From assembly GCA_029237695.1 (NCBI GenBank), contig CM055272.1:10528042-10592041 (forward strand): 64,000 nt of DNA. Reading direction: 5' to 3'. Every line of letters starts with the position of its first letter. The first letter of the stretch is position 1. A program made the position numbers and the translations under genes. Shown here one piece after another: positions 1-64,000 of this stretch. The notes beneath the pieces were generated by a model. That model saw nothing but the letters and a program-made list of their open reading frames with translations. It made no database searches and had not been told where the DNA came from. Source of the DNA: Conchocele bisecta (Eukaryota; Mollusca; Bivalvia; Lucinida; Thyasiridae).

Positions 1-341
1 CAATGACTTATCTGCCCTTGGCGGCCATTTTTATTGTTCGCACTCTTTATCCTTGTCCACACAATAACTCGAGTTCTACTTGACGGATCGTAACCAAATT
101 TGGTTTACATGTTTATCACGTCAATATGAGTTATCTCTCCTTGTTGACTGGCATTGCCTCGACGGGCGTGTATTGTGACCTTCGACACTCTTGTTAATTT
201 TTGCACGCTGTACCCTTGTCCACGCAATAACTCAAGTTCTACTTGACGAATCGTAACCAAATTCGGTATACATGTTTATCACGGCAAGATGAAGAACCCT
301 ATCGATTTTCTGACTTATTCTCCCCTTGGCGGCCATTTTTA
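1..341. repeat. ~160-bp tandem repeat array, left part
   Basis: The phrase 'ccttgtccac(a/g)caataactc(g/a)agttctacttga' recurs near 51 and 211, and again near 1389 and 1549, so the unit is about 160 bp. The array continues at 1369-1660 and is split by the element at 342-1368. No coding sequence is visible. It lies upstream of, or in an intron of, the METTL24-like gene. Confidence 0.7.
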
Positions 342-1368
342 TCCCGCCTGCTTTAGCAGAAGCGGGACATATGCATAGCTTTTCCGTCGGCGCCGGCGTC
401 GGCGTCGTCGGCGTCGTCGTCGGTGTAGGCGGCGTCAACATTTCACGTTAAGTTTTTGCGTTTAGCTCAGTTTCCAGAAAACTATAAGTCTTACGACCTC
501 CAAAAAATTCCGAGTTTGGAAAACTTAACGCTCGGTTTAATTTATTACAACTTCTGTTTCCCTTGATGGAATGCTTTAATACTTCTTAGGTGTAAACTAT
601 AGTAACATCCGGCATGATTCTAAAGCCCATGGTGCCCGCTAACCCCAAGGTCAATGTCGCGGGCTTAGAAAATGCTCAGTTTTGAAAACTTAGCGCTTGT
701 GTTAATTTATTGTAACTTCTGTTTCCCTTGATGGAATGTTTTAATATTGCATACATGCATTTGTAAGAACATTCCGCATCATCTGCAGAAAGTTCATGGT
801 TTCTGATGACCCCAAGGTCAAGGTCACGGACTTCAAAAATGTCTTGCATAGAAATTTAGCATCGATGCCAGGAGATACATGTCGTTGGTGGCATTCTTGT
901 TTGTGTTTAGCTGTGTTTGTTGAAAAATAAGTGTTTTGGTTTCAGTTTATTATCCACTCGCGTAGCAAAAAGGGGATATAGGGATGCACAAGTTGTCTGT
1001 CTGTCCGTCTGTCCATCACAACAATTAGCATTGGGGTTAATCTGCAATAACTTCTGTTTCCATTGACGGAATGCTTTAATAGTGCAGGTGCATTTGTAAC
1101 ATCATCCTGCATCATTCTACAGAAAGCGTATGGTGCCCGCTAACCCCAAGGTCAAGGACTTAGAAAATGTTTTGTTTCAAAAACTTTACACTTCATTATA
1201 ACTTCTCTTTCCCTCAATGGAATTATTTAATATTTCATAGGACTGGTGTATCATTCGCATCATTCTACAGAAAGCACATGGTGCTCAATAACCCTAAGGT
1301 TATTACAAGCTCCTTGTGTACTATCAAACTGCGCCAGGCGGGACATCTGGCTCCGCGGAGCTCTTGTT
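342..1368 (+). mobile_element. Helentron-like non-autonomous element (copy A)
   Basis: The left end carries a hairpin, TCCCGC...GCGGGA, around GCTTTAGCAG, followed by a GGCGTC-type microsatellite and then TCAACATTTCACGTTAAG-type sequence. The right end carries a second GCGGGAC box, the palindrome GCTCCGCGGAGC and a terminal TCTTGTT. The element splits a ~160-bp tandem array between a T-rich left flank and 'aatgttcgcactc', and neighbouring array units show the uninterrupted site. No target-site duplication is evident. A hairpin followed by a fixed short 3' end, with T-rich insertion and no duplication, fits rolling-circle (Helitron/Helentron) elements. The class is inferred; no Rep/helicase gene is present. 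Confidence 0.6.
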
Positions 1369-1660
1369 AATGTTCGCACTCTGTATCCTTGTCCACGCAA
1401 TAACTGAAGTTCTACTTGATGGATCGTAACCAAATTTGGTACACATCTTTATCATGAGAAAACAAGAAACCAACTTCATTTTCAAAATTTTCAGACGGCT
1501 TATCTCCTATTGGCGGCCTTTGTTATTAATTGTTCGCTCTCTGTATCCTTGTCTGCCCAATAACTAGAGTTCTACAAGACGGATCACAACCAAGTGTGGC
1601 ACACATCTTTATCATGGTAAGAGGAATAACCCTATTGGTTTTCAGTGAGTTATCTCCTCT
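1369..1660. repeat. ~160-bp tandem repeat array, right part
   Basis: This is the continuation of the array at 1-341 after the inserted element, with the same 'ccttgtc..caataact' phrase at the same spacing. It ends at a CTCTTGTT-like terminus near 1659, directly followed by another hairpin-headed repeat. Confidence 0.65.
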
Positions 1661-2260
1661 TGTTATGGACCCGCCGAAAATCGGCGGTGCCCTATAGGTT
1701 TCACCCTGTCTGTCCGTCTGTCTGTCTGTCCGTCAGTTTATTTTTTTTGTAAAATGTTTTGTAAGAGTATCTCAAATCACCTATAATTCCAGTTTGTCTT
1801 CAGCTAATATCTTTATATTGCACACATGCATTACTTAATAACGATACATCATTCCACATTAATACAATTACCCTCGCTACTGATCGTACGTACGTCCCTC
1901 TGTCTATTTTTTGAAAGATTTTGTAACAGTTTGTCAAATCACCTATAATTTCTGTTTGCCTTCAGCTAATATCTTCATATTGCACACATGCATTACTTAG
2001 CAACGATATATCCTTCCACACAAATACAATTACCCTCGCTACTGATCCTACGTCCGTCCGTCCGTCCGTCCGTCTGTCTGTCTGTTTATTTTTTTGATTT
2101 TTTTTGTAAGACTTTCTCCAATCACCTATAATTTCCAGTTTGCCTTCAGCTAATATCTTGTATTATACATATGCCTTACTTGAGTAACGATACATCCGTC
2201 CACATTAATACAACTACCCTCCATACTTATCATATGTCCGTCTGTCTGTCTGAATGTTTC
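1661..2260 (+). repeat. Hairpin-headed repeat with (GTCTGTCC)n and ~162-183-bp tandem core
   Basis: It begins with the hairpin CCGCCGAAAATCGGCGG, followed by a (CTGT/CCGT)n microsatellite. Three tandem copies of a unit follow, marked by 'caaatcacctataatt' at about 1773, 1935 and 2118. The layout matches the other Helentron-like copies in the window. The next feature downstream is the first recognised exon (2356). Confidence 0.5.
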
Positions 2261-2355
2261 AATACTCCCCCAACACAGATGCATTGCCGTCTGCATATAA
2301 CATTTCTATTGAACGGACGTAAAGCACTTATCAATATACCAACCAATAATTCCAG

Positions 2356-2498
2356 AAAATAAAGACTGAGCAGAATCTGGTGCTAGTGAAGAGCCGTGGA
2401 GCGTCGATATTCGTGGACCCGTCGGGAGCCGTGCGGATACCCCCTCAGTATATTGTCGATGTTCTGGAGCTCATGGACCTAGAAGAATTGTACCATCG
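2356..2498 (+). CDS. METTL24: METTL24-like exon (first in window)
   Basis: The acceptor is 'aattccag' and the donor 'gtatgt'. It encodes 47 codons plus 2 bases, including 'GASIFVDPSGAVRIPPQYIV' and 'LELMDLEELYH'. The final two bases (CG) join the first base of the next exon to make Arg. It is 2.3 kb from the window edge and the preceding exon is not visible. Confidence 0.75.
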
Positions 2499-5422
2499 GT
2501 ATGTAGACCTAAATCATCAAGCTTGACTGGCCGAGTCTGAGCAGCTGCCTGATTTTCAGTACGAATTTGGAGCATTGGCACTCAACTTTCTTTGAAAAGT
2601 GCTTATAGGAAACAGTTAGGCATTCACACAAACATGATAATCGCAAACTACCTGCCACAAAGTCAATGTTGCGGTTGCGCTGTCCTCGGTCTCGGCCACA
2701 TGCATTCGGCGTGTTTCGTCGGTACTACTACATATGAACGGTGTGGTAATCCTGTATAAAATACAAGGATTACGTCCCTTGAGATTTACATAATGCCATT
2801 TGCTTTGTTATTTATAGTTGTTAATTTTTAGCCAGGTTTTTTTTTTAAAAAATCCAGGCTATTGGATTGGCGAAAGCCGGGCGGGCGCGGCGGGCGGCGG
2901 GCGGCGGGCGGCGGGCGGCGGGCGGCGGGCGGCGTCCACAATCAATGTTAAGTTTTCGTGTTTGAGTCCATTTCTTTGTTACTGTACCACATAGGACCAA
3001 CAAACTTTCACAGCTTCATAACCAAGGGGTGCCCACCACATATCACTATCCAACCTGTTACCTTTTTAGCCAGGTTTTATTTTTGAAAACAAATCCAGGC
3101 TATTGGATTGGCGAAAGCCGGGCGGACGGGCGGGCGGCGGGCGGCGGGCGGCGGGCGGCGGGCGGCGGGCGGCGGGCGGCGTCCACAATCAATGTTAAGT
3201 TTTCGTGTTTTCGTTCATTTCTTTGTTACTGTGACACATAGGACCAACAAACTTTCAAAGCTTCATAACCAAGGGGTGCCCACCACATATCACTATCCAA
3301 CATGTTACTTTTTTTTTAAACTTGACCCATTTTTTCCGCACAGTCGACTTAGCCATTTTCAATGTTAACTTTTCGCGTTTACAATGTTAAGTTTTCGTGT
3401 TTAAGTCCATTTCTTTGGTACTGTACCACCTAGGACCACCAAACTTTCACAGCTTCATAACCAAGGGGTGCCTACCACATACAACTATCCAACATGTGAC
3501 CATTTTTTTACCTTCACCTATTATTTCTACGTAATTGACTTTGGTTAAAAAAAATTTGTTATACTATATCTCTGCAACTGCTTCGCCCATTACCTTGAAA
3601 CTTCACATGGGTGTTTATCATCGTCCATATTTTCACTCTAACCCCCAACCGTGCGGCCCCTGTGCGCAATGTCAAGGTCAAATTACTTTGAATTTATTTG
3701 TTAAAGTTTTTTTTGTGTACTATATCTCTGCAACTGCTTCACCCATTACCTTGATACTTCACATGGGTGTTTATCATCATTGTCGCACCCGCTTGCAGAA
3801 AGCGCGATATCGTCGGCATTTTGGCATACGTCCGTCCGTCCGTACGTCCGTGTGTCCGGTTAAAGATTTTTCGTTAAAGTTTTTCCATCTACTATATCTA
3901 TTTTTTTAGTGTCCATGCCTCGCCCCAAGGCGCGACATGCAGGCCACGGCCATCTAGTCTACAAAAAGTGGGTATAATTATGTTATCCAAGTGTCCATGC
4001 TTGGAAAATACCTGGCTTTCGTGGCTTTGCCTCGTTTCTTGTTATTTCACTATTTTCATACAGAGCGAATGCACATAATGGCATTTTATGCAATAAATAA
4101 CATATATATATATAGGCTGCATGTATGATGGCCTCAAACGTACACTTTCGTACATACATGTATATTCAAAACGATTAAGTATTGGGTGTATGCTTTCATT
4201 TGCACGGACAGGTACATAGAAAGTATCCAGGTGAAATGCAACAAGCAGATCCACTTCGGCAACATCATGGACGGCGGATATGACGTATGCGAGGACCCGG
4301 ATGTGAGGCCAAAACAGCCATGTGTGGCGTACTCATTTGGGTAATAATAATTGTACAATAATGTATATTTCATTGATATGACGTTGCTAGTTCAATTGAT
4401 TCTGAAGACTCATCGCCAGTATGTCATAGTGACTCAGTGGTCAAGGCCATGTGTCGCTGTGACTGGATAAATGGGGCTTATGGAGTATGTGATCATTAGA
4501 CAGACTACTACTTATTGCTAGTTCCTCGCCCAGTTCATGTAATGTGCAAATAACCAATTGTAGCTTCCATGTTGTAGATGAAATAAATGCTCTTACATAC
4601 AGTTTGATAAACCATAGACTTATATGCATGCAACAACATATTTTTTGCATACAATTAGTTTGTTTAGCAGCATTGTAGCTATACTATGTTAACAATGTAG
4701 GCAGTGAAAACGGTGTTCATGCCTGGCAGTGCATATGCTATGTTCAATATTATAAAACAACACGGTATTGCATATAATAAAACATTGTAGTATAACAGAC
4801 ATAACACACTTCTCATGGATACCCAAATGTCAGTGTGGACTGGCTGGACAGCACGTTTGTGGTGTCTGCCTCAATCCAACCTGACAAAGAAAATACCAGT
4901 GTGTGGGTTGGTAAGTAGAGACTTTAGTACTTTCTTTAGTGCAGAATTTGCTTACCAACTCAAGTGTGAAACAACTGTCAGGAATTATGCTGTAGACCGT
5001 ATGATTAGTGCATCTGTCATCACTTATCACTAATCACTGGAACCGATATATCTTATATATTTACAATTGCATTGCTGTCCATACTTGTACGTCACTCCGT
5101 ATGTTTTCGTAATGGTGTATTTTATAATGTATGCCACCACGTTATGGCCAGGGATGAACTCTAATAAATGTAAAAGGGACACCTTTTTTCCACTGACGGC
5201 TTCTTTGTACATGGAGAAACTACATACTACGTGTACCATCATAATGACATCAATTGAAGGTGTCAGTGGAAGAAGGGAACTCCCGCATGAAGTTAGCTCC
5301 GACCCATCCTCTTCTTCCACAGACTCATTCAATCCTACTATATATGGTTGTGAATGGAGAAATGGGGCTTATGGTTTTTTAGCTCGATTATTCGAAGAAT
5401 AGTGAGAGCTTATGTAGTCACC

Positions 5423-5478
<56 letters not shown>

Positions 5479-8400
5479 ACCGTCGGCGTCACCATCACGC
5501 CTTGGTTAAGGTTTTTAGTCAACCTTGGTTAAGGTTTTTAGTCAAGCTTGTACATGGAATACTATTGTGCATACAGACACCATACTTGGACGACCTTTTC
5601 TCATAGGGATGTACATCAATAACCCCTCATCTATATTTGACCTTGACCTACATTTCCTCTTGAATCACTTAGATAATTCCCCTTGGTTAAGGTTCTTTGT
5701 CGCGCCTGCTTTAGCAGTGGCGCGACTATAGTCGGCGCTTTTTCCGTCGTCGTCGTCGTCGTCCGCGTCGTCCGCGTCGTCCGGTTTTTTTGTAAGGCAA
5801 ATGCGTTAAAGTTATTGTTTTTTCACAATATCTCTTTAACCCCTTGCCAGACATTGATAATATTTCACATCAATGTTTGTCTAGGGATGATGCTTCATTA
5901 CGCACACCCCCACATCCAAATTTTGAAGGTCAAGGTCATTTATTTCCTTGTAATGTTCACCGGTTTTGTAACAGAAATGCGTTAAAGTTATTGTGTTTTC
6001 ACAATATCTCTTTAACCCCTTGCCAGACATTGATAATATTGCATATCAATGTTTGTCTAGGGATGATGCTTCATTACGCACACCCCCACATCCAAGGTCT
6101 GAAGGTCAAGGTCATTTATTTACTTGTAATGTTCACCGGTTTTGTAACAGAAATGCGTTAAAGTTATTGTTTTTTCACAATATCTCTTTAACCCCTTGCC
6201 AGACTTTGATAATATTTCACATCAATGTTTGTCTAGGAATGATGCTTCATTAAGCACACCCCCACATCCAAATTTTGAAGGTCAAGGTCATTTATTTACT
6301 TGTAATGTTCACCGGATTTGTAACAGAAATGCGTTAAAGTTATTGTTTTTTCACAATATCTCTTTAACCCCTTTCCAGACATTGATAATATTTCACATCA
6401 ATGTTTGTTTACGGATGATGCTTCATTATGCACACCCCCACATCCAAATTCTGAAGGTCAAGGTAATTTATTTACTTGTAATGTTCACAGTCAAATGCCT
6501 CGGTAGGCGCGACACCGCTTCCGTGGCGGAATTCTTGTTAGTCAAGCTTGTCGATGGAATACTCCTGGCCCTACACCAACCATACTTGGACAACTTCATC
6601 TCCTAGTGATGTACATCAACAACCCCTGACCTATATTTGACCTTGACCTACATTTAACCTTGAATTACTTAGTTAATTCCCCTTGGTTAAGGTTTTTAGT
6701 CAACCTTGGTTAAGGTTTTTAGTCAAACTTGTACATGGAATACTATTCTGCATACAGACACCATACTTGGACAACCTTTTTTCATAGGGATGTACATCAA
6801 TAACCCCTGATCTATATTTGACCTTGACCTACATTTCCTCTTGAATGACTTAGTTAAATCCCCTTGGTTAAGATTTTTAGTCAAGCTTGTAGATGGAATA
6901 CTCCTGGCCCTACACCAACAATACTTGGACAACTTCATCTCCTAGTGATGTACATCAACAACCCCTGACCTATATTTGACCTTGACCTACATTTAACCTT
7001 GAATTACTTAGTTAATTCCCCTTGGTTAAGGTTTTTAGTCAACCTTGGTTAAGGTTTTTAGTCAAGCTTGTAGATGGAATACTATTGTGCATACAGACAC
7101 CATACTTGGATAACTTTTTCTCATATGGATGTACATCAATAACCCCTGACCTATATTTTACCTTCACCTACATTTAACCTTGAATTACTTAGTTATTTCC
7201 CCTTGGTTAAGGTTTGTACTCAAACTTGGTTTAAGGTTTATAGTCAAGCTTGTATATGGAATACTCCTGTGCCTACAGCAACCATACTTGGACAACTTCA
7301 TCTCCTAGTGATGTACATCAACAACCCTTGACGTATATTTGACCTTGACCTACTTTTACCCTTGGATTACTTAGTTATTTCCCCTTGGTTAAGGTTTTTA
7401 GGAAAGCTTGTATATGGAATACTCCTGGGCCTACAGCAACCATACTTGGAACACTTCATCTCCTAGTGATGTACATCAATAACCCCTGACCTATATCTGA
7501 CATTGATCTACATTTAACCTTGAATTAGTTACTTAATTTCCCTTGGTTAATGTTTTTAGTCAACCTTGGTTAAGATTTTTATGCAGGCCGCGGCCACCTT
7601 GTTTGTCAAGCTATGTGTACATCGACAACCCTCGTAGTCGAGCTATGCTGTTCTCCTGTAGCTCTTGTTTTACCAGTGTACACTCAAGATCAGCCTGTGC
7701 ATCCGCCTGTTCGCCATGCCATCAATGAAACACCGGCCATACTTCTAACAAGCAATCTAGATCGTTATCAGGCTGCATGTGTATGCTATTTGATCAGGAT
7801 CTCCACTGGTCACAAATTTCATGAGCCCCATTTCTCCAGTCACAGCTACATATATTGAACTTTTCCAGAGTGCGAGATGATTTTTCATTCGACGAGAAAG
7901 TTGTGGAGCACTTCGGCTGTGAAGTACACAGCTTTGATCCAGCGTAAGTACGCATCTTTGATCCAGGCACATTTTTTACCCTGGCACAGCTTTGACCCTG
8001 GCACAGCTTTGATCCAGTGTAGGTACACAGCTTTGATTCAGCGTAAGTACACAGCTTTGATCCAGGCACAGCTTTGATCCAGCGTTAGTACACAGCTTTG
8101 ATCCAGGCACAGCTTTGATCCAGCGTAGGTACACAGCTTTGATCCAGCGTAAGTACACAGCTTTGATCCAGGCACAGCTTTGATCCAGCGTTAGTACACA
8201 GCTTTGATCCAGGCACAGCTTTGATCCAGCGTAGGTACACAGCTTTGATCCAGCGTAAGTACACAGTTTTGATACAGCGTAAGTACACAGCTTTGATCCA
8301 GGCACAGCTTTGATCCAGCGTTAGTACACAGCTTTGATCCAGGCACAGCTTTGATCCAGCGTAGGTACACAGCTTTGATCCAGCGTAAGTACACAGCTTT

Positions 8401-11400
8401 GATCCAGGCACAGCTTTGATCCAGCGTAGGTACACAGCTATGAACCAGGTACAAAATTTGATCCAGCGTAGTGCACAACTTTTATCCAGCGTAGTGCACA
8501 ACTTTGATCCAGCGTAGTGTTTAGCGTTGATCCAGCGTAAGTACACATTTTTGATCCAGGCACAGCTTTCATCCAGCGTATGTACACAGCTTTGATCCAG
8601 GCACAGCTTTGATCTAGTTACAGCTTTGATCTAGATACAGCTTTGGTCCAGCGTAAGTACAGAACAATACGTTGGGTGATGATATACATGTAGTTCTAAT
8701 ACAGTGGAACCTCTCTAAACCGGACACCAAGAAAATATGCGTGTTCTTGGTAACGCATCTCAGAAAATAATGCATGTTTATGATTTCAAAAGCCATAAGT
8801 ATGTCACATAATGGTCATATGCCTGATTTACAGTGGAACATATCTAAAGCGGACATCCTGTGAACCTCTCCCAGTATGTCCGGTATAGAGAAGTTTCACT
8901 CTATTGCATCATATTACAAAACATTGTCCGGTTACCGCAACGAGCGCGCTTGTCATACCCATGCGGCTCCGTGTTCGATCCTCAGTCGGGGAAATATATG
9001 AGATGGTACGGTGGTCGTCAGATCAGACAAGTGGGCTTCCTCCAGGTACTCCGGTTTCTTCCCACATTAATGACCGTCCTTACGCCTTCATCTGTGCCAA
9101 CATAAGCATTTTATAAGTGATCTGCGCATGTTTGTAATCGTTGTAAAAGAAATGAAGTTTATACTTTATATTACAAAACAATGGTTTGGGAGTGTTTTCC
9201 GTCACCTCTTTTACACACGACATCGCAATGTATAATGTATGTCCATTACTATGGCAATACACGATATTGTTGGAGTTTTAAAAGCATGTCATGTGATCAG
9301 TACAACTTCAATGTATGATGATGTGCGTATGAAATACAATTCATCTAACATGTTTATCTCCCGGATGAAAGTCGATACATCGATACCTAACCACCCTGGG
9401 TCATTCAGGTGACCTTGACCTATTTTTCTCGAAATATATAATATGTAGGTCACGTCCTTCAAAACTTGGACTTACTCCAAATTTCGTATATCTCCTGATA
9501 CTTTAGTCGAATGTTCGCCAGTTTATTCATCAGTAGCTTCCTTACATTGATACCTAATCACCCTGGGTCATTCGGATGACGTTGAACTATTTTTCTCGAA
9601 ATATAGGTATCTCAATCAAAATTGGATGTGCATCCAAATTTCGTACATCTCCTGATACGTTAGTTGGATGTTCCCCAAACATCATCAGTAGCTTCCGTAC
9701 ATTGCTACCTAACCAAACATGGTCATTTGTTTGATCTTATATTTGCATATACATGTACACACTGTAGTGGGTGAGATATTTGCTGGCGTACAGTACCATT
9801 GTGTATCCATGTCACAATCATGCACAAATAGCTTTAAACTCCTTGACTGATAGTCAAGTTTCTTATGAAATCAGTGAACGTGTTTTAATATATAAAACTA
9901 TGATATAAAATCAGCACTCGTGTAAGATCTGTATAATATTACCATGCTCTGTAAAACGACTTATCATTCAACACAAATGAGGAACATTTGTACACATTGT
10001 ATCCATTTAAATTAGATTGGTGTGAGCTATATGGGTGAGTATGGCTTTCGTGTTTCAGTAACGGTATGCAGGACCATCTGCACTCGCCGGGCGTCCATTT
10101 CCATTCCCTGGGACTCGGGGACACAGACGGCTCCATGAACGACTGGACAATGAAGACAGCCAATACAATCAGGTCCGACCTCCGCCATTCCAACGTGAGT
10201 ATAGCGTGAGCAATTCACGTATGTAACAGAATGTAATAATAAGGCCAGTGGAGCCTCTTGTGGTGCTATATTTCTTCCCGCTGCTTAACGTGATAACGTG
10301 ACAGCTTAGTCGTGGTAACTACATGTGAGACACCCCATGCGAGTTTGTACCTAAGAACATTAAAAATATTTAGGATATTTTCATTAAATCACGTCGAAAG
10401 AAAATATCACAGTTTCTGTAAATATATTTAATGACAAATCGCACATGTTCTTAGGTACAAAATCACATAGCGTGTATCATGTACACTTACTATTTGGCCA
10501 GGACGAGCTAAATTGGAGGAGTTAAATAAGACGAACTCTTGTCACAACTGTGGTACTATGCACTCGTGACAATTTTAGTACATCCTATATTATCCTGATC
10601 AGTTAGTAAGTCGGTGCGATACTTATCATTGTAAATTGTCAAGACGATATACTAATGGGTCAATGTGAGATTTGAATGTAATATCATATGTGGCCATAGA
10701 CTACTGTCTTAAATTGACGAGAGAAAAAACGTAAACAAGTGGATGTCACTGGTGGGCAGTACCTGTACATGTGTAAGGTGTGAATATGTCCACACGAGCG
10801 ACATATTCGCGTGACACTAAGGCGCTAATATGTCCGCGGGCATATTCGTTAGTGCGGACACATTCACACCTTTCAGCATGTACTAATATTTTGACGAGAT
10901 TTCTATCAGTTCGTATGTCGTATATATTTTTGAACTATGGATATGTGCAACCTGCAACAGAATACTTATTCTGATCCCTATTGCGGGGTACACGTCGTGT
11001 TGTTGCCGGATTAAGTGTCAGAGCTACTGATCATTGAATTACATTCACTGAAGGTTGTGCACGTCGCATGGTCCTGGCAAAATAAACATTAATTCACCCT
11101 TATCCCACGCATTGATTGGCATTATTATATACTTTATATCAGCCGTAAATTTCCACACTGATATCAGGGGCGATAACCGTGTTTCCTTAAAATGTTAACG
11201 GACATTACTATTTATTCTCTGCATTTGTGTTTTGATGTTCAATGATCATACTTTGTAATCTGTCGAAAATATTAATTTTTCAGGTGACGCATTTAATTAG
11301 TACATGTATAAATAATTAAAAAATGTCATGCCTCATTTACATATGAAAATAGCCTGATACCACCGCGAGTCACTATCAATAAAATAAATATTACTGAATG

Positions 11401-12205
11401 ATTATACGTGTATCTGTATAGCGGGCACTAGTAATTTTTAGAACTGGTGGAATAGTGACACAATTATACACTATTAATTCCCTACATAACAGTTTGTGCC
11501 TACTGAGTGGCATGTACCTTTAACAGTGACTTATAGGCGCATAGGGTCGGGTGTTTTCATCACTATATTTGTTTCGTTTGATATATTGTATGCACATGTC
11601 ACTATAATACATAATTTACTTACTTATACGAGTTTAATGTGAATTAAGCAGCTATCACATAGTGTGGATGGCAGAAATGTGACGACATACTTCGAACTAG
11701 AATCCGCAGATGTTTCACTACACTAATAACCCGAATTTTCTGGCTGTCACGCAGAACGACTTACAATGTAAGTCGCTGTAAGTCGCTGTAAGTGACAGCC
11801 AGAAAATGTAAGTCGCTCTGCGTGACAGACAGAAAATTTGGGTTATATAATGCGTGCGTTTTGTTTTATCACCAGTCGGAGGTGCAGCTGATGAAGATTG
11901 ACATCGAGGCAGGCGAGTGGACGGCCCTGCCCCAGATGCTGTCAACGGGCGCCCTCCAGGGCGTGAAACAGCTGATTATAGAGTTCCACACATTCGTTAA
12001 CCTTCCGCCCTGGATCGTGGATGGCCGCAACGTCAACGACTACAGACAGCATTTACAAGTGCTCCGGGCATTATACGACGAGGGGTTTAGGATTTTCTAT
12101 TTCAAACGGTTTCCCGCGAACTGTTGTATGTATGAAGACTTTCAGAACGCCGTCAGAACAGGTTGCTTGGAAACACATTTTATTCACGTTAACAATAGCA
12201 TATAG
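2356..12205 (+). CDS. METTL24: METTL24-like putative methyltransferase, 3' five exons (5' end outside window)
   Basis: Five exons join in compatible phases: 2356-2498, 4212-4340, 7869-7943, 10059-10194 and 11876-12205. All have AG acceptors and GT donors, and together encode about 270 C-terminal codons. The translation has the order expected of the METTL24 / Methyltransf_22 (FkbM-like) family: a Cys-containing 'VKCNKQIHFG..DGGYDVC' stretch, 'CVAYSFG', 'FGCEVHSFDP', 'SPGVHFHSLGLG', then the acidic 'MKIDIEAGEW' motif typical of SAM-dependent methyltransferases, and 'IIEFH'. The vertebrate family protein is about 370 residues, so roughly 100 N-terminal residues, probably including a signal or anchor, lie upstream of the window. 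The reading frame is intact and the conserved residues look preserved, so the gene appears functional. The family's substrate is not established. Intron 3 starts with a minisatellite derived from the exon end. Confidence 0.85.
2829..4043 (+). mobile_element. Cluster of Helitron/Helentron-like repeats with GGCGGGC minisatellites
   Basis: Two 5' heads (about 2829 and 3066) share an AGCCAGG..CCAGGCT hairpin, a T-rich loop and 'attggattggcgaaagcc', then run into (GGGCGGC)n tracts and 'acaatcaatgttaagttttcgtgtt'. The cluster ends near 4000-4043 with a CCTGGCT box and terminal TTTCTTGTT. The same 5' head occurs at about 49755. It lies wholly in the intron between the 2356 and 4212 exons. Confidence 0.55.
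3782..3958 (+). mobile_element. Short complete Helitron-like element (177 bp)
   Basis: The left end has a GTCGCACCCGC..GCGCGA hairpin and a (CCGT)n run. The right end has a GGCGCGAC box, the palindrome GGCCACGGCC and a terminal ATCTAGT, the canonical CTAG-type Helitron end. It is nested in the 2829-4043 cluster. Confidence 0.5.
4212..4340 (+). CDS. METTL24: METTL24-like exon: Cys-rich 'DGGYDVC' segment
   Basis: The acceptor is 'cggacag' and the donor 'gtaata'. It is 129 nt (1+126+2) and encodes 'YIESIQVKCNKQIHFGNIMD', then 'GGYDVCEDP', and ends 'PCVAYSFG'. The YSFG end with split Gly is shared with METTL24-type proteins just before the SAM-binding region. Confidence 0.88.
5425..5486. repeat. 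(CGGCGT)n microsatellite
   Basis: About ten hexamers of GGCGTC occur in a row, followed directly by the ~175-bp array. It may be the microsatellite head of a Helentron-like copy. Confidence 0.85.
5500..5699. repeat. ~175-bp tandem array, left part
   Basis: Units start with 'ccttggttaaggtttttagtcaa' and include 'gatgtacatcaata(a)cccc' and 'gaccttgacctacatt'. The array resumes at 6540 after the insertion at 5700-6539. Confidence 0.75.
5700..6539 (+). mobile_element. Helentron-like element with 176-bp x 4 core (copy B)
   Basis: The 5' hairpin TCGCGCC..GGCGCGA is followed by a (GTC)n run. Four tandem units of exactly 176 bp follow, with anchor 'atgcgttaaagtta' at 5801, 5977, 6153 and 6329. The right end has a second GGCGCGAC box, a CCGC..GCGG hairpin and TTCTTGTT. 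The element interrupts the ~175-bp array: the intact unit reads GGTTTTTAGTCAAG, whereas here GGTTCTTT and AGTCAAG flank it with no duplication. A tandem core inside a hairpin-ended element resembles the pearl/HINE elements described in oysters (inference). Confidence 0.65.
6540..7605. repeat. ~175-bp tandem array, right part
   Basis: At least six units are marked by 'ccttggttaag' near 6681, 6860, 7019, 7201, 7383 and 7548. Alternating types ('atactattctgcatacagac' and 'atactcctggccctacacc') suggest a two-unit higher-order repeat. It ends at a GGCCGCGGCC palindrome followed by ACCTTGTT. Confidence 0.75.
7869..7943 (+). CDS. METTL24: METTL24-like exon whose 3' end seeded a minisatellite
   Basis: This 75-nt exon (1+72+2) has acceptor 'ttttccag' and donor 'GTAAGT'. 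It encodes 'VRDDFSFDEKVVEHFGCEVH' followed by 'SFDP'. It supplies the segment expected between 'YSFG' and 'SPGVHFHSLGLG'. The last 16 nt, ACAGCTTTGATCCAGC, together with the donor GTAAGTAC, recur dozens of times immediately downstream. Confidence 0.88.
7944..8665 (+). repeat. Minisatellite built from exon 3' end plus splice donor
   Basis: About 35 units occur. The long unit (24 bp) is exonic ACAGCTTTGATCCAGC followed by intronic GTAAGTAC, or the variants GTAGGTAC and GTTAGTAC. The short unit (17 bp) is ACAGCTTTGATCCAGGC and lacks the donor. A higher-order unit of long-long-short-long-short (about 106 bp) repeats about three times. At least seven units keep a consensus-like GC|GTAAGT donor. 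Antisense translation gives a long low-complexity ORF that is not a gene. Confidence 0.92.
8702..8901. mobile_element. pogo/Tigger-like miniature element with TA flanks
   Basis: The left end is TA|CAGTGGAACCTCTCTAAACC. An internal second copy of the end starts at 8831. The right end reads 'tgtccggtatagagaagtttcac' before TA, the inverse of the left end with a few changes. TA duplication and CAGTGGAACCTC-type ends are typical of pogo/Tigger mariner elements. No transposase is present. Confidence 0.6.
8930..9090 (+). mobile_element. tRNA-related SINE-like fragment
   Basis: A Pol III B-box-like GTTCGATCCT (8973-8982) is followed by 'gtgggcttcctccaggtact' and 'ccggtttcttccca', a phrase recurrent in invertebrate SINEs. 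No clear A box or poly-A tail is visible. Confidence 0.4.
9370..9770. repeat. ~155-170-bp tandem array, three units
   Basis: Anchors 'acat(c/t)gatacctaa(c/t)caccctgggtcatt' lie near 9376, 9543 and, diverged, 9698. It lies in intron 3 of the METTL24-like gene. Confidence 0.65.
10059..10194 (+). CDS. METTL24: METTL24-like exon: 'SPGVHFHSLGLG' segment
   Basis: The acceptor is 'gtttcag' and the donor 'GTGAGT'. It is 136 nt (1+135), ends in phase 0, and encodes 'NGMQDHLHSPGVHFHSLGLG' then 'DTDGSMNDWTMKTANTIRSD'. A second possible acceptor lies 12 nt downstream (TATGCAG), which would remove four residues; the phase of the preceding exon supports the upstream one. Confidence 0.87.
10195..11725. other. 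METTL24-like intron 4, no gene seen
   Basis: There is no coding signal. It holds two palindromic miniature repeats, at 10321-10482 and about 10764-10888, listed separately or below. The remainder is AT-rich unique-looking intron. Confidence 0.6.
10321..10482. mobile_element. Palindromic miniature element (162 bp)
   Basis: A perfect 17-bp inverted repeat, TTTGTACCTAAGAACAT / ATGTTCTTAGGTACAAA, is extended outward imperfectly to ACATG..CATGT ends. A second, shorter inverted repeat lies at about 10764-10888 (AAGGTGTGAATATGTCC / GGACACATTCACACCTT). Both look like MITE remnants; target duplications are not clear. Confidence 0.5.
11726..11846. repeat. Foldback hairpin 30 bp upstream of the terminal exon
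   Basis: The left arm 'ataacccgaattttctggc' continues to 'gcgacttac' and is matched inversely by 'gtaagtcgctctgcgtgaca' to 'aaatttgggttat' (arms about 37 bp). The centre holds three GTAAGTCGC direct repeats, that is, donor-like GTAAGT motifs just before an acceptor. Confidence 0.7.
11876..12205 (+). CDS. METTL24: METTL24-like terminal exon with 'KIDIEAGEW' motif
   Basis: The acceptor is 'tatcaccag'. The exon runs 109 codons to TAG at 12203-12205. It encodes 'MKIDIEAGEW', 'LIIEFH' and 'LRALYDEGFRIFYFKRFPAN', and ends in a Cys-rich tail ('CCMYEDFQNAVRTGC'). Codon use is GC-rich compared with the AT-rich surroundings. The acidic IDIE motif is the family hallmark. Confidence 0.92.
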   Translation, partial: SEVQLMKIDIEAGEWTALPQMLSTGALQGVKQLIIEFHTFVNLPPWIVDGRNVNDYRQHLQVLRALYDEGFRIFYFKRFPANCCMYEDFQNAVRTGCLETHFIHVNNSI

Positions 12206-12249
12206 CATGAACAGTTTCACGTGTAATATGTATTGTAATCAGTTTCACC

Positions 12250-12255
12250 AATAAA
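12250..12255 (+). terminator. Polyadenylation signal AATAAA
   Basis: AATAAA lies 45 bp after the METTL24-like stop codon. This implies a very short 3' UTR ending near 12270-12280. Confidence 0.65.
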
Positions 12256-12659
12256 ATATTGCCATGGCTTGTGTGTCACGAAATTCCTTATGGACTGACA
12301 CAATGCTGATTGTGTCAATTGTGATCCATCGTCAGTCGAATGTCTGCACATATGGTTATAAAACGGTGTGAGCACATACTTCGATCCAATGCTCTATATC
12401 AGGACGTTTGATTGGTCGAGGCTGAGCTCGCATTATTCTGATGGTCCTCTATGATGCTGTGACAACCGACACGTGTGCCTTATGTTAAAGACACTGTGTC
12501 TCCGGTAACGTTTCAGATCTTCCATATCTTCCACGTATATATAGTTTACTTTATGGACTTCATATGATCTGTAACAAACCATTTCATTTGACCAGTTTCT
12601 TTGTTTTTTCGTCCGTTCGTCTATACGTACGGCTACCAAACTTGCACACATTAATCGGC

Positions 12660-13083
12660 TATCAAACGTGTACACAGTAATCGGCTACCAAACGTGTACA
12701 CAGTAATCGTCTACCGAACGTGTACCGTGACAGTAATCGGCTACCGAACGTGTACACAGTAATCGGCTGTCGAACGTGTAGACATTAATCGGCTACCGAA
12801 CATGTACACAGTAATCGGCTGCCGAACGTGTAGACAGTAATCGGCTACCGAACGTGTAGACAGTAATCGGCTACCGAACGTGTAGACAGTAATCGGCTAC
12901 CGAACGTGTAGACAGTAATCGTCTACCGAACGTGTACACAGTAATCGGCTACCGAACGTGTACACAGTAATCGGCTACCGAACGTGTAGACAGTAATCGG
13001 CTACCGAACGTGTAGACAGTTATCGGCTACCGAACGTGTAGACAATAATCGGCTACCGAACGTGTACACAGTAATCGGCTACT
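12660..13083. repeat. 26-bp minisatellite downstream of METTL24-like gene
   Basis: About 16 units of CGGCTACCGAACGTGT followed by A(C/G)ACAGTAAT. The main variant position is ACAC versus AGAC. There is no similarity to the exons, so unlike the arrays at 7944 and 57728 it is not exon-derived. Confidence 0.9.
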
Positions 13084-13264
13084 GCTCGACATCAGATATG
13101 GCATACAATGTTTGATCTTTATATAACATTGACATACTGTTTCCTCTTACATACTTAGCCATCCGGACCACTTTTGTACGTTTAACTCTTATCTGCGAAA
13201 ATAGTGAAATGGTATTGATTTTGTTAAAACTTAGCATTGCCTCTCAATGTACAATACTGTATAT

Positions 13265-13639
13265 TACGGAGCCCCGCAGTGGACGTAGAATTCTTTTTTT
13301 TCGTTCCCACGAAAAAACAATTCGTTCCCTCATTTAAACAATTCGTTCCCACGAATTAACAATTCGTTCCCACGATATAAAAATTCGTTCCCACGAATTA
13401 ACAATTCGTTCCCTCCCACTATATAAAAATTCGTTCCCACGATATAACAATTCGTTCCCACGAATTAACAATTCGTTCCGTCGATTTAACAATTCGTTTC
13501 CACGAAATAACAATTCGTTCCCACGGGAACGAATTGTTAATTCGAGGGAACGAATTTGTTAAATTGAGGGAACGAATTGTTGTTTCGTGGGAACGAATTA
13601 ATAAAAAAAAAAAATCCATGTCCCCTGCGGGGCTCCGTA
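13265..13639. mobile_element. Foldback element with internal inverted minisatellite (TACGGAGC ends)
   Basis: Terminal inverted repeats are TACGGAGCCCCGCAG and CTGCGGGGCTCCGTA. The interior is about 12 units of ACAATTCGTTCCCACGAATT in the left arm, then the same unit in inverse orientation, meeting at the palindromic centre 'attcgttcccacgggaacga' near 13510-13530. No transposase ORF is present and no clean target duplication was found. The ends and architecture match the element at 36736-38475. Confidence 0.7.
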
Positions 13640-13949
13640 GCATAGAGTACGGTATCGGTGTAATCATGTCACCTGCGCATATTGTCCACAGTCCTACAGT
13701 TGCCAGTGGGGGCATCCATGTCCCATTGACCCACTTCTGGTATTACACTATGTACTATCACAGACTGTGATAAACAGGGGAGATCATTGGGTAATGCACT
13801 TCCTGTATCAGGAAGTAGACGTTGTGAAACACAACACTTTTAGTTGTGAAATGTTACTACACACATCAGTAGAAGTACGGACGTACACGTATGTCTCTTT
13901 CTAGACACTATATATAGTGTATGCTGTTATGTAGTCTAGTATGTATACC

Positions 13950-15006
13950 CCCCACCCCCCCCCCCCCCCCCCGCCACGAGTTGTGGGGGGGGGGGGGTAT
14001 TCTGGAGTCAGGTTGTCCGTCCGTTCGTCCGTCCGCACACACGAATGGGTACTTGTTGGGTACGTTTACCCAACAAATGCTCATCTGTGTGTTGGACAAG
14101 CGTTTTAGGGATGCATTCATGTAAGGCTCTACTGCCATGCTTTGCCAAATCCACGACCGTTCAACCCGCGCTGATCCCAAGGTCAATGTCAAATACTTTA
14201 GTATCTTTACAAAACTTAACATCAGAGAAATATTGTTATAACTTCTGTTTCCTTCATCTAAAATGCTTAATATTTCAGACATGCATTCCTGTAAGGCTCT
14301 ACTACCAAGCTGTGCCAAATCCACGACCCTTTAACCCCCGCTGATCCCAAGGTCAAGGTCAAATACTTAGTCTCTTTACTAAAGTTAACATCAGAGAAAT
14401 ATGTTATAACTTCTATTTCCTTCATCTAAAATGCTTAATATTTCACACATGCATTCCTGTAAGGTTCTACTACCATGCTGTGTCTAATCCACGACCGTCC
14501 ATCCCCCGCTGATCCCAAGGTCAATGTCAAATACTCGGTCTCTTTACAAAACTTAACATCAGAGAAATAAGTTATAACTGCTATTTCCTTCATTGAAACT
14601 TCTTAATATTTCACTTGTGCATTCCTCTAATGTTGTACTATCATGCTGTCCAACCCCCGCTGATCCCAACGTCAAGGTGACATACTTAGTCTCTTTACAA
14701 AACTTAACATCAGAGAAATATGTTATAACTTCTATTTCTTTCATGCATGCATTCCTCTAAGGCTCTACTATCATGATGTGACAAATCCCCGCTGATCTCG
14801 AGGTCAAGGTCACATACTTAGTCTCTTTACAAACTTAACATCTGAGAAATTGGTTATAACTTATATTTCCTTGCTCGGATCTGCTTCACATTTCACACAC
14901 GCATTGCTCCAATGGACCTCTACCACCGTGTGACAAATTCATGTTCATGCCCAGAGTCAAGGTCACAGGGGGTTATTCCGTAAGCCTCGCTTACTGACCA
15001 ATTTAG
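13950..15006 (+). mobile_element. Helitron-like element with ~195-bp tandem core
   Basis: It begins at a poly-C/poly-G hairpin (about 13950-13998) and a (CCGT)n run. It then carries four to five units of about 195 bp ('cttaacatcagagaaata..gttataact' to 'cgctgatcccaaggtcaa'). It ends with hairpin GTAAGCCTCGCTTAC, then TGACCAATTTAGT. The same 3' end, with the canonical CTAGT, occurs at 50070-50101. The 5' limit is uncertain. Confidence 0.5.
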
Positions 15007-15149
15007 TTGTTTTTTGCTACATTCTTGTAACCAATGTTTTTTTTATCATATTAGAGCACATAGAACAAAACGGGGGTTGGTTCCATTATGTTCAACAATT
15101 TCAAAATGGCCGCCCTGAATGCTATATTCAATAATGTTTCGGCCCATCC

Positions 15150-15430
15150 AAACAAGAAAAAAACCGAATTTGGTTGCCAACCTCGAAGCTAGCTGACCCG
15201 ATTGTTGCACATGCATTAATCACAGCTACGTACTATCTGGAACAATTGACAGATGCGTTGGCCACGGTAGTAGTATACCCATCGGTTTAACCCCACTTTG
15301 GATAACAATAGGCATGAGCGTAGCTAATTTGCCTAATGGGAGTGGCTAAGTAGCATACTAGTATTATATCAATTGAGGGATGTGTGACGTGTCGATTTAC
15401 GTTAATCTGTACCAATGACGTATACTGAGC
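15150..15430 (+). repeat. Inverted partial copy of the 28.75-29.07 kb module
   Basis: Read on the + strand, this stretch ('gttgccaacctcgaagct', 'gggtta..gataacaatagg', 'gtgtcgatttacgttaatct', 'caatgacgtata') matches the minus strand of about 28750-29070 with scattered changes. It is a fragment of the same minus-strand coding module, so that module belongs to a repeated family. Confidence 0.7.
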
Positions 15431-15464
15431 TGACTTGTATATCATATCTTTCTTTACACATATT

Positions 15465-15600
15465 GCATGTAACTTGTTGACGCTTTTTCTGTACACATGT
15501 ACAGAAACTTGTTGACGCTTATTCTGTACACATATTGCATGGAATTTGTTGACGATTATTCTGTACACATATTGCATGGACGCTTTATCTATATACAGCA
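15465..15600. repeat. ~35-40-bp minisatellite, about four units
   Basis: Units contain ACTTGTTGACGC, then TTTTTCTGTACACATATTGCATG. Nothing coding is seen between 15430 and 16250. Confidence 0.65.
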
Positions 15601-16253
15601 TAACATAACTTATTGACGCCTTTTCTAAGTAAAATGTATGCATCAATCGAGTTTCTGACGCTTTTTCTATCTAACACAATATTTATATTATAATTTTTAT
15701 CTCTATTATTGTAATAATTGTTATTAAATACATACACTAATGTTCTTGTTGCTTGTCGCTTCTTGACGCTTTTTGTCGCTTTTTAGTGAGACCCTCTAAA
15801 GACGCAATGAGCCAAAATTGGAGAAATGGGCAAAAGAGCACGGATGACTATAATATGATATAGGGTCAGTCTAGGATATAGTGAGTATGTGTTAGATATA
15901 TAAGTATTCATAAGCGGAGGTATCCAGTGAGGAAAAGAGCTATTGGACGGCAAATTAATTTAATGTGCTTATGTAACATGTTGTGGATTAAGTTAAAATA
16001 TGAGACTTAAAACTGGTGAATATGTATTCATTCAATTAAACATATTACAGCTATTTGAATCGGGTCCCTTTTTTTTTTGGACACCCTGTACACAACACAG
16101 CCGGAGTCATTTTAATGTTTAACAACCCCTATGGCGGCCATCTTTGATGTAAAAATGGCCATTCGGAAATTATATACACAGTATTGTAGTACTCGTATAC
16201 ACATGTATAATAACTAAATGTATGATGGGCGCCAAAGAACTGTATTCTAGTTT

Positions 16254-18180
16254 TGCCGACACAGCCGATGCGAGTGCTGTGTCGATGCTGTCAAGCGCAT
16301 GTGTAGCCGGTCGATACTTTTTAGCTAGACCGGTGCGGGAACATTCTTCCTGTAGGAGAAGACTCTGGATCTTGTCAATCGGGTCCAGCCTAAAAGCAGT
16401 TGGGTTGAATGGCTTATAGTGCGGCGGTCCGCCAAAAAGCATTTTCTGTGAAGAGGCGAGACGAAGTGTCGGCGCTTGGCACACACGGAAATCGTCTTGA
16501 TGTATATTTCTGGGAAGATGCGGTGCGAAATATCTGCGCCTGGCATACACGGAAATCAAGATCAATACTTGGTTTGCGGAGCTTGACGAAACTCGAAACT
16601 GAGGCGCTTATTTCTTATCTAATATTGCTTAGTATTATAAGCTGAAACGAAACGAAAATCGTTCACTGGTAGGCGACACAATTGTATAGGCGGCGAAACC
16701 GGAAAAGTATTGGGGCGGTCCAGTCTTAACGACCCAAAGGGCCCGATGATGCTAGGGGGTCCGGGAGCATGCTCCCCCGATTTATTTGGAAATCTAAGAG
16801 GCGTGAAACACCATTTCCTGCATTCTCAGCAAGTTTGAGGATGAGACCGGTAAACTCAGTTGCTAAATGAAGGGGATGGGTGGGCATTAAACACTACAAA
16901 AGTTACAGAATTATTGAGGGGGCCATGCCTCCCCAAAAATTACCCCCCCCCCATACACACACACACTTCCGCCGCCCCTGTTATTGGTCAGTGGTCATTG
17001 ATTAAAACAAGTAATGTGTTTAATCCATTAGATGTACATACGTGTAAATGAGATGACAAACCGATTGTAATTTAGTATCTGTGAATGCGCACGCAGGTTG
17101 AAACGGATCTACATTGGTCGAACAAGCTATGCATGTACATTCTATTTTTACATTCACAGTTACAATGTTAGAAATCTAAAGTGTCGGCTGCTGTTGTTTT
17201 ATATTTTATCTTCTTTCTAAATACATCTATAGTTTGACTGCACAACACATGCTATTTCATAAATTAACTGACTTGACCGTCACACAAGGAAATGAATGAA
17301 AATATGGGTGATGGCAAGTAACTATATGAAGTGTCAAGCCAATCAGACTTCAGTAACATACATAGTAGGTAACCGAAACCATTAACGCAACTCTCAGACA
17401 GACAGAGTTACATAAATAATCCGCCTGTTGAGTGATGTTTCACACACATTGACTGCCAGTATAACTATTGGCATAAGTGTGAAAGAAATGTTTAAAACAG
17501 GCATCATACATGCAATCATTATATATAGTCCCAGGTTAAAATAAACATTTTGGGGATCTTTGTTTCTTTCTTCGATCCACTCAATGTTGAGTAACCTCTT
17601 TGCAGAGTAGAAATGCTCCTTCACCACAATGTAACGGCAACCAGTATTTATATACATGTATATAATACACTTGAAGCTGTTTTTGTTTCTATCTTTTGTG
17701 CGGCAATACGACTGCGCTTCCTGTTACTGTTCTTTGTTAAGTATTTGTGTCGCTTTTTATGAATAGTATAGCACAGACGTCGTGTTTGATGTTCTAAGGT
17801 AGCCATGGAGTCTGCGTTGAGTTGCGTTGGAGTACAACTCCGTCTAAACGTTGAGTCGAGTACTATCCGAATTTGAGCATCTTCTTCTTCGCAGTAGTAG
17901 TACATGTACAGCACTCATTCATAGATGAAGATATGTCAGCACCAAAAAAAACACAATTCGATGATAAATGAGAGGTGATACAAAAACGATAAAATGTCAA
18001 AAGTGCTGGTATTAAAACTATTTACATTTGATAGTGGTATATTGGCGGGATATTTGAGTGAGGACCGACACAGTGATGAGCGCTTTTAAAAGCATCCACT
18101 GTGTTAGTCTCATGTACAGTTGGTGGTAAAAGGTTCCATTCGGTGATATTCACATGTGATTTGCTACTTTACCTAAGAAA
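16254..18180 (-). repeat. Dispersed ~1.9-kb repeat, copy 1 (uninterrupted)
   Basis: It is collinear with 35568-36735 plus 38476-39190 in the same orientation, from 'gccgacacagccgatgcgag' to 'acctaagaaaagcaatg'. Minus-strand ORFs at 17648-17914, 17394-17657 and 16170-16565 have recognisable counterparts in copy 2 (38646-38948, 38498-38722 and 35606-35860), with substitutions and a small deletion. Their products are not recognised. A nested miniature element (about 16688-16981) has AGGCGGCG / CGCCGCCCCTG ends and a 'gggggtccgggagcatgctc' core, as also seen at 46463. This copy supplies the empty site for the foldback insertion in copy 2. Confidence 0.7.
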
Positions 18181-18679
18181 AGCAATGACAATGTCTTGAA
18201 ATAAAAAAATATAGCTATTTGAATTGGGTCCCCATTTTATTTGGACACCCTGTATGTTCAAAATATGAATATAGTCACACAATACCAACATTTCAACATT
18301 TTACCTGTATTAGAAGTGTATATATACATGTAGAATGAATATAGCATTCAGGGCGGCCATTTTGAAATTGTTGAACAAAATGGAATACAGTTAGAATGTT
18401 TTGTTTGTGGCTATGTCAGCTGCATAGTTCAAATAAAACAACTGGGATTGGCTCCAACTTTTTCGATAACTGGTATGGCGGGTACTTGGTTTTCAAAATG
18501 GCCGCTATGTCAATGTTATATATTGTGTGTTCACTACTAATTGTTAAATTAAAACGTTAAATTGTGTTGATGGCTACATTTTTGGAACCAATTTTATTTG
18601 CATCATCTTCATATGTCGAGTAAATAAAGCATGGGTTGGTTCCAATTTCCTCGGAATTTCAAAATGGCTGATCTGAGAA

Positions 18680-20700
18680 TCGTAAAATTATTTATATTTA
18701 ATAAGTTAGTAGAAACAATAGACGAGTTTGGTAAATTCACCGGTCTGGTCTTGAATATTAAAAAGTGCACTGTTCTTCGGGTAGGATCATTATCTAAATC
18801 GTCTTTACATTACCTTCCCAATAAGCAATTTGCATGGACCTCAGAAAAAGCCCAAACTTTAGGTATGACATTTTCAAATGATGCAAATTTGATCTATCAA
18901 TACAACATTGATCCAAAAATTAAAGAATTCGAAAACTGTCTAAATAAATGGAAAGGCAGGCATCTAACTTTGATAGGTAAGATAAATATAATTAAAACAT
19001 TCGCCCTACCAAAATTAATATATCCGTTAACAGTCATTCAAACACCCCCAGAGAACACTATAAAATATATCAAGAAAAAACTGTACGAATTTTTATGGGA
19101 TTCTAAACCAGACAAAATAAAAAGAAATGTAATAACCCAAAGTTACGAAAATGGAGGAATTAATATGCTTGATATTGATTTGTTTATAATTTCATTAAAG
19201 GCTAGTTGGGTAAAGAGACTTTGCGATGAAAATAATAATGGGATATGGAAGCAAATATACATCGAACAACTAAAACAATTTGGTTGATATCATATCAAAA
19301 CAAGTATTATGGAATAACTCGCACATAAAAAATGACGCAAAGATACTATTTTACAAAGACTGGCACGATAAAGGTGTTCAACGGATAGAACATATTTTTG
19401 ATTTTAGGACAAAACAGTTTTACCTATTCCCAGTGTTTGCGGAACTATATTCAATCAGAATTTCAGACTTTCTAAAGTATTACACATTAACAAGGAGTAT
19501 ACCTGCACAATGGGTAGAACATATGAAAACAGAAAGCATTAATTCAGTACAAAATAATCCGAACCTTGTTCATGTAGTAAACAAAATGTAAAGGTATAAA
19601 TAAAAAACTATACAATATGCAATTAGGAAAAATAACAAGGGAGAACATAAAATCAGAACAAAAATGGGCGAATATATTTCCAGATCAAATCCTGAATTGG
19701 AAAACAATATACTCTATTACCATACGGAGCACCATAGATACAAGACTTAGAACCTTTCAATACAAATATTTGATGATAATCATAGGTACCAACAAACTGA
19801 TGGCCAGGTGTAATATAGTAGAGTATAGTATATGTGATTTTTGTAACATGAACATAGAAACATTCAATCATTTGTTTTGGGAATGTACAGTAATACATTT
19901 TTGGTCACAAATGACTAACTTTTTAATACAAAAGGGCATTACAGTGAACATCAATTTTTATACTACTTCATTTGGAATAATCGAAACGGTAGCGCATGAA
20001 AAGCAATTACAATATATCTTAATCCTAGCAAAATATTATATATTCAAATGTAAATATAATAAGTCTAATCTACGTTTCGACAATTTTTTATCGTACTTAA
20101 AACATAGTATTACGGTAGAAGAAATTATAGCGCAAAGGAAAGGAAAAATGGAGATACATCAAAATAAATGGAGGGATTTTGATTTATAATATTACACGAT
20201 CAGACCGAGCATCATTCAATATGGACAAAATCGAAAACTAGTTACACTTCACTACATGCTGTGTTATGTTGCTGAAAATGACTGTTTTGTACCGCAAGGG
20301 GTACTTGTATGCATAGGTATCGTCTTATATATGGCATACAAACGAAAATATAAGTTGTATTATGAAATTGCAAGTGTTTTACTTTTGTTTTACACGTGCA
20401 TGCACGTGCTTACATAGAACATGAATGTTACAGGCTGGAAAAACTATTCTCTTAATGTCTTTCGCTTCCTAGCTGGAACTCAGCTTAACACCTTCTTCCC
20501 ATTCTATTATTTTCAACTTCTTTCTATCTACACTAAAAAAATAAAAGAAAAAAACACAATTGTTTTCTCATGTAATATTGTAATTGTATACTTGTATGAG
20601 GGCCCTTATTTGCTAAAGTGTCATATTTATGGGACATCGATAGTGCAAAATAAAATTGAAATAAATCATGTTTCTTTGCATTTGTTATAAAGTTTAACAT
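18680..20700 (+). pseudogene. 5'-truncated LINE (L1/Tx1-like) reverse-transcriptase C-terminus
   Basis: Three frames in succession (to 19287, 19280-19591, 19617-20189) together encode the end of a non-LTR retrotransposon ORF2. First comes the post-catalytic 'FGKFTGLVLNIKKCTVLRVG' region and a Lys-rich 'KWKGRHLTLIGKINIIKTFA' thumb segment. Then follows the terminal zinc-finger-like 'CDFCNMNIETFNHLFWEC'. Endonuclease and catalytic RT (YxDD) regions are missing. Two frameshifts, near 19280 and 19595, make it dead. An AT-rich 3' tail follows to about 20700, and part of it recurs inverted at 26983-27012. L1/Tx1 affiliation is inferred from the HLFWEC-type finger. Confidence 0.85.
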
Positions 20701-21377
20701 TTTGACAATACATTGCAATTTTTTTATTTTGCCACACTAACCACACTGCTTCTTCATCTGACTCTTTTCATAGTCGCACATACTCAGTTGGTTTGCTACA
20801 TATTTGTCTTTGATTATGTCGGCCTTGTTCAATTTTTGGTTGATTGTTTTTAATTGAAATTGTATGTTTGTGCATTTTTCACATAGACAACCCCTGAAAG
20901 GCGCTTTATCTACAGTTTCAACATTTCGAGGTTTGAGAGACGCAAATTTGCTGAAGCTAACATCATTTCCAGGATTGTCCTTTTTGAACTGCTCATGGGT
21001 CTCCTTCAGGGTGTAATTCATTGTGTGTTTCTGTTTCATCTGTTTCTTGGATACCGTTTTCTTTGTAGCATGTGTCACAGAAATAGTAGGTTTAATATAG
21101 AAATCTTTCACCGCCGTAACAACCTCATCAGAAAGTGCATCAGACCTTTTTGGGGGACATTCCATTACCTTATCTAATTTTGACCATGTCCGTAGTAAAT
21201 TATAGCGTATACCAATTTCACTGGATGCAAAACTGTTTAAGCGGTATTTCCGTAACCTTGTAAGTTGTGATGCTAGGACTCGTTTTGCCCTAGTGTCTTT
21301 TGATTTTCTTAACTGTTTCACCCTTTTAAACTGTTCTTTAAAACTTTCCTTTGTTATTACCTCACTTAGATCTGACT

Positions 21378-21390
21378 TTTTTTTTTTTAC
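21378..21390 (-). other. Homopolymer frameshift site
   Basis: The + strand T run (A run on the coding strand) separates two open frames of the minus-strand gene at 20737-23386. Crossing it in the other frame restores continuity (KKKK then SDLSEVITKESF). It could be a real mutation, an assembly error or slippage. Confidence 0.6.
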
Positions 21391-22189
21391 TTGGTACAGG
21401 TATCTCGGTTTCCATTGCTTTCCTTTTTCTTGGTGATGCCGATGATATTATTCCTTTAACCACAATTGCAAATTGTTTTGGATATTTTGGCATATGTTTC
21501 TTCGATCGATAGACAGCTTTGCGCATAGCTTCTGGTGAGGGAAACCCAACTTGGCCCGAGATGGTCGAAGTACTAGGTATTGTGGGAGTATATTTCATTC
21601 TTTCATTCTTTTAGTCTCGCAATCTTTTTCTCTAATCCGTCTCTTTTTCTGTGCAGATAGCCCCTCTCTGCAAATGTATAGAGATTAACTGAATTAACTG
21701 AGATTAACTGATTAACTGATTAACTGAATAATCTTGATACCAGGTTTATCAGGTGGGGTGAACAAATGTGTCTAGGACACACAGCAGAATCAGACGTACA
21801 GTGATGTTGCAATTTACGTTTTGTAGTACTTACTTAGCAAACATATATTTATTTTGAAATCATATGAAGTCTTTCCACCCTTAGTTCACTGTATTCCCAG
21901 CGGTTCTTTAAAACAAATATACACCATTGTCCTGTTGACAATTTTGGTTTAGACTAAGATTGAAGGGTATAAAATCCCGAAATCTGGACTAATGTTGGTC
22001 CAATGTAACAAATGTGTTTGTTGTTTATTTCTCATTGTATTTTTTATGGGACCGTACACTGCTAGTCGTTGGGTGCACATTTGTGCCGTGTTGAAGGCTC
22101 ACCGTCTACCGCTGTACACTTACGGTCTTTTGAGTGGTTTAAAGGAATTATAACTAGAACGACAGTCAGAGCGACCGCGATGTATCCCC

Positions 22190-22640
22190 CAGCCGGTGGT
22201 CAGTCATGGTGGGCATAGTAGGTGGTGGGCACAATATGTGGTGGGTACAGTGGGTGTGGGGTACAGTAGGTGGTGATGGGCACAGCAGATGGTGGACAAA
22301 GTCAGTGGACATGGGCAGAGTAGGTGGTAATTGCGACAGTACATGTAGATGGTGGGTGAAGGCAGTAATGGTGGGCAAAGCCAGCAGTGGTGGGCACAGA
22401 AAATGGTGGGCAAAGTCATTGGTGGTGGGCACAGAAGGTGGTGGGCAAAGTCAGTGGTGGTGGGCACAGTAGATGGTGGGCAAAGTTAATGGTGGTGGGC
22501 AGTCAGTGGTGGTGGGCACAGTAAGCAGTCGGCAAAGTCAATGGTGGTGGGCGCAGTAAGTGGTGGACAAAGTCAGTGGTGGTGCGCACAGTAGGTGGTG
22601 GGCACAGTAGATGGTGGGCAAAGTCAGCGATGGACAATCT
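22190..22640 (+). repeat. G-rich minisatellite, ~18/36-bp units
   Basis: Units of GGTGGTGGGCACAGTAG and GGTGGTGGGCAAAGTCAGT alternate over about 450 bp. It lies in the intron of the degraded minus-strand gene. Several GGTGGTGGG tracts could form quadruplexes. Open frames across it on both strands are repeat artefacts. Confidence 0.85.
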
Positions 22641-23540
22641 CTCGAGCACCAGCTTGTCAAATGCCTCGTAGACTGAATGTCAAACAGTGTGCTTCCTTAT
22701 CAGACGACGCGGATGCACAGGCTGATCCGGGTCCACACCGGTCGCACAGACGTTAAGCAGCATCACTCACGCCACATAATGTTAAATGCTTCATAGACTA
22801 AATGGTGAACAGTGTCGATCCTGATCAGACAGCGCGGATGCATAGGCTGATCTGGGTCTACACCGGTCACCCAAGCCCCATCTCTCAAGCAACAGCATGT
22901 CAAATATTTTGTAGACTGAATGGCGAACAGTAGATCCTGATGAGATTCAGTATATTTGATTGGGCCAGTAAAAAATCACTTAGGGCTGTTGAGCAGGCTG
23001 TTGAGCAGGCCCTCTCCCCCCCCCCCCCCCCCCCCCCCCGCACACACTTCCTGCTTTATATTACCTGTACTTTCTTTTAGAATTACGCCACTTCATTCTC
23101 AGGGACTCTTCCTGGAGCCGTGTTCTCATTTTTGGCTTCGCCTTTGTATCGTCTGTATGGCTCAGTTCTTGTTCTGTTTGTCGTACTTTTCTTTCCCTGT
23201 ACTGTCTCATTCTCTGACGGGCGGTCTCCAGATCTCGTTCTTTTTGTTGTGGCGTTCGGTTGTCTCTGCGATTTTGTTGTCTTAGTCTTTCTGACTCTAT
23301 AAATTCCTTCTTGTCCTTCATTCCTGCTCGGTACCTCCGGCACTTCTCTGCATTTGATAGTGGTGGTTCGCTGGGTGGTGGTTGTATCTGAAATGAGAAC
23401 CTTAGTCTCCAGCCAAGGCAGTTGACAAAATATATACGATTGTCACAAGTATGTCATTACGCAATGCAAGATGGCCGCCTAAAGGTAAAAAGTTTGTTCT
23501 TTCCTTAGCATCTTCAAACAACTTCTCATGAAGTTGTTGG

Positions 23541-23760
23541 CCAATGTTAACCAAACTTTATAGACAGGGTCCTTCGGGCTGTTCTGTCTGTATATGGATC
23601 AGCTTCAGGAAGACAGGTGAGCGATACAGGCCCATGTGGGCCTCTTGCTTAGTTATGCTGCGGACTAGAAAGTGTCTGCGGCGGCGGACACCACGGCGGC
23701 GGCATGACGTCAAATCCATAGTATCACCCGACTTTCGTCCGGGGGATACAATGAATACAT
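23541..23760. mobile_element. Helitron-type 3' hairpin terminus and neighbouring repeat head
   Basis: AGGCCCATGTGGGCC hairpin followed by TCTTGCTTA (about 23623-23645) matches the hairpin-plus-TCTTGTT ends seen elsewhere in the window. It is followed by a GGCGG-rich palindrome and 'ccgactttcgtccggggg', the kind of head seen at other copies. Confidence 0.4.
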
Positions 23761-24094
23761 TTCAAGTGCAGAATAACTCACCGGCCATGGTGATGAATGT
23801 GGGCTTGGTCTGTACTGTGATTTGGTTTTCATATTCTCACTGGATATACAACATCTACAACAGAAAAGAAAGATGTCTCGTGGGCCCAGGTGTAAAGTGG
23901 GGCAAGGTGCAGGGTAGGGCCAGTGTATGTAGTATATTGTGTGTAAATTTACAAGGATCCGGGCATGGGCATTTAGTGTGGCCTGAGGTGTATTCCCGTA
24001 GGCTTTTTGTGCTAAAATTGATTTTTTTGCTTTATAACGTAGATTTAGGGTCCCACTATTGAAAAATGATGGGGTTCAAATTTTCCGACCCCTA

Positions 24095-24900
24095 ATTTGC
24101 ATATTTTCAAAATGGCCGCCATCAATGAGAGCAAAACTAGTAACTTTTGAATTAAATATGCTACAAACATGTTTTACATGTCCAATTACATTACTTCTTA
24201 ATACAGAACACATTTATGGAGGTTTCTAATCTATATTTTGGTAGGATAATGCATACAATTTGAATATTTTCAAAATGGCCACCACCAATGAGAGCAAAAC
24301 TATTAACGTTTTAACTAAATGGGCTACAAACATGTTTTACATGTCTAATTACATTAATTTTTAATACATAGCTCATTCTGGAGGTTTCTATTCTATTGTT
24401 GGTAGGATAAGACACATAATTTAAATATTTTCAAAATGGCCACCATCTGCAATCGCAGAAGCCGTAAGTTTGTAACTATATGGACTACAAACTTGTTTAG
24501 CATGTCTAATCACGTATATTTCCAATGCAGCACTCACCTTAGAAGGTTTCATATGTTTATTATGCTAGGAATAATATGATTAGCACATGTGTAAGATGGC
24601 CGCCATGTGGAAGGCGGATAGTACATGCACGTCGTATACTAAATAGACTACAATACTGGTTGGCATGTACAATCCTTGTAGTGTTGATGGATACTTAATT
24701 CAGCATGTTTCTTACATGGACTGGTAATATAATGCACATGATTTACAATATTTCCAAGATGGCCGCGCTATGGAAAGCACACGTGGTATTAAATGGACTA
24801 CTGTTATGTTTGGCATGTCTAATCCAGGCAGGTTTAATGTACACATTTCAAGAAGTTTCTTGTCATTCATGTTGCTAGAAGCATAGCATAATATTAAAGA
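24095..24900. repeat. ~165-170-bp tandem array, about five units
   Basis: Each unit carries '(c)aaaatggccgcc' or 'aagatggccgcc', then 'ctacaaacatgttttacatgtc' and 'gaggtttct'. Divergence increases rightwards. No coding sequence is present. Confidence 0.8.
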
Positions 24901-24959
24901 TACTCTTTACAAATACATCCAGAAAATTATATTGAATCGGCCAATCTGTTCAGATTGCT

Positions 24960-25850
24960 TGATTATTGGTGTGGTTAATAGGGGCCATGTGAGCAAATGG
25001 GCGGGGGGGGGGGGTTCATGTAAGTGGCCAAGAAAGGTATGTCACCATCCGTTTGATTTTGTGAGCATGTTGGGGTGGGGGGGTAGGGGCGTGCATGTCG
25101 GTGGCCAAGAAATCATGTCGCGATCCGTTTCATTTTGTGCAAGAGAAAAATTGGCCATGGTGACCCCTTAGCCCGAAGCATTTTTCAATTTTAGTTTTGC
25201 TTTCGGTGTGGTTAGGGGCCATGTGAGCATGGTGGTGGTGGGGGGGGGGGGGGCGTGCATGTAGGTGGCCAAGAAAATCATGTCACCATCCATTTGATTT
25301 TGTGCGAGAGAAAAATTGGCCATAGTGACCCCTTAGCCTGAAGCATTTTTCAATTTTAGTTTTGCTTTCGGTGTGGTTAGGGGCCATGTGAGCATGGTGG
25401 GTGGGGGGGGGGGTGGCGTGCGTGCATGTAGGTGGCCAAGAAAATCATGTCACCATGTAACATGTTGGTCGAATGTTGGACAGAAGTTGTACGAACAATG
25501 GACGGAACTGTAACATGTTGGTCGAATGTTGGACAGAAGTTGTACGAACAATGGACACATGTCACCATCCGTTTGATTTTGTGCGAGAGAAAATTTGGGC
25601 ATAGTCACCCCTTAGCCCGAAGCATTTTTCAATTTTAGTTTTGCTTTCGGTGTGGTTAGGGGCCATGTGAGCATGGTGGGGTGGGGGGGGGGGGGGCGTG
25701 CATGTAGGTGGCCAAGAAAATCATGTCACCATCCGTTTGATTTTGTGCGAGAGAAAAATTGGCCATAGTGACCCCTTAGCCCGAAGCATTTTTCAATTTT
25801 AGTTTTGCTTTCGGTGTGGTTAGGGGCCATGTGAGCGAAACTGCTAGAAT
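24960..25850. repeat. ~165-bp tandem array with long G runs
   Basis: Five or so units contain 'gtggttaggggccatgtgag', a G8-G14 run, 'ggtggccaagaaaatcatgt' and 'cttagcccgaagcatttttc'. One unit contains an internal ~46-bp duplication (25456-25555: 'taacatgttggtcgaatgtt' twice). No gene is seen here or in 25860-26940. Confidence 0.85.
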
Positions 25851-26939
25851 ATATTGACAGGGAGGCACTGGTTATGTACATAACATGACGTTATATCCTG
25901 TAATAAAGTGTCTTACGTTCGTACAACGTGAATATGTCTCCGAAGTTACGAGCGACAAAACACATCGTCCTCATGTGTGTACAACATGTACTTTTCTGTC
26001 TTAGAGTTCGTACGACACATATTTCTCGGTCTTCAAGTTACGAGCGACCGCACCATCGGTGTCCTATCACCCCGTGAACACGAAATTTGGAAAACACAAC
26101 ATACAGCAGACATTCATAATATGGGAGGAAAGTACGATAATATTCATAATAGTTCCGTTACCAAAGCTACGAACATGCGCACTATCCCATTACCCTTTAT
26201 TTCGGTTGTTTGTCGTGTTGTTCGTAACATTATGTTGGCCGTAACTTACCAAGACAGAATTTAAAAACACGCCGTATTTACGCCGTCCGCCATTTCTTGT
26301 CGATCGATAGAACTGGAAATGACGTAAGAGCGCGTGGAGAAAACTGACGTAGCGCGTGTCATTATGTAAATCAATCGGGTCAGGAGGCGTGTTTATATAA
26401 AATATCAATAGTCGGCCGTAACATCGAGACAGAATTCGCAGCGACCTCACCTAAACTACTATAAAAATGCTCACAACGGGGCCACTTGATATTGCGATTT
26501 CTGGACTGATTCATTAATGTGTACTTCAATGATATGTCGAAAACGAAAGTAGCCGCATTTTTTCTGATTAGTAAAATAAACCAATAAAATTAGATGGTCG
26601 CCGAGACAGAGAATGTTACGACCAACAACTAATATTTTAATTGGATTTTAATTAGTGATTATAATTAATTATCATTCATATTTAACTACACAAGACATCT
26701 CCAATGTTTTGGGTTAAATAAAAACACAACACAACAGGGCATGGGCATTTAGGTTATCTGTAAACAACAACAACATACGTGTACCATTTGTGATGTCCCC
26801 ATAAATAGGTGTAGAAATGAGCATACCTGTTCCTTCTCATATCAATTTTTTCAGTAATTTCAAGTGAAAAGACCGAAATGTTATATTTTTTTATATGTAC
26901 AAAGATTCTTGGGATGATTTATTCTTCAAAATATATACT

Positions 26940-27070
26940 TACAACTTTAATATAGTTTATATATCAGTTACTGCTATAGTACCCCCAATATGACACTTTA
27001 GCAAATAAAGGCCCATGAATGTAACATATTCTGAGAAATAAATAATATAAAAAAAAAAAAAAAAAAAAAA
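26940..27070 (-). mobile_element. LINE 3'-end remnant with poly(A)/(T) tract
   Basis: 'tatgacactttagcaaataa' at 26990-27010 is the inverse of the stretch near 20600-20635 in the 3' region of the LINE at 18680-20700. A long A run follows at 27049-27070. Confidence 0.45.
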
Positions 27071-27199
27071 TAAATAAATATTTATATAATCATGGATACA
27101 TAAGTTAAACTGGTGTTTTTCCTGACTGAATTCGCATTCTTTCAATTAAATGAGTTAAGTCTCCATCTGCATTAGAGTCTTCATATAGTTGGTATTCCT

Positions 27200-27670
27200 G
27201 AAAGGCAGTGTTGGCACAATCACAAAGCTGTCAAAGGAGCTGATAACACAAACTCTACCATATACAGAATTGTATGCAGGAAATAAAAATGGCTACGTTG
27301 TGAAAAGTCGGTATTTTTTCATTAAAACACCAGGTGAACATGTTCGTGTAGAAGATGTGTATAAACTTTCAGATTGATTGTGAGAAGCCTGTTGGAGAAG
27401 TTGAGTATACAAACTCTATACCTTATACAGAATTTTATGCAGGAAAGTGTAGAAAAATGGCTACGTTGGAAAGGTTTTGAAGCTTCTTTTTCCGTAACAT
27501 AATAAACACTAGGTGCATATTTTCAATATATGTAGAATACGTGTGTACAGTATTTTTCATTGACATGACAGAAAACTATCAGAGGAGTTGATTACACACA
27601 AGTATAGCATATACATGATTGGATGTACACGTGTAGAAAATGGCTAAGTTGAAAAGGCAGGATCCTTGTG
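27200..27670. repeat. ~170-bp tandem array, three diverged units
   Basis: The anchor '(a/t)caaactctac/tacc(a/t)tatacagaatt' recurs near 27250, 27410 and 27590, each followed by 'aatggctacgttg'-type sequence. Confidence 0.6.
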
Positions 27671-27894
27671 AAAAATTAACATTAAATTCCCCCACATGGT
27701 TATTATCGTTATTTACGATTACCATATAAGCTTAAGAGGTCACAACATGTTTTTCAACATAAAACACGCACTGAACATGACCGAAAGTTGCATGGCTGAT
27801 AATGAAACATAATGAATACAAGTTAAATGACGGTGGGTGTGACGGTCTGCGTAATCGTGCGGAATTGGAAACAATCCTGGGCATGGTGAATTAT

Positions 27895-28795
27895 TTGTCG
27901 AATGACGTATACAGAGCTTATATACCCTATCGGGTTTACCCTATCCCGTGCGCGTTTGTGGACATTGAAAGTCATGCCCTTCGCACCAGACGTGGTTCCG
28001 ACTAACCGGCCCGTACCCTATTTCGGATGTTACTACACGTCACGTGAACAAGAACATGCACAGTTTGATCAGCTGGTTTCTAACAAGCATCATTAATCGC
28101 TATCAGTCTACAGGAGTGTGCTATTTACATTTGGGACGGTCGGTGTTTTATGGGTTCGGTGGCATAATGCCTATTATTAGAAGTTCCGTCACGACTGACA
28201 TGTTGGAACAGGTCGGTGCGACACATAGTGACCAATCTATACACCGCTCGAGTGCTTCATTTGACCATCAGTCGGTAATGTGAACATCGGAAACAGGGGT
28301 GAGTCCTAACACGTTGCAGTATGCCCGTGATTGTAAGGTTAAAGTGTGAATGAGTATTTTGTATATACGTGTATGTGTAACTGTAATACTGAACATGTTG
28401 TAATATACGTGTGGTTGTAAGGCCAATATGTGAATGGAACTCCGACCATTGGTGCAGTCTGTAAAAAAGATCACATGACCTGTGTGACTGTGGAAATGGG
28501 CATTATGACATTTGTGATAAACGCAGCTCCCGATTAGATAGCACACTCATGTAGCCTGATAACGATCCATGATGCTTGTTACAAACCAGACAGGTGTTTC
28601 ATTGGTGGAACATTTCAGATCCTGATCAAATTGTGCATGTTCTGGTTCACGTGACGCGAAGTAACATCGGCACTGGGGTACGGGGTGAGTCGAAACCACG
28701 TCTACTGTGAAGGACCTGTCCTGCAATGTCCGCGAACGCGCACCAGATAGGATATACAAGTCAGCTATGTATACGTCATCGGTACAGATTAACAT
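27895..28795. repeat. ~230-bp inverted repeat with ~430-bp spacer
   Basis: The left arm 27895-28120 ('gacgtatacagagctta', 'tacacgtcacgtgaac', 'aacaagcatcattaatcgct') matches the inverse of 28550-28795 ('cgtcacgtgaacc', 'caagcatcatggatcg') at roughly three-quarters identity. A shorter relative lies at 7690-7800. The right arm borders the minus-strand module at 28845-31398 and may mark the end of its parent element. Confidence 0.6.
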
Positions 28796-28844
28796 AAATC
28801 GACACGTGACACATCCCTCTATTGATATAATACTAGTATGCTAC

Positions 28845-31398
28845 TTACCCACTCCCATAGACAAATAAGCCACGCTCTTGCCTATTGTTATCCAAAGTGG
28901 GGTTAAACCGATGGGTATATACTACTACCGTGGTCAATGCAGCGGTCAATGGTTCAAGATAGCACGTAGCTGTGATTAATGCATGTGCGACAATCGGGTC
29001 ATCTTCGAGGTTGGCAACCACATTCGGTTGTTTTTGTGTTTGGATGGGCATAAACATTATTGCTGCTGTTGCATAGAGCTGAAGGGCTGCCGTTCCTAAG
29101 GGTTTAGTCATCGCACCCTCGATCGCTTCATAGCGGGCATATATAAATAATTATAGCTTTTCAATTTCCGCGTTCGCCATATTGTCAACCTGGCTTGCTG
29201 TGAGACGCCGCCCTATATATTGGTTGGATTGCCCGGCACCCCCATGTACCCTCCTCCCAGCGGATATGGCTGCAAGTCGTAGAGACCGCTTGTCGCTCTG
29301 TTCCGAAATCGCATCTTCCAGCAACTGATCAAGAATTCCATCGTAGTCCATGATCGTAAGTATGTTTGCATGTAGATTTTTGGCTTTACACAGTGCTATT
29401 CATACCTGGCCTCTATGTATAATATACTGATGCACCCATGGCCCTAGTTTGATGAAAACTATGACCTGGCTGGTCAGCTGGTTGATCTCCCATAAATGGG
29501 CTACACACGTCTTCAACCACAGGATCCTGCTGTATGAAATCTGTGTGGCTTTCCTGGTGTGGGTGGTGCCGACACTGGCATTTCATCCTTCGTCTGACTT
29601 CCGATGGTGGGGAGCCAGACGAATTATGAAATGCCACTGTCGGCCCCCATAGACTTCTGCCTAATATCATGAATGCAAGGTCAATGGCCAGAGTGATCAT
29701 GTCTGAAGTCCGTTTGTTTCCAGACTGTGTGGCCCTGTGTGTGAACGTCTCCAAGCCCGATATTATTGGGATTATGTTTCTGTCTTCAATCTGCAGTATT
29801 AGAGGTGGTAAATGCGCTGTAAAGACTTTCATTGGCGCGCCGGTCGTAGGTATTGAGACGGGGGTCCTAGCTAAGGGCAAAATTCATCTTGTCCATGATT
29901 CAGCGTGCGTTGTAATAGGCTAGAAAGTTGTATACCGCCCGTATTAGATGGTCTTTCGCCGACATATGTTCGGTAAACGCGATCCCGCACCCGGTCGTCG
30001 TGCACCACACAGCGAAGTGTCGTTGGTTAATTCTGCCAAAACTGCATCGACGCCGTTTTCCACGCATATACGACCTCGTTAGTATGAACATTGGGCAGCC
30101 GGTATTTTTCAAGCACATTGCGGAACTCCGTTTGGAAAGCTTCCTCTTACTGGACTTGGATGGTTGGGTGTATTTGCTGTTTATACTTCACCTTGGCGAA
30201 GTACAACCCCGCCCGCCTGGTATTTCGCATCACTGTTGAAGCCAAAACGCTCATCAATGCGAATGCTGGTATGTTTGCTACATTAACAAATTTCAAAGTG
30301 TCCCACAAGAGCGCATCTAAAGCCGATCGATAACTGTTGCAGCGCGCGATACGTTGACCTCAGCTCAATCACATTTACGGTCGGCTGGTAAAATGTGGGT
30401 GAGTATTAAGGCTTCTACTTTGAGCGGGTTAGCAAGACTGTCGGGGTAAGACTCCCTCGTGGGTTGTGGAGTTTTGGGGACCTACAAACTTGTGTTGCTT
30501 CAGAGCTTTCTGACCAAGCATCGAACATTCGAAAGCCAATGGAATGGCGAGCCTGGCAGTCATAAGCATCACGTCGTGATTGGCCACAAGGATATGCGTC
30601 TCGAAAGCGTAGTCAGACAATAATGGGTGGTTTGGTCCAGGTTCGTATACCGGGGGTCAGCCCTTACATTTCGCTCTTAAGAACACCCTCCATGTGCACC
30701 TGGAGCAGCTGAACACGTCATTTAACAGGTGTGACGGGGCGCCTAGCACCTTCCTTAAAATCGTGCATGCGAGTGATTGATTCTTCGGAGAGACCGTAAG
30801 CATTGACTTCCCATCCCGAGATGAAACGCTTAGAGCCTCGGCACCTGTATACATTGGAGATAGATAACTATATGAGACGATAGCGGGTGGACGTTGGAAA
30901 AACCACGTGTTCTATATTTCTGTGGTCCTTGAGGTTTCGATATGAGTTTATACGGGCCTGGTTCTCGCTGGCAACACCTCCAGGTTTACTGAAACGGCAA
31001 TGAGCAGGGTAGTAGAAGGGGAAGCGCTTGCGCACATGAACCACGGAAGTGTAGCCACGTCGCTTGCGAGCATAAAAAGCCAATCGGCCAAGCTAGCGCG
31101 ATTAGACCTTCGAAAGCCGGTCATTACAATATGTGCTGAAGAGCGGGTCATTCGGCAGCAACGCGACCAACCAATATACGGGCTATACACTGGCAGCATC
31201 CGTGACGGTCCTACGAATGGCACTTTGTTCTGTGAACATAAGGGGAGTGGCCGCATACGAAGTCAGGGTGAACCTGATGTTGAACGGAGTATAACAGAAA
31301 TCTGGCGTTATCAAACATGAGGGACGAAGGTCAGCTTTCGCGATATTGCACACCCTCCCTATTAGAGTTCCGCCCGGGAGTGTTATAAATGTTATCAC
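28845..31398 (-). pseudogene. Degenerate minus-strand coding module, unrecognised family
   Basis: A string of minus-strand open stretches (31398-31183, 31256-30948, 30854-30657, 30620-30429, 29880-29413, 29351-29151, 29111-28845) reads like one long decayed protein. Frame changes occur between blocks. There is one clear in-frame TAA (29153-29151), after which the same frame continues to 28845 ('MTKPLGTAALQLYATAAIMF', 'LITATC', 'LTAALTTVVVY'). The N-terminal block contains 'LPGGTLIGRVCNIAKADLRP'; the C-terminal block contains 'IGRRLTASQVDNMANAEIEK'. I do not recognise a function. A fragment recurs inverted at 15150-15430. A mobile or virus-derived origin is possible but not shown. Confidence 0.5.
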
Positions 31399-31399
31399 A

Positions 31400-32054
31400 G
31401 TGGGGCCGATATGTGTTTGAGAAGTGCACTTTGGGAAGAGTCTGCCAAATTTTGCACAGATGTTTATTAGAACAAATTAAAACTTTTCAGACGGGTGGCC
31501 AAACAAAATATTACCAGGAATGATCTCATATGGACAAATCCAAGATGGCCGCCATACAAAAAATACAAACTCTGAAATGCGTAAATATGTGCATCCATGT
31601 CACCAACTAAAGCACTCTAATTGTCGATCATGACAGTAATTTGTATATGGAACTGAATTGCATGGATTTACAACCATTTACAGTGAAACAAATAGGTCAA
31701 GGTCAAGGTCGGACTGAACAAAAACGGCAATTTTATTAATTTTGTTAATCTTCTTCAATACATGTGATTTTCTAGATATTTAAGACACTTTTTGAACCTA
31801 TAGAGATATACATGTATAACAGTTTAATGCATATACAATAAAATCACCTTATGTTCATGAGCTTCAGTAGTGAAGGTCAAGCTAGACTGTAAATATAATC
31901 AGTTTACATTTTTATACAAGTTTCTGTAGTATGAATATGTGTACATGACTGCAGAGCTATGTCGTTTGCTGTTACATGATATAGATTTTGGTGACTTTCG
32001 GGTGGTAAATAAAATTGAATTAACCTCGCCAATTTCAAAGGTCAATGTCATTTA
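31400..32054. other. No gene seen
   Basis: AT-rich sequence with one CCAAGATGGCCGCC motif (about 31541) and 'aggtcaaggtcaaggtc'. Nothing else could be supported. Confidence 0.5.
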
Positions 32055-32255
32055 CAGAGCTCCAGCTAAGGTGCGTAATTTGGCCAAATTTTCCGGTATT
32101 TTTTCTTATTTCTTCACCAAAATAGCAAGGTGGGAGTTCTTTAGAATTGTCTCAATGAGACGGTTCTAAAGCACTCACAACTTACCATTTTTGGAGAAGA
32201 AATAACAAAATTTTCCCTGAAGACGATCAAATTACGCGCCTTAACTGGATCTCTG
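32055..32255. mobile_element. Full-length palindromic MITE (201 bp)
   Basis: The ends CAGAGCTCCAGCTAAGGTGC and the inverse of 'gcgccttaactggatctctg' pair, and pairing continues through 'gtaatttgg', 'ttcttatttcttc' and 'gagttctttaga' to the centre near 32150. The whole element folds into one hairpin. It lies just downstream of the minus-strand pseudogene at 32365-35113. Confidence 0.7.
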
Positions 32256-32364
32256 GGTCAACTTAAAATGCACAATTCAGCAGACTAAAACCGTTTTACA
32301 CTGGTTTCCATATACATGCTTCTAGATGTTAGCTGTGGCTATATAATGTATGCATTGCAAATTA

Positions 32365-35113
32365 TTATTTTGGTACTGATTTTGCACATGCACCCTTACA
32401 TCCAAGACATAGTGAAGTGCAGGGCAAAGCAGCCTTAACACATTGACATCGACCAGGGCAACCTTTCCTACAGCCACATCGAATCAGCCTCCTGCAGGAT
32501 GCACTGGCACTTGGGAGGGAGCACCACAATGGTTGCCACTTTCCTGACTCGTTAGTCCACCCCCATGTAGCAGGAGATACTTCAGGCCGTTGTGTGACAT
32601 GTGTATGACCCCAGATGTGACCGCCCTGTTGTGTTGCCCGCTTGATATGCTGTTCAAGAGAAGCCGGTGTTGGTGGGATATTTTGCAATGTACGTCCCTT
32701 TGCGGTGAACAGTTTGCTTTCTAACTTCATTGACACTGTTTGAATCACTGGTGCGGTCATACAGCAGGACGGTGAAACGTTCTAGCACCTGAATATCACG
32801 TTCACTGATTGCATTTGGGCCTTCTGCTAGCACCCGGAAAGTTTCCGTAAATTCGGGAAATGAACACCAGTTGTTCCATGTCGTCATTTTCCCTATAGAA
32901 TGGAACGATGATACGGTGTCGCATCCAGTATATGCATGATACATCGACATGCAGAGGGATTTTTGTGTTCAAATAGCTGCTGATATATCATGAACAGGAA
33001 TGTAGCGATGATCTTTTCCAGTCCCATAGGACACCCGCAACTCAGACAGATTTACTTTTGGTACTGCCGCCACACTCATAGCCACTACATCAAAATCAAC
33101 TATTCGTATCATGAATGAATTGTATACTTCAGCGACTGAACCAGTAAGGTATACCATTACTCTTGAATCTGCTTCTTCATGGTTACAAGGCGAAAGTCTA
33201 CGTAGATCGTCACGGCCTTGGACACACACGACATAGTCACCATGTGTTACAATCAATTGTTTGCTGTCGGGAACAGAGAGTGAGCGCACCTCCTCCGCTA
33301 ATAGCTTGAACAGCTCCGACTGGTTTACATCATCGTTGAGAAATAATGGCCAGCTGTTTGGTAGAGGGGTGCATCGTGATACCTTGATCCTCACACCCTT
33401 TCCGCTTGATTTGCTTGTTTGTTCTTTTAGGCTGTCCTCACTACAAACACTATATCCAACCGTCGGTGGTTATCAAGCACTCGAGAGATGTGGCAGGTAA
33501 TGAATTACTGCTGCTCCATCCATGAGCATGACCTCAGCATTTGGAGTATGCATAACCGGCGTGATGTTTCGATGACCGTGACAAGGGTGCCTTTGGAGTT
33601 TGATCGAATGTTTCCATTGGCTGAAATGGATGGGGGATGCGCCCGTTTTTCATGCGATAATAAATCATCTAAACTACCACCCTGAACTTCACTTGCTACG
33701 TATAATCGGGCGAGCGTAGAACAAGTGTCTTGGAGCGCCTTCTCGTGTGCGCGGTTGGTTTGTCGAGTACTGATAGGGCCCATTAGGTGCAGCTTATTCT
33801 TTGTTAATGGCTTGCACATGGAGTCTGTGTGTGTCTTTGTAACATACTCATTAAACTGTTGTAGGCCGGCTACTCGCATTTTCTGCACACAGATAATTGC
33901 TGATTCTGAATGAATCTCCATCGTGTGTAAACGACAGAGTACTTCACCATTTTCTGCGAAGGGATTGCACATAACGTTGATCACTTTTTCTAATGATCTG
34001 CAATCACTAACGAATTTTGCTTGAAATGTGTTTGCTTTGTTCACGATTCAGAACAATGAATCATAGAGCAAGTCCAGTTAAGCTTGATTTGTATAGATCA
34101 AACTTTCCTTCTCTGATCGAGCGGGTGTACACTAGTACAAGGAGCTCTAGTTCAAGGACATGGTACGTGTACTGAAACTGTGGATTTAATGCAGACATTT
34201 GCTATGCCCATACATCCACATCATCTGGTGAGTCTGCTGGTGGAACCGATTTGAGATATTCATTGTACTGTTTCATCATGATTGTATAGAGAACAACTGC
34301 TGTGACTTCATGTGCATAGCGAGTGCGCTTGATGTGTGTAGCTGTGAGACAAGACTGTGCAATACCAGATGTGAAAATACCAGCTTCTGTAAGCGCTTCC
34401 AACCATCCACTTCCTTCTAGAAGGTCGCCAGGCAAAGTTAAAGCAGCCTTTTTGAGGTGCAAACCACCCATTAGCACAACATACTTGTCCTCACCGTGAG
34501 TCTCGGAAAATGCCCATTGTATACTTTTCGCGATCGCATAGAGAGGTTGATCAACGGTAATGTCTGGGACTTGATCAGGATTGAGATGCTTGACTGCAGC
34601 ATTGATCACGCTCATCGCATGCTTAATCATTGCATGATAATTTGAGGATTCAGTGAACAGAGGAAGTATTGCAGTGTTCATGGTTTCTGGCTGGTCCTCT
34701 TGTCGGTTTGCATGAAAGGCCGCCCATGAAAATCCACTGTCCTTTATAGCATGTGTGTTATCATCTCTATAAGCTTCTGATGCGTTGGTGAACCACTCAC
34801 GTTCAACCTGCAATTCATTCTGCAGTAGATACTTAGCATCGCCGCACAGTCATTCATCGACCAACGATAGCACTGCTTTCTTCACTGTGCTGTTGTTCAC
34901 TGGCTCAATTGATGTGTAGAATGCTGGAAGTTCGGGTGAATCTGTATGACCTGCTATGTTCATATCTGGCTCCGGTCCTTCAGTACTACCAGCATAATCG
35001 TGCTTGAGGAACAGGGAGACAGCTGCGTCGTGAAGATTGTTCATGGCAGTGGTAGAGCTTGAGTTGATGTCAGTGTTATCAATAGCTGCCAGGACAAACA
35101 ACTGACGGTGCAA
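32365..35113 (-). pseudogene. Decayed multi-copy protein with nuclease-like acidic motifs and C-terminal CXC cysteine cluster
   Basis: Minus-strand blocks in order: 35113-34205, 34204-34061, 34044-33505, 33394-32969, 32950-32654 and 32760-32365. They look like one ~900-residue protein. Visible motifs are 'LHLMGPISTRQTNRAHEKAL' in the middle, then 'HEEADSRVMVYL', 'DFDVVAMSVA', 'YHAYTGCDTVSSF', and a terminal 'CGCRKGCPGRCQC' cluster like the tesmin/CXC zinc-binding repeat. The acidic HEEAD, DFD and GCD positions resemble PIN/FEN1-type nuclease metal ligands (inference). Four in-frame stops interrupt it: TGA at 34852-34850, TAG at 34204-34202, TGA at 34063-34061 and TGA at 32971-32969. There are also frameshifts near 34050, 33450 and 32700. 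Such proteins recur in many copies in marine invertebrates (recollection), which points to a mobile element. Confidence 0.6.
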
Positions 35114-35567
35114 AGGAGGGACAACTACACCACTATCAGAATACCGTGCACAAAATGGCTATATAAACATTTGCGTAATTCCATGACTCGATCATAACTC
35201 ACAGACAATCTCAAAGCATACATTGTATCGACCACATCCCTTTTACCTGTATTAGCATGCAATTTTAGTCCAACATAAACAGGCAAGGCAGTTTCACGGT
35301 CGCGATTGTGCTTTTAATGTGGTTCTGCCTCGCTTATAGCTGTTGAACATGATTAGTTGAGAAATGGTTACAACTGATTGCGTTATATGGCCACCACCAT
35401 CCTCGCTCTCTCTACTATGTATATTACTGCCACGAGTTAACAAGTTCTCGAAATTCAACAAACTATCAGGCACACATCTAGTTATTTAATTAAATCCAAA
35501 CTCGCGATTAAATTGCTGGTTATGATCAAACATAGCTTTTCTAAGAATATCCCACACGACGTCGCGA
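35114..35567. other. No gene seen
   Basis: Unique-looking sequence between the minus-strand pseudogene and copy 2 of the dispersed repeat. It may include the upstream part of the pseudogene, but no recognisable reading was found. Confidence 0.4.
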
Positions 35568-36735
35568 GTGCCGACACAGCCGATGCGAGTGCTGTGTCGA
35601 TGCCGTCAATTAGCGCATGTGTAGCCGGTCGATACTCTTTGGCTAGACCGGTGCGGACTCTGGATCTCAACAATCGGGTCCAGCCTAAAAGCTGTTGGGT
35701 TGAATGGCTTATAATGCGGCGGTCCGCCAAAAAGCATTTTCTGTGAAGTGGCGAGACGAAGTGTCGGCGCTTGGCACACACGGAAATCGTCTTGGTGTAT
35801 ATTTCTGGGAAGATGCAGTGCGAAATATCGGCGCCTGGCATACACGGAAATCAAGATCAATACTTGGTTTGCGGAGTTGACAAAAATCTAAACTGAGGCG
35901 CTTATTTCTTATCTAATATTGCTTAGTATCATAAGCCGAAACGAAACGAAAATCGTTCACTGGTAGGTGTCAAAATTGCATAGGCGGCGAAACCGGAAAA
36001 TTATTGGGGCGGTCCAGTCTTGAGGACACAAAGGGCCCGATGTTGCTAGGGGTTCCGGCAGCATGCTCCCCCGAAATGTTTTGAAATCTAAGAGGCGTGA
36101 AACACCATTTCCTACATTCTCTGCAAGTTTGAGGATGAGACCGGTAAACTCAGTTGCTGAATGAAGGGGATGGGTGGGCATGAAACATTACAAAAGTTAC
36201 ATAATTATTGAGGGGTCCAGGCCTCCCCAAACAACATTGTCCCCACCCCCCCCCCCCACACACACACACACACTTCCGCCGCCCCTGTTATTGGTCAGTG
36301 GTCATTGATTAAAACAAGTAATGTGTTTAATCCATTAGATGTATATATACGTGTACATTGAGATGACAAACCGATTGTAATTTAGTATCTGTGAATACGC
36401 ACGCAGGTTGAAACGGATCTATATTGGTCGAACAAGCTATGCATGTACATTCTATTTTTCTATTCACAGTTACAATGTTAGAAATCTAAAGTGTCGGCTG
36501 CTGTTGCTTTATATTTTATCTTCTTTCTAAATACATCTATATTTTGACTGCACAAAACATGTTTTTTCATGAATTAACAGATTTTTTTAGTCATTTGATC
36601 TTAACCGTCACACAAGGACATGAATGAAAATATGGGTGATGACAAGTAACTATATGAAGTGTCAAGCCAATCAGGTCACTTACAGTAACAGACATAGTAG
36701 GTAACCGAAACCATTAGACAGACAGAGTTACATAC

Positions 36736-38475
36736 TACGGGGCGCCAAGTGGGACATGGCTCAATTTTGTCAACAAAATTCATTTTTGTGCCACAAAATT
36801 CAATTCTGTGTCACAAAATTCACTTTTGTGCCACAGAATTCAATTCAATTCTGTGGCACAGAATTCGGCACAGAATTCAATTCTGTGTCACAAAATTCAC
36901 TTTTGTGTAACAAAATTCAATTCTGTGTCACAAAATTCAATTCTGTGTCACAAAATTCACAAAATTCAATTCTGTGTCACAAAATTCACTTTTGTGTAAC
37001 AAAATTCAATTCTGTGTCAATTCAATTCTGTGTCACAAAATTCACTTTTGTGCCACAAAATTCATTTAGAACTGTGTCACAAAATTCAATTCTGTCAATT
37101 ATGCACACGCATGTAAGAAGGACTACCATTGGTCAGAAACTGCACTGGAGAAATGGGTCACGGTCGCCGATCTACACATTCAATGTCGATGATTCATTTC
37201 TCATTCTGCCGATGATTCATTTCTCATTCTGCCATTTTGCTTCAACTATCTCCAAACAGTCAAACGTTGACAAACCCATTCGTATTTAAACTAATTTGAG
37301 TTATAATTGTACACATAATTCATGTACATGTAGATCTCCCGCGAGTACTGACGCATTTCATTGTGTATCGCAAGGTACATCTGCCCCAGTTAAATCAATA
37401 ATACACGCGCTGTGGCCTGTGTTCTGACTGCTGTCTGTGTTTATAAACAGAATGTGTGTATTGGGCCATTTGAGGAAACCATTTGTAGTATTTGTGTGGA
37501 TACCATGGATACTAAGATGGTGTATACTGTAAATAATGCATGTAGACACATAGTTGCGAACACGTAACTTCACAACTAGTAGACACAGATCCAATACCAT
37601 TTGTTTCACAAGGTTAGATCTACTGTTATAATACGACGTCATATAATGTCATTTTCGAGCATAAAACGTTACCTGATAAATAGAATACCAGGCTAGTGTA
37701 TTTTAATATCAAGTTTATCAGGCTTCGGCTGGGAAACGGTAGGAATTCCTCGGCAAGCCTCGGAATTCCTACGCGTTTCCTAGCCTTGCCTGATAAACTT
37801 GATATCCAAATACACTAGCCTGGTATTCTCTATATATGGGCATGCTCTCAGGTCTAGCTATGTCCCGGCTACTTTATGTTTGACCCTGTTTACATAATTG
37901 AGGGAAAATTCTGAATATTTTTCTTATTTCTCCTTCAAAGTATATATGCTTATATGGTGTGACCACTCATTTGTAATCATAATATAACCAAAATAACTGT
38001 CCATAAAGAAGTATAATATTGATATATTGGATTATATTTTCGCATTAAAATATTTAAACCTAATATAAACCTGCAAGTGTACTCCACCATCTAGTAAAAT
38101 TGACTAAGACCGATCTCAACCAATCAACGTAGAGATGACATAGACTATCCTACGCAAACTAATTTTTGTGGACAAAAATGAATTCTGTCCCACAAAACTG
38201 AATTTTCTTCACAAAACTCATTTCTGTCTTACAAAATTGAATCCTTTATAACAAAAATGAATTTTGTATACGAAACGTATGCAGAATTGAATTTTGTGAC
38301 ACAGAATTGAATTTTGTGACACAGAATTGACAGAATTGAATTTTGTGACACAGAATTGAATTTTGCTGAATTTTGTGACACAGAATTGAATTTTGTGACA
38401 CAGAATTGAATTTTGTTAGTGTTACAAAACTCAATTTTGTACACATAATTAACCTGTCCTGCATGGCGCCCCGTA
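36736..38475. mobile_element. Foldback element with inverted internal minisatellites (TACGGGGCGCCA ends)
   Basis: Terminal inverted repeats TACGGGGCGCCA / TGGCGCCCCGTA are flanked by a 5-bp duplication CATAC (36731-36735 and 38476-38480). The insertion is confirmed by the uninterrupted copy at about 17410. The left arm holds about 15 units of CAATTCTGTGTCACAAAATT (36756-37095). The right arm holds the same unit in inverse orientation (38278-38415) plus degenerate units from 38155. No transposase is present. Long open frames inside the arrays are repeat artefacts. The architecture is shared with 13265-13639. Confidence 0.8.
37682..37829. repeat. 148-bp near-perfect palindrome
   Basis: Arms of about 68 bp (AGAATACCAGGCTAGTGTAT ... 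and its inverse) surround a 12-bp loop 'tcggcaagcctc'. It is nested inside the foldback element at 36736-38475 and is probably an independent MITE insertion. Confidence 0.8.
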
Positions 38476-39217
38476 CATACACAATCAGTCTGTTGAGTCA
38501 TGTTTCACACACATTGACTGCCAGTATAACTATTGGCATAAGTGTGAAATAAATGTTTAAAACAGGAATCATACATGCAATCATTATGTATAGTCCCAGG
38601 TTAAAATAAACATTTTGGGAATCTTGGTTTCTTTCTTCGATCCACTCAATGTTGAGTAACCTCTTTGCAGAGTAGAAATGCTCCTTCACCACAATGTAAC
38701 GGCAACCAGTATTTATATACATGTATATAATACACTTGAAGCCGACTGCGCTTCCTGTTACTGTTCTTTGTTAAGTATTTTTGTCGTTCACTATGAAGAG
38801 TGAAGCACAAACGTCGTGTATGATGTTCTAAGGTAGACATGGAGTCTGCGTTGAGTTGCGTTGGAGTACAACTCCGTCTAAACATTGAGTCGAGTACTAT
38901 CTGGATTTGAGCTTCTTCTTCTTCGCAGTAGTAGTACATGTACAACACTCATTCATAGATGAAGATTTTGTCAGCGCCAAAAAAAAAACACAATTCGATG
39001 ATAAATGAGAGGTGATACAAAAAGGATAAAATGTCAAAAGTGCTGGTATTAAGACTATTTACATTTGATAGTATTGGAGTGAGGACCGACACAGGGATGA
39101 GCGCTTTTAAAAGCATCCACTGTGTTAGTCTCATGTACAGTTGGTGGTAAAAGTATCCATTGGGTGATATTCACATGTGATTTGCTATTTTACCTAAGAA
39201 AAGCAATGTCGTATTTC

Positions 39218-39472
39218 AGATGCTCAAATCATAATTTATGTATTGACGTTGGTAGATGTATGGCTGTCGATAGACATTTACGATTTGGCCAGTACTAGTA
39301 CTGTGTATTACATAAGGGCATTGAGGTTATAGAGGATGAGGTACATGCATTCTTTGATTGTAAACTGTATGCAGACGTGATCGATCAGTATTTGGACCCA
39401 GCTTTGTATTTCAGAAATTCTACAGAAGAATACTTCAGATTAAGTATCTATGCCAACTCAAACAACGATTAA
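39218..39472 (+). pseudogene. LINE reverse-transcriptase 3' remnant
   Basis: The frame contains 'CMAVDRHLRFG', one stop, then 'CVLHKGIEVIEDEVHAFFDC' and 'YFRLSIYANSNND' to TAA. This is the terminal C..C...DE.H...C finger typical of non-LTR retrotransposon ORF2 ends. It begins exactly at the right end of the dispersed repeat copy 2. Confidence 0.6.
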
Positions 39473-40029
39473 TACACTTGCACTGTTCATATATCATTTA
39501 ATGAAACTACGAACAACGTTCACCTATTAACAGTGATCGTGCGAGCCATGCAGTGTCTGGCGGAAAAGAGAGGTTACACCATAAACGGGGTTCTATGATC
39601 GGTCCCAATCCGTCATGAATACATTTGCTGGCATCATATAATACATGCAGTTGCGCTGTTATCATAATAACATATGTACATGTTGCGTTTAATGGGCCGG
39701 TGGCATACATCACTAAATAGCCAAGTGCACTGTAATGTATATAGTTCGGGGACAGAAAGCATATTTGTACAGGAGTCTTTGTTTGTATGAATATGTTTAT
39801 AGGAGCTGTTATTTATATGTCTGGTTCTTTGGTCAGCCGGGATTAACAAGTTTATTGGAGGGTGGATGGCAACTACATAGTGAATACAGTTATAAAACAT
39901 TACTAGTCGAGAGCAGGTTCTACGGATTTCAAGAGATGGCTCGTTTAGGTGAACATTGTGTCATGTCTGTGACTGAGCTGGTGTTGTTTGGATATTTTGG
40001 TTGTTTGATTGTGTTAGGTTTTGTAGAAA

Positions 40030-40266
40030 TTAAAAGGAAATATATATTTTGTGTTTCGCAAGAGCAGGCCGGATGATTGTACACACAAAGTTCTGAAGTT
40101 GCATGTTACACACAGTGTTCTGTGTTTCATTGATATCAAGGAACATATGTTCTCTGACTGTATCTAGTATTGCACAGTTCATTAGGAAATGCTCAAGTGT
40201 TTCATCTGTTGTATCACAACTCAGGTACAAACTCGGTTCACAACTAAGAATTATACTCGGGTACAA
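40030..40266 (-). pseudogene. Second LINE reverse-transcriptase 3' remnant, opposite strand
   Basis: It encodes 'LYLSCDTTDETLEHFLMNCA', again a terminal RT finger (DETLEHFLMNC), and is truncated at both sides. It lies about 80 bp upstream of SUCLG1 exon 1 in the opposite orientation, so it forms part of, or borders, the SUCLG1 promoter region. Confidence 0.65.
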
Positions 40267-40344
40267 ATTAACCTAACTATGGTTACAATTGAAGCTCTCC
40301 ATAATCTAGTTTCATGTGAAGTTGCAAGTCACCTTCACAAAATC

Positions 40345-40356
40345 CAAGATGGCCGC
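40345..40356 (+). promoter_or_regulatory. YY1-like CAAGATGGCCGC motif at the SUCLG1 start codon
   Basis: CAAGATGGCCGC overlaps the ATG of SUCLG1. It resembles the YY1 motif (AAGATGGCGGC) that often spans the start region of nuclear genes for mitochondrial proteins. Related (A/C)AAAATGGCCGCC words are scattered in repeats of this window, so the match may be coincidental. Confidence 0.35.
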
Positions 40357-40382
40357 ATGCAGAGTGTTTTCTCGGATTTCCG
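40349..40382 (+). CDS. SUCLG1: SUCLG1 exon 1 (coding part)
   Basis: ATG in an AAG-ATG-G context is followed by eleven codons plus one base, then donor GTAAAA. The single G joins GG of exon 2 to give Gly. The short N-terminus '[11 protein letters not shown]' starts a plausible mitochondrial targeting helix. It was chosen because phase, charge and distance (607-bp intron) all fit; no transcript evidence is available. Confidence 0.75.
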
Positions 40383-43300
40383 GTAAAAATCTATTTTAAT
40401 GCAACAACTACAGATCTTACACACACGCTATTATGTTTATCATATAAAAATAAGTTGATATAGTATCATAGGTGCAACTCAACACGCTCTATTCATGTTG
40501 ACATGTGGAAATAATTGGAGGCTGTAACTTGTCATTAGTTTTCGCGACTGGTTAGCCTACGCTTGCATATTGCATTAAAGTTCTTCTACAGTAGGGGGAC
40601 CCGTGCTCGTGGTAATTATGCCCCACCAGGATAGTGGAGGGGGCATTTAGTGTTACCCTTGTCTGTCCTGTCCGTGTGTCACCAAACTTCTCGTAACTCT
40701 TATTTTCTTTTAAATCTGAAACTTGGTATGTACAATAGTGTCGGCTAATTCTGCGCACCTAAGGCTTTCCAAACAAATGTATATGTTATTAACATCCCCA
40801 TATTCAGTCAAAATTTCAGGAATATCAACGCAATTCAAAGACGTCTGCAGGTAAATTCAATGTCATAATGTTCTGACGTCAGTAAGTGACGTAAATTGTG
40901 TGATGTATGGCATCACATGCATGTTTGCAACGTCACATTTGTTTCTGCTAATGCTGCACATTTTATAGTTTGTCCAATTCCTGTTGCAGGGATAGTGCGA
41001 CCAGGTGTAAGGACATGCTATGCCAATACTCGGCCCAACCTGATGCTGACCAAAGACACAAAGGTCATCTGCCAGGGCTTGACTGGCAAGCAGGTAACGG
41101 CGGGGGTTGAAAAAATCCTTTTTTTTCCACTCGCCCAGCTGGGCAAGTACAAAAAAAAAGTAAAAATAAAATGCTATTTCCAGTATTTGTAATGTTGCAT
41201 CTTATTTAAAAAAAAAAGAAGCTTTTACATATATTTGATCATTACCAAAACGTATGAGACATATTCACTATTATTGTTATTTATATTTTAAGTATTAAAT
41301 GAACATAAACAAACAAATAAATATTATTTATCGTGAGATAAACTTCATCAAGTTTTTTCTTCAACAACGTTTCTTAGCAGCGAATTTGCTCAGAGGCTTG
41401 CATGCTTCTTATTTTCTATAAGCGTTGAGTGACATAGATTTTGTTTAATTTATAGTGGCAATGTTTGCATGCGCTGCGCGCTGCCTTAATTACTAAATTC
41501 AATGGTTTCGGACCCGGTGCCGACCGTTTCGTCCCAAGCCGTTATGTTCGGCGTCTGAAATGTGCGTTAAAGGCCCTGAACGGCTCAGTATTACAATCTC
41601 CCGATTTTTTTCAAACACAAAAACATGTTTGGCAACTGATTTAGTACACAAAACTAACATATACTGCCTAATAGATACATCTAAAGTCTTGAGATTTACA
41701 TCTTAATCGCAATGTGAAGACAACAAAAACTTGTTTTGTGTACCACTCAGTGGAAAATGTCAATATTGACAAATTAATTCCCGTAACCCAACGGCTTCGG
41801 CTCGGAAGCGAGTCGATAAACTCCGGCTATCGGAATTCATCGGCCGCGAATCAAGGAGTTGACCCGAGCTTCTATCGGAAAATCGATCGGACTTTGAACA
41901 CGCACCTGCTGTTTGTTTATCAACAAATATTGATATTTTCATCGACTACAAACTCATTTTTGTACCAAAATGAATGCAAACAGTTTCAAAGTGTGTGTAA
42001 ATAGAAACCTGTTGGATTTATATGTGGGAAAACCCAATAGGAGGCCAAATTCGGCAACTTGAGCCGTATTGGGGCTTTAACCTAACTGTATACGAGACGA
42101 TATATGTGGCCGCATATACACTAGTCTATACTCGCAGTAATATATTATTTGTTAGCCCGGCCGCGTACAGCCGACAAATAATCCGTGAATTAAACGTGCC
42201 CGATATGGACCGTGTTCAAAATCGCTAGCGATTCTACCCGTAACCGTGTACATAGACACCGCTTGAATCTTACTTCCCGCAAATTGACGTAAACTGTAAA
42301 CCAGGGTTCAAGCTAGGCCAAAAATTTAGGGAGAAGTGACTTCTCCCTCCTGGCAAAATAGGGAGAATTGAGGCAAAATTAGGGAGAAGTGATAAAAATC
42401 ATAATTTCACTTGAAACAATCGATGCGATCCAATTTTACAGCCTATTTGGTGGGATTAGCGCATTTATGACATGCACTCGCCCCTAGGGTATGAAATTCA
42501 TAGTAAAAAAAAAAAATAAAAAAATAAAAGAAAAAATTCCAGGGCGACTTGACTTCCCCCTACAAGAAAAATAAGGCGACTTGGCCAGAAAAAAAGCGAC
42601 CACTTCGCCCATGTCGCTCTCAAACATGAACCCTGCTGTAAACAACAAATGGTCGCTGAATTAATACCATTTGTTGGCCGTTATCGATGGAATTAATTGG
42701 CAATTTCTTCAGAAAAAAAAATCCTGACCAAATCTTTCACTCGCCAAGCTGGGCGAGTGCCTGTAAAAAGTACTCGACCGCCACAAAAAGCACTCGCCAT
42801 GGCGAGCCGGGCGAGTGAAATTTCAACCCCTGAACGGGATAACTGGCTGATAAAAAGATCCATAGGACATCTGTGCTCAGTGTAGATCTTGGTCATCAAT
42901 GTACTTGAAGATTTAAAGACTGTTGTTGTTGAATATAAGCAACGGTAAACTGAGCGAATGGCAACCTGTGTAGGTGCAGTCTGACCTGGGGATAAGCTGA
43001 GTGAATGGCGACCAGTGTAGGTGCAGTCTGTCTGGGGATAAGCTGAGTGCATGGCGACCAGTGTAGGTGTAGTCTGACCTGCTGATAAGCCGAGTGAATG
43101 GCAACCAGTGTAGGTGCAATTTGTCTGAGGATAAGCTGAGTGAATGGCGACCAGTGTAGATGCAGTCTGTCTGGGATAAGCTGAGTGAATGGCGACCAGT
43201 GTGGGTGCAGTCTGTCTGGGGATAGCTGAGTGAATGGCGACCAGTGTAGGTGCAGTCTGACCTGGGGAGAAGCTGAGTGAATGGCGACCAGTGTAGGTGC

Positions 43301-46300
43301 AGTCTGTCTGGGGATAAGCTGAGTGAATGGCGACCAGTGTGGGTGCAGTCTGTCTGGGGATAAGCTGAGTGAATGGCGACCAGTCACCAGTGTAGGTGCA
43401 GTCTGTCTTGGGATAAGCTGAGTGAATGGCAACCAGTGTCAGGGCTCAATGCTAACTTTTTTTTTCACTAGACCAGTCGGGCTAGTACTTTTACAAACTA
43501 CTAGCCCTGACATAATTTGTACTAGCCCTGAACGAGTGAAGCGTAACTTGCATATAAAGCATATGTCCATGAGGAATTTTAAAGAGGAATTTAAAAGTTG
43601 GGCCAGTTGACCCACCTCGTACACAAAGTTGGGGACATTTGAAAAAGGTATAGGCCATTGTAAATGACCGAGACAATATAATTAATGGAACTTACCATCA
43701 CAGTTTCACGAAACAGAGTGCTAAGTCATTTTCAAATCGGCTAACATCAGTGATCGTGATGATACAGGTATGTGTTTGAATGTAATGAGTGTGTCCAACT
43801 ACTGGTTATGTCCACTACTGGTTATGCAACAATGTAATTTAATAGTTGTATCGTTGGAAGGTTTAACGTTCAAGAATCCAGTTTTTTACTTCTGAAAGAA
43901 TAATAATAAACTTGTAACTACACAAATTAATCACTGAAAGTGTCTGGAATGCAACTAATATTCACATCATCACTGAAAACAAGCCAAAAATCATCCTTAC
44001 CGGAATCCCGACTGGAGACCTGGTTTGGCCCTCACATACGTCTTTGGCATTTTGTATGTGACAGTTGAATCTGGTTATACCCCTTATAAGAGTAATCCTA
44101 CCGGTATTACTTTTAAAGAGGGGAAGGGGCCAAGTGACTTTGGTGCGGTATCAGGGCTGTACAAATTGGCACGCCCGACGCCCGGGACAAGTCGGTTTTA
44201 ATCTCGGGCAAGTGCCTCTATGCTGGAATTTAGTCCCGGGCAAGTCATTATTTTCTGTTAGAACGTCCCACCACAAGCCCGTTTTTTGGAACCGGACTGT
44301 CATAAACTTAATCCCAAAACTGACCACTTTATTGATCGATAACGCTGCGGCGTCCTGGCGATTCGCAGCTATATACTGTGTTACACAGTACCTGTGTATC
44401 GCAATAAAGTGATATAGCAATCTACAGCGACCCTGATTATATTAATTTAATCGAATTTGAAAGTAATTAGCGAATTAGCGAAAATATTCTGTGGCTATCG
44501 ATAGTTATTGATTTATTTTATGTATGTTAACGTTTTCGTCTCACTGCGTCGACAGGCCAAGAGACCTAACTTTAGAGAAATAAATGTATGTTACTTCACG
44601 GGGTGGAAATGGAATTTAAGGTTCTTAATTTAAATTATCGTTTCTACGCGGCATATAAACGAAAAAAAGTGAAATTGAATGGGATGGACATACTATGAAG
44701 GTATGTTTGATTCCCAAGGCGATGTTTGAACCCACAACCTCCAGATTGGAAGTCGGTGTTCTAAGCCCTAGGTCACAACCCATACCTTATAAACAAGGAA
44801 AGAAATGCTCCTAACGAGCGACCATACGTACTTAGAATAACAGCTGACGTAACGCGCGGTAAACTGAAATGGCCTACGTGACAATTGACATTTACGTTCC
44901 AACAAGATTTTCACGGTGTGTAATCGATCGTATTTCCTCGCCATCATATGAAACCCGACTCGAGAAACACAAATTAAGTTGTGGTTTCTGAATTTGTCAA
45001 TTATTTGTCTAAGAAATCAAACAAATGTGACAATTCTTTTTACAAAATATTACAATCGTCTAAGGAGACAATTCTCATGTGTTACCAAAACATGTTTTAT
45101 TAAGACATCGGACAAATGTGAAAAGAAAAGAAAACCCGAATACATTGATATTTCTTTACAAAAACATATTTTGACAACATTTGAGAATCGTCTTAGGAAT
45201 CGATTCTCATGTGCTGCCAAATCTTGGTTTTATAAAAAAAATCAAACAAATGTGAAATTCCACAAGCTAATGCGTAATTATCAATTCATCGGCTATGCGA
45301 TGACGTGAGCGACTACATAGCGTGGTTTTGGTATGTTTGTTTCCACAGAATTATAAAGGTCAGTCACACTTTGCACGTGAAACTGGATTAGCGACTGATG
45401 ATTGTAAACACTATCAGGTGTGCATCTAGACCGAAAGTGATATGTCGCAAATGTGCTACTTGGGGATGGGTGGGTACGGCCATATTTCTTTTGTGTTACA
45501 ATCTCGCGTTTTTGCGATCTCGATCTCGCCTTCCGCTTTTGGAAATACGATTTGCCCATGCATGTGTAGACAGCATGCGTGTTGGATTTGCGTTCTACGT
45601 ACGTACATGCATATAACTGGTAGCCTGCCTGCGCTGGGATATTCATATTGCCAACATCTGTACCAAAGCCAACAGAACGCTTGGATTCCTAAAGCGAAAC
45701 CTGAAAATCGTATCCAAGTCGATCAAAGAACAGGCGTACTTCACGCTTGTCAGACCTCTATTAGAGTATGCCAGTCCAGTCTGGGACCCGTACACAGAAA
45801 CCAACACCAACAAACTGGAAATGGTACAACGAAGGGCCGCCAGATATGTTTCAAACAGACAGCACAATACCTCAAGTGTAACAGACATGCTGACCAAACT
45901 CAAGTGGAGGTCTGTCAAGGACAGAAGGCGGGACAAGAGACTCTGCATGATGTACAGGATTGACCGGGAACTCGTAGCAATAAGCAAAGCTGGCAGATTA
46001 ATAGCCCCGAACCGACGAACCCGACATGATCATCAACGAGCATTCCAATTAATGACTAGCCGCATTGACGCCAGGAAAATGTCCTTCTTTCCCAGAACTG
46101 TCAGAGACTGGAATGCCCTACCACCAGATATCGCTGATGCTGTCTCCCTGGACACATTTAAGGTCCGGGTGGCAGTCCAACAATACTAAGACGTACTGCA
46201 CTTGTTTTTATCATATTTTAACATTTTAGCCAAGTGAAAAACAGTAAAACTTTCTCTTGTGACGTGCTACCTCTGCGCACGCGCATACTACATCAAACAT

Positions 46301-49300
46301 CAAACCGGGCAAAATCTTCAATCAGTTGAAGGAGGCCTGTATACGGCAGAAACAGAAAATAAAGCATGCTAGTTCGAATTGCATTCTACGTACGGACGTA
46401 CATGTAATGTATGCGCAAAACTCAATTTCAACACGCATGCATTCTACACACATATATTACAGGCCCGCAGCCAGACCTGTTTGAAGGGGGTGGGGGTCGT
46501 TTCGAAGGCCCAAGGGGCCTGAGGTATCTAGGGGGTCCGGCGGCATGCCCCCCCCCCCGGGAAAATTTGAAATATAGGTGGGTGGTCTGAAATGCAATTT
46601 CCTGCATTCTCCGCAACAGCCGAGCTTCTAACTGTGACCTTCCATACCCGATTTTGTTTCTTCTGAAACATTGGACCTCGAGGCTGGGGGTGGGGGGGGG
46701 GGGGGGGGGCGGTCCCCCACCCCCCCCCCCACAGGCTACGGGCCTGCATAATGACTTGAACAAACGTATTTCCAAAATCGGAAGGCGACATTGTGAAAAG
46801 GCCGAGGCGAAAACGTGACATCGCGGTCTCGAAAACGCGAGATAGCCAGGCGAAAACGCGAGAATGAATACAATAGAATCGTCTCCTAAGACGAGTATCA
46901 TTTTTTGTCAAATTATGTTTTTGTTGTCAAGAAATATAGATGTTTGTCCACATGTGTTCTATTTCTTAATAAAAACGTAAAAATGTTTTTGCAGCACATG
47001 AGAATCGTCTCCTAAGACACTGTTTACGTGTCCTATTAGGGACATATGGCAACCTCCCGTTTTCGAACTTTGGAGACGAAAACGCGAAATTCTATCATAT
47101 TCAATCTGGCGTTTTGCAAACACGCCGCACATGCACATGATGCATGAGCAAAACTAATCCGAATATTTCAAAAGCGAAAGGCGAGATCGCGAAAACGCGA
47201 GACAATTCTCATTATTTTAGGAAACGATTTTTATGTTTTATTATTGTCGATAAATGTGTTTTGAGTATGCACTTGTCGCAACGTTATGTCCGCGGTGGCA
47301 CAGTGACAAAATACCACAAGAATAAATATGTACTATACAATGTTTATTATTATAGATATTTAATATAATATGTATATGTGCCAAGTGCTCAATTGTATTA
47401 TATTTAACAACTATGATAATAGTTTTTGTTTTGGGACAGTTTCTATAAGAAATCTTACGAGGACAAGTCACTTTTTCAAAGTTACTTGCCCTGAAAATTA
47501 TATTTTCCGGGACAAGTCCGGGCAAGTCACTTTTGTCAAGTCACTTGTCCGGGACAAAAATCAATTTGTACAGCCCTGGGTATGGACCTGGCACCAGGTC
47601 AGGTTATTCTAATTTCAGGGCTGAATATGTTGTATCTCGATGTAAATATTCCGTTCTGATTTTGGGATTTCCCCCCCCCCCCCCCCAATGCAGCAGGTTA
47701 AAACGGGATTGAACCTGTTTGCCCGGCCTTACATGACCTTAGCTGTTGATAGGCCGTTAAACACCAATAAACAAACAAACAAGCCAAAAATCGGAGGCAG
47801 CAGGTACTTCCGGTTTGAACATTTTGTGGTGGTTGTTGGTCTTGTCCGCGAAGCGGAAAGCGAGACATAGGTTTTGCTTTTCCGGAGTCGTCAGTGTCGG
47901 CGTCATCATTCAATGTTAAGTTTTCGTGTTACGGTCATTACTTCAACACCTTCCTATCAGCTACAGTCATCAAACTTTATACATACCTTTACTATGATTA
48001 TTAGATGAATATAGGACTTTCAAAAAAAAATCCGGGCTCCAGGGTCAAGGTCAAACTCTATTTCTTTCTATGCTACAAACTGAACATTAATGCATGAAGA
48101 CTAGGGTTGGCAATTTCCCGGGAAATAAGAGTATTTCCCAGGACGGCGGGAAATACCCGGAAATACTGGGAAATACCGGGAAATATGAATAATGATGGTC
48201 TTTTTCATTCCAAAATGTCAAGATGAGTCTCTATATTCCCCTATATCTACTATGGTTTATATCTGTGTAGACTGATAAGCATACAGGTAAAACATTCTGC
48301 AATGAAAAAAGAAATAATAAGTTTATTTAGAGAAAAAAAACATTATTATTTTCTAGACAATTTTCTTCCCTATTTACAAGTCTATGTAGTATTTGCCAAC
48401 TGTCTATTTTATTGTATATGAGAACACCCCTCATTACTATAGTAACCTGCCACTAATAAAAGCTGCTTTTAGAATTTTGAGAAAATCCCTGTTGATAACA
48501 GGGATAATCAATGTACAGTGTAAGTGTAATTGTTTTACAACTTGACATGACCATATACAGACCACCTGGGTTCTTATTATACAGTATGACACAAAAGGTG
48601 TGAGAGAAGGCTGACAATTAACAGCCTGTTGTCATAGTCTGATATGGTTTATTAAAGTATATTAAAGTCTCGTCAATGTACATGCAAATAAGTAGACATT
48701 AGTAGGCTTTTGGCTAATTTTAACGATTTTAGGTACTGTATCTCATACGTACCATAGTCTTCACGTTAAATAAATGTCATAATAATAATGCAAATAAGTA
48801 ATACAAATGCAAAGCATAAAACAACAGTACATTGTCAGTCATATAAGACTTGTAGGAGACTATGTGTATGCACATCATGCATGCTAAGATCATTTATTCT
48901 CATTCTCAAGGTTGACAATTAACAGCCTGTTGTCTAAACATAGTCTGATCATGATGACGTTATCCTTGTGAATTGTATCTAGCAGACACTCAGATGCTTC
49001 CTAAAAAATGAAGAAGTAATTTTAAAAAAAATAATACAACCAAAATATAATAGTCATGGTTGCCAAATATTCCACCTGATGAGTACCCCTAGTTGGGAAT
49101 GAAACAGATCTATACATTGTAATTAACCCCTATATCTAATTAGTAAGTTGTTGATTGTTTAATTAACTATTACTGAGCTTAAAACTTAATTTAAATAACT
49201 TTAATTATCAAATAATAACATCAACATTTATATTTCCCAGTAATTCCCGGTATTTCCCACTTTGGGGAGTATTTCCCGGGACGGGAAATACCGGTATTTC

Positions 49301-52300
49301 CCGCCGGGAATTCCCGCCCCCGGTATTTCCCGGCCAACCCTGATGAAGACCCGTTTTCTCGTGCGCTCTGTACACCTTACCTGTAGAGAGAACAATAGCC
49401 TTCTCCAGTTGAACACTTCTGCATGTGCAAGCATGTGCAAATTTCCAGCTTGACCACTAAATGTCCAGCTAAATTATTACAGGTAATTTATACAGGTAAA
49501 TTATTATACCTGGGTATTACATTTCCGTAAACTGTGTTGACAATATTGTGGCAATATGTGGACCTGTGCAGATATGATATGTAGATAAATATAGGACTAT
49601 TATAAAAATTCTGGGCTCCAGTAGCGAGCATTATTTTTTTGTTAATTTTTAAACTTTGTTTTTTTTTCACTTTTTTTTCCACTTTTAGCCAGGTCTTTTT
49701 TGGGAAAAAAATCCTTTTAAACTTTTTTTTTTTAAACTTTTTTTCCATTTTTAGCCAGGTTTTTTTTGGAAAAAATCCAGGCTATTGGATTGGCGAAAGC
49801 CAGACGGGCGGGCGGCGTCCACAATCAATGTTAAGTTTTCGTGTTTCAGTCCATTTCTTTGTTACTGTAACACATAGGACCAACAAACTTTCACAGCTTC
49901 ATAACCAAGGGGTGCCCACCACATATCACTATCCAACATGTTACCTTTTTGAACTTGACCCATTTTTTCCGCGCAGTCAATGTTAACTTTTCGCGTTTAC
50001 AATGTTAAGTTTTCGTGTTTAAGTCCATTTCTTTGGTACTGTACCACCTAGGACCATCAAACTTTCACAGCTTCCGTAAGCCTCGCTTACTGACCAATCT
50101 AGTTTCAATTGGTGACGATTTATCGGGATCCGTTCAAAATTGCATCAGAATATCATAATGCTGTGCGGTATTGAGGTTTGCATTGTTGATAATAGATTTA
50201 AACTGTCCAGCAAAAAAAACAAACTGAACGAACTAGAGACCCACATCAGTGCACACAGAATTTTAAATTCACTCAATAAATTATCATATTCGATGGTAGC
50301 ATTGATCCACTGTTTATAATAGGTACGTTTTGGTTTGGGTATGAAATACAGAGGCCTTCTTCATTATCATACCCGAAACCTAGGCAAACAAGTCCGCCTG
50401 GAGTTGTAAATAAACTATTTTCGAACTGTCAATCAGCGATATTTTTTTAGTGTTGGTTATTACTAGAAAAATAAACGGTGAACTAATACTATTTTATTTC
50501 TGACATTTTTGGCAGTGACTTTGGTTAAATTTGAACACGACCAGTCGGGCTACCGACAATGGTATTCCGGGAAAATTGACACGACCGGACCACATTTTTA
50601 CTAGACTCGGTCGGTCGTGCCTTAGTGTTGAGCCCTGCAGTGTAGGTGCAGTCTGACCTGGGGAGAAGCTGAGTGAATGGCGATCAGTGTAGGTGCAGTC
50701 TGTCTGGGGATAAGCAGAGTGAATGAGGACCAGTGTAGGTGCAGTCTGTCTGGGGATAAGCAGAGTGAATGGCGACCAGTGTGGGTGCAGTCTGTCTGGG
50801 GATAAGCTGAGTGAATGGCAACCAGTGTGGGTGCAGACTGTCTGGGGATAAGCAGAGTGAATGGCGACCAGTGTGGGTGCAGTGTGTCTGGGGATAAGCT
50901 GAGTGAATGGCGACCAGTGTAGGTGCAGTCTGACCTGGGGAGAAGCTGAGTGAATGGCGATCAGTGTAGGTGCAGTCTGTCTGGGGATAAGCAGAGTGAA
51001 TGACGACCAGTGTAGGTGCAGTCTGTCTGGGGGATAAGCAGAGTGAATGGCGACGAGTGTGGGTGCAGTCTGTCTGGGGATAAGCTGAGTGAATGGCAAC
51101 CAGTGTGGGTGCAGACTGTCTGGGGATAAGCAGAGTGAATGGCGACCAGTGTGGGTGCCGTCTGTCTGGGAATAAACTGAGTGAATGGCGACCAGTGTGG
51201 GTGCAGTCTGTCTGGGGATAAGCCGATATGCTGGTTGCACATATCATATTACGGTACCAGTCTCGATCCAACAGTTCCATGTCTCACCAGGGTAGTTCCT
51301 GATCCAAATATTTCAGAAGAGAGGATGGGAACTTTTTATGCCACTGGGTTTCGAAGAAATGGGTGGCATATAGTGTTTGGACCGTCCGTCTGTCCGTCCG
51401 TCCATCCATCCGTCCGTCCGTCCGTCCGTCACACTTTTCGGTTAACCACTTTGTCACAGTTTCTCAAATATGCTGCAGGTGGCATCCGCGTTCGACAGAC
51501 GCATTTCTTGTTATGCCACCGGGTTTCGAAGAAACGGGTGGCATATAGTGTTTGGACCGTCTGTCTGTCTGTCCGTCCGTCACACTTTTCGGTTAACCAC
51601 TTTGTCACAGTTTTTCAAATATGCTGAAGGTGGCATCCGCGTTCAACAGACGCATTTCTTGTTTTATATTGCATTTATAAGTTGTCTATGCTACATGTAT
51701 GTATTACTAAAGCATAACTGACATTGACTGCCTGCTACATTGGTGAAATCCAACATACACACTATAATTTGTCTATTAAAAACTATATCTTTCAATGCCA
51801 ACGGCGGGTACATATGCATCCAGTAATACGGGAGCAGGCCTTGCAATATATATATATTAAAACTAGGGATGGCATCGAATGGTAAAACTGGTATTCGAAT
51901 ATTCGATTTTGCTATTCGAATATTCGAAACCACCTAACCTCTAAATCTCCTCACTATTACGGAATTGACACCGGTAACACGTCTCTGATAAATTGAGTTC
52001 CCACGTGCTTCTAATAAAAATCAATTAACTATTTTTTCAAGCGAGTGGAAAATTAATGTCCTGGGGATAACAACGAATCTGTTCTTTTATAATTTAATAA
52101 TCCAACAAACAACATGATACTTTAAAACATGAAAACGCTTTGTACACGTGTAATGCCCGATTAAAATATATGTCAATAATACGCGATGTCAAACTTCCGT
52201 TATGTGTATTGGAGGTGTCAAATGACGTCACGCATCACACAGCGGAATGATGAAATCTGTAGACCGACACGAGAATAATGGGTGTATTGAGTTTGGGAAA

Positions 52301-55300
52301 AGTGGGGCTCCAGACCAGGCATGCGCCTCTGCGCAGTCTGATCAGGAATTACATGTTTCGCGAATCAACTGAAAAACCATGCTTCTACTTCTAAGGAAAT
52401 TTCAGACGCATATCAGGATTAAAGTGTTTGCTAGCTGATCGGGATTTACACTAGTCCATAATCAAGTGGCGGGAAACATATAATACATATGCACAGGATA
52501 ACAACATACATGAATAACATTGAATAGTAATTACCGGTTTCGGAGAAGGATATCTGATTTTTGATGTTTATACGTTGTTGTGACTGACGAAATGGAACTT
52601 ATGGTATGTTTTACCAATCGATTTCATAAGCTATTAATACGCTCCTGCATATATACAATGAGAATTCAACAAACACATAATTATACCACCACGAAACACC
52701 GCGTACCGACAAAGCAGCGGGAGTTCTTTACCAAGGATCAACAATTACGCTATTTAATGCAATAAATCTTTATTAAGGTACGGATTAAACACCTGCAAGC
52801 CTTCAGGCTGTCAAAACAATACAGTGTTATTAATTGTCGATATTAGGGACAAGCAAACTTTGACGCGATACTGTATTAATCGTCGATAACGGACAATACA
52901 AACTTTGACACGTGCTGGGATCAATTGCCGTACATGTATGTGCGACGGTGAGAAATAAGTTAACCAAACAATACCTTGAAATAAGTTTTCCATTCGAATA
53001 CCAAACTGATATTCGAATATTCGGTCAATAAACGAATATTCGAATATTCGTTGCGATCCCTAATTAAAACTTGAATGCCTCTACCATGTTATAACTACAA
53101 CATGTCCTAATAAGAGACAATATACAGTACACATTTACATGATACTGGTACCACTGTTTGCTTTTTGCAGCTCAGCTAAGTAAATTTTCAACTTTATTAC
53201 AGTATTTCTACTACTCAATTTGAAAATCAATGTGTATTCTGCTCAAATAAGTGTAAAATATGTCAATACGCACCTTATCTGGAGCTCTGATCCCAATCAA
53301 TTCATTTGATACCACATTGTAGTGTACTGTTGAAGCTCCATTCATTTGTTTTGGGCACATGGATGCTTTGTGGCCTACAGGTTAGGACTAGGACACTGGA
53401 CTGTAATACCATATGTTGTGAGTTCAATCCCCGCCCTAGGCGTGAAAAATACTTTCATATAATTTCCACCCGTCTGGTCCTTCGGATGAGACTTGAAGCC
53501 AAGGTCCCATCTCTATATGACCTTACATGTAGCTGTTGCTAGTACATAAAACCCTTTCACTTTTTTGTTCAGGGCACGTTCCACAGCCAGCAGGCGATCG
53601 AGTATGGTACGAAGATGGTAGGCGGCGTATCACCGGGGAAGGGGGGACAGCGGCACTTGGGTGTACCCGTCTTCAACTCGGTCAAGGAGGTAATCAGTTT
53701 TAGCTCGCCTGCACGAAGAAATGAGTGCTTATGCCATAGTGAGCATAGTCGTACATGCCTGCCATCATGCCAGGCCAAATCCACGGCCCTCTGACCCCCC
53801 GCCTAACCCAAGGTCAAGCTCACAGTACCCAAACACACCCTTGTAGACAGAATTATTATTATCCCTCGCCGATAGACAAGAGGGGATATAGCGTTGGTCT
53901 ATGCACGTACGTTAGTGACACCTTTCATTTTTGTCTCGCCTGCTGTAGCAGAAGGAGCGACTATAGTCGCCGCTTTTTCCTTCGTCGTCCACGTCTGTTA
54001 TCGTCCGCGTCAAAAGTTTGTACAAGTTTCTTCATCATGACATAACTTTAATATTACTTGATGGATTGGTTCGATATTTGGACACTTGATACATGTGAGT
54101 ATTTGGAACACACTGATGCCGGCAAGGCTCAACACTAAGGCACGTCCAACCGACCGAGTCTAGTAAAAATGTGGTCCGTTCGTGTCAATTTTCCCGGAAT
54201 ACCATTGTCGGTAGCCCGACTGGTCGTGTTCCAATTTGACAAAGGTCACTGCCAAAAATGTCAGAAATAAAATAGTGTTAGTTCGCCGTTTATTTTTCTA
54301 GTAATAACCAACACAAAAAAATATCGCTGATTGACAGTTCGAAAATAGTTTATTTACAACTCCAGGCGGACTTGTCTGTCTAGGTTTCGGGTATGATAAT
54401 TGAGTAGGCCTCTGTATTTCATACCCAAACCAAAACGTACCCATTTTAAACAGTGGAATCAATGCTACCATCGAATATGATAATTTAGTGAGTGAATTTG
54501 AAATTCTGTGTGCTCTGATGTAGGTCTCATAGTTTCTTCTGTTTGTTTTTTGCCGGACAGTTTAAATCTATTATCAACAATGCAAACCTCAATACCGCAT
54601 GGCATTATGATATTCTGATGCAATTTTGAACGGATCCCGATAAATGAACCAAACTAAATCATAACAATCAAGTCCGGAATAAAGCTAATTTACATAAGAA
54701 GTAGAACGATCTGCGATTGGTTGATGGTGCTTCATTCACCAAATAGCATTTTTTTATTGGAAGCTGTCAGAAATATAAGCAAACGGTGAGTACCGTACGT
54801 ATTGATCATACAAATATCTTGAAAAGATCATGTAATCGACCTGTGACTCAGCCAATCACACACAGTGGATCAAATGTGTCAAACAACTTGTCCAAAAATC
54901 GTTGTATTGGCTGAGGCATGCTGCTGAGCACGTGATTTTACTAACATCCACATCGCTAATAAATAGTGTGCCCTGATATGAGCATAGTGAAAATTAGTTC
55001 AACTGATATGGAACATTCTAAGTCACTTAAAGTTCTTGTTTTATTGAGCTGGGAGGCAGAGTCTGCCATTTAATGAATTATTATTCATTGATCTGACACC
55101 TTGGATAAGATGATTTAATCGTCTCCGATTGAAAAAAAACACAAACTGTTCAAACTGGAAGTGCCTGCTGCCTCCGATTTTTGGCTTGTTTTCAGTGATG
55201 ATGTGAATATTAGTTGCATTCCAGACACTTTCCGTGATTAATTTGTGTAGTTATAAGTTTATTATTATTCTTTCAGAAGTAAACAACTGGTTTCTTGAAC

Positions 55301-57727
55301 GTTAAACCTTCCAACGATACAACTATTAAATTATATTGTTGCATAACCAGTAGTCGACATAACCAGTAGTTGGACACACTCTTTACGTTCAAACACATAC
55401 CTGTATCATCACGATCACTGATGTTAGCCGATTTGAAAATGACTTAGCACTGTGTTTGGTGAAACTTTGATGGTTAGTTCAATTAATTATATTGTCTCTT
55501 GTCATTTATAATGGCCTGCCCTATACCTTTTTCAAATGTCCCCAACTTTGTGTATGAGGTGGGTCAACTGGCCCCACTTTAAAATTCCTCATGGACATAT
55601 GCTTTATATGCAAGTTACGCTTCACTAGGTCAGGGCTAGTACAAATTAGGTCAGGGCTAGTAGTTTCTAAAAATACTAGCCCGACTGGTCTAGTGGAAAA
55701 AAAAGTTAGCGTTGAGCCCTGCCATTAACATGATAATTTTTTATACAACCGTTTTAAAATCAACGGTACGTATTACGTTTTACCACATGGCGGTCGGCGG
55801 ACAGAAAAACTGCATAGTTTGTGTACAATACTCCTCTGAAACCGTCCAGTCAATTGATCTGAAACTATACACATGTCTTCTACACATATTGAAGATGTAC
55901 ACCGTGCTGTTTTTATGCCGAATTTTTATTATTTTTTAACAAAAATATCACCTTTTTAACATAGCCATTTTTTCTACATTTTGTATACAATTCTATAAAG
56001 GGTACAGAGTTTGTGCACACAATTTCTCTGAAACTGTTCAGCCAATCGATCTGAAACTATACACACGTCTTCTACACATATTGAAGATGTGCACCTTAGT
56101 ATTTTTATGCACAAAAAATATTTTTTAACAATAATATCACCTTTTTAACTTTGTCATTTTTTCTACATTTTTGTATGCAATTCTACATATGGTAGAGTTT
56201 GGGTACACAACTCCTCTGAAACAGTTCAGTCAATCGATCTGAAACTATACACACGTCTTCTACACATATTGAAGATGTGCACCGAACACATATTCCGAAA
56301 ATCTTTTTTTTAACAAAAATATCACCTTTTTAAGTTAGCCATTTTTTCTACATTTTTGTATCCAATTCTATATAATTTCTACTTTACACATCTCTACCTA
56401 AATTAGTATACCTGTTTATCACAACAAGAGGAAGAAACAATGCTATAGATTTTCAAATTCTCATTAATGTTTCATGCCTTGGTGACAGCTTCATATTTCT
56501 GCATCTTCGCTGTCTGGCCCATCTTCGACGGGCGTATTTTGTGACTTACGGTACTCTTGTTTAATATTAGATACTACTATCATGATTATGTTCAATTAGT
56601 TTACAATGCACAAGATGTATTGAAAAGTGAAAATAAAACATTTAATCATCAAAATATAGACTTTTTAACTTACCAATTTTTGTTGTTGTGCCGCTTTTTC
56701 CGTCATAATTGTCGTCCAAAATGTCAAAAAGTTTGTACAAGCTTCATCATCATGATATAACTTTGATATTACTTGATGGATTGCTTCAATATGTGGAGAC
56801 TTGATACATGTGAGCATTTGGTACACACTCTTGTCCCCATTAACATGACCTTGACCTTTGTACATTCACATTTTTGCGGAAACACAGCCATTTTTTTGCG
56901 TCAAAAGTTTATGTTCAATTAGTATACAATATACATGATATATTGAAAAGTGAAAATAAAACATTTAATCATCAAAATATAGATTTTTTGTCTTTCCTGC
57001 TTTAGCAGAAGGCGCAACTATAGTCGCTGCTTTTCGTTTTCACTGTCGTCCACGTCGCCTGAAATGTAAAAAAAATTGTACAAGCACACTCATGCCGCCA
57101 TTATCATGACATTGACCTTTTTTTACCTTCACATTTTTGCGGAAGCACTTAATAGCCATTTTTTTGCGTCAAAAAAAATTGTACACATTTCTTCATCATG
57201 ATATAACTTTGATATTACTTGACTGATTGCTTCAATATTTGGAGACTTGATACATGTGAGCATGTTTTTGTCATTAACATGACTTTGACCTTTGTACATT
57301 CACATTTTTTGCGTCAAAAAAGTTTGTACAAGTTTTTGCATCATCATATAACTATAATATTACTTGATGGATTGCTTCAATATTTGGACACTTGATACAG
57401 TAAGCACTTGGAACACACTCGTCGCTTTTTCTGTCATTGTCCGCATCGTCGTCCAAAATGCATGGTATAACTTTCAATCTTCATATAGAAATTTTATAGT
57501 TATAGGCCTTCAGCGACAACCTTAACTTCAGGTTTAACGATACAAGCTGCTCAATTTGAGTATGAGATTTGAATAAATGTAAAAGCTGCCATTGTTTTCA
57601 TGCATACAGGCGCGGGAAGCCACAGACTGTGATGCGTCGGTGATCTACGTGCCACCCAAGTTTGCTGCAGCGGCCATTGAAGAAGCCATTGATGCTGAAG
57701 TTCCCCTAGTTGTAGTCATCACAGAAG
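40349..57727 (+). CDS. SUCLG1: Succinyl-CoA ligase [ADP/GDP-forming] subunit alpha, mitochondrial (first four exons)
   Basis: Exons 40349-40382, 40990-41093, 53573-53689 and 57610-57727 join in phase and encode the first 124 residues. The order is an Arg-rich presequence without acidic residues ('[20 protein letters not shown]'), '[13 protein letters not shown]', '[20 protein letters not shown]', '[19 protein letters not shown]', '[20 protein letters not shown]' and 'VPLVVVITE'. These are near-invariant parts of the CoA-binding domain of the alpha subunit. The subunit pairs with SUCLA2 or SUCLG2 in the TCA cycle and carries the phosphohistidine, which lies in exons beyond the window. The family is about 330-350 residues, so about 220 are missing at the window end. 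The frame is intact. The introns hold most of the mobile DNA on the right side of the window. Confidence 0.95.
40990..41093 (+). CDS. SUCLG1: SUCLG1 exon 2
   Basis: The acceptor is 'cctgttgcag' and the donor CAG|GTAACGG. It encodes 34 codons ending '[10 protein letters not shown]'. The exon boundary falls inside the CoA-binding G-x-T-G-K-Q-G motif. The donor's seventh intron base is the last base before a transposon (41101). Confidence 0.95.
41101..42832. mobile_element. hAT-like non-autonomous element inserted 7 bp into SUCLG1 intron 2
   Basis: The ends are CGGGGGTTGAAA (left) and TTTCAACCCCTG (right), i.e. CAGGGGTTGAAA-type inverted repeats. Subterminal palindromes of CACTCGCCC and GGGCGAGTG occur at both ends. 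A 5-bp duplication AACGG flanks it (41096-41100, 42833-42837). No transposase was found. It carries a nested element at 42302-42635. hAT affiliation is inferred from the end sequence; 5-bp duplication is shorter than the usual 8. Confidence 0.7.
42302..42635. mobile_element. hAT MITE with 8-bp target duplication
   Basis: The ends CAGGGTTCAAGC / CATGAACCCTG are flanked by perfect 8-bp repeats CTGTAAAC (42294-42301 and 42636-42643). The interior has 'gggagaagtgacttctccct' palindromes. It is nested within the element at 41101-42832. Confidence 0.85.
42930..43439. repeat. 46-bp minisatellite, left block
   Basis: About eleven units contain GAGTGAATGGCGACCAGTGT followed by AGGTGCAGTCTGTCTGGGG. It is continuous in ancestry with 50638-51225, from which it is separated by the transposon at 43440-50637. 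Antisense open frames are artefacts. Confidence 0.9.
45635..46189 (+). pseudogene. Non-LTR retrotransposon (CR1/Jockey-type) reverse-transcriptase C-terminus
   Basis: A 185-codon open frame runs from '[20 protein letters not shown]' through '[16 protein letters not shown]', '[16 protein letters not shown]' and '[16 protein letters not shown]', to '[20 protein letters not shown]' and a stop. These phrases are typical of the C-terminal region of Jockey/CR1-like ORF2 proteins. The catalytic RT and endonuclease are absent, so it is a 5'-truncated copy, but its frame is still open. It is nested within the transposon at 44152-47578. Confidence 0.88.
46463..46747. mobile_element. MITE with CAGGCCCG ends and G/C homopolymer hairpin
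   Basis: The ends CAGGCCCGCAGCC / GGCTACGGGCCTG are inverted. The interior has 'gggggtccggcggcatgccc' and a G18-type run facing a C run near 46685-46730. The core is shared with the repeats at about 16700 and 36000. Confidence 0.6.
47690..47790 (+). mobile_element. SINE 3'-end fragment
   Basis: 'gttgataggccgttaaacac' followed by 'caataaacaaacaaacaa' is a SINE tail form common in bivalve genomes (recollection). A C15 run precedes it at about 47670. Confidence 0.45.
48102..49342. mobile_element. hAT element (non-autonomous) with 8-bp target duplication
   Basis: The ends TAGGGTTGGCAATTTCCCGG and CCGGCCAACCCTG are inverted repeats rich in GGGAAATA / TATTTCCC. They are flanked by perfect 8-bp repeats ATGAAGAC (48094-48101 and 49343-49350). 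The 1.24-kb AT-rich interior has no transposase ORF. Confidence 0.88.
49740..50101 (+). mobile_element. Helitron-like element with canonical CTAGT end
   Basis: It starts with AGCCAGG..CCAGGCT hairpin and 'attggattggcgaaagcc', then 'atgttaagttttcgtgtt' twice. It ends with hairpin GTAAGCCTCGCTTAC, then TGACCAATCTAGT. The 5' head matches 2829 and 3066, while the 3' end matches 14976-15006, so it may be a chimera of two families. Confidence 0.55.
50638..51225. repeat. 46-bp minisatellite, right block
   Basis: About thirteen units of the same repeat as 42930-43439, resuming after the transposon at CAGTGT. Variants 'gataagcagagtgaatg' and 'gataagctgagtgaatg' alternate. The long antisense open frames here are artefacts. 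Confidence 0.9.
51339..51663 (+). mobile_element. Two head-to-tail Helentron-like copies
   Basis: Copy 1 (51339-51512) and copy 2 (51513-51663) share a 5' hairpin TGCCAC..GTGGCA around 'gggtttcgaagaaa', a (GTCT/GTCC)n tract, 'cacacttttcggttaaccac' and a 3' end with GGTGGCAT box and TTTCTTGTT. The TTGTT of copy 1 is joined directly to the hairpin of copy 2. Confidence 0.7.
51864..53062. mobile_element. hAT element (non-autonomous) with 8-bp target duplication
   Basis: The ends TAGGGATGGCATCGAAT and the inverse of 'cgaatattcgttgcgatccc' are followed by several ATTCGAATATTCG words. Perfect 8-bp repeats ATTAAAAC flank it (51856-51863 and 53063-53070). The length is 1199 bp with no transposase. 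Confidence 0.92.
53365..53568 (+). mobile_element. tRNA-derived SINE just upstream of SUCLG1 exon 3
   Basis: An A-box-like 'tggcctacaggttaggact' and B-box GAGTTCAATCC (about 53419-53429) give a tRNA-like head. They are followed by the conserved SINE core 'ggtccttcggatgagac' and 'gccaaggtccc'. It ends within about 20 bp of the SUCLG1 acceptor polypyrimidine tract. Confidence 0.7.
53573..53689 (+). CDS. SUCLG1: SUCLG1 exon 3
   Basis: The acceptor is 'ttgttcag' and the donor GAG|GTAATC. It is 39 codons in phase 0 at both ends, encoding '[20 protein letters not shown]' and '[19 protein letters not shown]'. A Helentron-type head (TTTTAGCTCGCCTGCACGAA) starts 8 bp into the following intron. Confidence 0.97.
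53698..54122 (+). mobile_element. Helentron-like heads and fragments
   Basis: 'ttttagctcgcctgcacgaa' at 53698 and 'gtctcgcctgctgtagcaga' at about 53937, the latter followed by 'ggagcgactatagtcgccgc', are two 5' hairpin heads of the family seen at 342 and 5700. A related head ('cctgctttagcagaaggcgc') lies at about 56998. The sequence resumes after the transposon at 54123-55721. Confidence 0.5.
54123..55721. mobile_element. CAGGGCTCAA-ended DNA transposon, 1.6-kb uninterrupted copy
   Basis: The left end CAAGGCTCAACACTAAGGCA and right end 'aagttagcgttgagccctg' are inverted. Subterminal 'agcccgactggtc' motifs occur at both ends. It is collinear, inverted, with the outer parts of 43440-50637. No coding capacity is seen. 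The target duplication is not clear; related sequence at about 57090 ('catgccgccattatcatgac') gives the presumed empty site. Confidence 0.75.
55722..56400. repeat. ~189-bp tandem array, three units
   Basis: Anchors 'ctgaaac(c/t)gt(c/t)cag(t/c)caat' and 'cttctacacatattgaagat' recur near 55838, 56028 and 56216. The array is AT-rich. Further diverged repeats with 'ttgatattacttgatggatt' follow at 56540-57440, probably tandem-core remnants of Helentron-like copies. Confidence 0.7.
57610..57727 (+). CDS. SUCLG1: SUCLG1 exon 4, whose 3' end seeded a minisatellite
   Basis: The acceptor is 'gcatacag' and the donor GAAG|GTAGGC. It is 39 codons plus one base, encoding '[20 protein letters not shown]' to 'VPLVVVITE' with a split Gly. 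The last 16 exonic bases, GTAGTCATCACAGAAG, recur throughout the following 1.9 kb. Confidence 0.97.
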
Positions 57728-59612
57728 GTAGGCCGGTGTAGCCATCACAGAAGGTAGGCTGGTGTAGTCATCACAGAAGGTAGGCTGGTGTAGTTATCAC
57801 AGAAGGTAGGCTGGTGTAGTCATCACAGAAGGTAAGCTGGTGTAGTCATCACAGAAGGTATGCTGGTGTAGTCATCACATAAGGTATGCTGGTGTAGTCA
57901 TCACAGAAGGTAGGCTGGTGTAGTCATCACAGAAGGTAAGCTAGTGTAGTCATCACTGAAGGGGTGTAGTCATCACAGAAGGTAGGCCGGTGTAGTCATC
58001 ACAGTATGTAGGCTGGTGTAGTAATCACAGTAGGTAGGCTAGTATAGTCATCAAAGAAGGTAGGCTGGTGTATCAATTACAGAAGGTAGGCTGGTGTAGC
58101 CATCACAGATGGTAGGCTGGTGTAGCCATCACATATGGTAGGCTGGTGTAGTCATCACAGAAGGTAGGCTGGTGTAGCTATCACAGAAGGTAGGCAGGTG
58201 TAGTCATCACAGAAGGTAGGCCGGTGTAGTCATCACAGTAGGTAGGCTGGTGTAGTCATCACAGAAGGTAGGCCGGTGTGTAGTCATCACAGAAGGTAGG
58301 CTGGTGTAGTCATCACAGATGGTAGGCTGGTGTAGTCATCACAGAAGGTAGGCCGGTGTAGCTATCACAAGGTAGGGAGGTGTAGTCATCACAGAAGGTA
58401 GGCCGGTGTAGTCATCACAGAAGGTAGGCTGGTGTAGTCATCACAGTAGGTAGGCTGGTGTAGTCATCACAGATGATAGGCTGGTGTAGCCATCACAGAA
58501 GGTAGGCTGGTGTAGCCATCACAGAAGGTAGGCTGGTGTAGCTATCACAGAAGGTAGGCAGGTGTAGTCATCACAGAAGGTAGGCCGGTGTAGTCATCAC
58601 AGTAGGTAGGCTGGTGTAGTCATCACAGAAGGTAGGCCGGTGTAGTCATCACAGAAGGTAGGCTGGTGTAGTCATCACAGATGGTAGGCTGGTGTAGTCA
58701 TCACAGAAGGTAGGCCGGTGTAGCTATCACAAGGTAGGAAGGTGTAGTCATCACAGAAGGTAGGCCGGTGTAGTCATCACAGAAGGTAGGCTGGTGTAGT
58801 CATCACAGTAGGTAGGCTGTTGTAGTCATCACAGAAGGTAGGCTGGTGTAGCCATCATAGAAGGTAGGCCGGTGTAGTCATCACAGATGATAGGCTGGTG
58901 TAGTCATCACAGAAGGTAGGCTGGTGTAGTCATCACAGAAGTGGTGTTGTCATCACAGAAGGTAGGCCGGTGCAGTCATCATAGATGGTAGGCTGGTGTA
59001 GCCACCACATATGGTAGGCCGGTGTAGTCATCACAGAAGGTAGGCTGGTGTAGTTATCACAGAAGGTAGGCTTGTGTAGTCATCACAGAAGGTAGGCTTG
59101 TGTAGTCATCACATAAGGTAGGCCGGTGTAGTCACAGATGGTAGGCTGGTGTAGTCATGACAGATAGATGGCCCGTAGCATCACGGAAGGTATGTGGAGT
59201 CGGCCATCACGAGGTAGGCTGGTGTAAGCCATCACTATGGTGATGGTGTAGCCTTCACAGAAGGTAGGCTGGTGTAGCCATCACATAGGTTAGGCTGGTG
59301 TAGCCTACAGAGGTGGCCCACCATACAGAAGGTAGGCTGTGTAGCCATCACAGAAGGTAGGCCGGTAGCATCTGGTGTACCGTCAGAAGGTAGGCTGGTG
59401 TAGCCATCACATAAGGTAGGCTGGTGTAGCCATCACATATGGTAGGCTGGTGTAGCCATCACAGAAGGTAGGCCGGTGTAGCCATCACAGAAGGTATGCT
59501 GGTGTAGCCATCACATATGGTAGGCTGGTGTAGCCATCACAGAAGGTAGGCTGGTGTAGTCATCAAAAACAGTAGGCTGGTGTAGCCATCACAGATGGTA
59601 GGTTGGTGTAGT
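57728..59612 (+). repeat. 26-bp minisatellite built from SUCLG1 exon 4 end plus splice donor
   Basis: About 70 units of GTAGTCATCACAGAAG (exonic) followed by GTAGGCTGGT (intronic) lie directly against the exon. Most units keep the AAG|GTAGGC donor context. Variants include GTAGCCATC, CAGATGG and GGCCGG. Degeneration increases near 59110-59400. A further block lies at 62927-63079 beyond an insertion. Confidence 0.95.
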
Positions 59613-62600
59613 CAGGGTTCGACACTAACTTGTTTTACCAGGTAGTCTACAGGACTAGTGACTTCAAAAAGTTGGTAGTCCTCCGAGAAAGTTGCTGGTC
59701 CTACGAACGTTATATGCATGTACATAAAAGAAATCAGTTACACAGGTGTATGTACCCCAAACGAGGGCTTTCATAAGTGCTGCACATTTCCAAGTCATTT
59801 AGTCATAGTTTTGTGAATCATTGATCAAATAATTCATGTTTGATTTGATATCCTATAGTAAGTCGAAGGGCATAAATTTGAAACATCATTCATTTCTTTC
59901 ATGCCTCTGACATATCAGAAGCAGACTGTCCGCCATAGTCTCATCTCAACACATAAGAATCATCTCTAAACATTAACAATTTTGTATTTTACAAGAAGGC
60001 TACATGTATATAAAACTATTCTACGGCATACATGGTCATCGAACCAGTGCCGTTGTTAAATCCAAGCATTTACATTTCATCGTTGTCTTTTGAAAACGGG
60101 CACTAGAATAATCGTCCATAGACCATAGGCCATCTCGACTACATTATGTACATTGTATTGAACATCCATGTCAGTCAAAGAATTTAGGATGTGGAAATCA
60201 CAAACCAGTCGGGCCAGTGACTTCAATTTTCACTGCTCCGAACCAATTTTCACTGGACCAAACTTTTAAAATGTAATATAAACGAAATAGAAATAGCACA
60301 ATATCTACCGGTCTTTTTGACTGAAATTGTACATCCCTACCTATGTTGTGCCTTTTTTTAATGAAAAATAATCTATCTATCCTGCGTTCGTGCCTTTGCG
60401 GGTAAAAGTGCACGTCGGATGTTTCAGTGGAGTTAGTCTGAGAAGTAAAACGAGATTGGTGGCTAATAGGATATAAACCGTCCCTACCTGGAATAAAAAC
60501 ATTCATACTATCAGCAAGCAGACGGTTGTGTTTAAATATAAACTAGTAAATAAAAATGCTAATTGAGTGGGTCACCAGGGGTGGTGGGAAGGCAATGTTA
60601 CAAAGGACTAAGAGATTTTCTGCAATAGGAATATAAATGGTGCGACGTGAACAGATTATACAAAAAGTAATCTTCTTTTCAAAATACAGTCGACTCGCGT
60701 TATGTCGATATCGATGGGAGACAGAGAATGACATCGACATAAACGTAGTTCGACATAAAAAAATATCAATATTCACCCCAAACATTCGGTACATTTAACA
60801 CTCGTGTATAATCTGATAAGAATGTGTCAATTTCCTGTGTTTCGTGCCGGCATACGGTTGTCGTAAAATATAGATTATCAACGTATCAATATTATTATTG
60901 TTTATTCTTCTAATTAATACACAATAAAATACTCTTACACGCACTGCATGTGTTTAGTGTTGACATGTTATTATTTCCATGTTTTATTGGTCGCAACAAT
61001 TTGCAACATTGTTTTTCCGGCGATCACGTGATGTGATCGAGTGGAGATATTCTATAAATAGCATCATATTGTTTGTGACCAAGCAACCACCACCAGTCGT
61101 GAGTCACGTGACATTGACGGGTTATTGTACTGCATATCACAGGGGCGTGTCACAGGGGCGCGAATAGTGAAATGTTCGAATCGGTACATTTGTGTCTTGT
61201 AAAAAAATACAAGACGCCCACGTACCGATTCGGACTTTTCAATAAACTCGTTCCAGTACAACTTCGGACCCATGTACTGCATGTTGGCTATTTATGGGGG
61301 GGACGTAAATGAAAAACAACACGGGTACGAAAATAGACAGGCATTTATTACAGTAACACATTTACAGACGTACATGTATACACACAGACTATACAAGCAA
61401 TATAATCCCTAGCAATCAATGTTCCTCGTCTCAAAGAAGTCTGTCATCGTACACTGCTTCGCCGAAAGCCTGGCCATGTGTCCGTTAATGATTATGGCAT
61501 TTACGGCTCGATTCATGTCCCGAAAATAAATTGGCAATTAACAAGAGTAATTTTGTCATTTCACGTCACACTGTCGTTAATTGGTTGATCACGGCTTACG
61601 TGGTCGGCTTTGACAGTATTCCGCGATTGTAACACGGCATGTTTTGATCACTTTGAATGTGTGAAAAACTTACCTGTGCCAATCAAGTTTGACCAGACTT
61701 TACGACGCCCGCTGTTCAAATTGCATATCGACATAACAGTATACAAATGTGTAGGAATTATACCATCGGGACTTGTTTTCCACATCGATATAAACGAAAT
61801 ACCGACATTTCCGATATCGATATATCAGGTATGAAATGTATGAGTTTATATAGCAGTTCGGCCGGGACCACGAGCGTACATCGACATAAGCAGGTATATC
61901 GATATAAGCCATGTCGACATAACGCAAATCGACTGTATAGTCGGGCTTGCTATTTGACGATTTTTACTGGCCCAGTGTTCATTCCAGGAATTTTTAAAGT
62001 GGGGCCCGTGTGCCCACCTCATATAAAAAGTTGGGGACATTTGAAAAATTATTGGCCATTGTAAATTACAATAAAAAAAAACCCCGGATCAATCAAACTA
62101 ACTATAAAGTTTCACATAATTCAGTGCTAAGTCATTCCAAATTCAGCTAACATCAGTGATAGTGAAGACACAGGTATGGGGTTGAATGTATTTTTTTTTT
62201 GTCCAACTACTGGTTCTGTTGACTACTGCTTATTCAACAATGCAATTTACTTTTATTTTTAGAAGATTTAGTGTTCCAGAAACCGCTTTCTTATTACTTC
62301 TGGAATATTAAGAAACTTGCAACTACGCAAATTACTCATGGAAAGTGTCTAGAATACAACTAATAGTCACAACATCACTGAAAATGAACCAAAAACGACA
62401 GCAACGCTCACTTCCGGTTTGAAAATTTTGTTTTACGTTTCAGTTGGTGATGCTTAAATTTCTCTTATTCAAGGTGTCAGATCAATGAATAACGTTTCAT
62501 TAAATGGCAGAATTTAATGTCCATAGCTTTTGCCTCTCAACCCAACAATGTAGGAACGTTTAGTTACCAAACAATGGTGCATATCAGCTGAATTTTTCAC

Positions 62601-62926
62601 TATGCGCACACCAGGGCACACGATCTATTGGCGATGTTGACGTTTACAGTTAGTATAATCACATGCTCAGGAGCATGCCTCAGCCAATACAAACGCTTGT
62701 TACATCAAATTCTGAACAAAATCAGCCAATCAAAGCAGAAGTTGTTGGACACATTGTCAGTGAATCAAATGTGTCCAACAACTTCTGCTTTGATTGGCTG
62801 ATTCTGTGTGCGATCGGCCAGCTCAGACAAATTACAAGATCAGCCCAATGAGAATTCACATTTTTTCCAGATGGACCATATAATCAAGTCTGACCCGGAA
62901 ATAACTTTGTAAGCGTAAACAAACTT
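59613..62926. mobile_element. Composite insertion splitting the SUCLG1 minisatellite
   Basis: The left end CAGGGTTCGACACTAACTTG abuts an array unit at 'gtgtagt'. Relatives of the 43440/54123 family occur within ('aaccagtcgggccagtgac' at 60203; the stretch 61985-62860 is collinear with the reverse of about 54850-55590). The right end before 62927 shows no matching inverted repeat, so the composite is truncated or rearranged. A nested TA-flanked element occupies 60687-61935. Confidence 0.55.
60687..61935. mobile_element. pogo/Tigger-like non-autonomous element with TA duplication
   Basis: The ends CAGTCGACTCGCGTTATGTC and 'gacataacgcaaatcgactg' are inverted and flanked by TA (60685-60686, 61936-61937). 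'tatgtcgatatcgat'-type subterminal repeats occur on both sides. At 1249 bp with no DDE transposase frame, it is an internally deleted copy. Confidence 0.82.
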
Positions 62927-63079
62927 GGCTGGTGTAGTCGTGACAGATGGTAGGTTGGTGTAGTCGTGACAGATGGTAGGCTGGTGTAGTCGTGACAGAT
63001 GGTAGGCTGGTGTAGTCGTGACAGATGGTAGGCTGGTGTAGTCGTGACAGATGGTAGGCTGGTGTAGCCATCACGGAAG
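62927..63079 (+). repeat. Distal block of the SUCLG1-derived minisatellite
   Basis: About six units of GGCTGGTGTAGTCGTGACAG followed by ATGGTA, ending 'gtagccatcacggaag'. Same 26-bp period as 57728-59612, but more homogeneous and with a GTCGTGAC variant, suggesting a separate late expansion. Confidence 0.88.
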
Positions 63080-64000
63080 AAAACACCTTTCTCTAAATAT
63101 CTGTAAATGGGTCATCAGCTTTCAACATACCTTTTGATGTTTGTAGCCAGTGACAAATAGACTGATTAAGTCGCGCACCTGCAGGTCCATGATTTACATT
63201 CAGATACATAATGAATGTTCGCCCACTCATTTGTGAACCATGTAGGCCCTGGTTAGACTGCGATAGGAGCTTAAGAAATGAACAGCAAACAGTGTACATG
63301 TATGCCCTAATCAGAACACACAGATACAGCTAGTCTACACATGTTGTAAACTCAATAAGCCCTATTTTTACATGGGAAGTCGCAAAAATAAGTATACATG
63401 GATATAATCGAAAATAATTTGAGTTTGCCCTATCGAAAACCTCCCAAATTTAGTGCAATGAAATCTCAATGGCTCAAAATGCGATGGCTCGTAATGTCGG
63501 GCTTGCTCGAAATAGCGTCGCGGTCCCGATAATTTTCCCTACATGTTTAATGTATTTTACATGCGATGGCTCAAAAAAGCGATCCCTCGAAACATTTTTC
63601 AAGTCTCGCGGACACATTTCTCGCTCATGTCGAAATTTGTGTTTGGCTAATTTTCACACCTCTGCGTCCGTCTTATTACGATCAAAGGCCGAGCTGCGCT
63701 CTACCTGTCTATGAAATGTGATTTCTTGTCAACTGCAGTTAATTGCCTAAAGTGGTGAAGTTTGATCATTAACATTGTTGATTGTGATCAACAACATACA
63801 GCGATCTATTAAATATTCTGGACTTCGGCCACTCGGCGCATTTATTAGAGTCTGTCGTAAGTCATTGGTCGTTTTTCATGTTAACTCCCGGGTTATACGC
63901 GAGTAACCCGAGTAGCACAGAAAGGTTCAAGTCGAGAGTTGGAACTCTAGTAACCAACCGGCATGGGTTTGATTAAAGTTACTCGAGTAAGGTTCAAATG
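63080..64000. other. SUCLG1 intron 4 remainder, no exon seen
   Basis: No further SUCLG1 exon was found. The 63470-63610 stretch ('aatgcgatggctcgtaatgt', 'gcgatccctcgaaac') looks like a diverged pogo-type end. The window stops inside the intron. Confidence 0.5.

What the first reader, a model, noticed from the sequence alone, without database searches (positions are those of the whole stretch)
7928..59612. Recurrent mechanism: donor-spanning tandem amplification in two unrelated genes
Two of the seven GT donors visible in the window have independently seeded arrays with nearly identical geometry (16 exonic + 8-10 intronic bases). Chance seems unlikely. It may reflect replication slippage or R-loop-linked duplication centred on 5' splice sites, or selection for intron expansion. 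Tandem duplication of AGGT-containing segments is a known proposed route for making new introns; here it continues into large arrays.
Basis: partly seen in the sequence, partly recalled or inferred. Interest (0 to 1): 0.9.

Follow-up and report, generated by a model that had tools for sequence, protein, structure and literature searches.

The report
Tandem repeats born at exon edges
In this bivalve genome, short stretches spanning the junction between an exon and an intron have been copied over and over into long repeat arrays, at both ends of introns; similar structures were already described in lancelet genes, so this looks like a known kind of event in a new animal group.

Summary
Two arrays in the window begin inside real coding exons and repeat the exon end plus the 5' splice site: METTL24-like (24/17-bp units, 33 copies) and SUCLG1 (26-bp unit, about 74 copies). 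They are 2 of the 7 donors I could place in the window. Past the window SUCLG1 has another donor-spanning array and one abutting a donor, filling 98% and 97% of their introns. The donor-centred interpretation is not supported: among 87 dynein exons from elsewhere in the genome, boundary-spanning arrays sit at 2 of 87 donors and 3 of 87 acceptors, with 48-106-bp units and no fixed geometry. These match 'mirages', boundary-spanning minisatellites described in amphioxus genes. Most likely mechanism: ordinary local tandem duplication, in three donor arrays apparently between 6-8-bp direct repeats, then expansion into the intron, tolerated while the splice site next to the constrained exon is used. 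An excess over uniform seeding (5 of 9 arrays near dynein exons span a boundary, 19% expected, p=0.016, post hoc) is only a hint; in the window's own region the unreported donors show no significant excess (1 of 18, p=0.25). The planned genome-wide motif scan did not complete.

The parts
7869..7943 (+). METTL24-like exon whose last ~22 bases are copy 1 of array 1 (CEVHSFDPA, donor GC|GTAAGT)
   Evidence: Homologue P0001 aligns through the junction to the next exon at 10059
7922..8652 (+). Array 1: 33 copies of CACAGCTTTGATCCAG, mostly 24-bp units with the donor and 17-bp units lacking it
   Evidence: fills 33% of its intron
57610..57727 (+). SUCLG1 exon whose last 17 bases are copy 1 of array 2 (VVVITEG, donor AAG|GTAGGC)
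   Evidence: phmmer to 2fp4_A E 2.2e-12; Pfam CoA_binding E 2.3e-10
57711..59614 (+). Array 2: 26-bp unit TGTAGTCATCACAGAAG|GTAGGCTGG, about 74 copies; fills 21% of its intron
   Evidence: the 34 listed genome matches to the unit all lie in this array or in the 62927 block (which skips very common words)
62927..63067 (+). Small block of 5.4 copies of the array-2 unit family, 3.3 kb downstream in the same intron
2400..2498 (+). METTL24-like exon, donor without array (5' end not resolved)
4212..4340 (+). METTL24-like exon, no array at either boundary
10059..10194 (+). METTL24-like exon, no array at either boundary
11876..12205 (+). METTL24-like last exon
41008..41093 (+). SUCLG1 exon, donor without array (5' end not resolved)
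53573..53689 (+). SUCLG1 exon, no array at either boundary

Best explanation
These are minisatellites that began as a local tandem duplication of a short segment straddling an exon-intron boundary, then grew into the intron by slippage or unequal exchange. Shown: copy 1 is the end of a coding exon; the exon bases equal the consensus of array-2 copies; donor arrays begin in the exon and run into the intron; the same occurs at other donors, and in mirror image at acceptors, of other genes. Inferred: the founding duplication was templated by short direct repeats, one in the exon and one in the intron (AAGTACA 7 bp, TGTAGTCA 8 bp, ACTGAA 6 bp in three donor arrays). Also inferred: arrays persist because the splice site next to the constrained exon keeps being used while internal copies are ignored, so the array behaves as nearly neutral intron filler. 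No donor-specific process is needed.
For: Exon identity and precise junctions. Exonic bases of array-2 unit 1 equal the consensus at all 17 positions. Copies nearer the exon are more like it in arrays 1 and 2 (Spearman -0.36 p=0.038; -0.40 p=0.00045). Outside the window, SUCLG1 80324 (40-bp unit, about 27 exonic + 13 intronic) and an array starting at donor 75622 fill 98% and 97% of their introns. Dynein sample: donor-spanning arrays in L041 (65 bp x5.1) and L052 (48 bp x4.5), acceptor-spanning in L030 (106 bp x5.4), L036 (80 bp x3.8) and L068 (86 bp x4.2). Reading on past the first donor meets an in-frame stop within 0-20 codons in all 5 donor-spanning arrays, so use of the first donor should be under selection. 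Minisatellites are dense here generally: 44 merged arrays in 264 kb.
Against: The terminal direct repeat is clean in only 3 of 5 donor-spanning arrays and 0 of 3 acceptor-spanning arrays, where the terminal partial copies are long or cut by the stretch end (read by eye). The identity gradient is absent in the array at 80324 (0.15, p=0.4) and not significant in the short arrays L041 and L052. Boundary-spanning arrays were 5 of 9 near dynein exons against 19% expected under uniform seeding (p=0.016, thresholds chosen after seeing the data), which may hint at a real preference that a neutral account would not predict. No RNA evidence that the first donor is used.
Confidence: 0.75

Rival explanations
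1. A 5'-splice-site-centred process (R-loop, transcription-coupled or U1-linked duplication) seeds the arrays at donors.
For: In the 264-kb region 3 of 20 donors and 0 of 21 acceptors have at least 3 recurrences, plus one donor-abutting array.
Against: Two of those three were the reported cases. In the dynein sample donors 2 of 87, acceptors 3 of 87; both samples without the reported cases, 3 of 105 and 3 of 108, Fisher p=1.
Confidence: 0.07
2. Pure chance: minisatellites are seeded uniformly and some happen to fall across boundaries; no preference at all.
For: Very high array density; 1.56% of random positions are array edges and 1 of 18 unreported donors is within chance (p=0.25).
Against: 5 of 9 arrays near dynein exons span a boundary against 19% expected (p=0.016, post hoc); three SUCLG1 donors carry or abut arrays.
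Confidence: 0.4
3. Intron birth by AGGT duplication (Rogers model): the arrays are young introns made of duplicated exon sequence.
For: Units carry exon sequence and a donor GT; two introns are 97-98% array.
Against: In the three window-region spanning cases the acceptor is outside the array (arrays end about 8652, 59614, 81870; acceptors 10059, 66908, 81904). Age of the intron positions was not tested.
Confidence: 0.05
4. The arrays are kept by selection for a function, such as buffering splice-site choice, regulating splicing or lengthening introns.
For: Many copies keep donor-like sequence; arrays are large.
Against: Array 1 contains many units with the donor deleted (17-bp spacing); internal donors would give stops. 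No sequence test for selection was made.
Confidence: 0.08
5. Assembly artefact of collapsed or expanded repeats.
For: Copy number of such arrays is hard to assemble.
Against: Copies are diverged and ordered with higher-order patterns, stretches on five further chromosomes show it, and lancelet precedents are published.
Confidence: 0.03

Closest known systems
'Mirages' in amphioxus: minisatellite-like tandem duplications of exon-intron boundaries in Adh3, globin, TnC and PGBD5 genes (PMC3087553 and PMC3902484, passages read; the original Adh3 paper, Nucl Acids Res 2002 30:2871, is not held and is known only through these)
   Same: Tandem units spanning an exon-intron boundary; 5' and 3' boundaries both affected; units of about 10-160 bp there, 24-106 bp here; many but not all copies carry the splice signal
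   Different: Different phylum (bivalve by protein similarity); arrays here reach 33-74 copies and an abutting one about 160, and fill up to 98% of an intron, against 3-6 units in globin BflGb6 and up to 7 in PGBD5; splicing or instability was examined there for some genes, not here
[quoted passage not shown] discussed in PMC4974935, passages)
   Same: Tandem duplication of a segment holding a splice signal; multiple duplication of a 24-bp exonic AGGT segment is reported there for fission yeast
   Different: Here the introns have ordinary acceptors outside the array and the duplication spans an existing boundary
Variable internal tandem repeats at human exon-intron boundaries in segmental duplications (PMC2812944, passages)
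   Same: Minisatellite-size units (mean 30 bp, 4 copies) at exon-intron boundaries
   Different: Studied there only in recently duplicated primate genes; smaller arrays

Membership tests
Mirages (boundary-spanning minisatellites) | Tandem array whose unit spans a real exon-intron boundary | tested here: met
Mirages (boundary-spanning minisatellites) | Occurs at 5' and at 3' boundaries | tested here: met
   2 of 87 donors, 3 of 87 acceptors in the dynein sample
Mirages (boundary-spanning minisatellites) | Some but not all copies keep the splice signal | tested here: met
   24-bp units with and 17-bp units without the donor in array 1
Mirages (boundary-spanning minisatellites) | Normal splicing is not disturbed | not testable with these tools
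   No RNA data; only in-frame stops after the first donor shown
Mirages (boundary-spanning minisatellites) | Length polymorphism and somatic instability | not testable with these tools
   One assembly only
Intron gain by AGGT duplication | Both new splice sites derive from the duplicated copies | tested here: not met
   Acceptors lie outside the arrays in the 3 window-region spanning cases
Intron gain by AGGT duplication | Intron position is new in the lineage | not tested
   No genomic sequence of relatives at hand
Introner-like dispersed elements | The same sequence in many unrelated introns | tested here: inconclusive
   The 34 listed genome matches to the array-2 unit all lie in one locus, but that search skips very common words; array 1 not searched. 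Introners are named in PMC4974935 (passages); their defining feature is recalled
5'-splice-site-specific amplification | Excess at donors over acceptors | tested here: not met
   2 of 87 vs 3 of 87, Fisher p=1

The most novel reading that the evidence does not exclude
In this bivalve lineage a few percent of all splice boundaries, at both ends of introns, have seeded minisatellites at several times the rate expected from uniform seeding, and their expansion is a main route of intron growth, leaving introns made almost wholly of degenerate copies of their own splice site.
Probability: 0.3. Interest if true: 0.65.

Novelty: new member of a known kind. Interest (0 to 1): 0.48.

Why it matters
Nine searches of an open-access library showed 'mirages' by that name only in lancelet papers, boundary repeats also in duplicated human genes, and no bivalve case in the lists that I saw; older or closed papers were not searched. 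In a small sample the rate here is 5 of 174 boundaries. If that rate holds, one genome contains thousands of natural tests of how the spliceosome chooses among near-identical tandem splice sites, and a concrete route for intron lengthening.

Tried and rejected
Donor-specific seeding: rejected on the dynein sample. A fixed 16+8-10 geometry: rejected; other arrays have other shares. The simple recurrence test (exon end found at least 3 times downstream) is misleading in this region: 302 of 1500 random positions pass it because of the many large arrays, so I used array edges instead. A genome-wide scan for triple tandem AGGTAAGT against permuted motifs was planned but did not complete. A codon-usage exon finder served to find the third gene, SLC49A3, whose 8 resolved donors have no arrays; it scored 2 of 13 known exons below zero when they were left out of training, so it misses exons.

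Dropped before counts: SLC49A3's first donor and the 5'-most exons of METTL24 and SUCLG1 (not resolved); 11 of 101 dynein matches not fetched; 3 of the 90 fetched matches, which are tandem copies of one exon; arrays with period under 20 or fewer than 2.9 copies, including a CCAA-rich block beside an acceptor in L030, two-copy duplications such as those in L056 and L084, and small repeats flagged near or over exons in L032, L051, L072, L080 and L085. In the dynein sample exon ends were taken from family-match ends; only the five spanning cases, and L056 and L084, were read base by base. The donor-abutting array at 75622 was judged by eye and does not pass the recurrence test (0 hits). Two acceptors (METTL24 11875, SLC49A3 128756) were set one base off. 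In one search the exonic share of L041 was entered as 58; it is 61, which moves three columns between its two identity figures. One search printed its results and then stopped on a missing module.

Full report
What was checked. The window lies at C8:10528042-10592041 of a 1.89-Gb assembly of 1196 contigs. The animal is a bivalve by protein similarity: the best hit of a neighbouring SLC49A3 gene is Mactra antiquata at 54% identity, followed by Ruditapes, Ostrea and Mya. Its name is not given to me.

Array 1. A METTL24-like exon (7869-7943) ends ..AAGTACACAGCTTTGATCCAGC|GTAAGT. With the exon's own there are thirty-three copies of CACAGCTTTGATCCAG. Spacing is mostly 24 bp when the copy keeps the donor tail and 17 bp when the tail is lost, with 106-bp higher-order repeats. 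Homologue P0001 runs through the exon junction without a break, so the exon end is ancestral and the copies are derived.

Array 2. The SUCLG1 exon (57610-57727) ends TGTAGTCATCACAGAAG|GTAGGC. The 26-bp unit (17 exonic, 9 intronic) is repeated about 74 times to 59614. At all 17 exonic positions the exon base is the array consensus. Over copies 2 onward, identity to the exon falls with distance in array 1 (Spearman -0.36, p=0.038) and array 2 (-0.40, p=0.00045), but not in SUCLG1's array at 80324 (0.15, p=0.4), and not significantly in the short arrays L041 and L052. A DNA search of the whole genome with this unit listed 34 matches, all in this locus, including the small block at 62927-63067; that search skips very common words, so wider dispersal is not excluded.

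The same genes outside the window. I fetched 200 kb of flanking sequence and followed SUCLG1 to its last exon. Its donor at 80324 carries a 40-bp array (about 27 exonic + 13 intronic; L010:6307-7861 by TRF) filling 98% of that intron. Its donor at 75622 is abutted by a 25-bp array of about 160 copies (L010:1631-5588) filling 97%. A third gene, SLC49A3 on the minus strand, has 8 resolved donors and no such array. Totals for the three genes: at least 3 recurrences at 3 of 20 donors and 0 of 21 acceptors.

Chance in this region. The region is full of large arrays, so mere recurrence is common: 302 of 1500 random positions. Being the edge of an array is rarer: 140 of 9000 (1.56%). Three of 20 donors is then p=0.0035, but two of the three are the reported cases. 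Without them it is 1 of 18, p=0.25. The local sample alone therefore does not prove enrichment.

A second sample. A search of the genome with the dynein AAA_6 family gave 101 exon matches. I fetched 60 of 68 merged stretches, 90 of 101 matches, with 320 bp each side, and ran TRF on all 60. Three matches are extra tandem copies of one exon start, leaving 87 exons. Donor-spanning arrays: L041 (65 bp, 5.1 copies, 61+4, exon ..LTLTQ|GTAAAC) and L052 (48 bp, 4.5 copies, 27+21..EKIIQ|GTATGG). Acceptor-spanning: L030 (106 bp, 5.4 copies, about 80 exonic), L036 (80 bp, 3.8, about 43 or more exonic) and L068 (86 bp, 4.2, about 29 exonic). I read these five junctions directly; the other exon ends rest on family-match ends. 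So 2 of 87 donors and 3 of 87 acceptors, Fisher p=1. With period at least 20 and at least 2.9 copies, four further arrays are purely intronic (L031, L070, L076, L086). Under uniform seeding that avoids exon interiors, 19.1% of arrays would span a boundary; 5 of 9 do (p=0.016). The thresholds were set after seeing the table, so this is a hint only.

How it probably works. In three donor arrays the sequence just after the last copy repeats the exon sequence at which the unit begins: AAGTACA (array 1), TGTAGTCA (array 2), ACTGAA (L041), read by eye. This is expected if the first duplication joined two short direct repeats, one in the exon and one in the intron, one period apart. It is not clean in SUCLG1's array at 80324 nor in L052, and none of the three acceptor arrays shows it. 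Growth then goes into the intron, because the exon is constrained. In all five donor-spanning arrays, reading past the first donor hits an in-frame stop within 0-20 codons, so the first donor should normally be used. That is inference; no RNA was examined.

What it is. Papers on amphioxus describe the same structures as 'mirages' in Adh3, globin, TnC and PGBD5 genes, at both 5' and 3' boundaries, with units of about 10-160 bp; they report no disturbance of mRNA for Adh, TnC and globins (PMC3087553, PMC3902484, passages). The bivalve cases meet the three structural features that I could test; undisturbed splicing and length instability could not be tested. Intron birth by AGGT duplication does not fit: in the three window-region cases the acceptor is outside the array. 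What this adds is the phylum, the size of the arrays, and a rough rate: 5 of 174 boundaries.

Noticed in passing
62927-63067: A 5.4-copy block of the array-2 unit family with its own variant (GTCGTGACAGATGG) 3.3 kb downstream of array 2 in the same intron, as if part of the array had been copied away.
   Followed up: partly
42946-43439 and 50638-51223: Two arrays with nearly the same 46-bp unit, about 7 kb apart in the same SUCLG1 intron, so minisatellite units may also move within an intron.
   Followed up: no
L014-L022, about 5 to 65 kb upstream of the window: Several giant minisatellites (up to about 9 kb; 42- and 43-bp units of about 170-200 copies) upstream of METTL24.
   Followed up: no
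L030:1853-2423: Acceptor-spanning array in a dynein heavy-chain gene: 106-bp units holding about 80 exonic bases and the 3' splice site, first visible as tandem extra family matches.
   Followed up: yes
L022, about -89637 to -86562 in window coordinates: A cluster of long open frames with coding-like codon use, perhaps a mobile element, not identified.
   Followed up: no
13300-13599: Array of TTCGTTCCCACGAAATAACAA units whose last part reads as the reverse complement, an inverted minisatellite.
   Followed up: no
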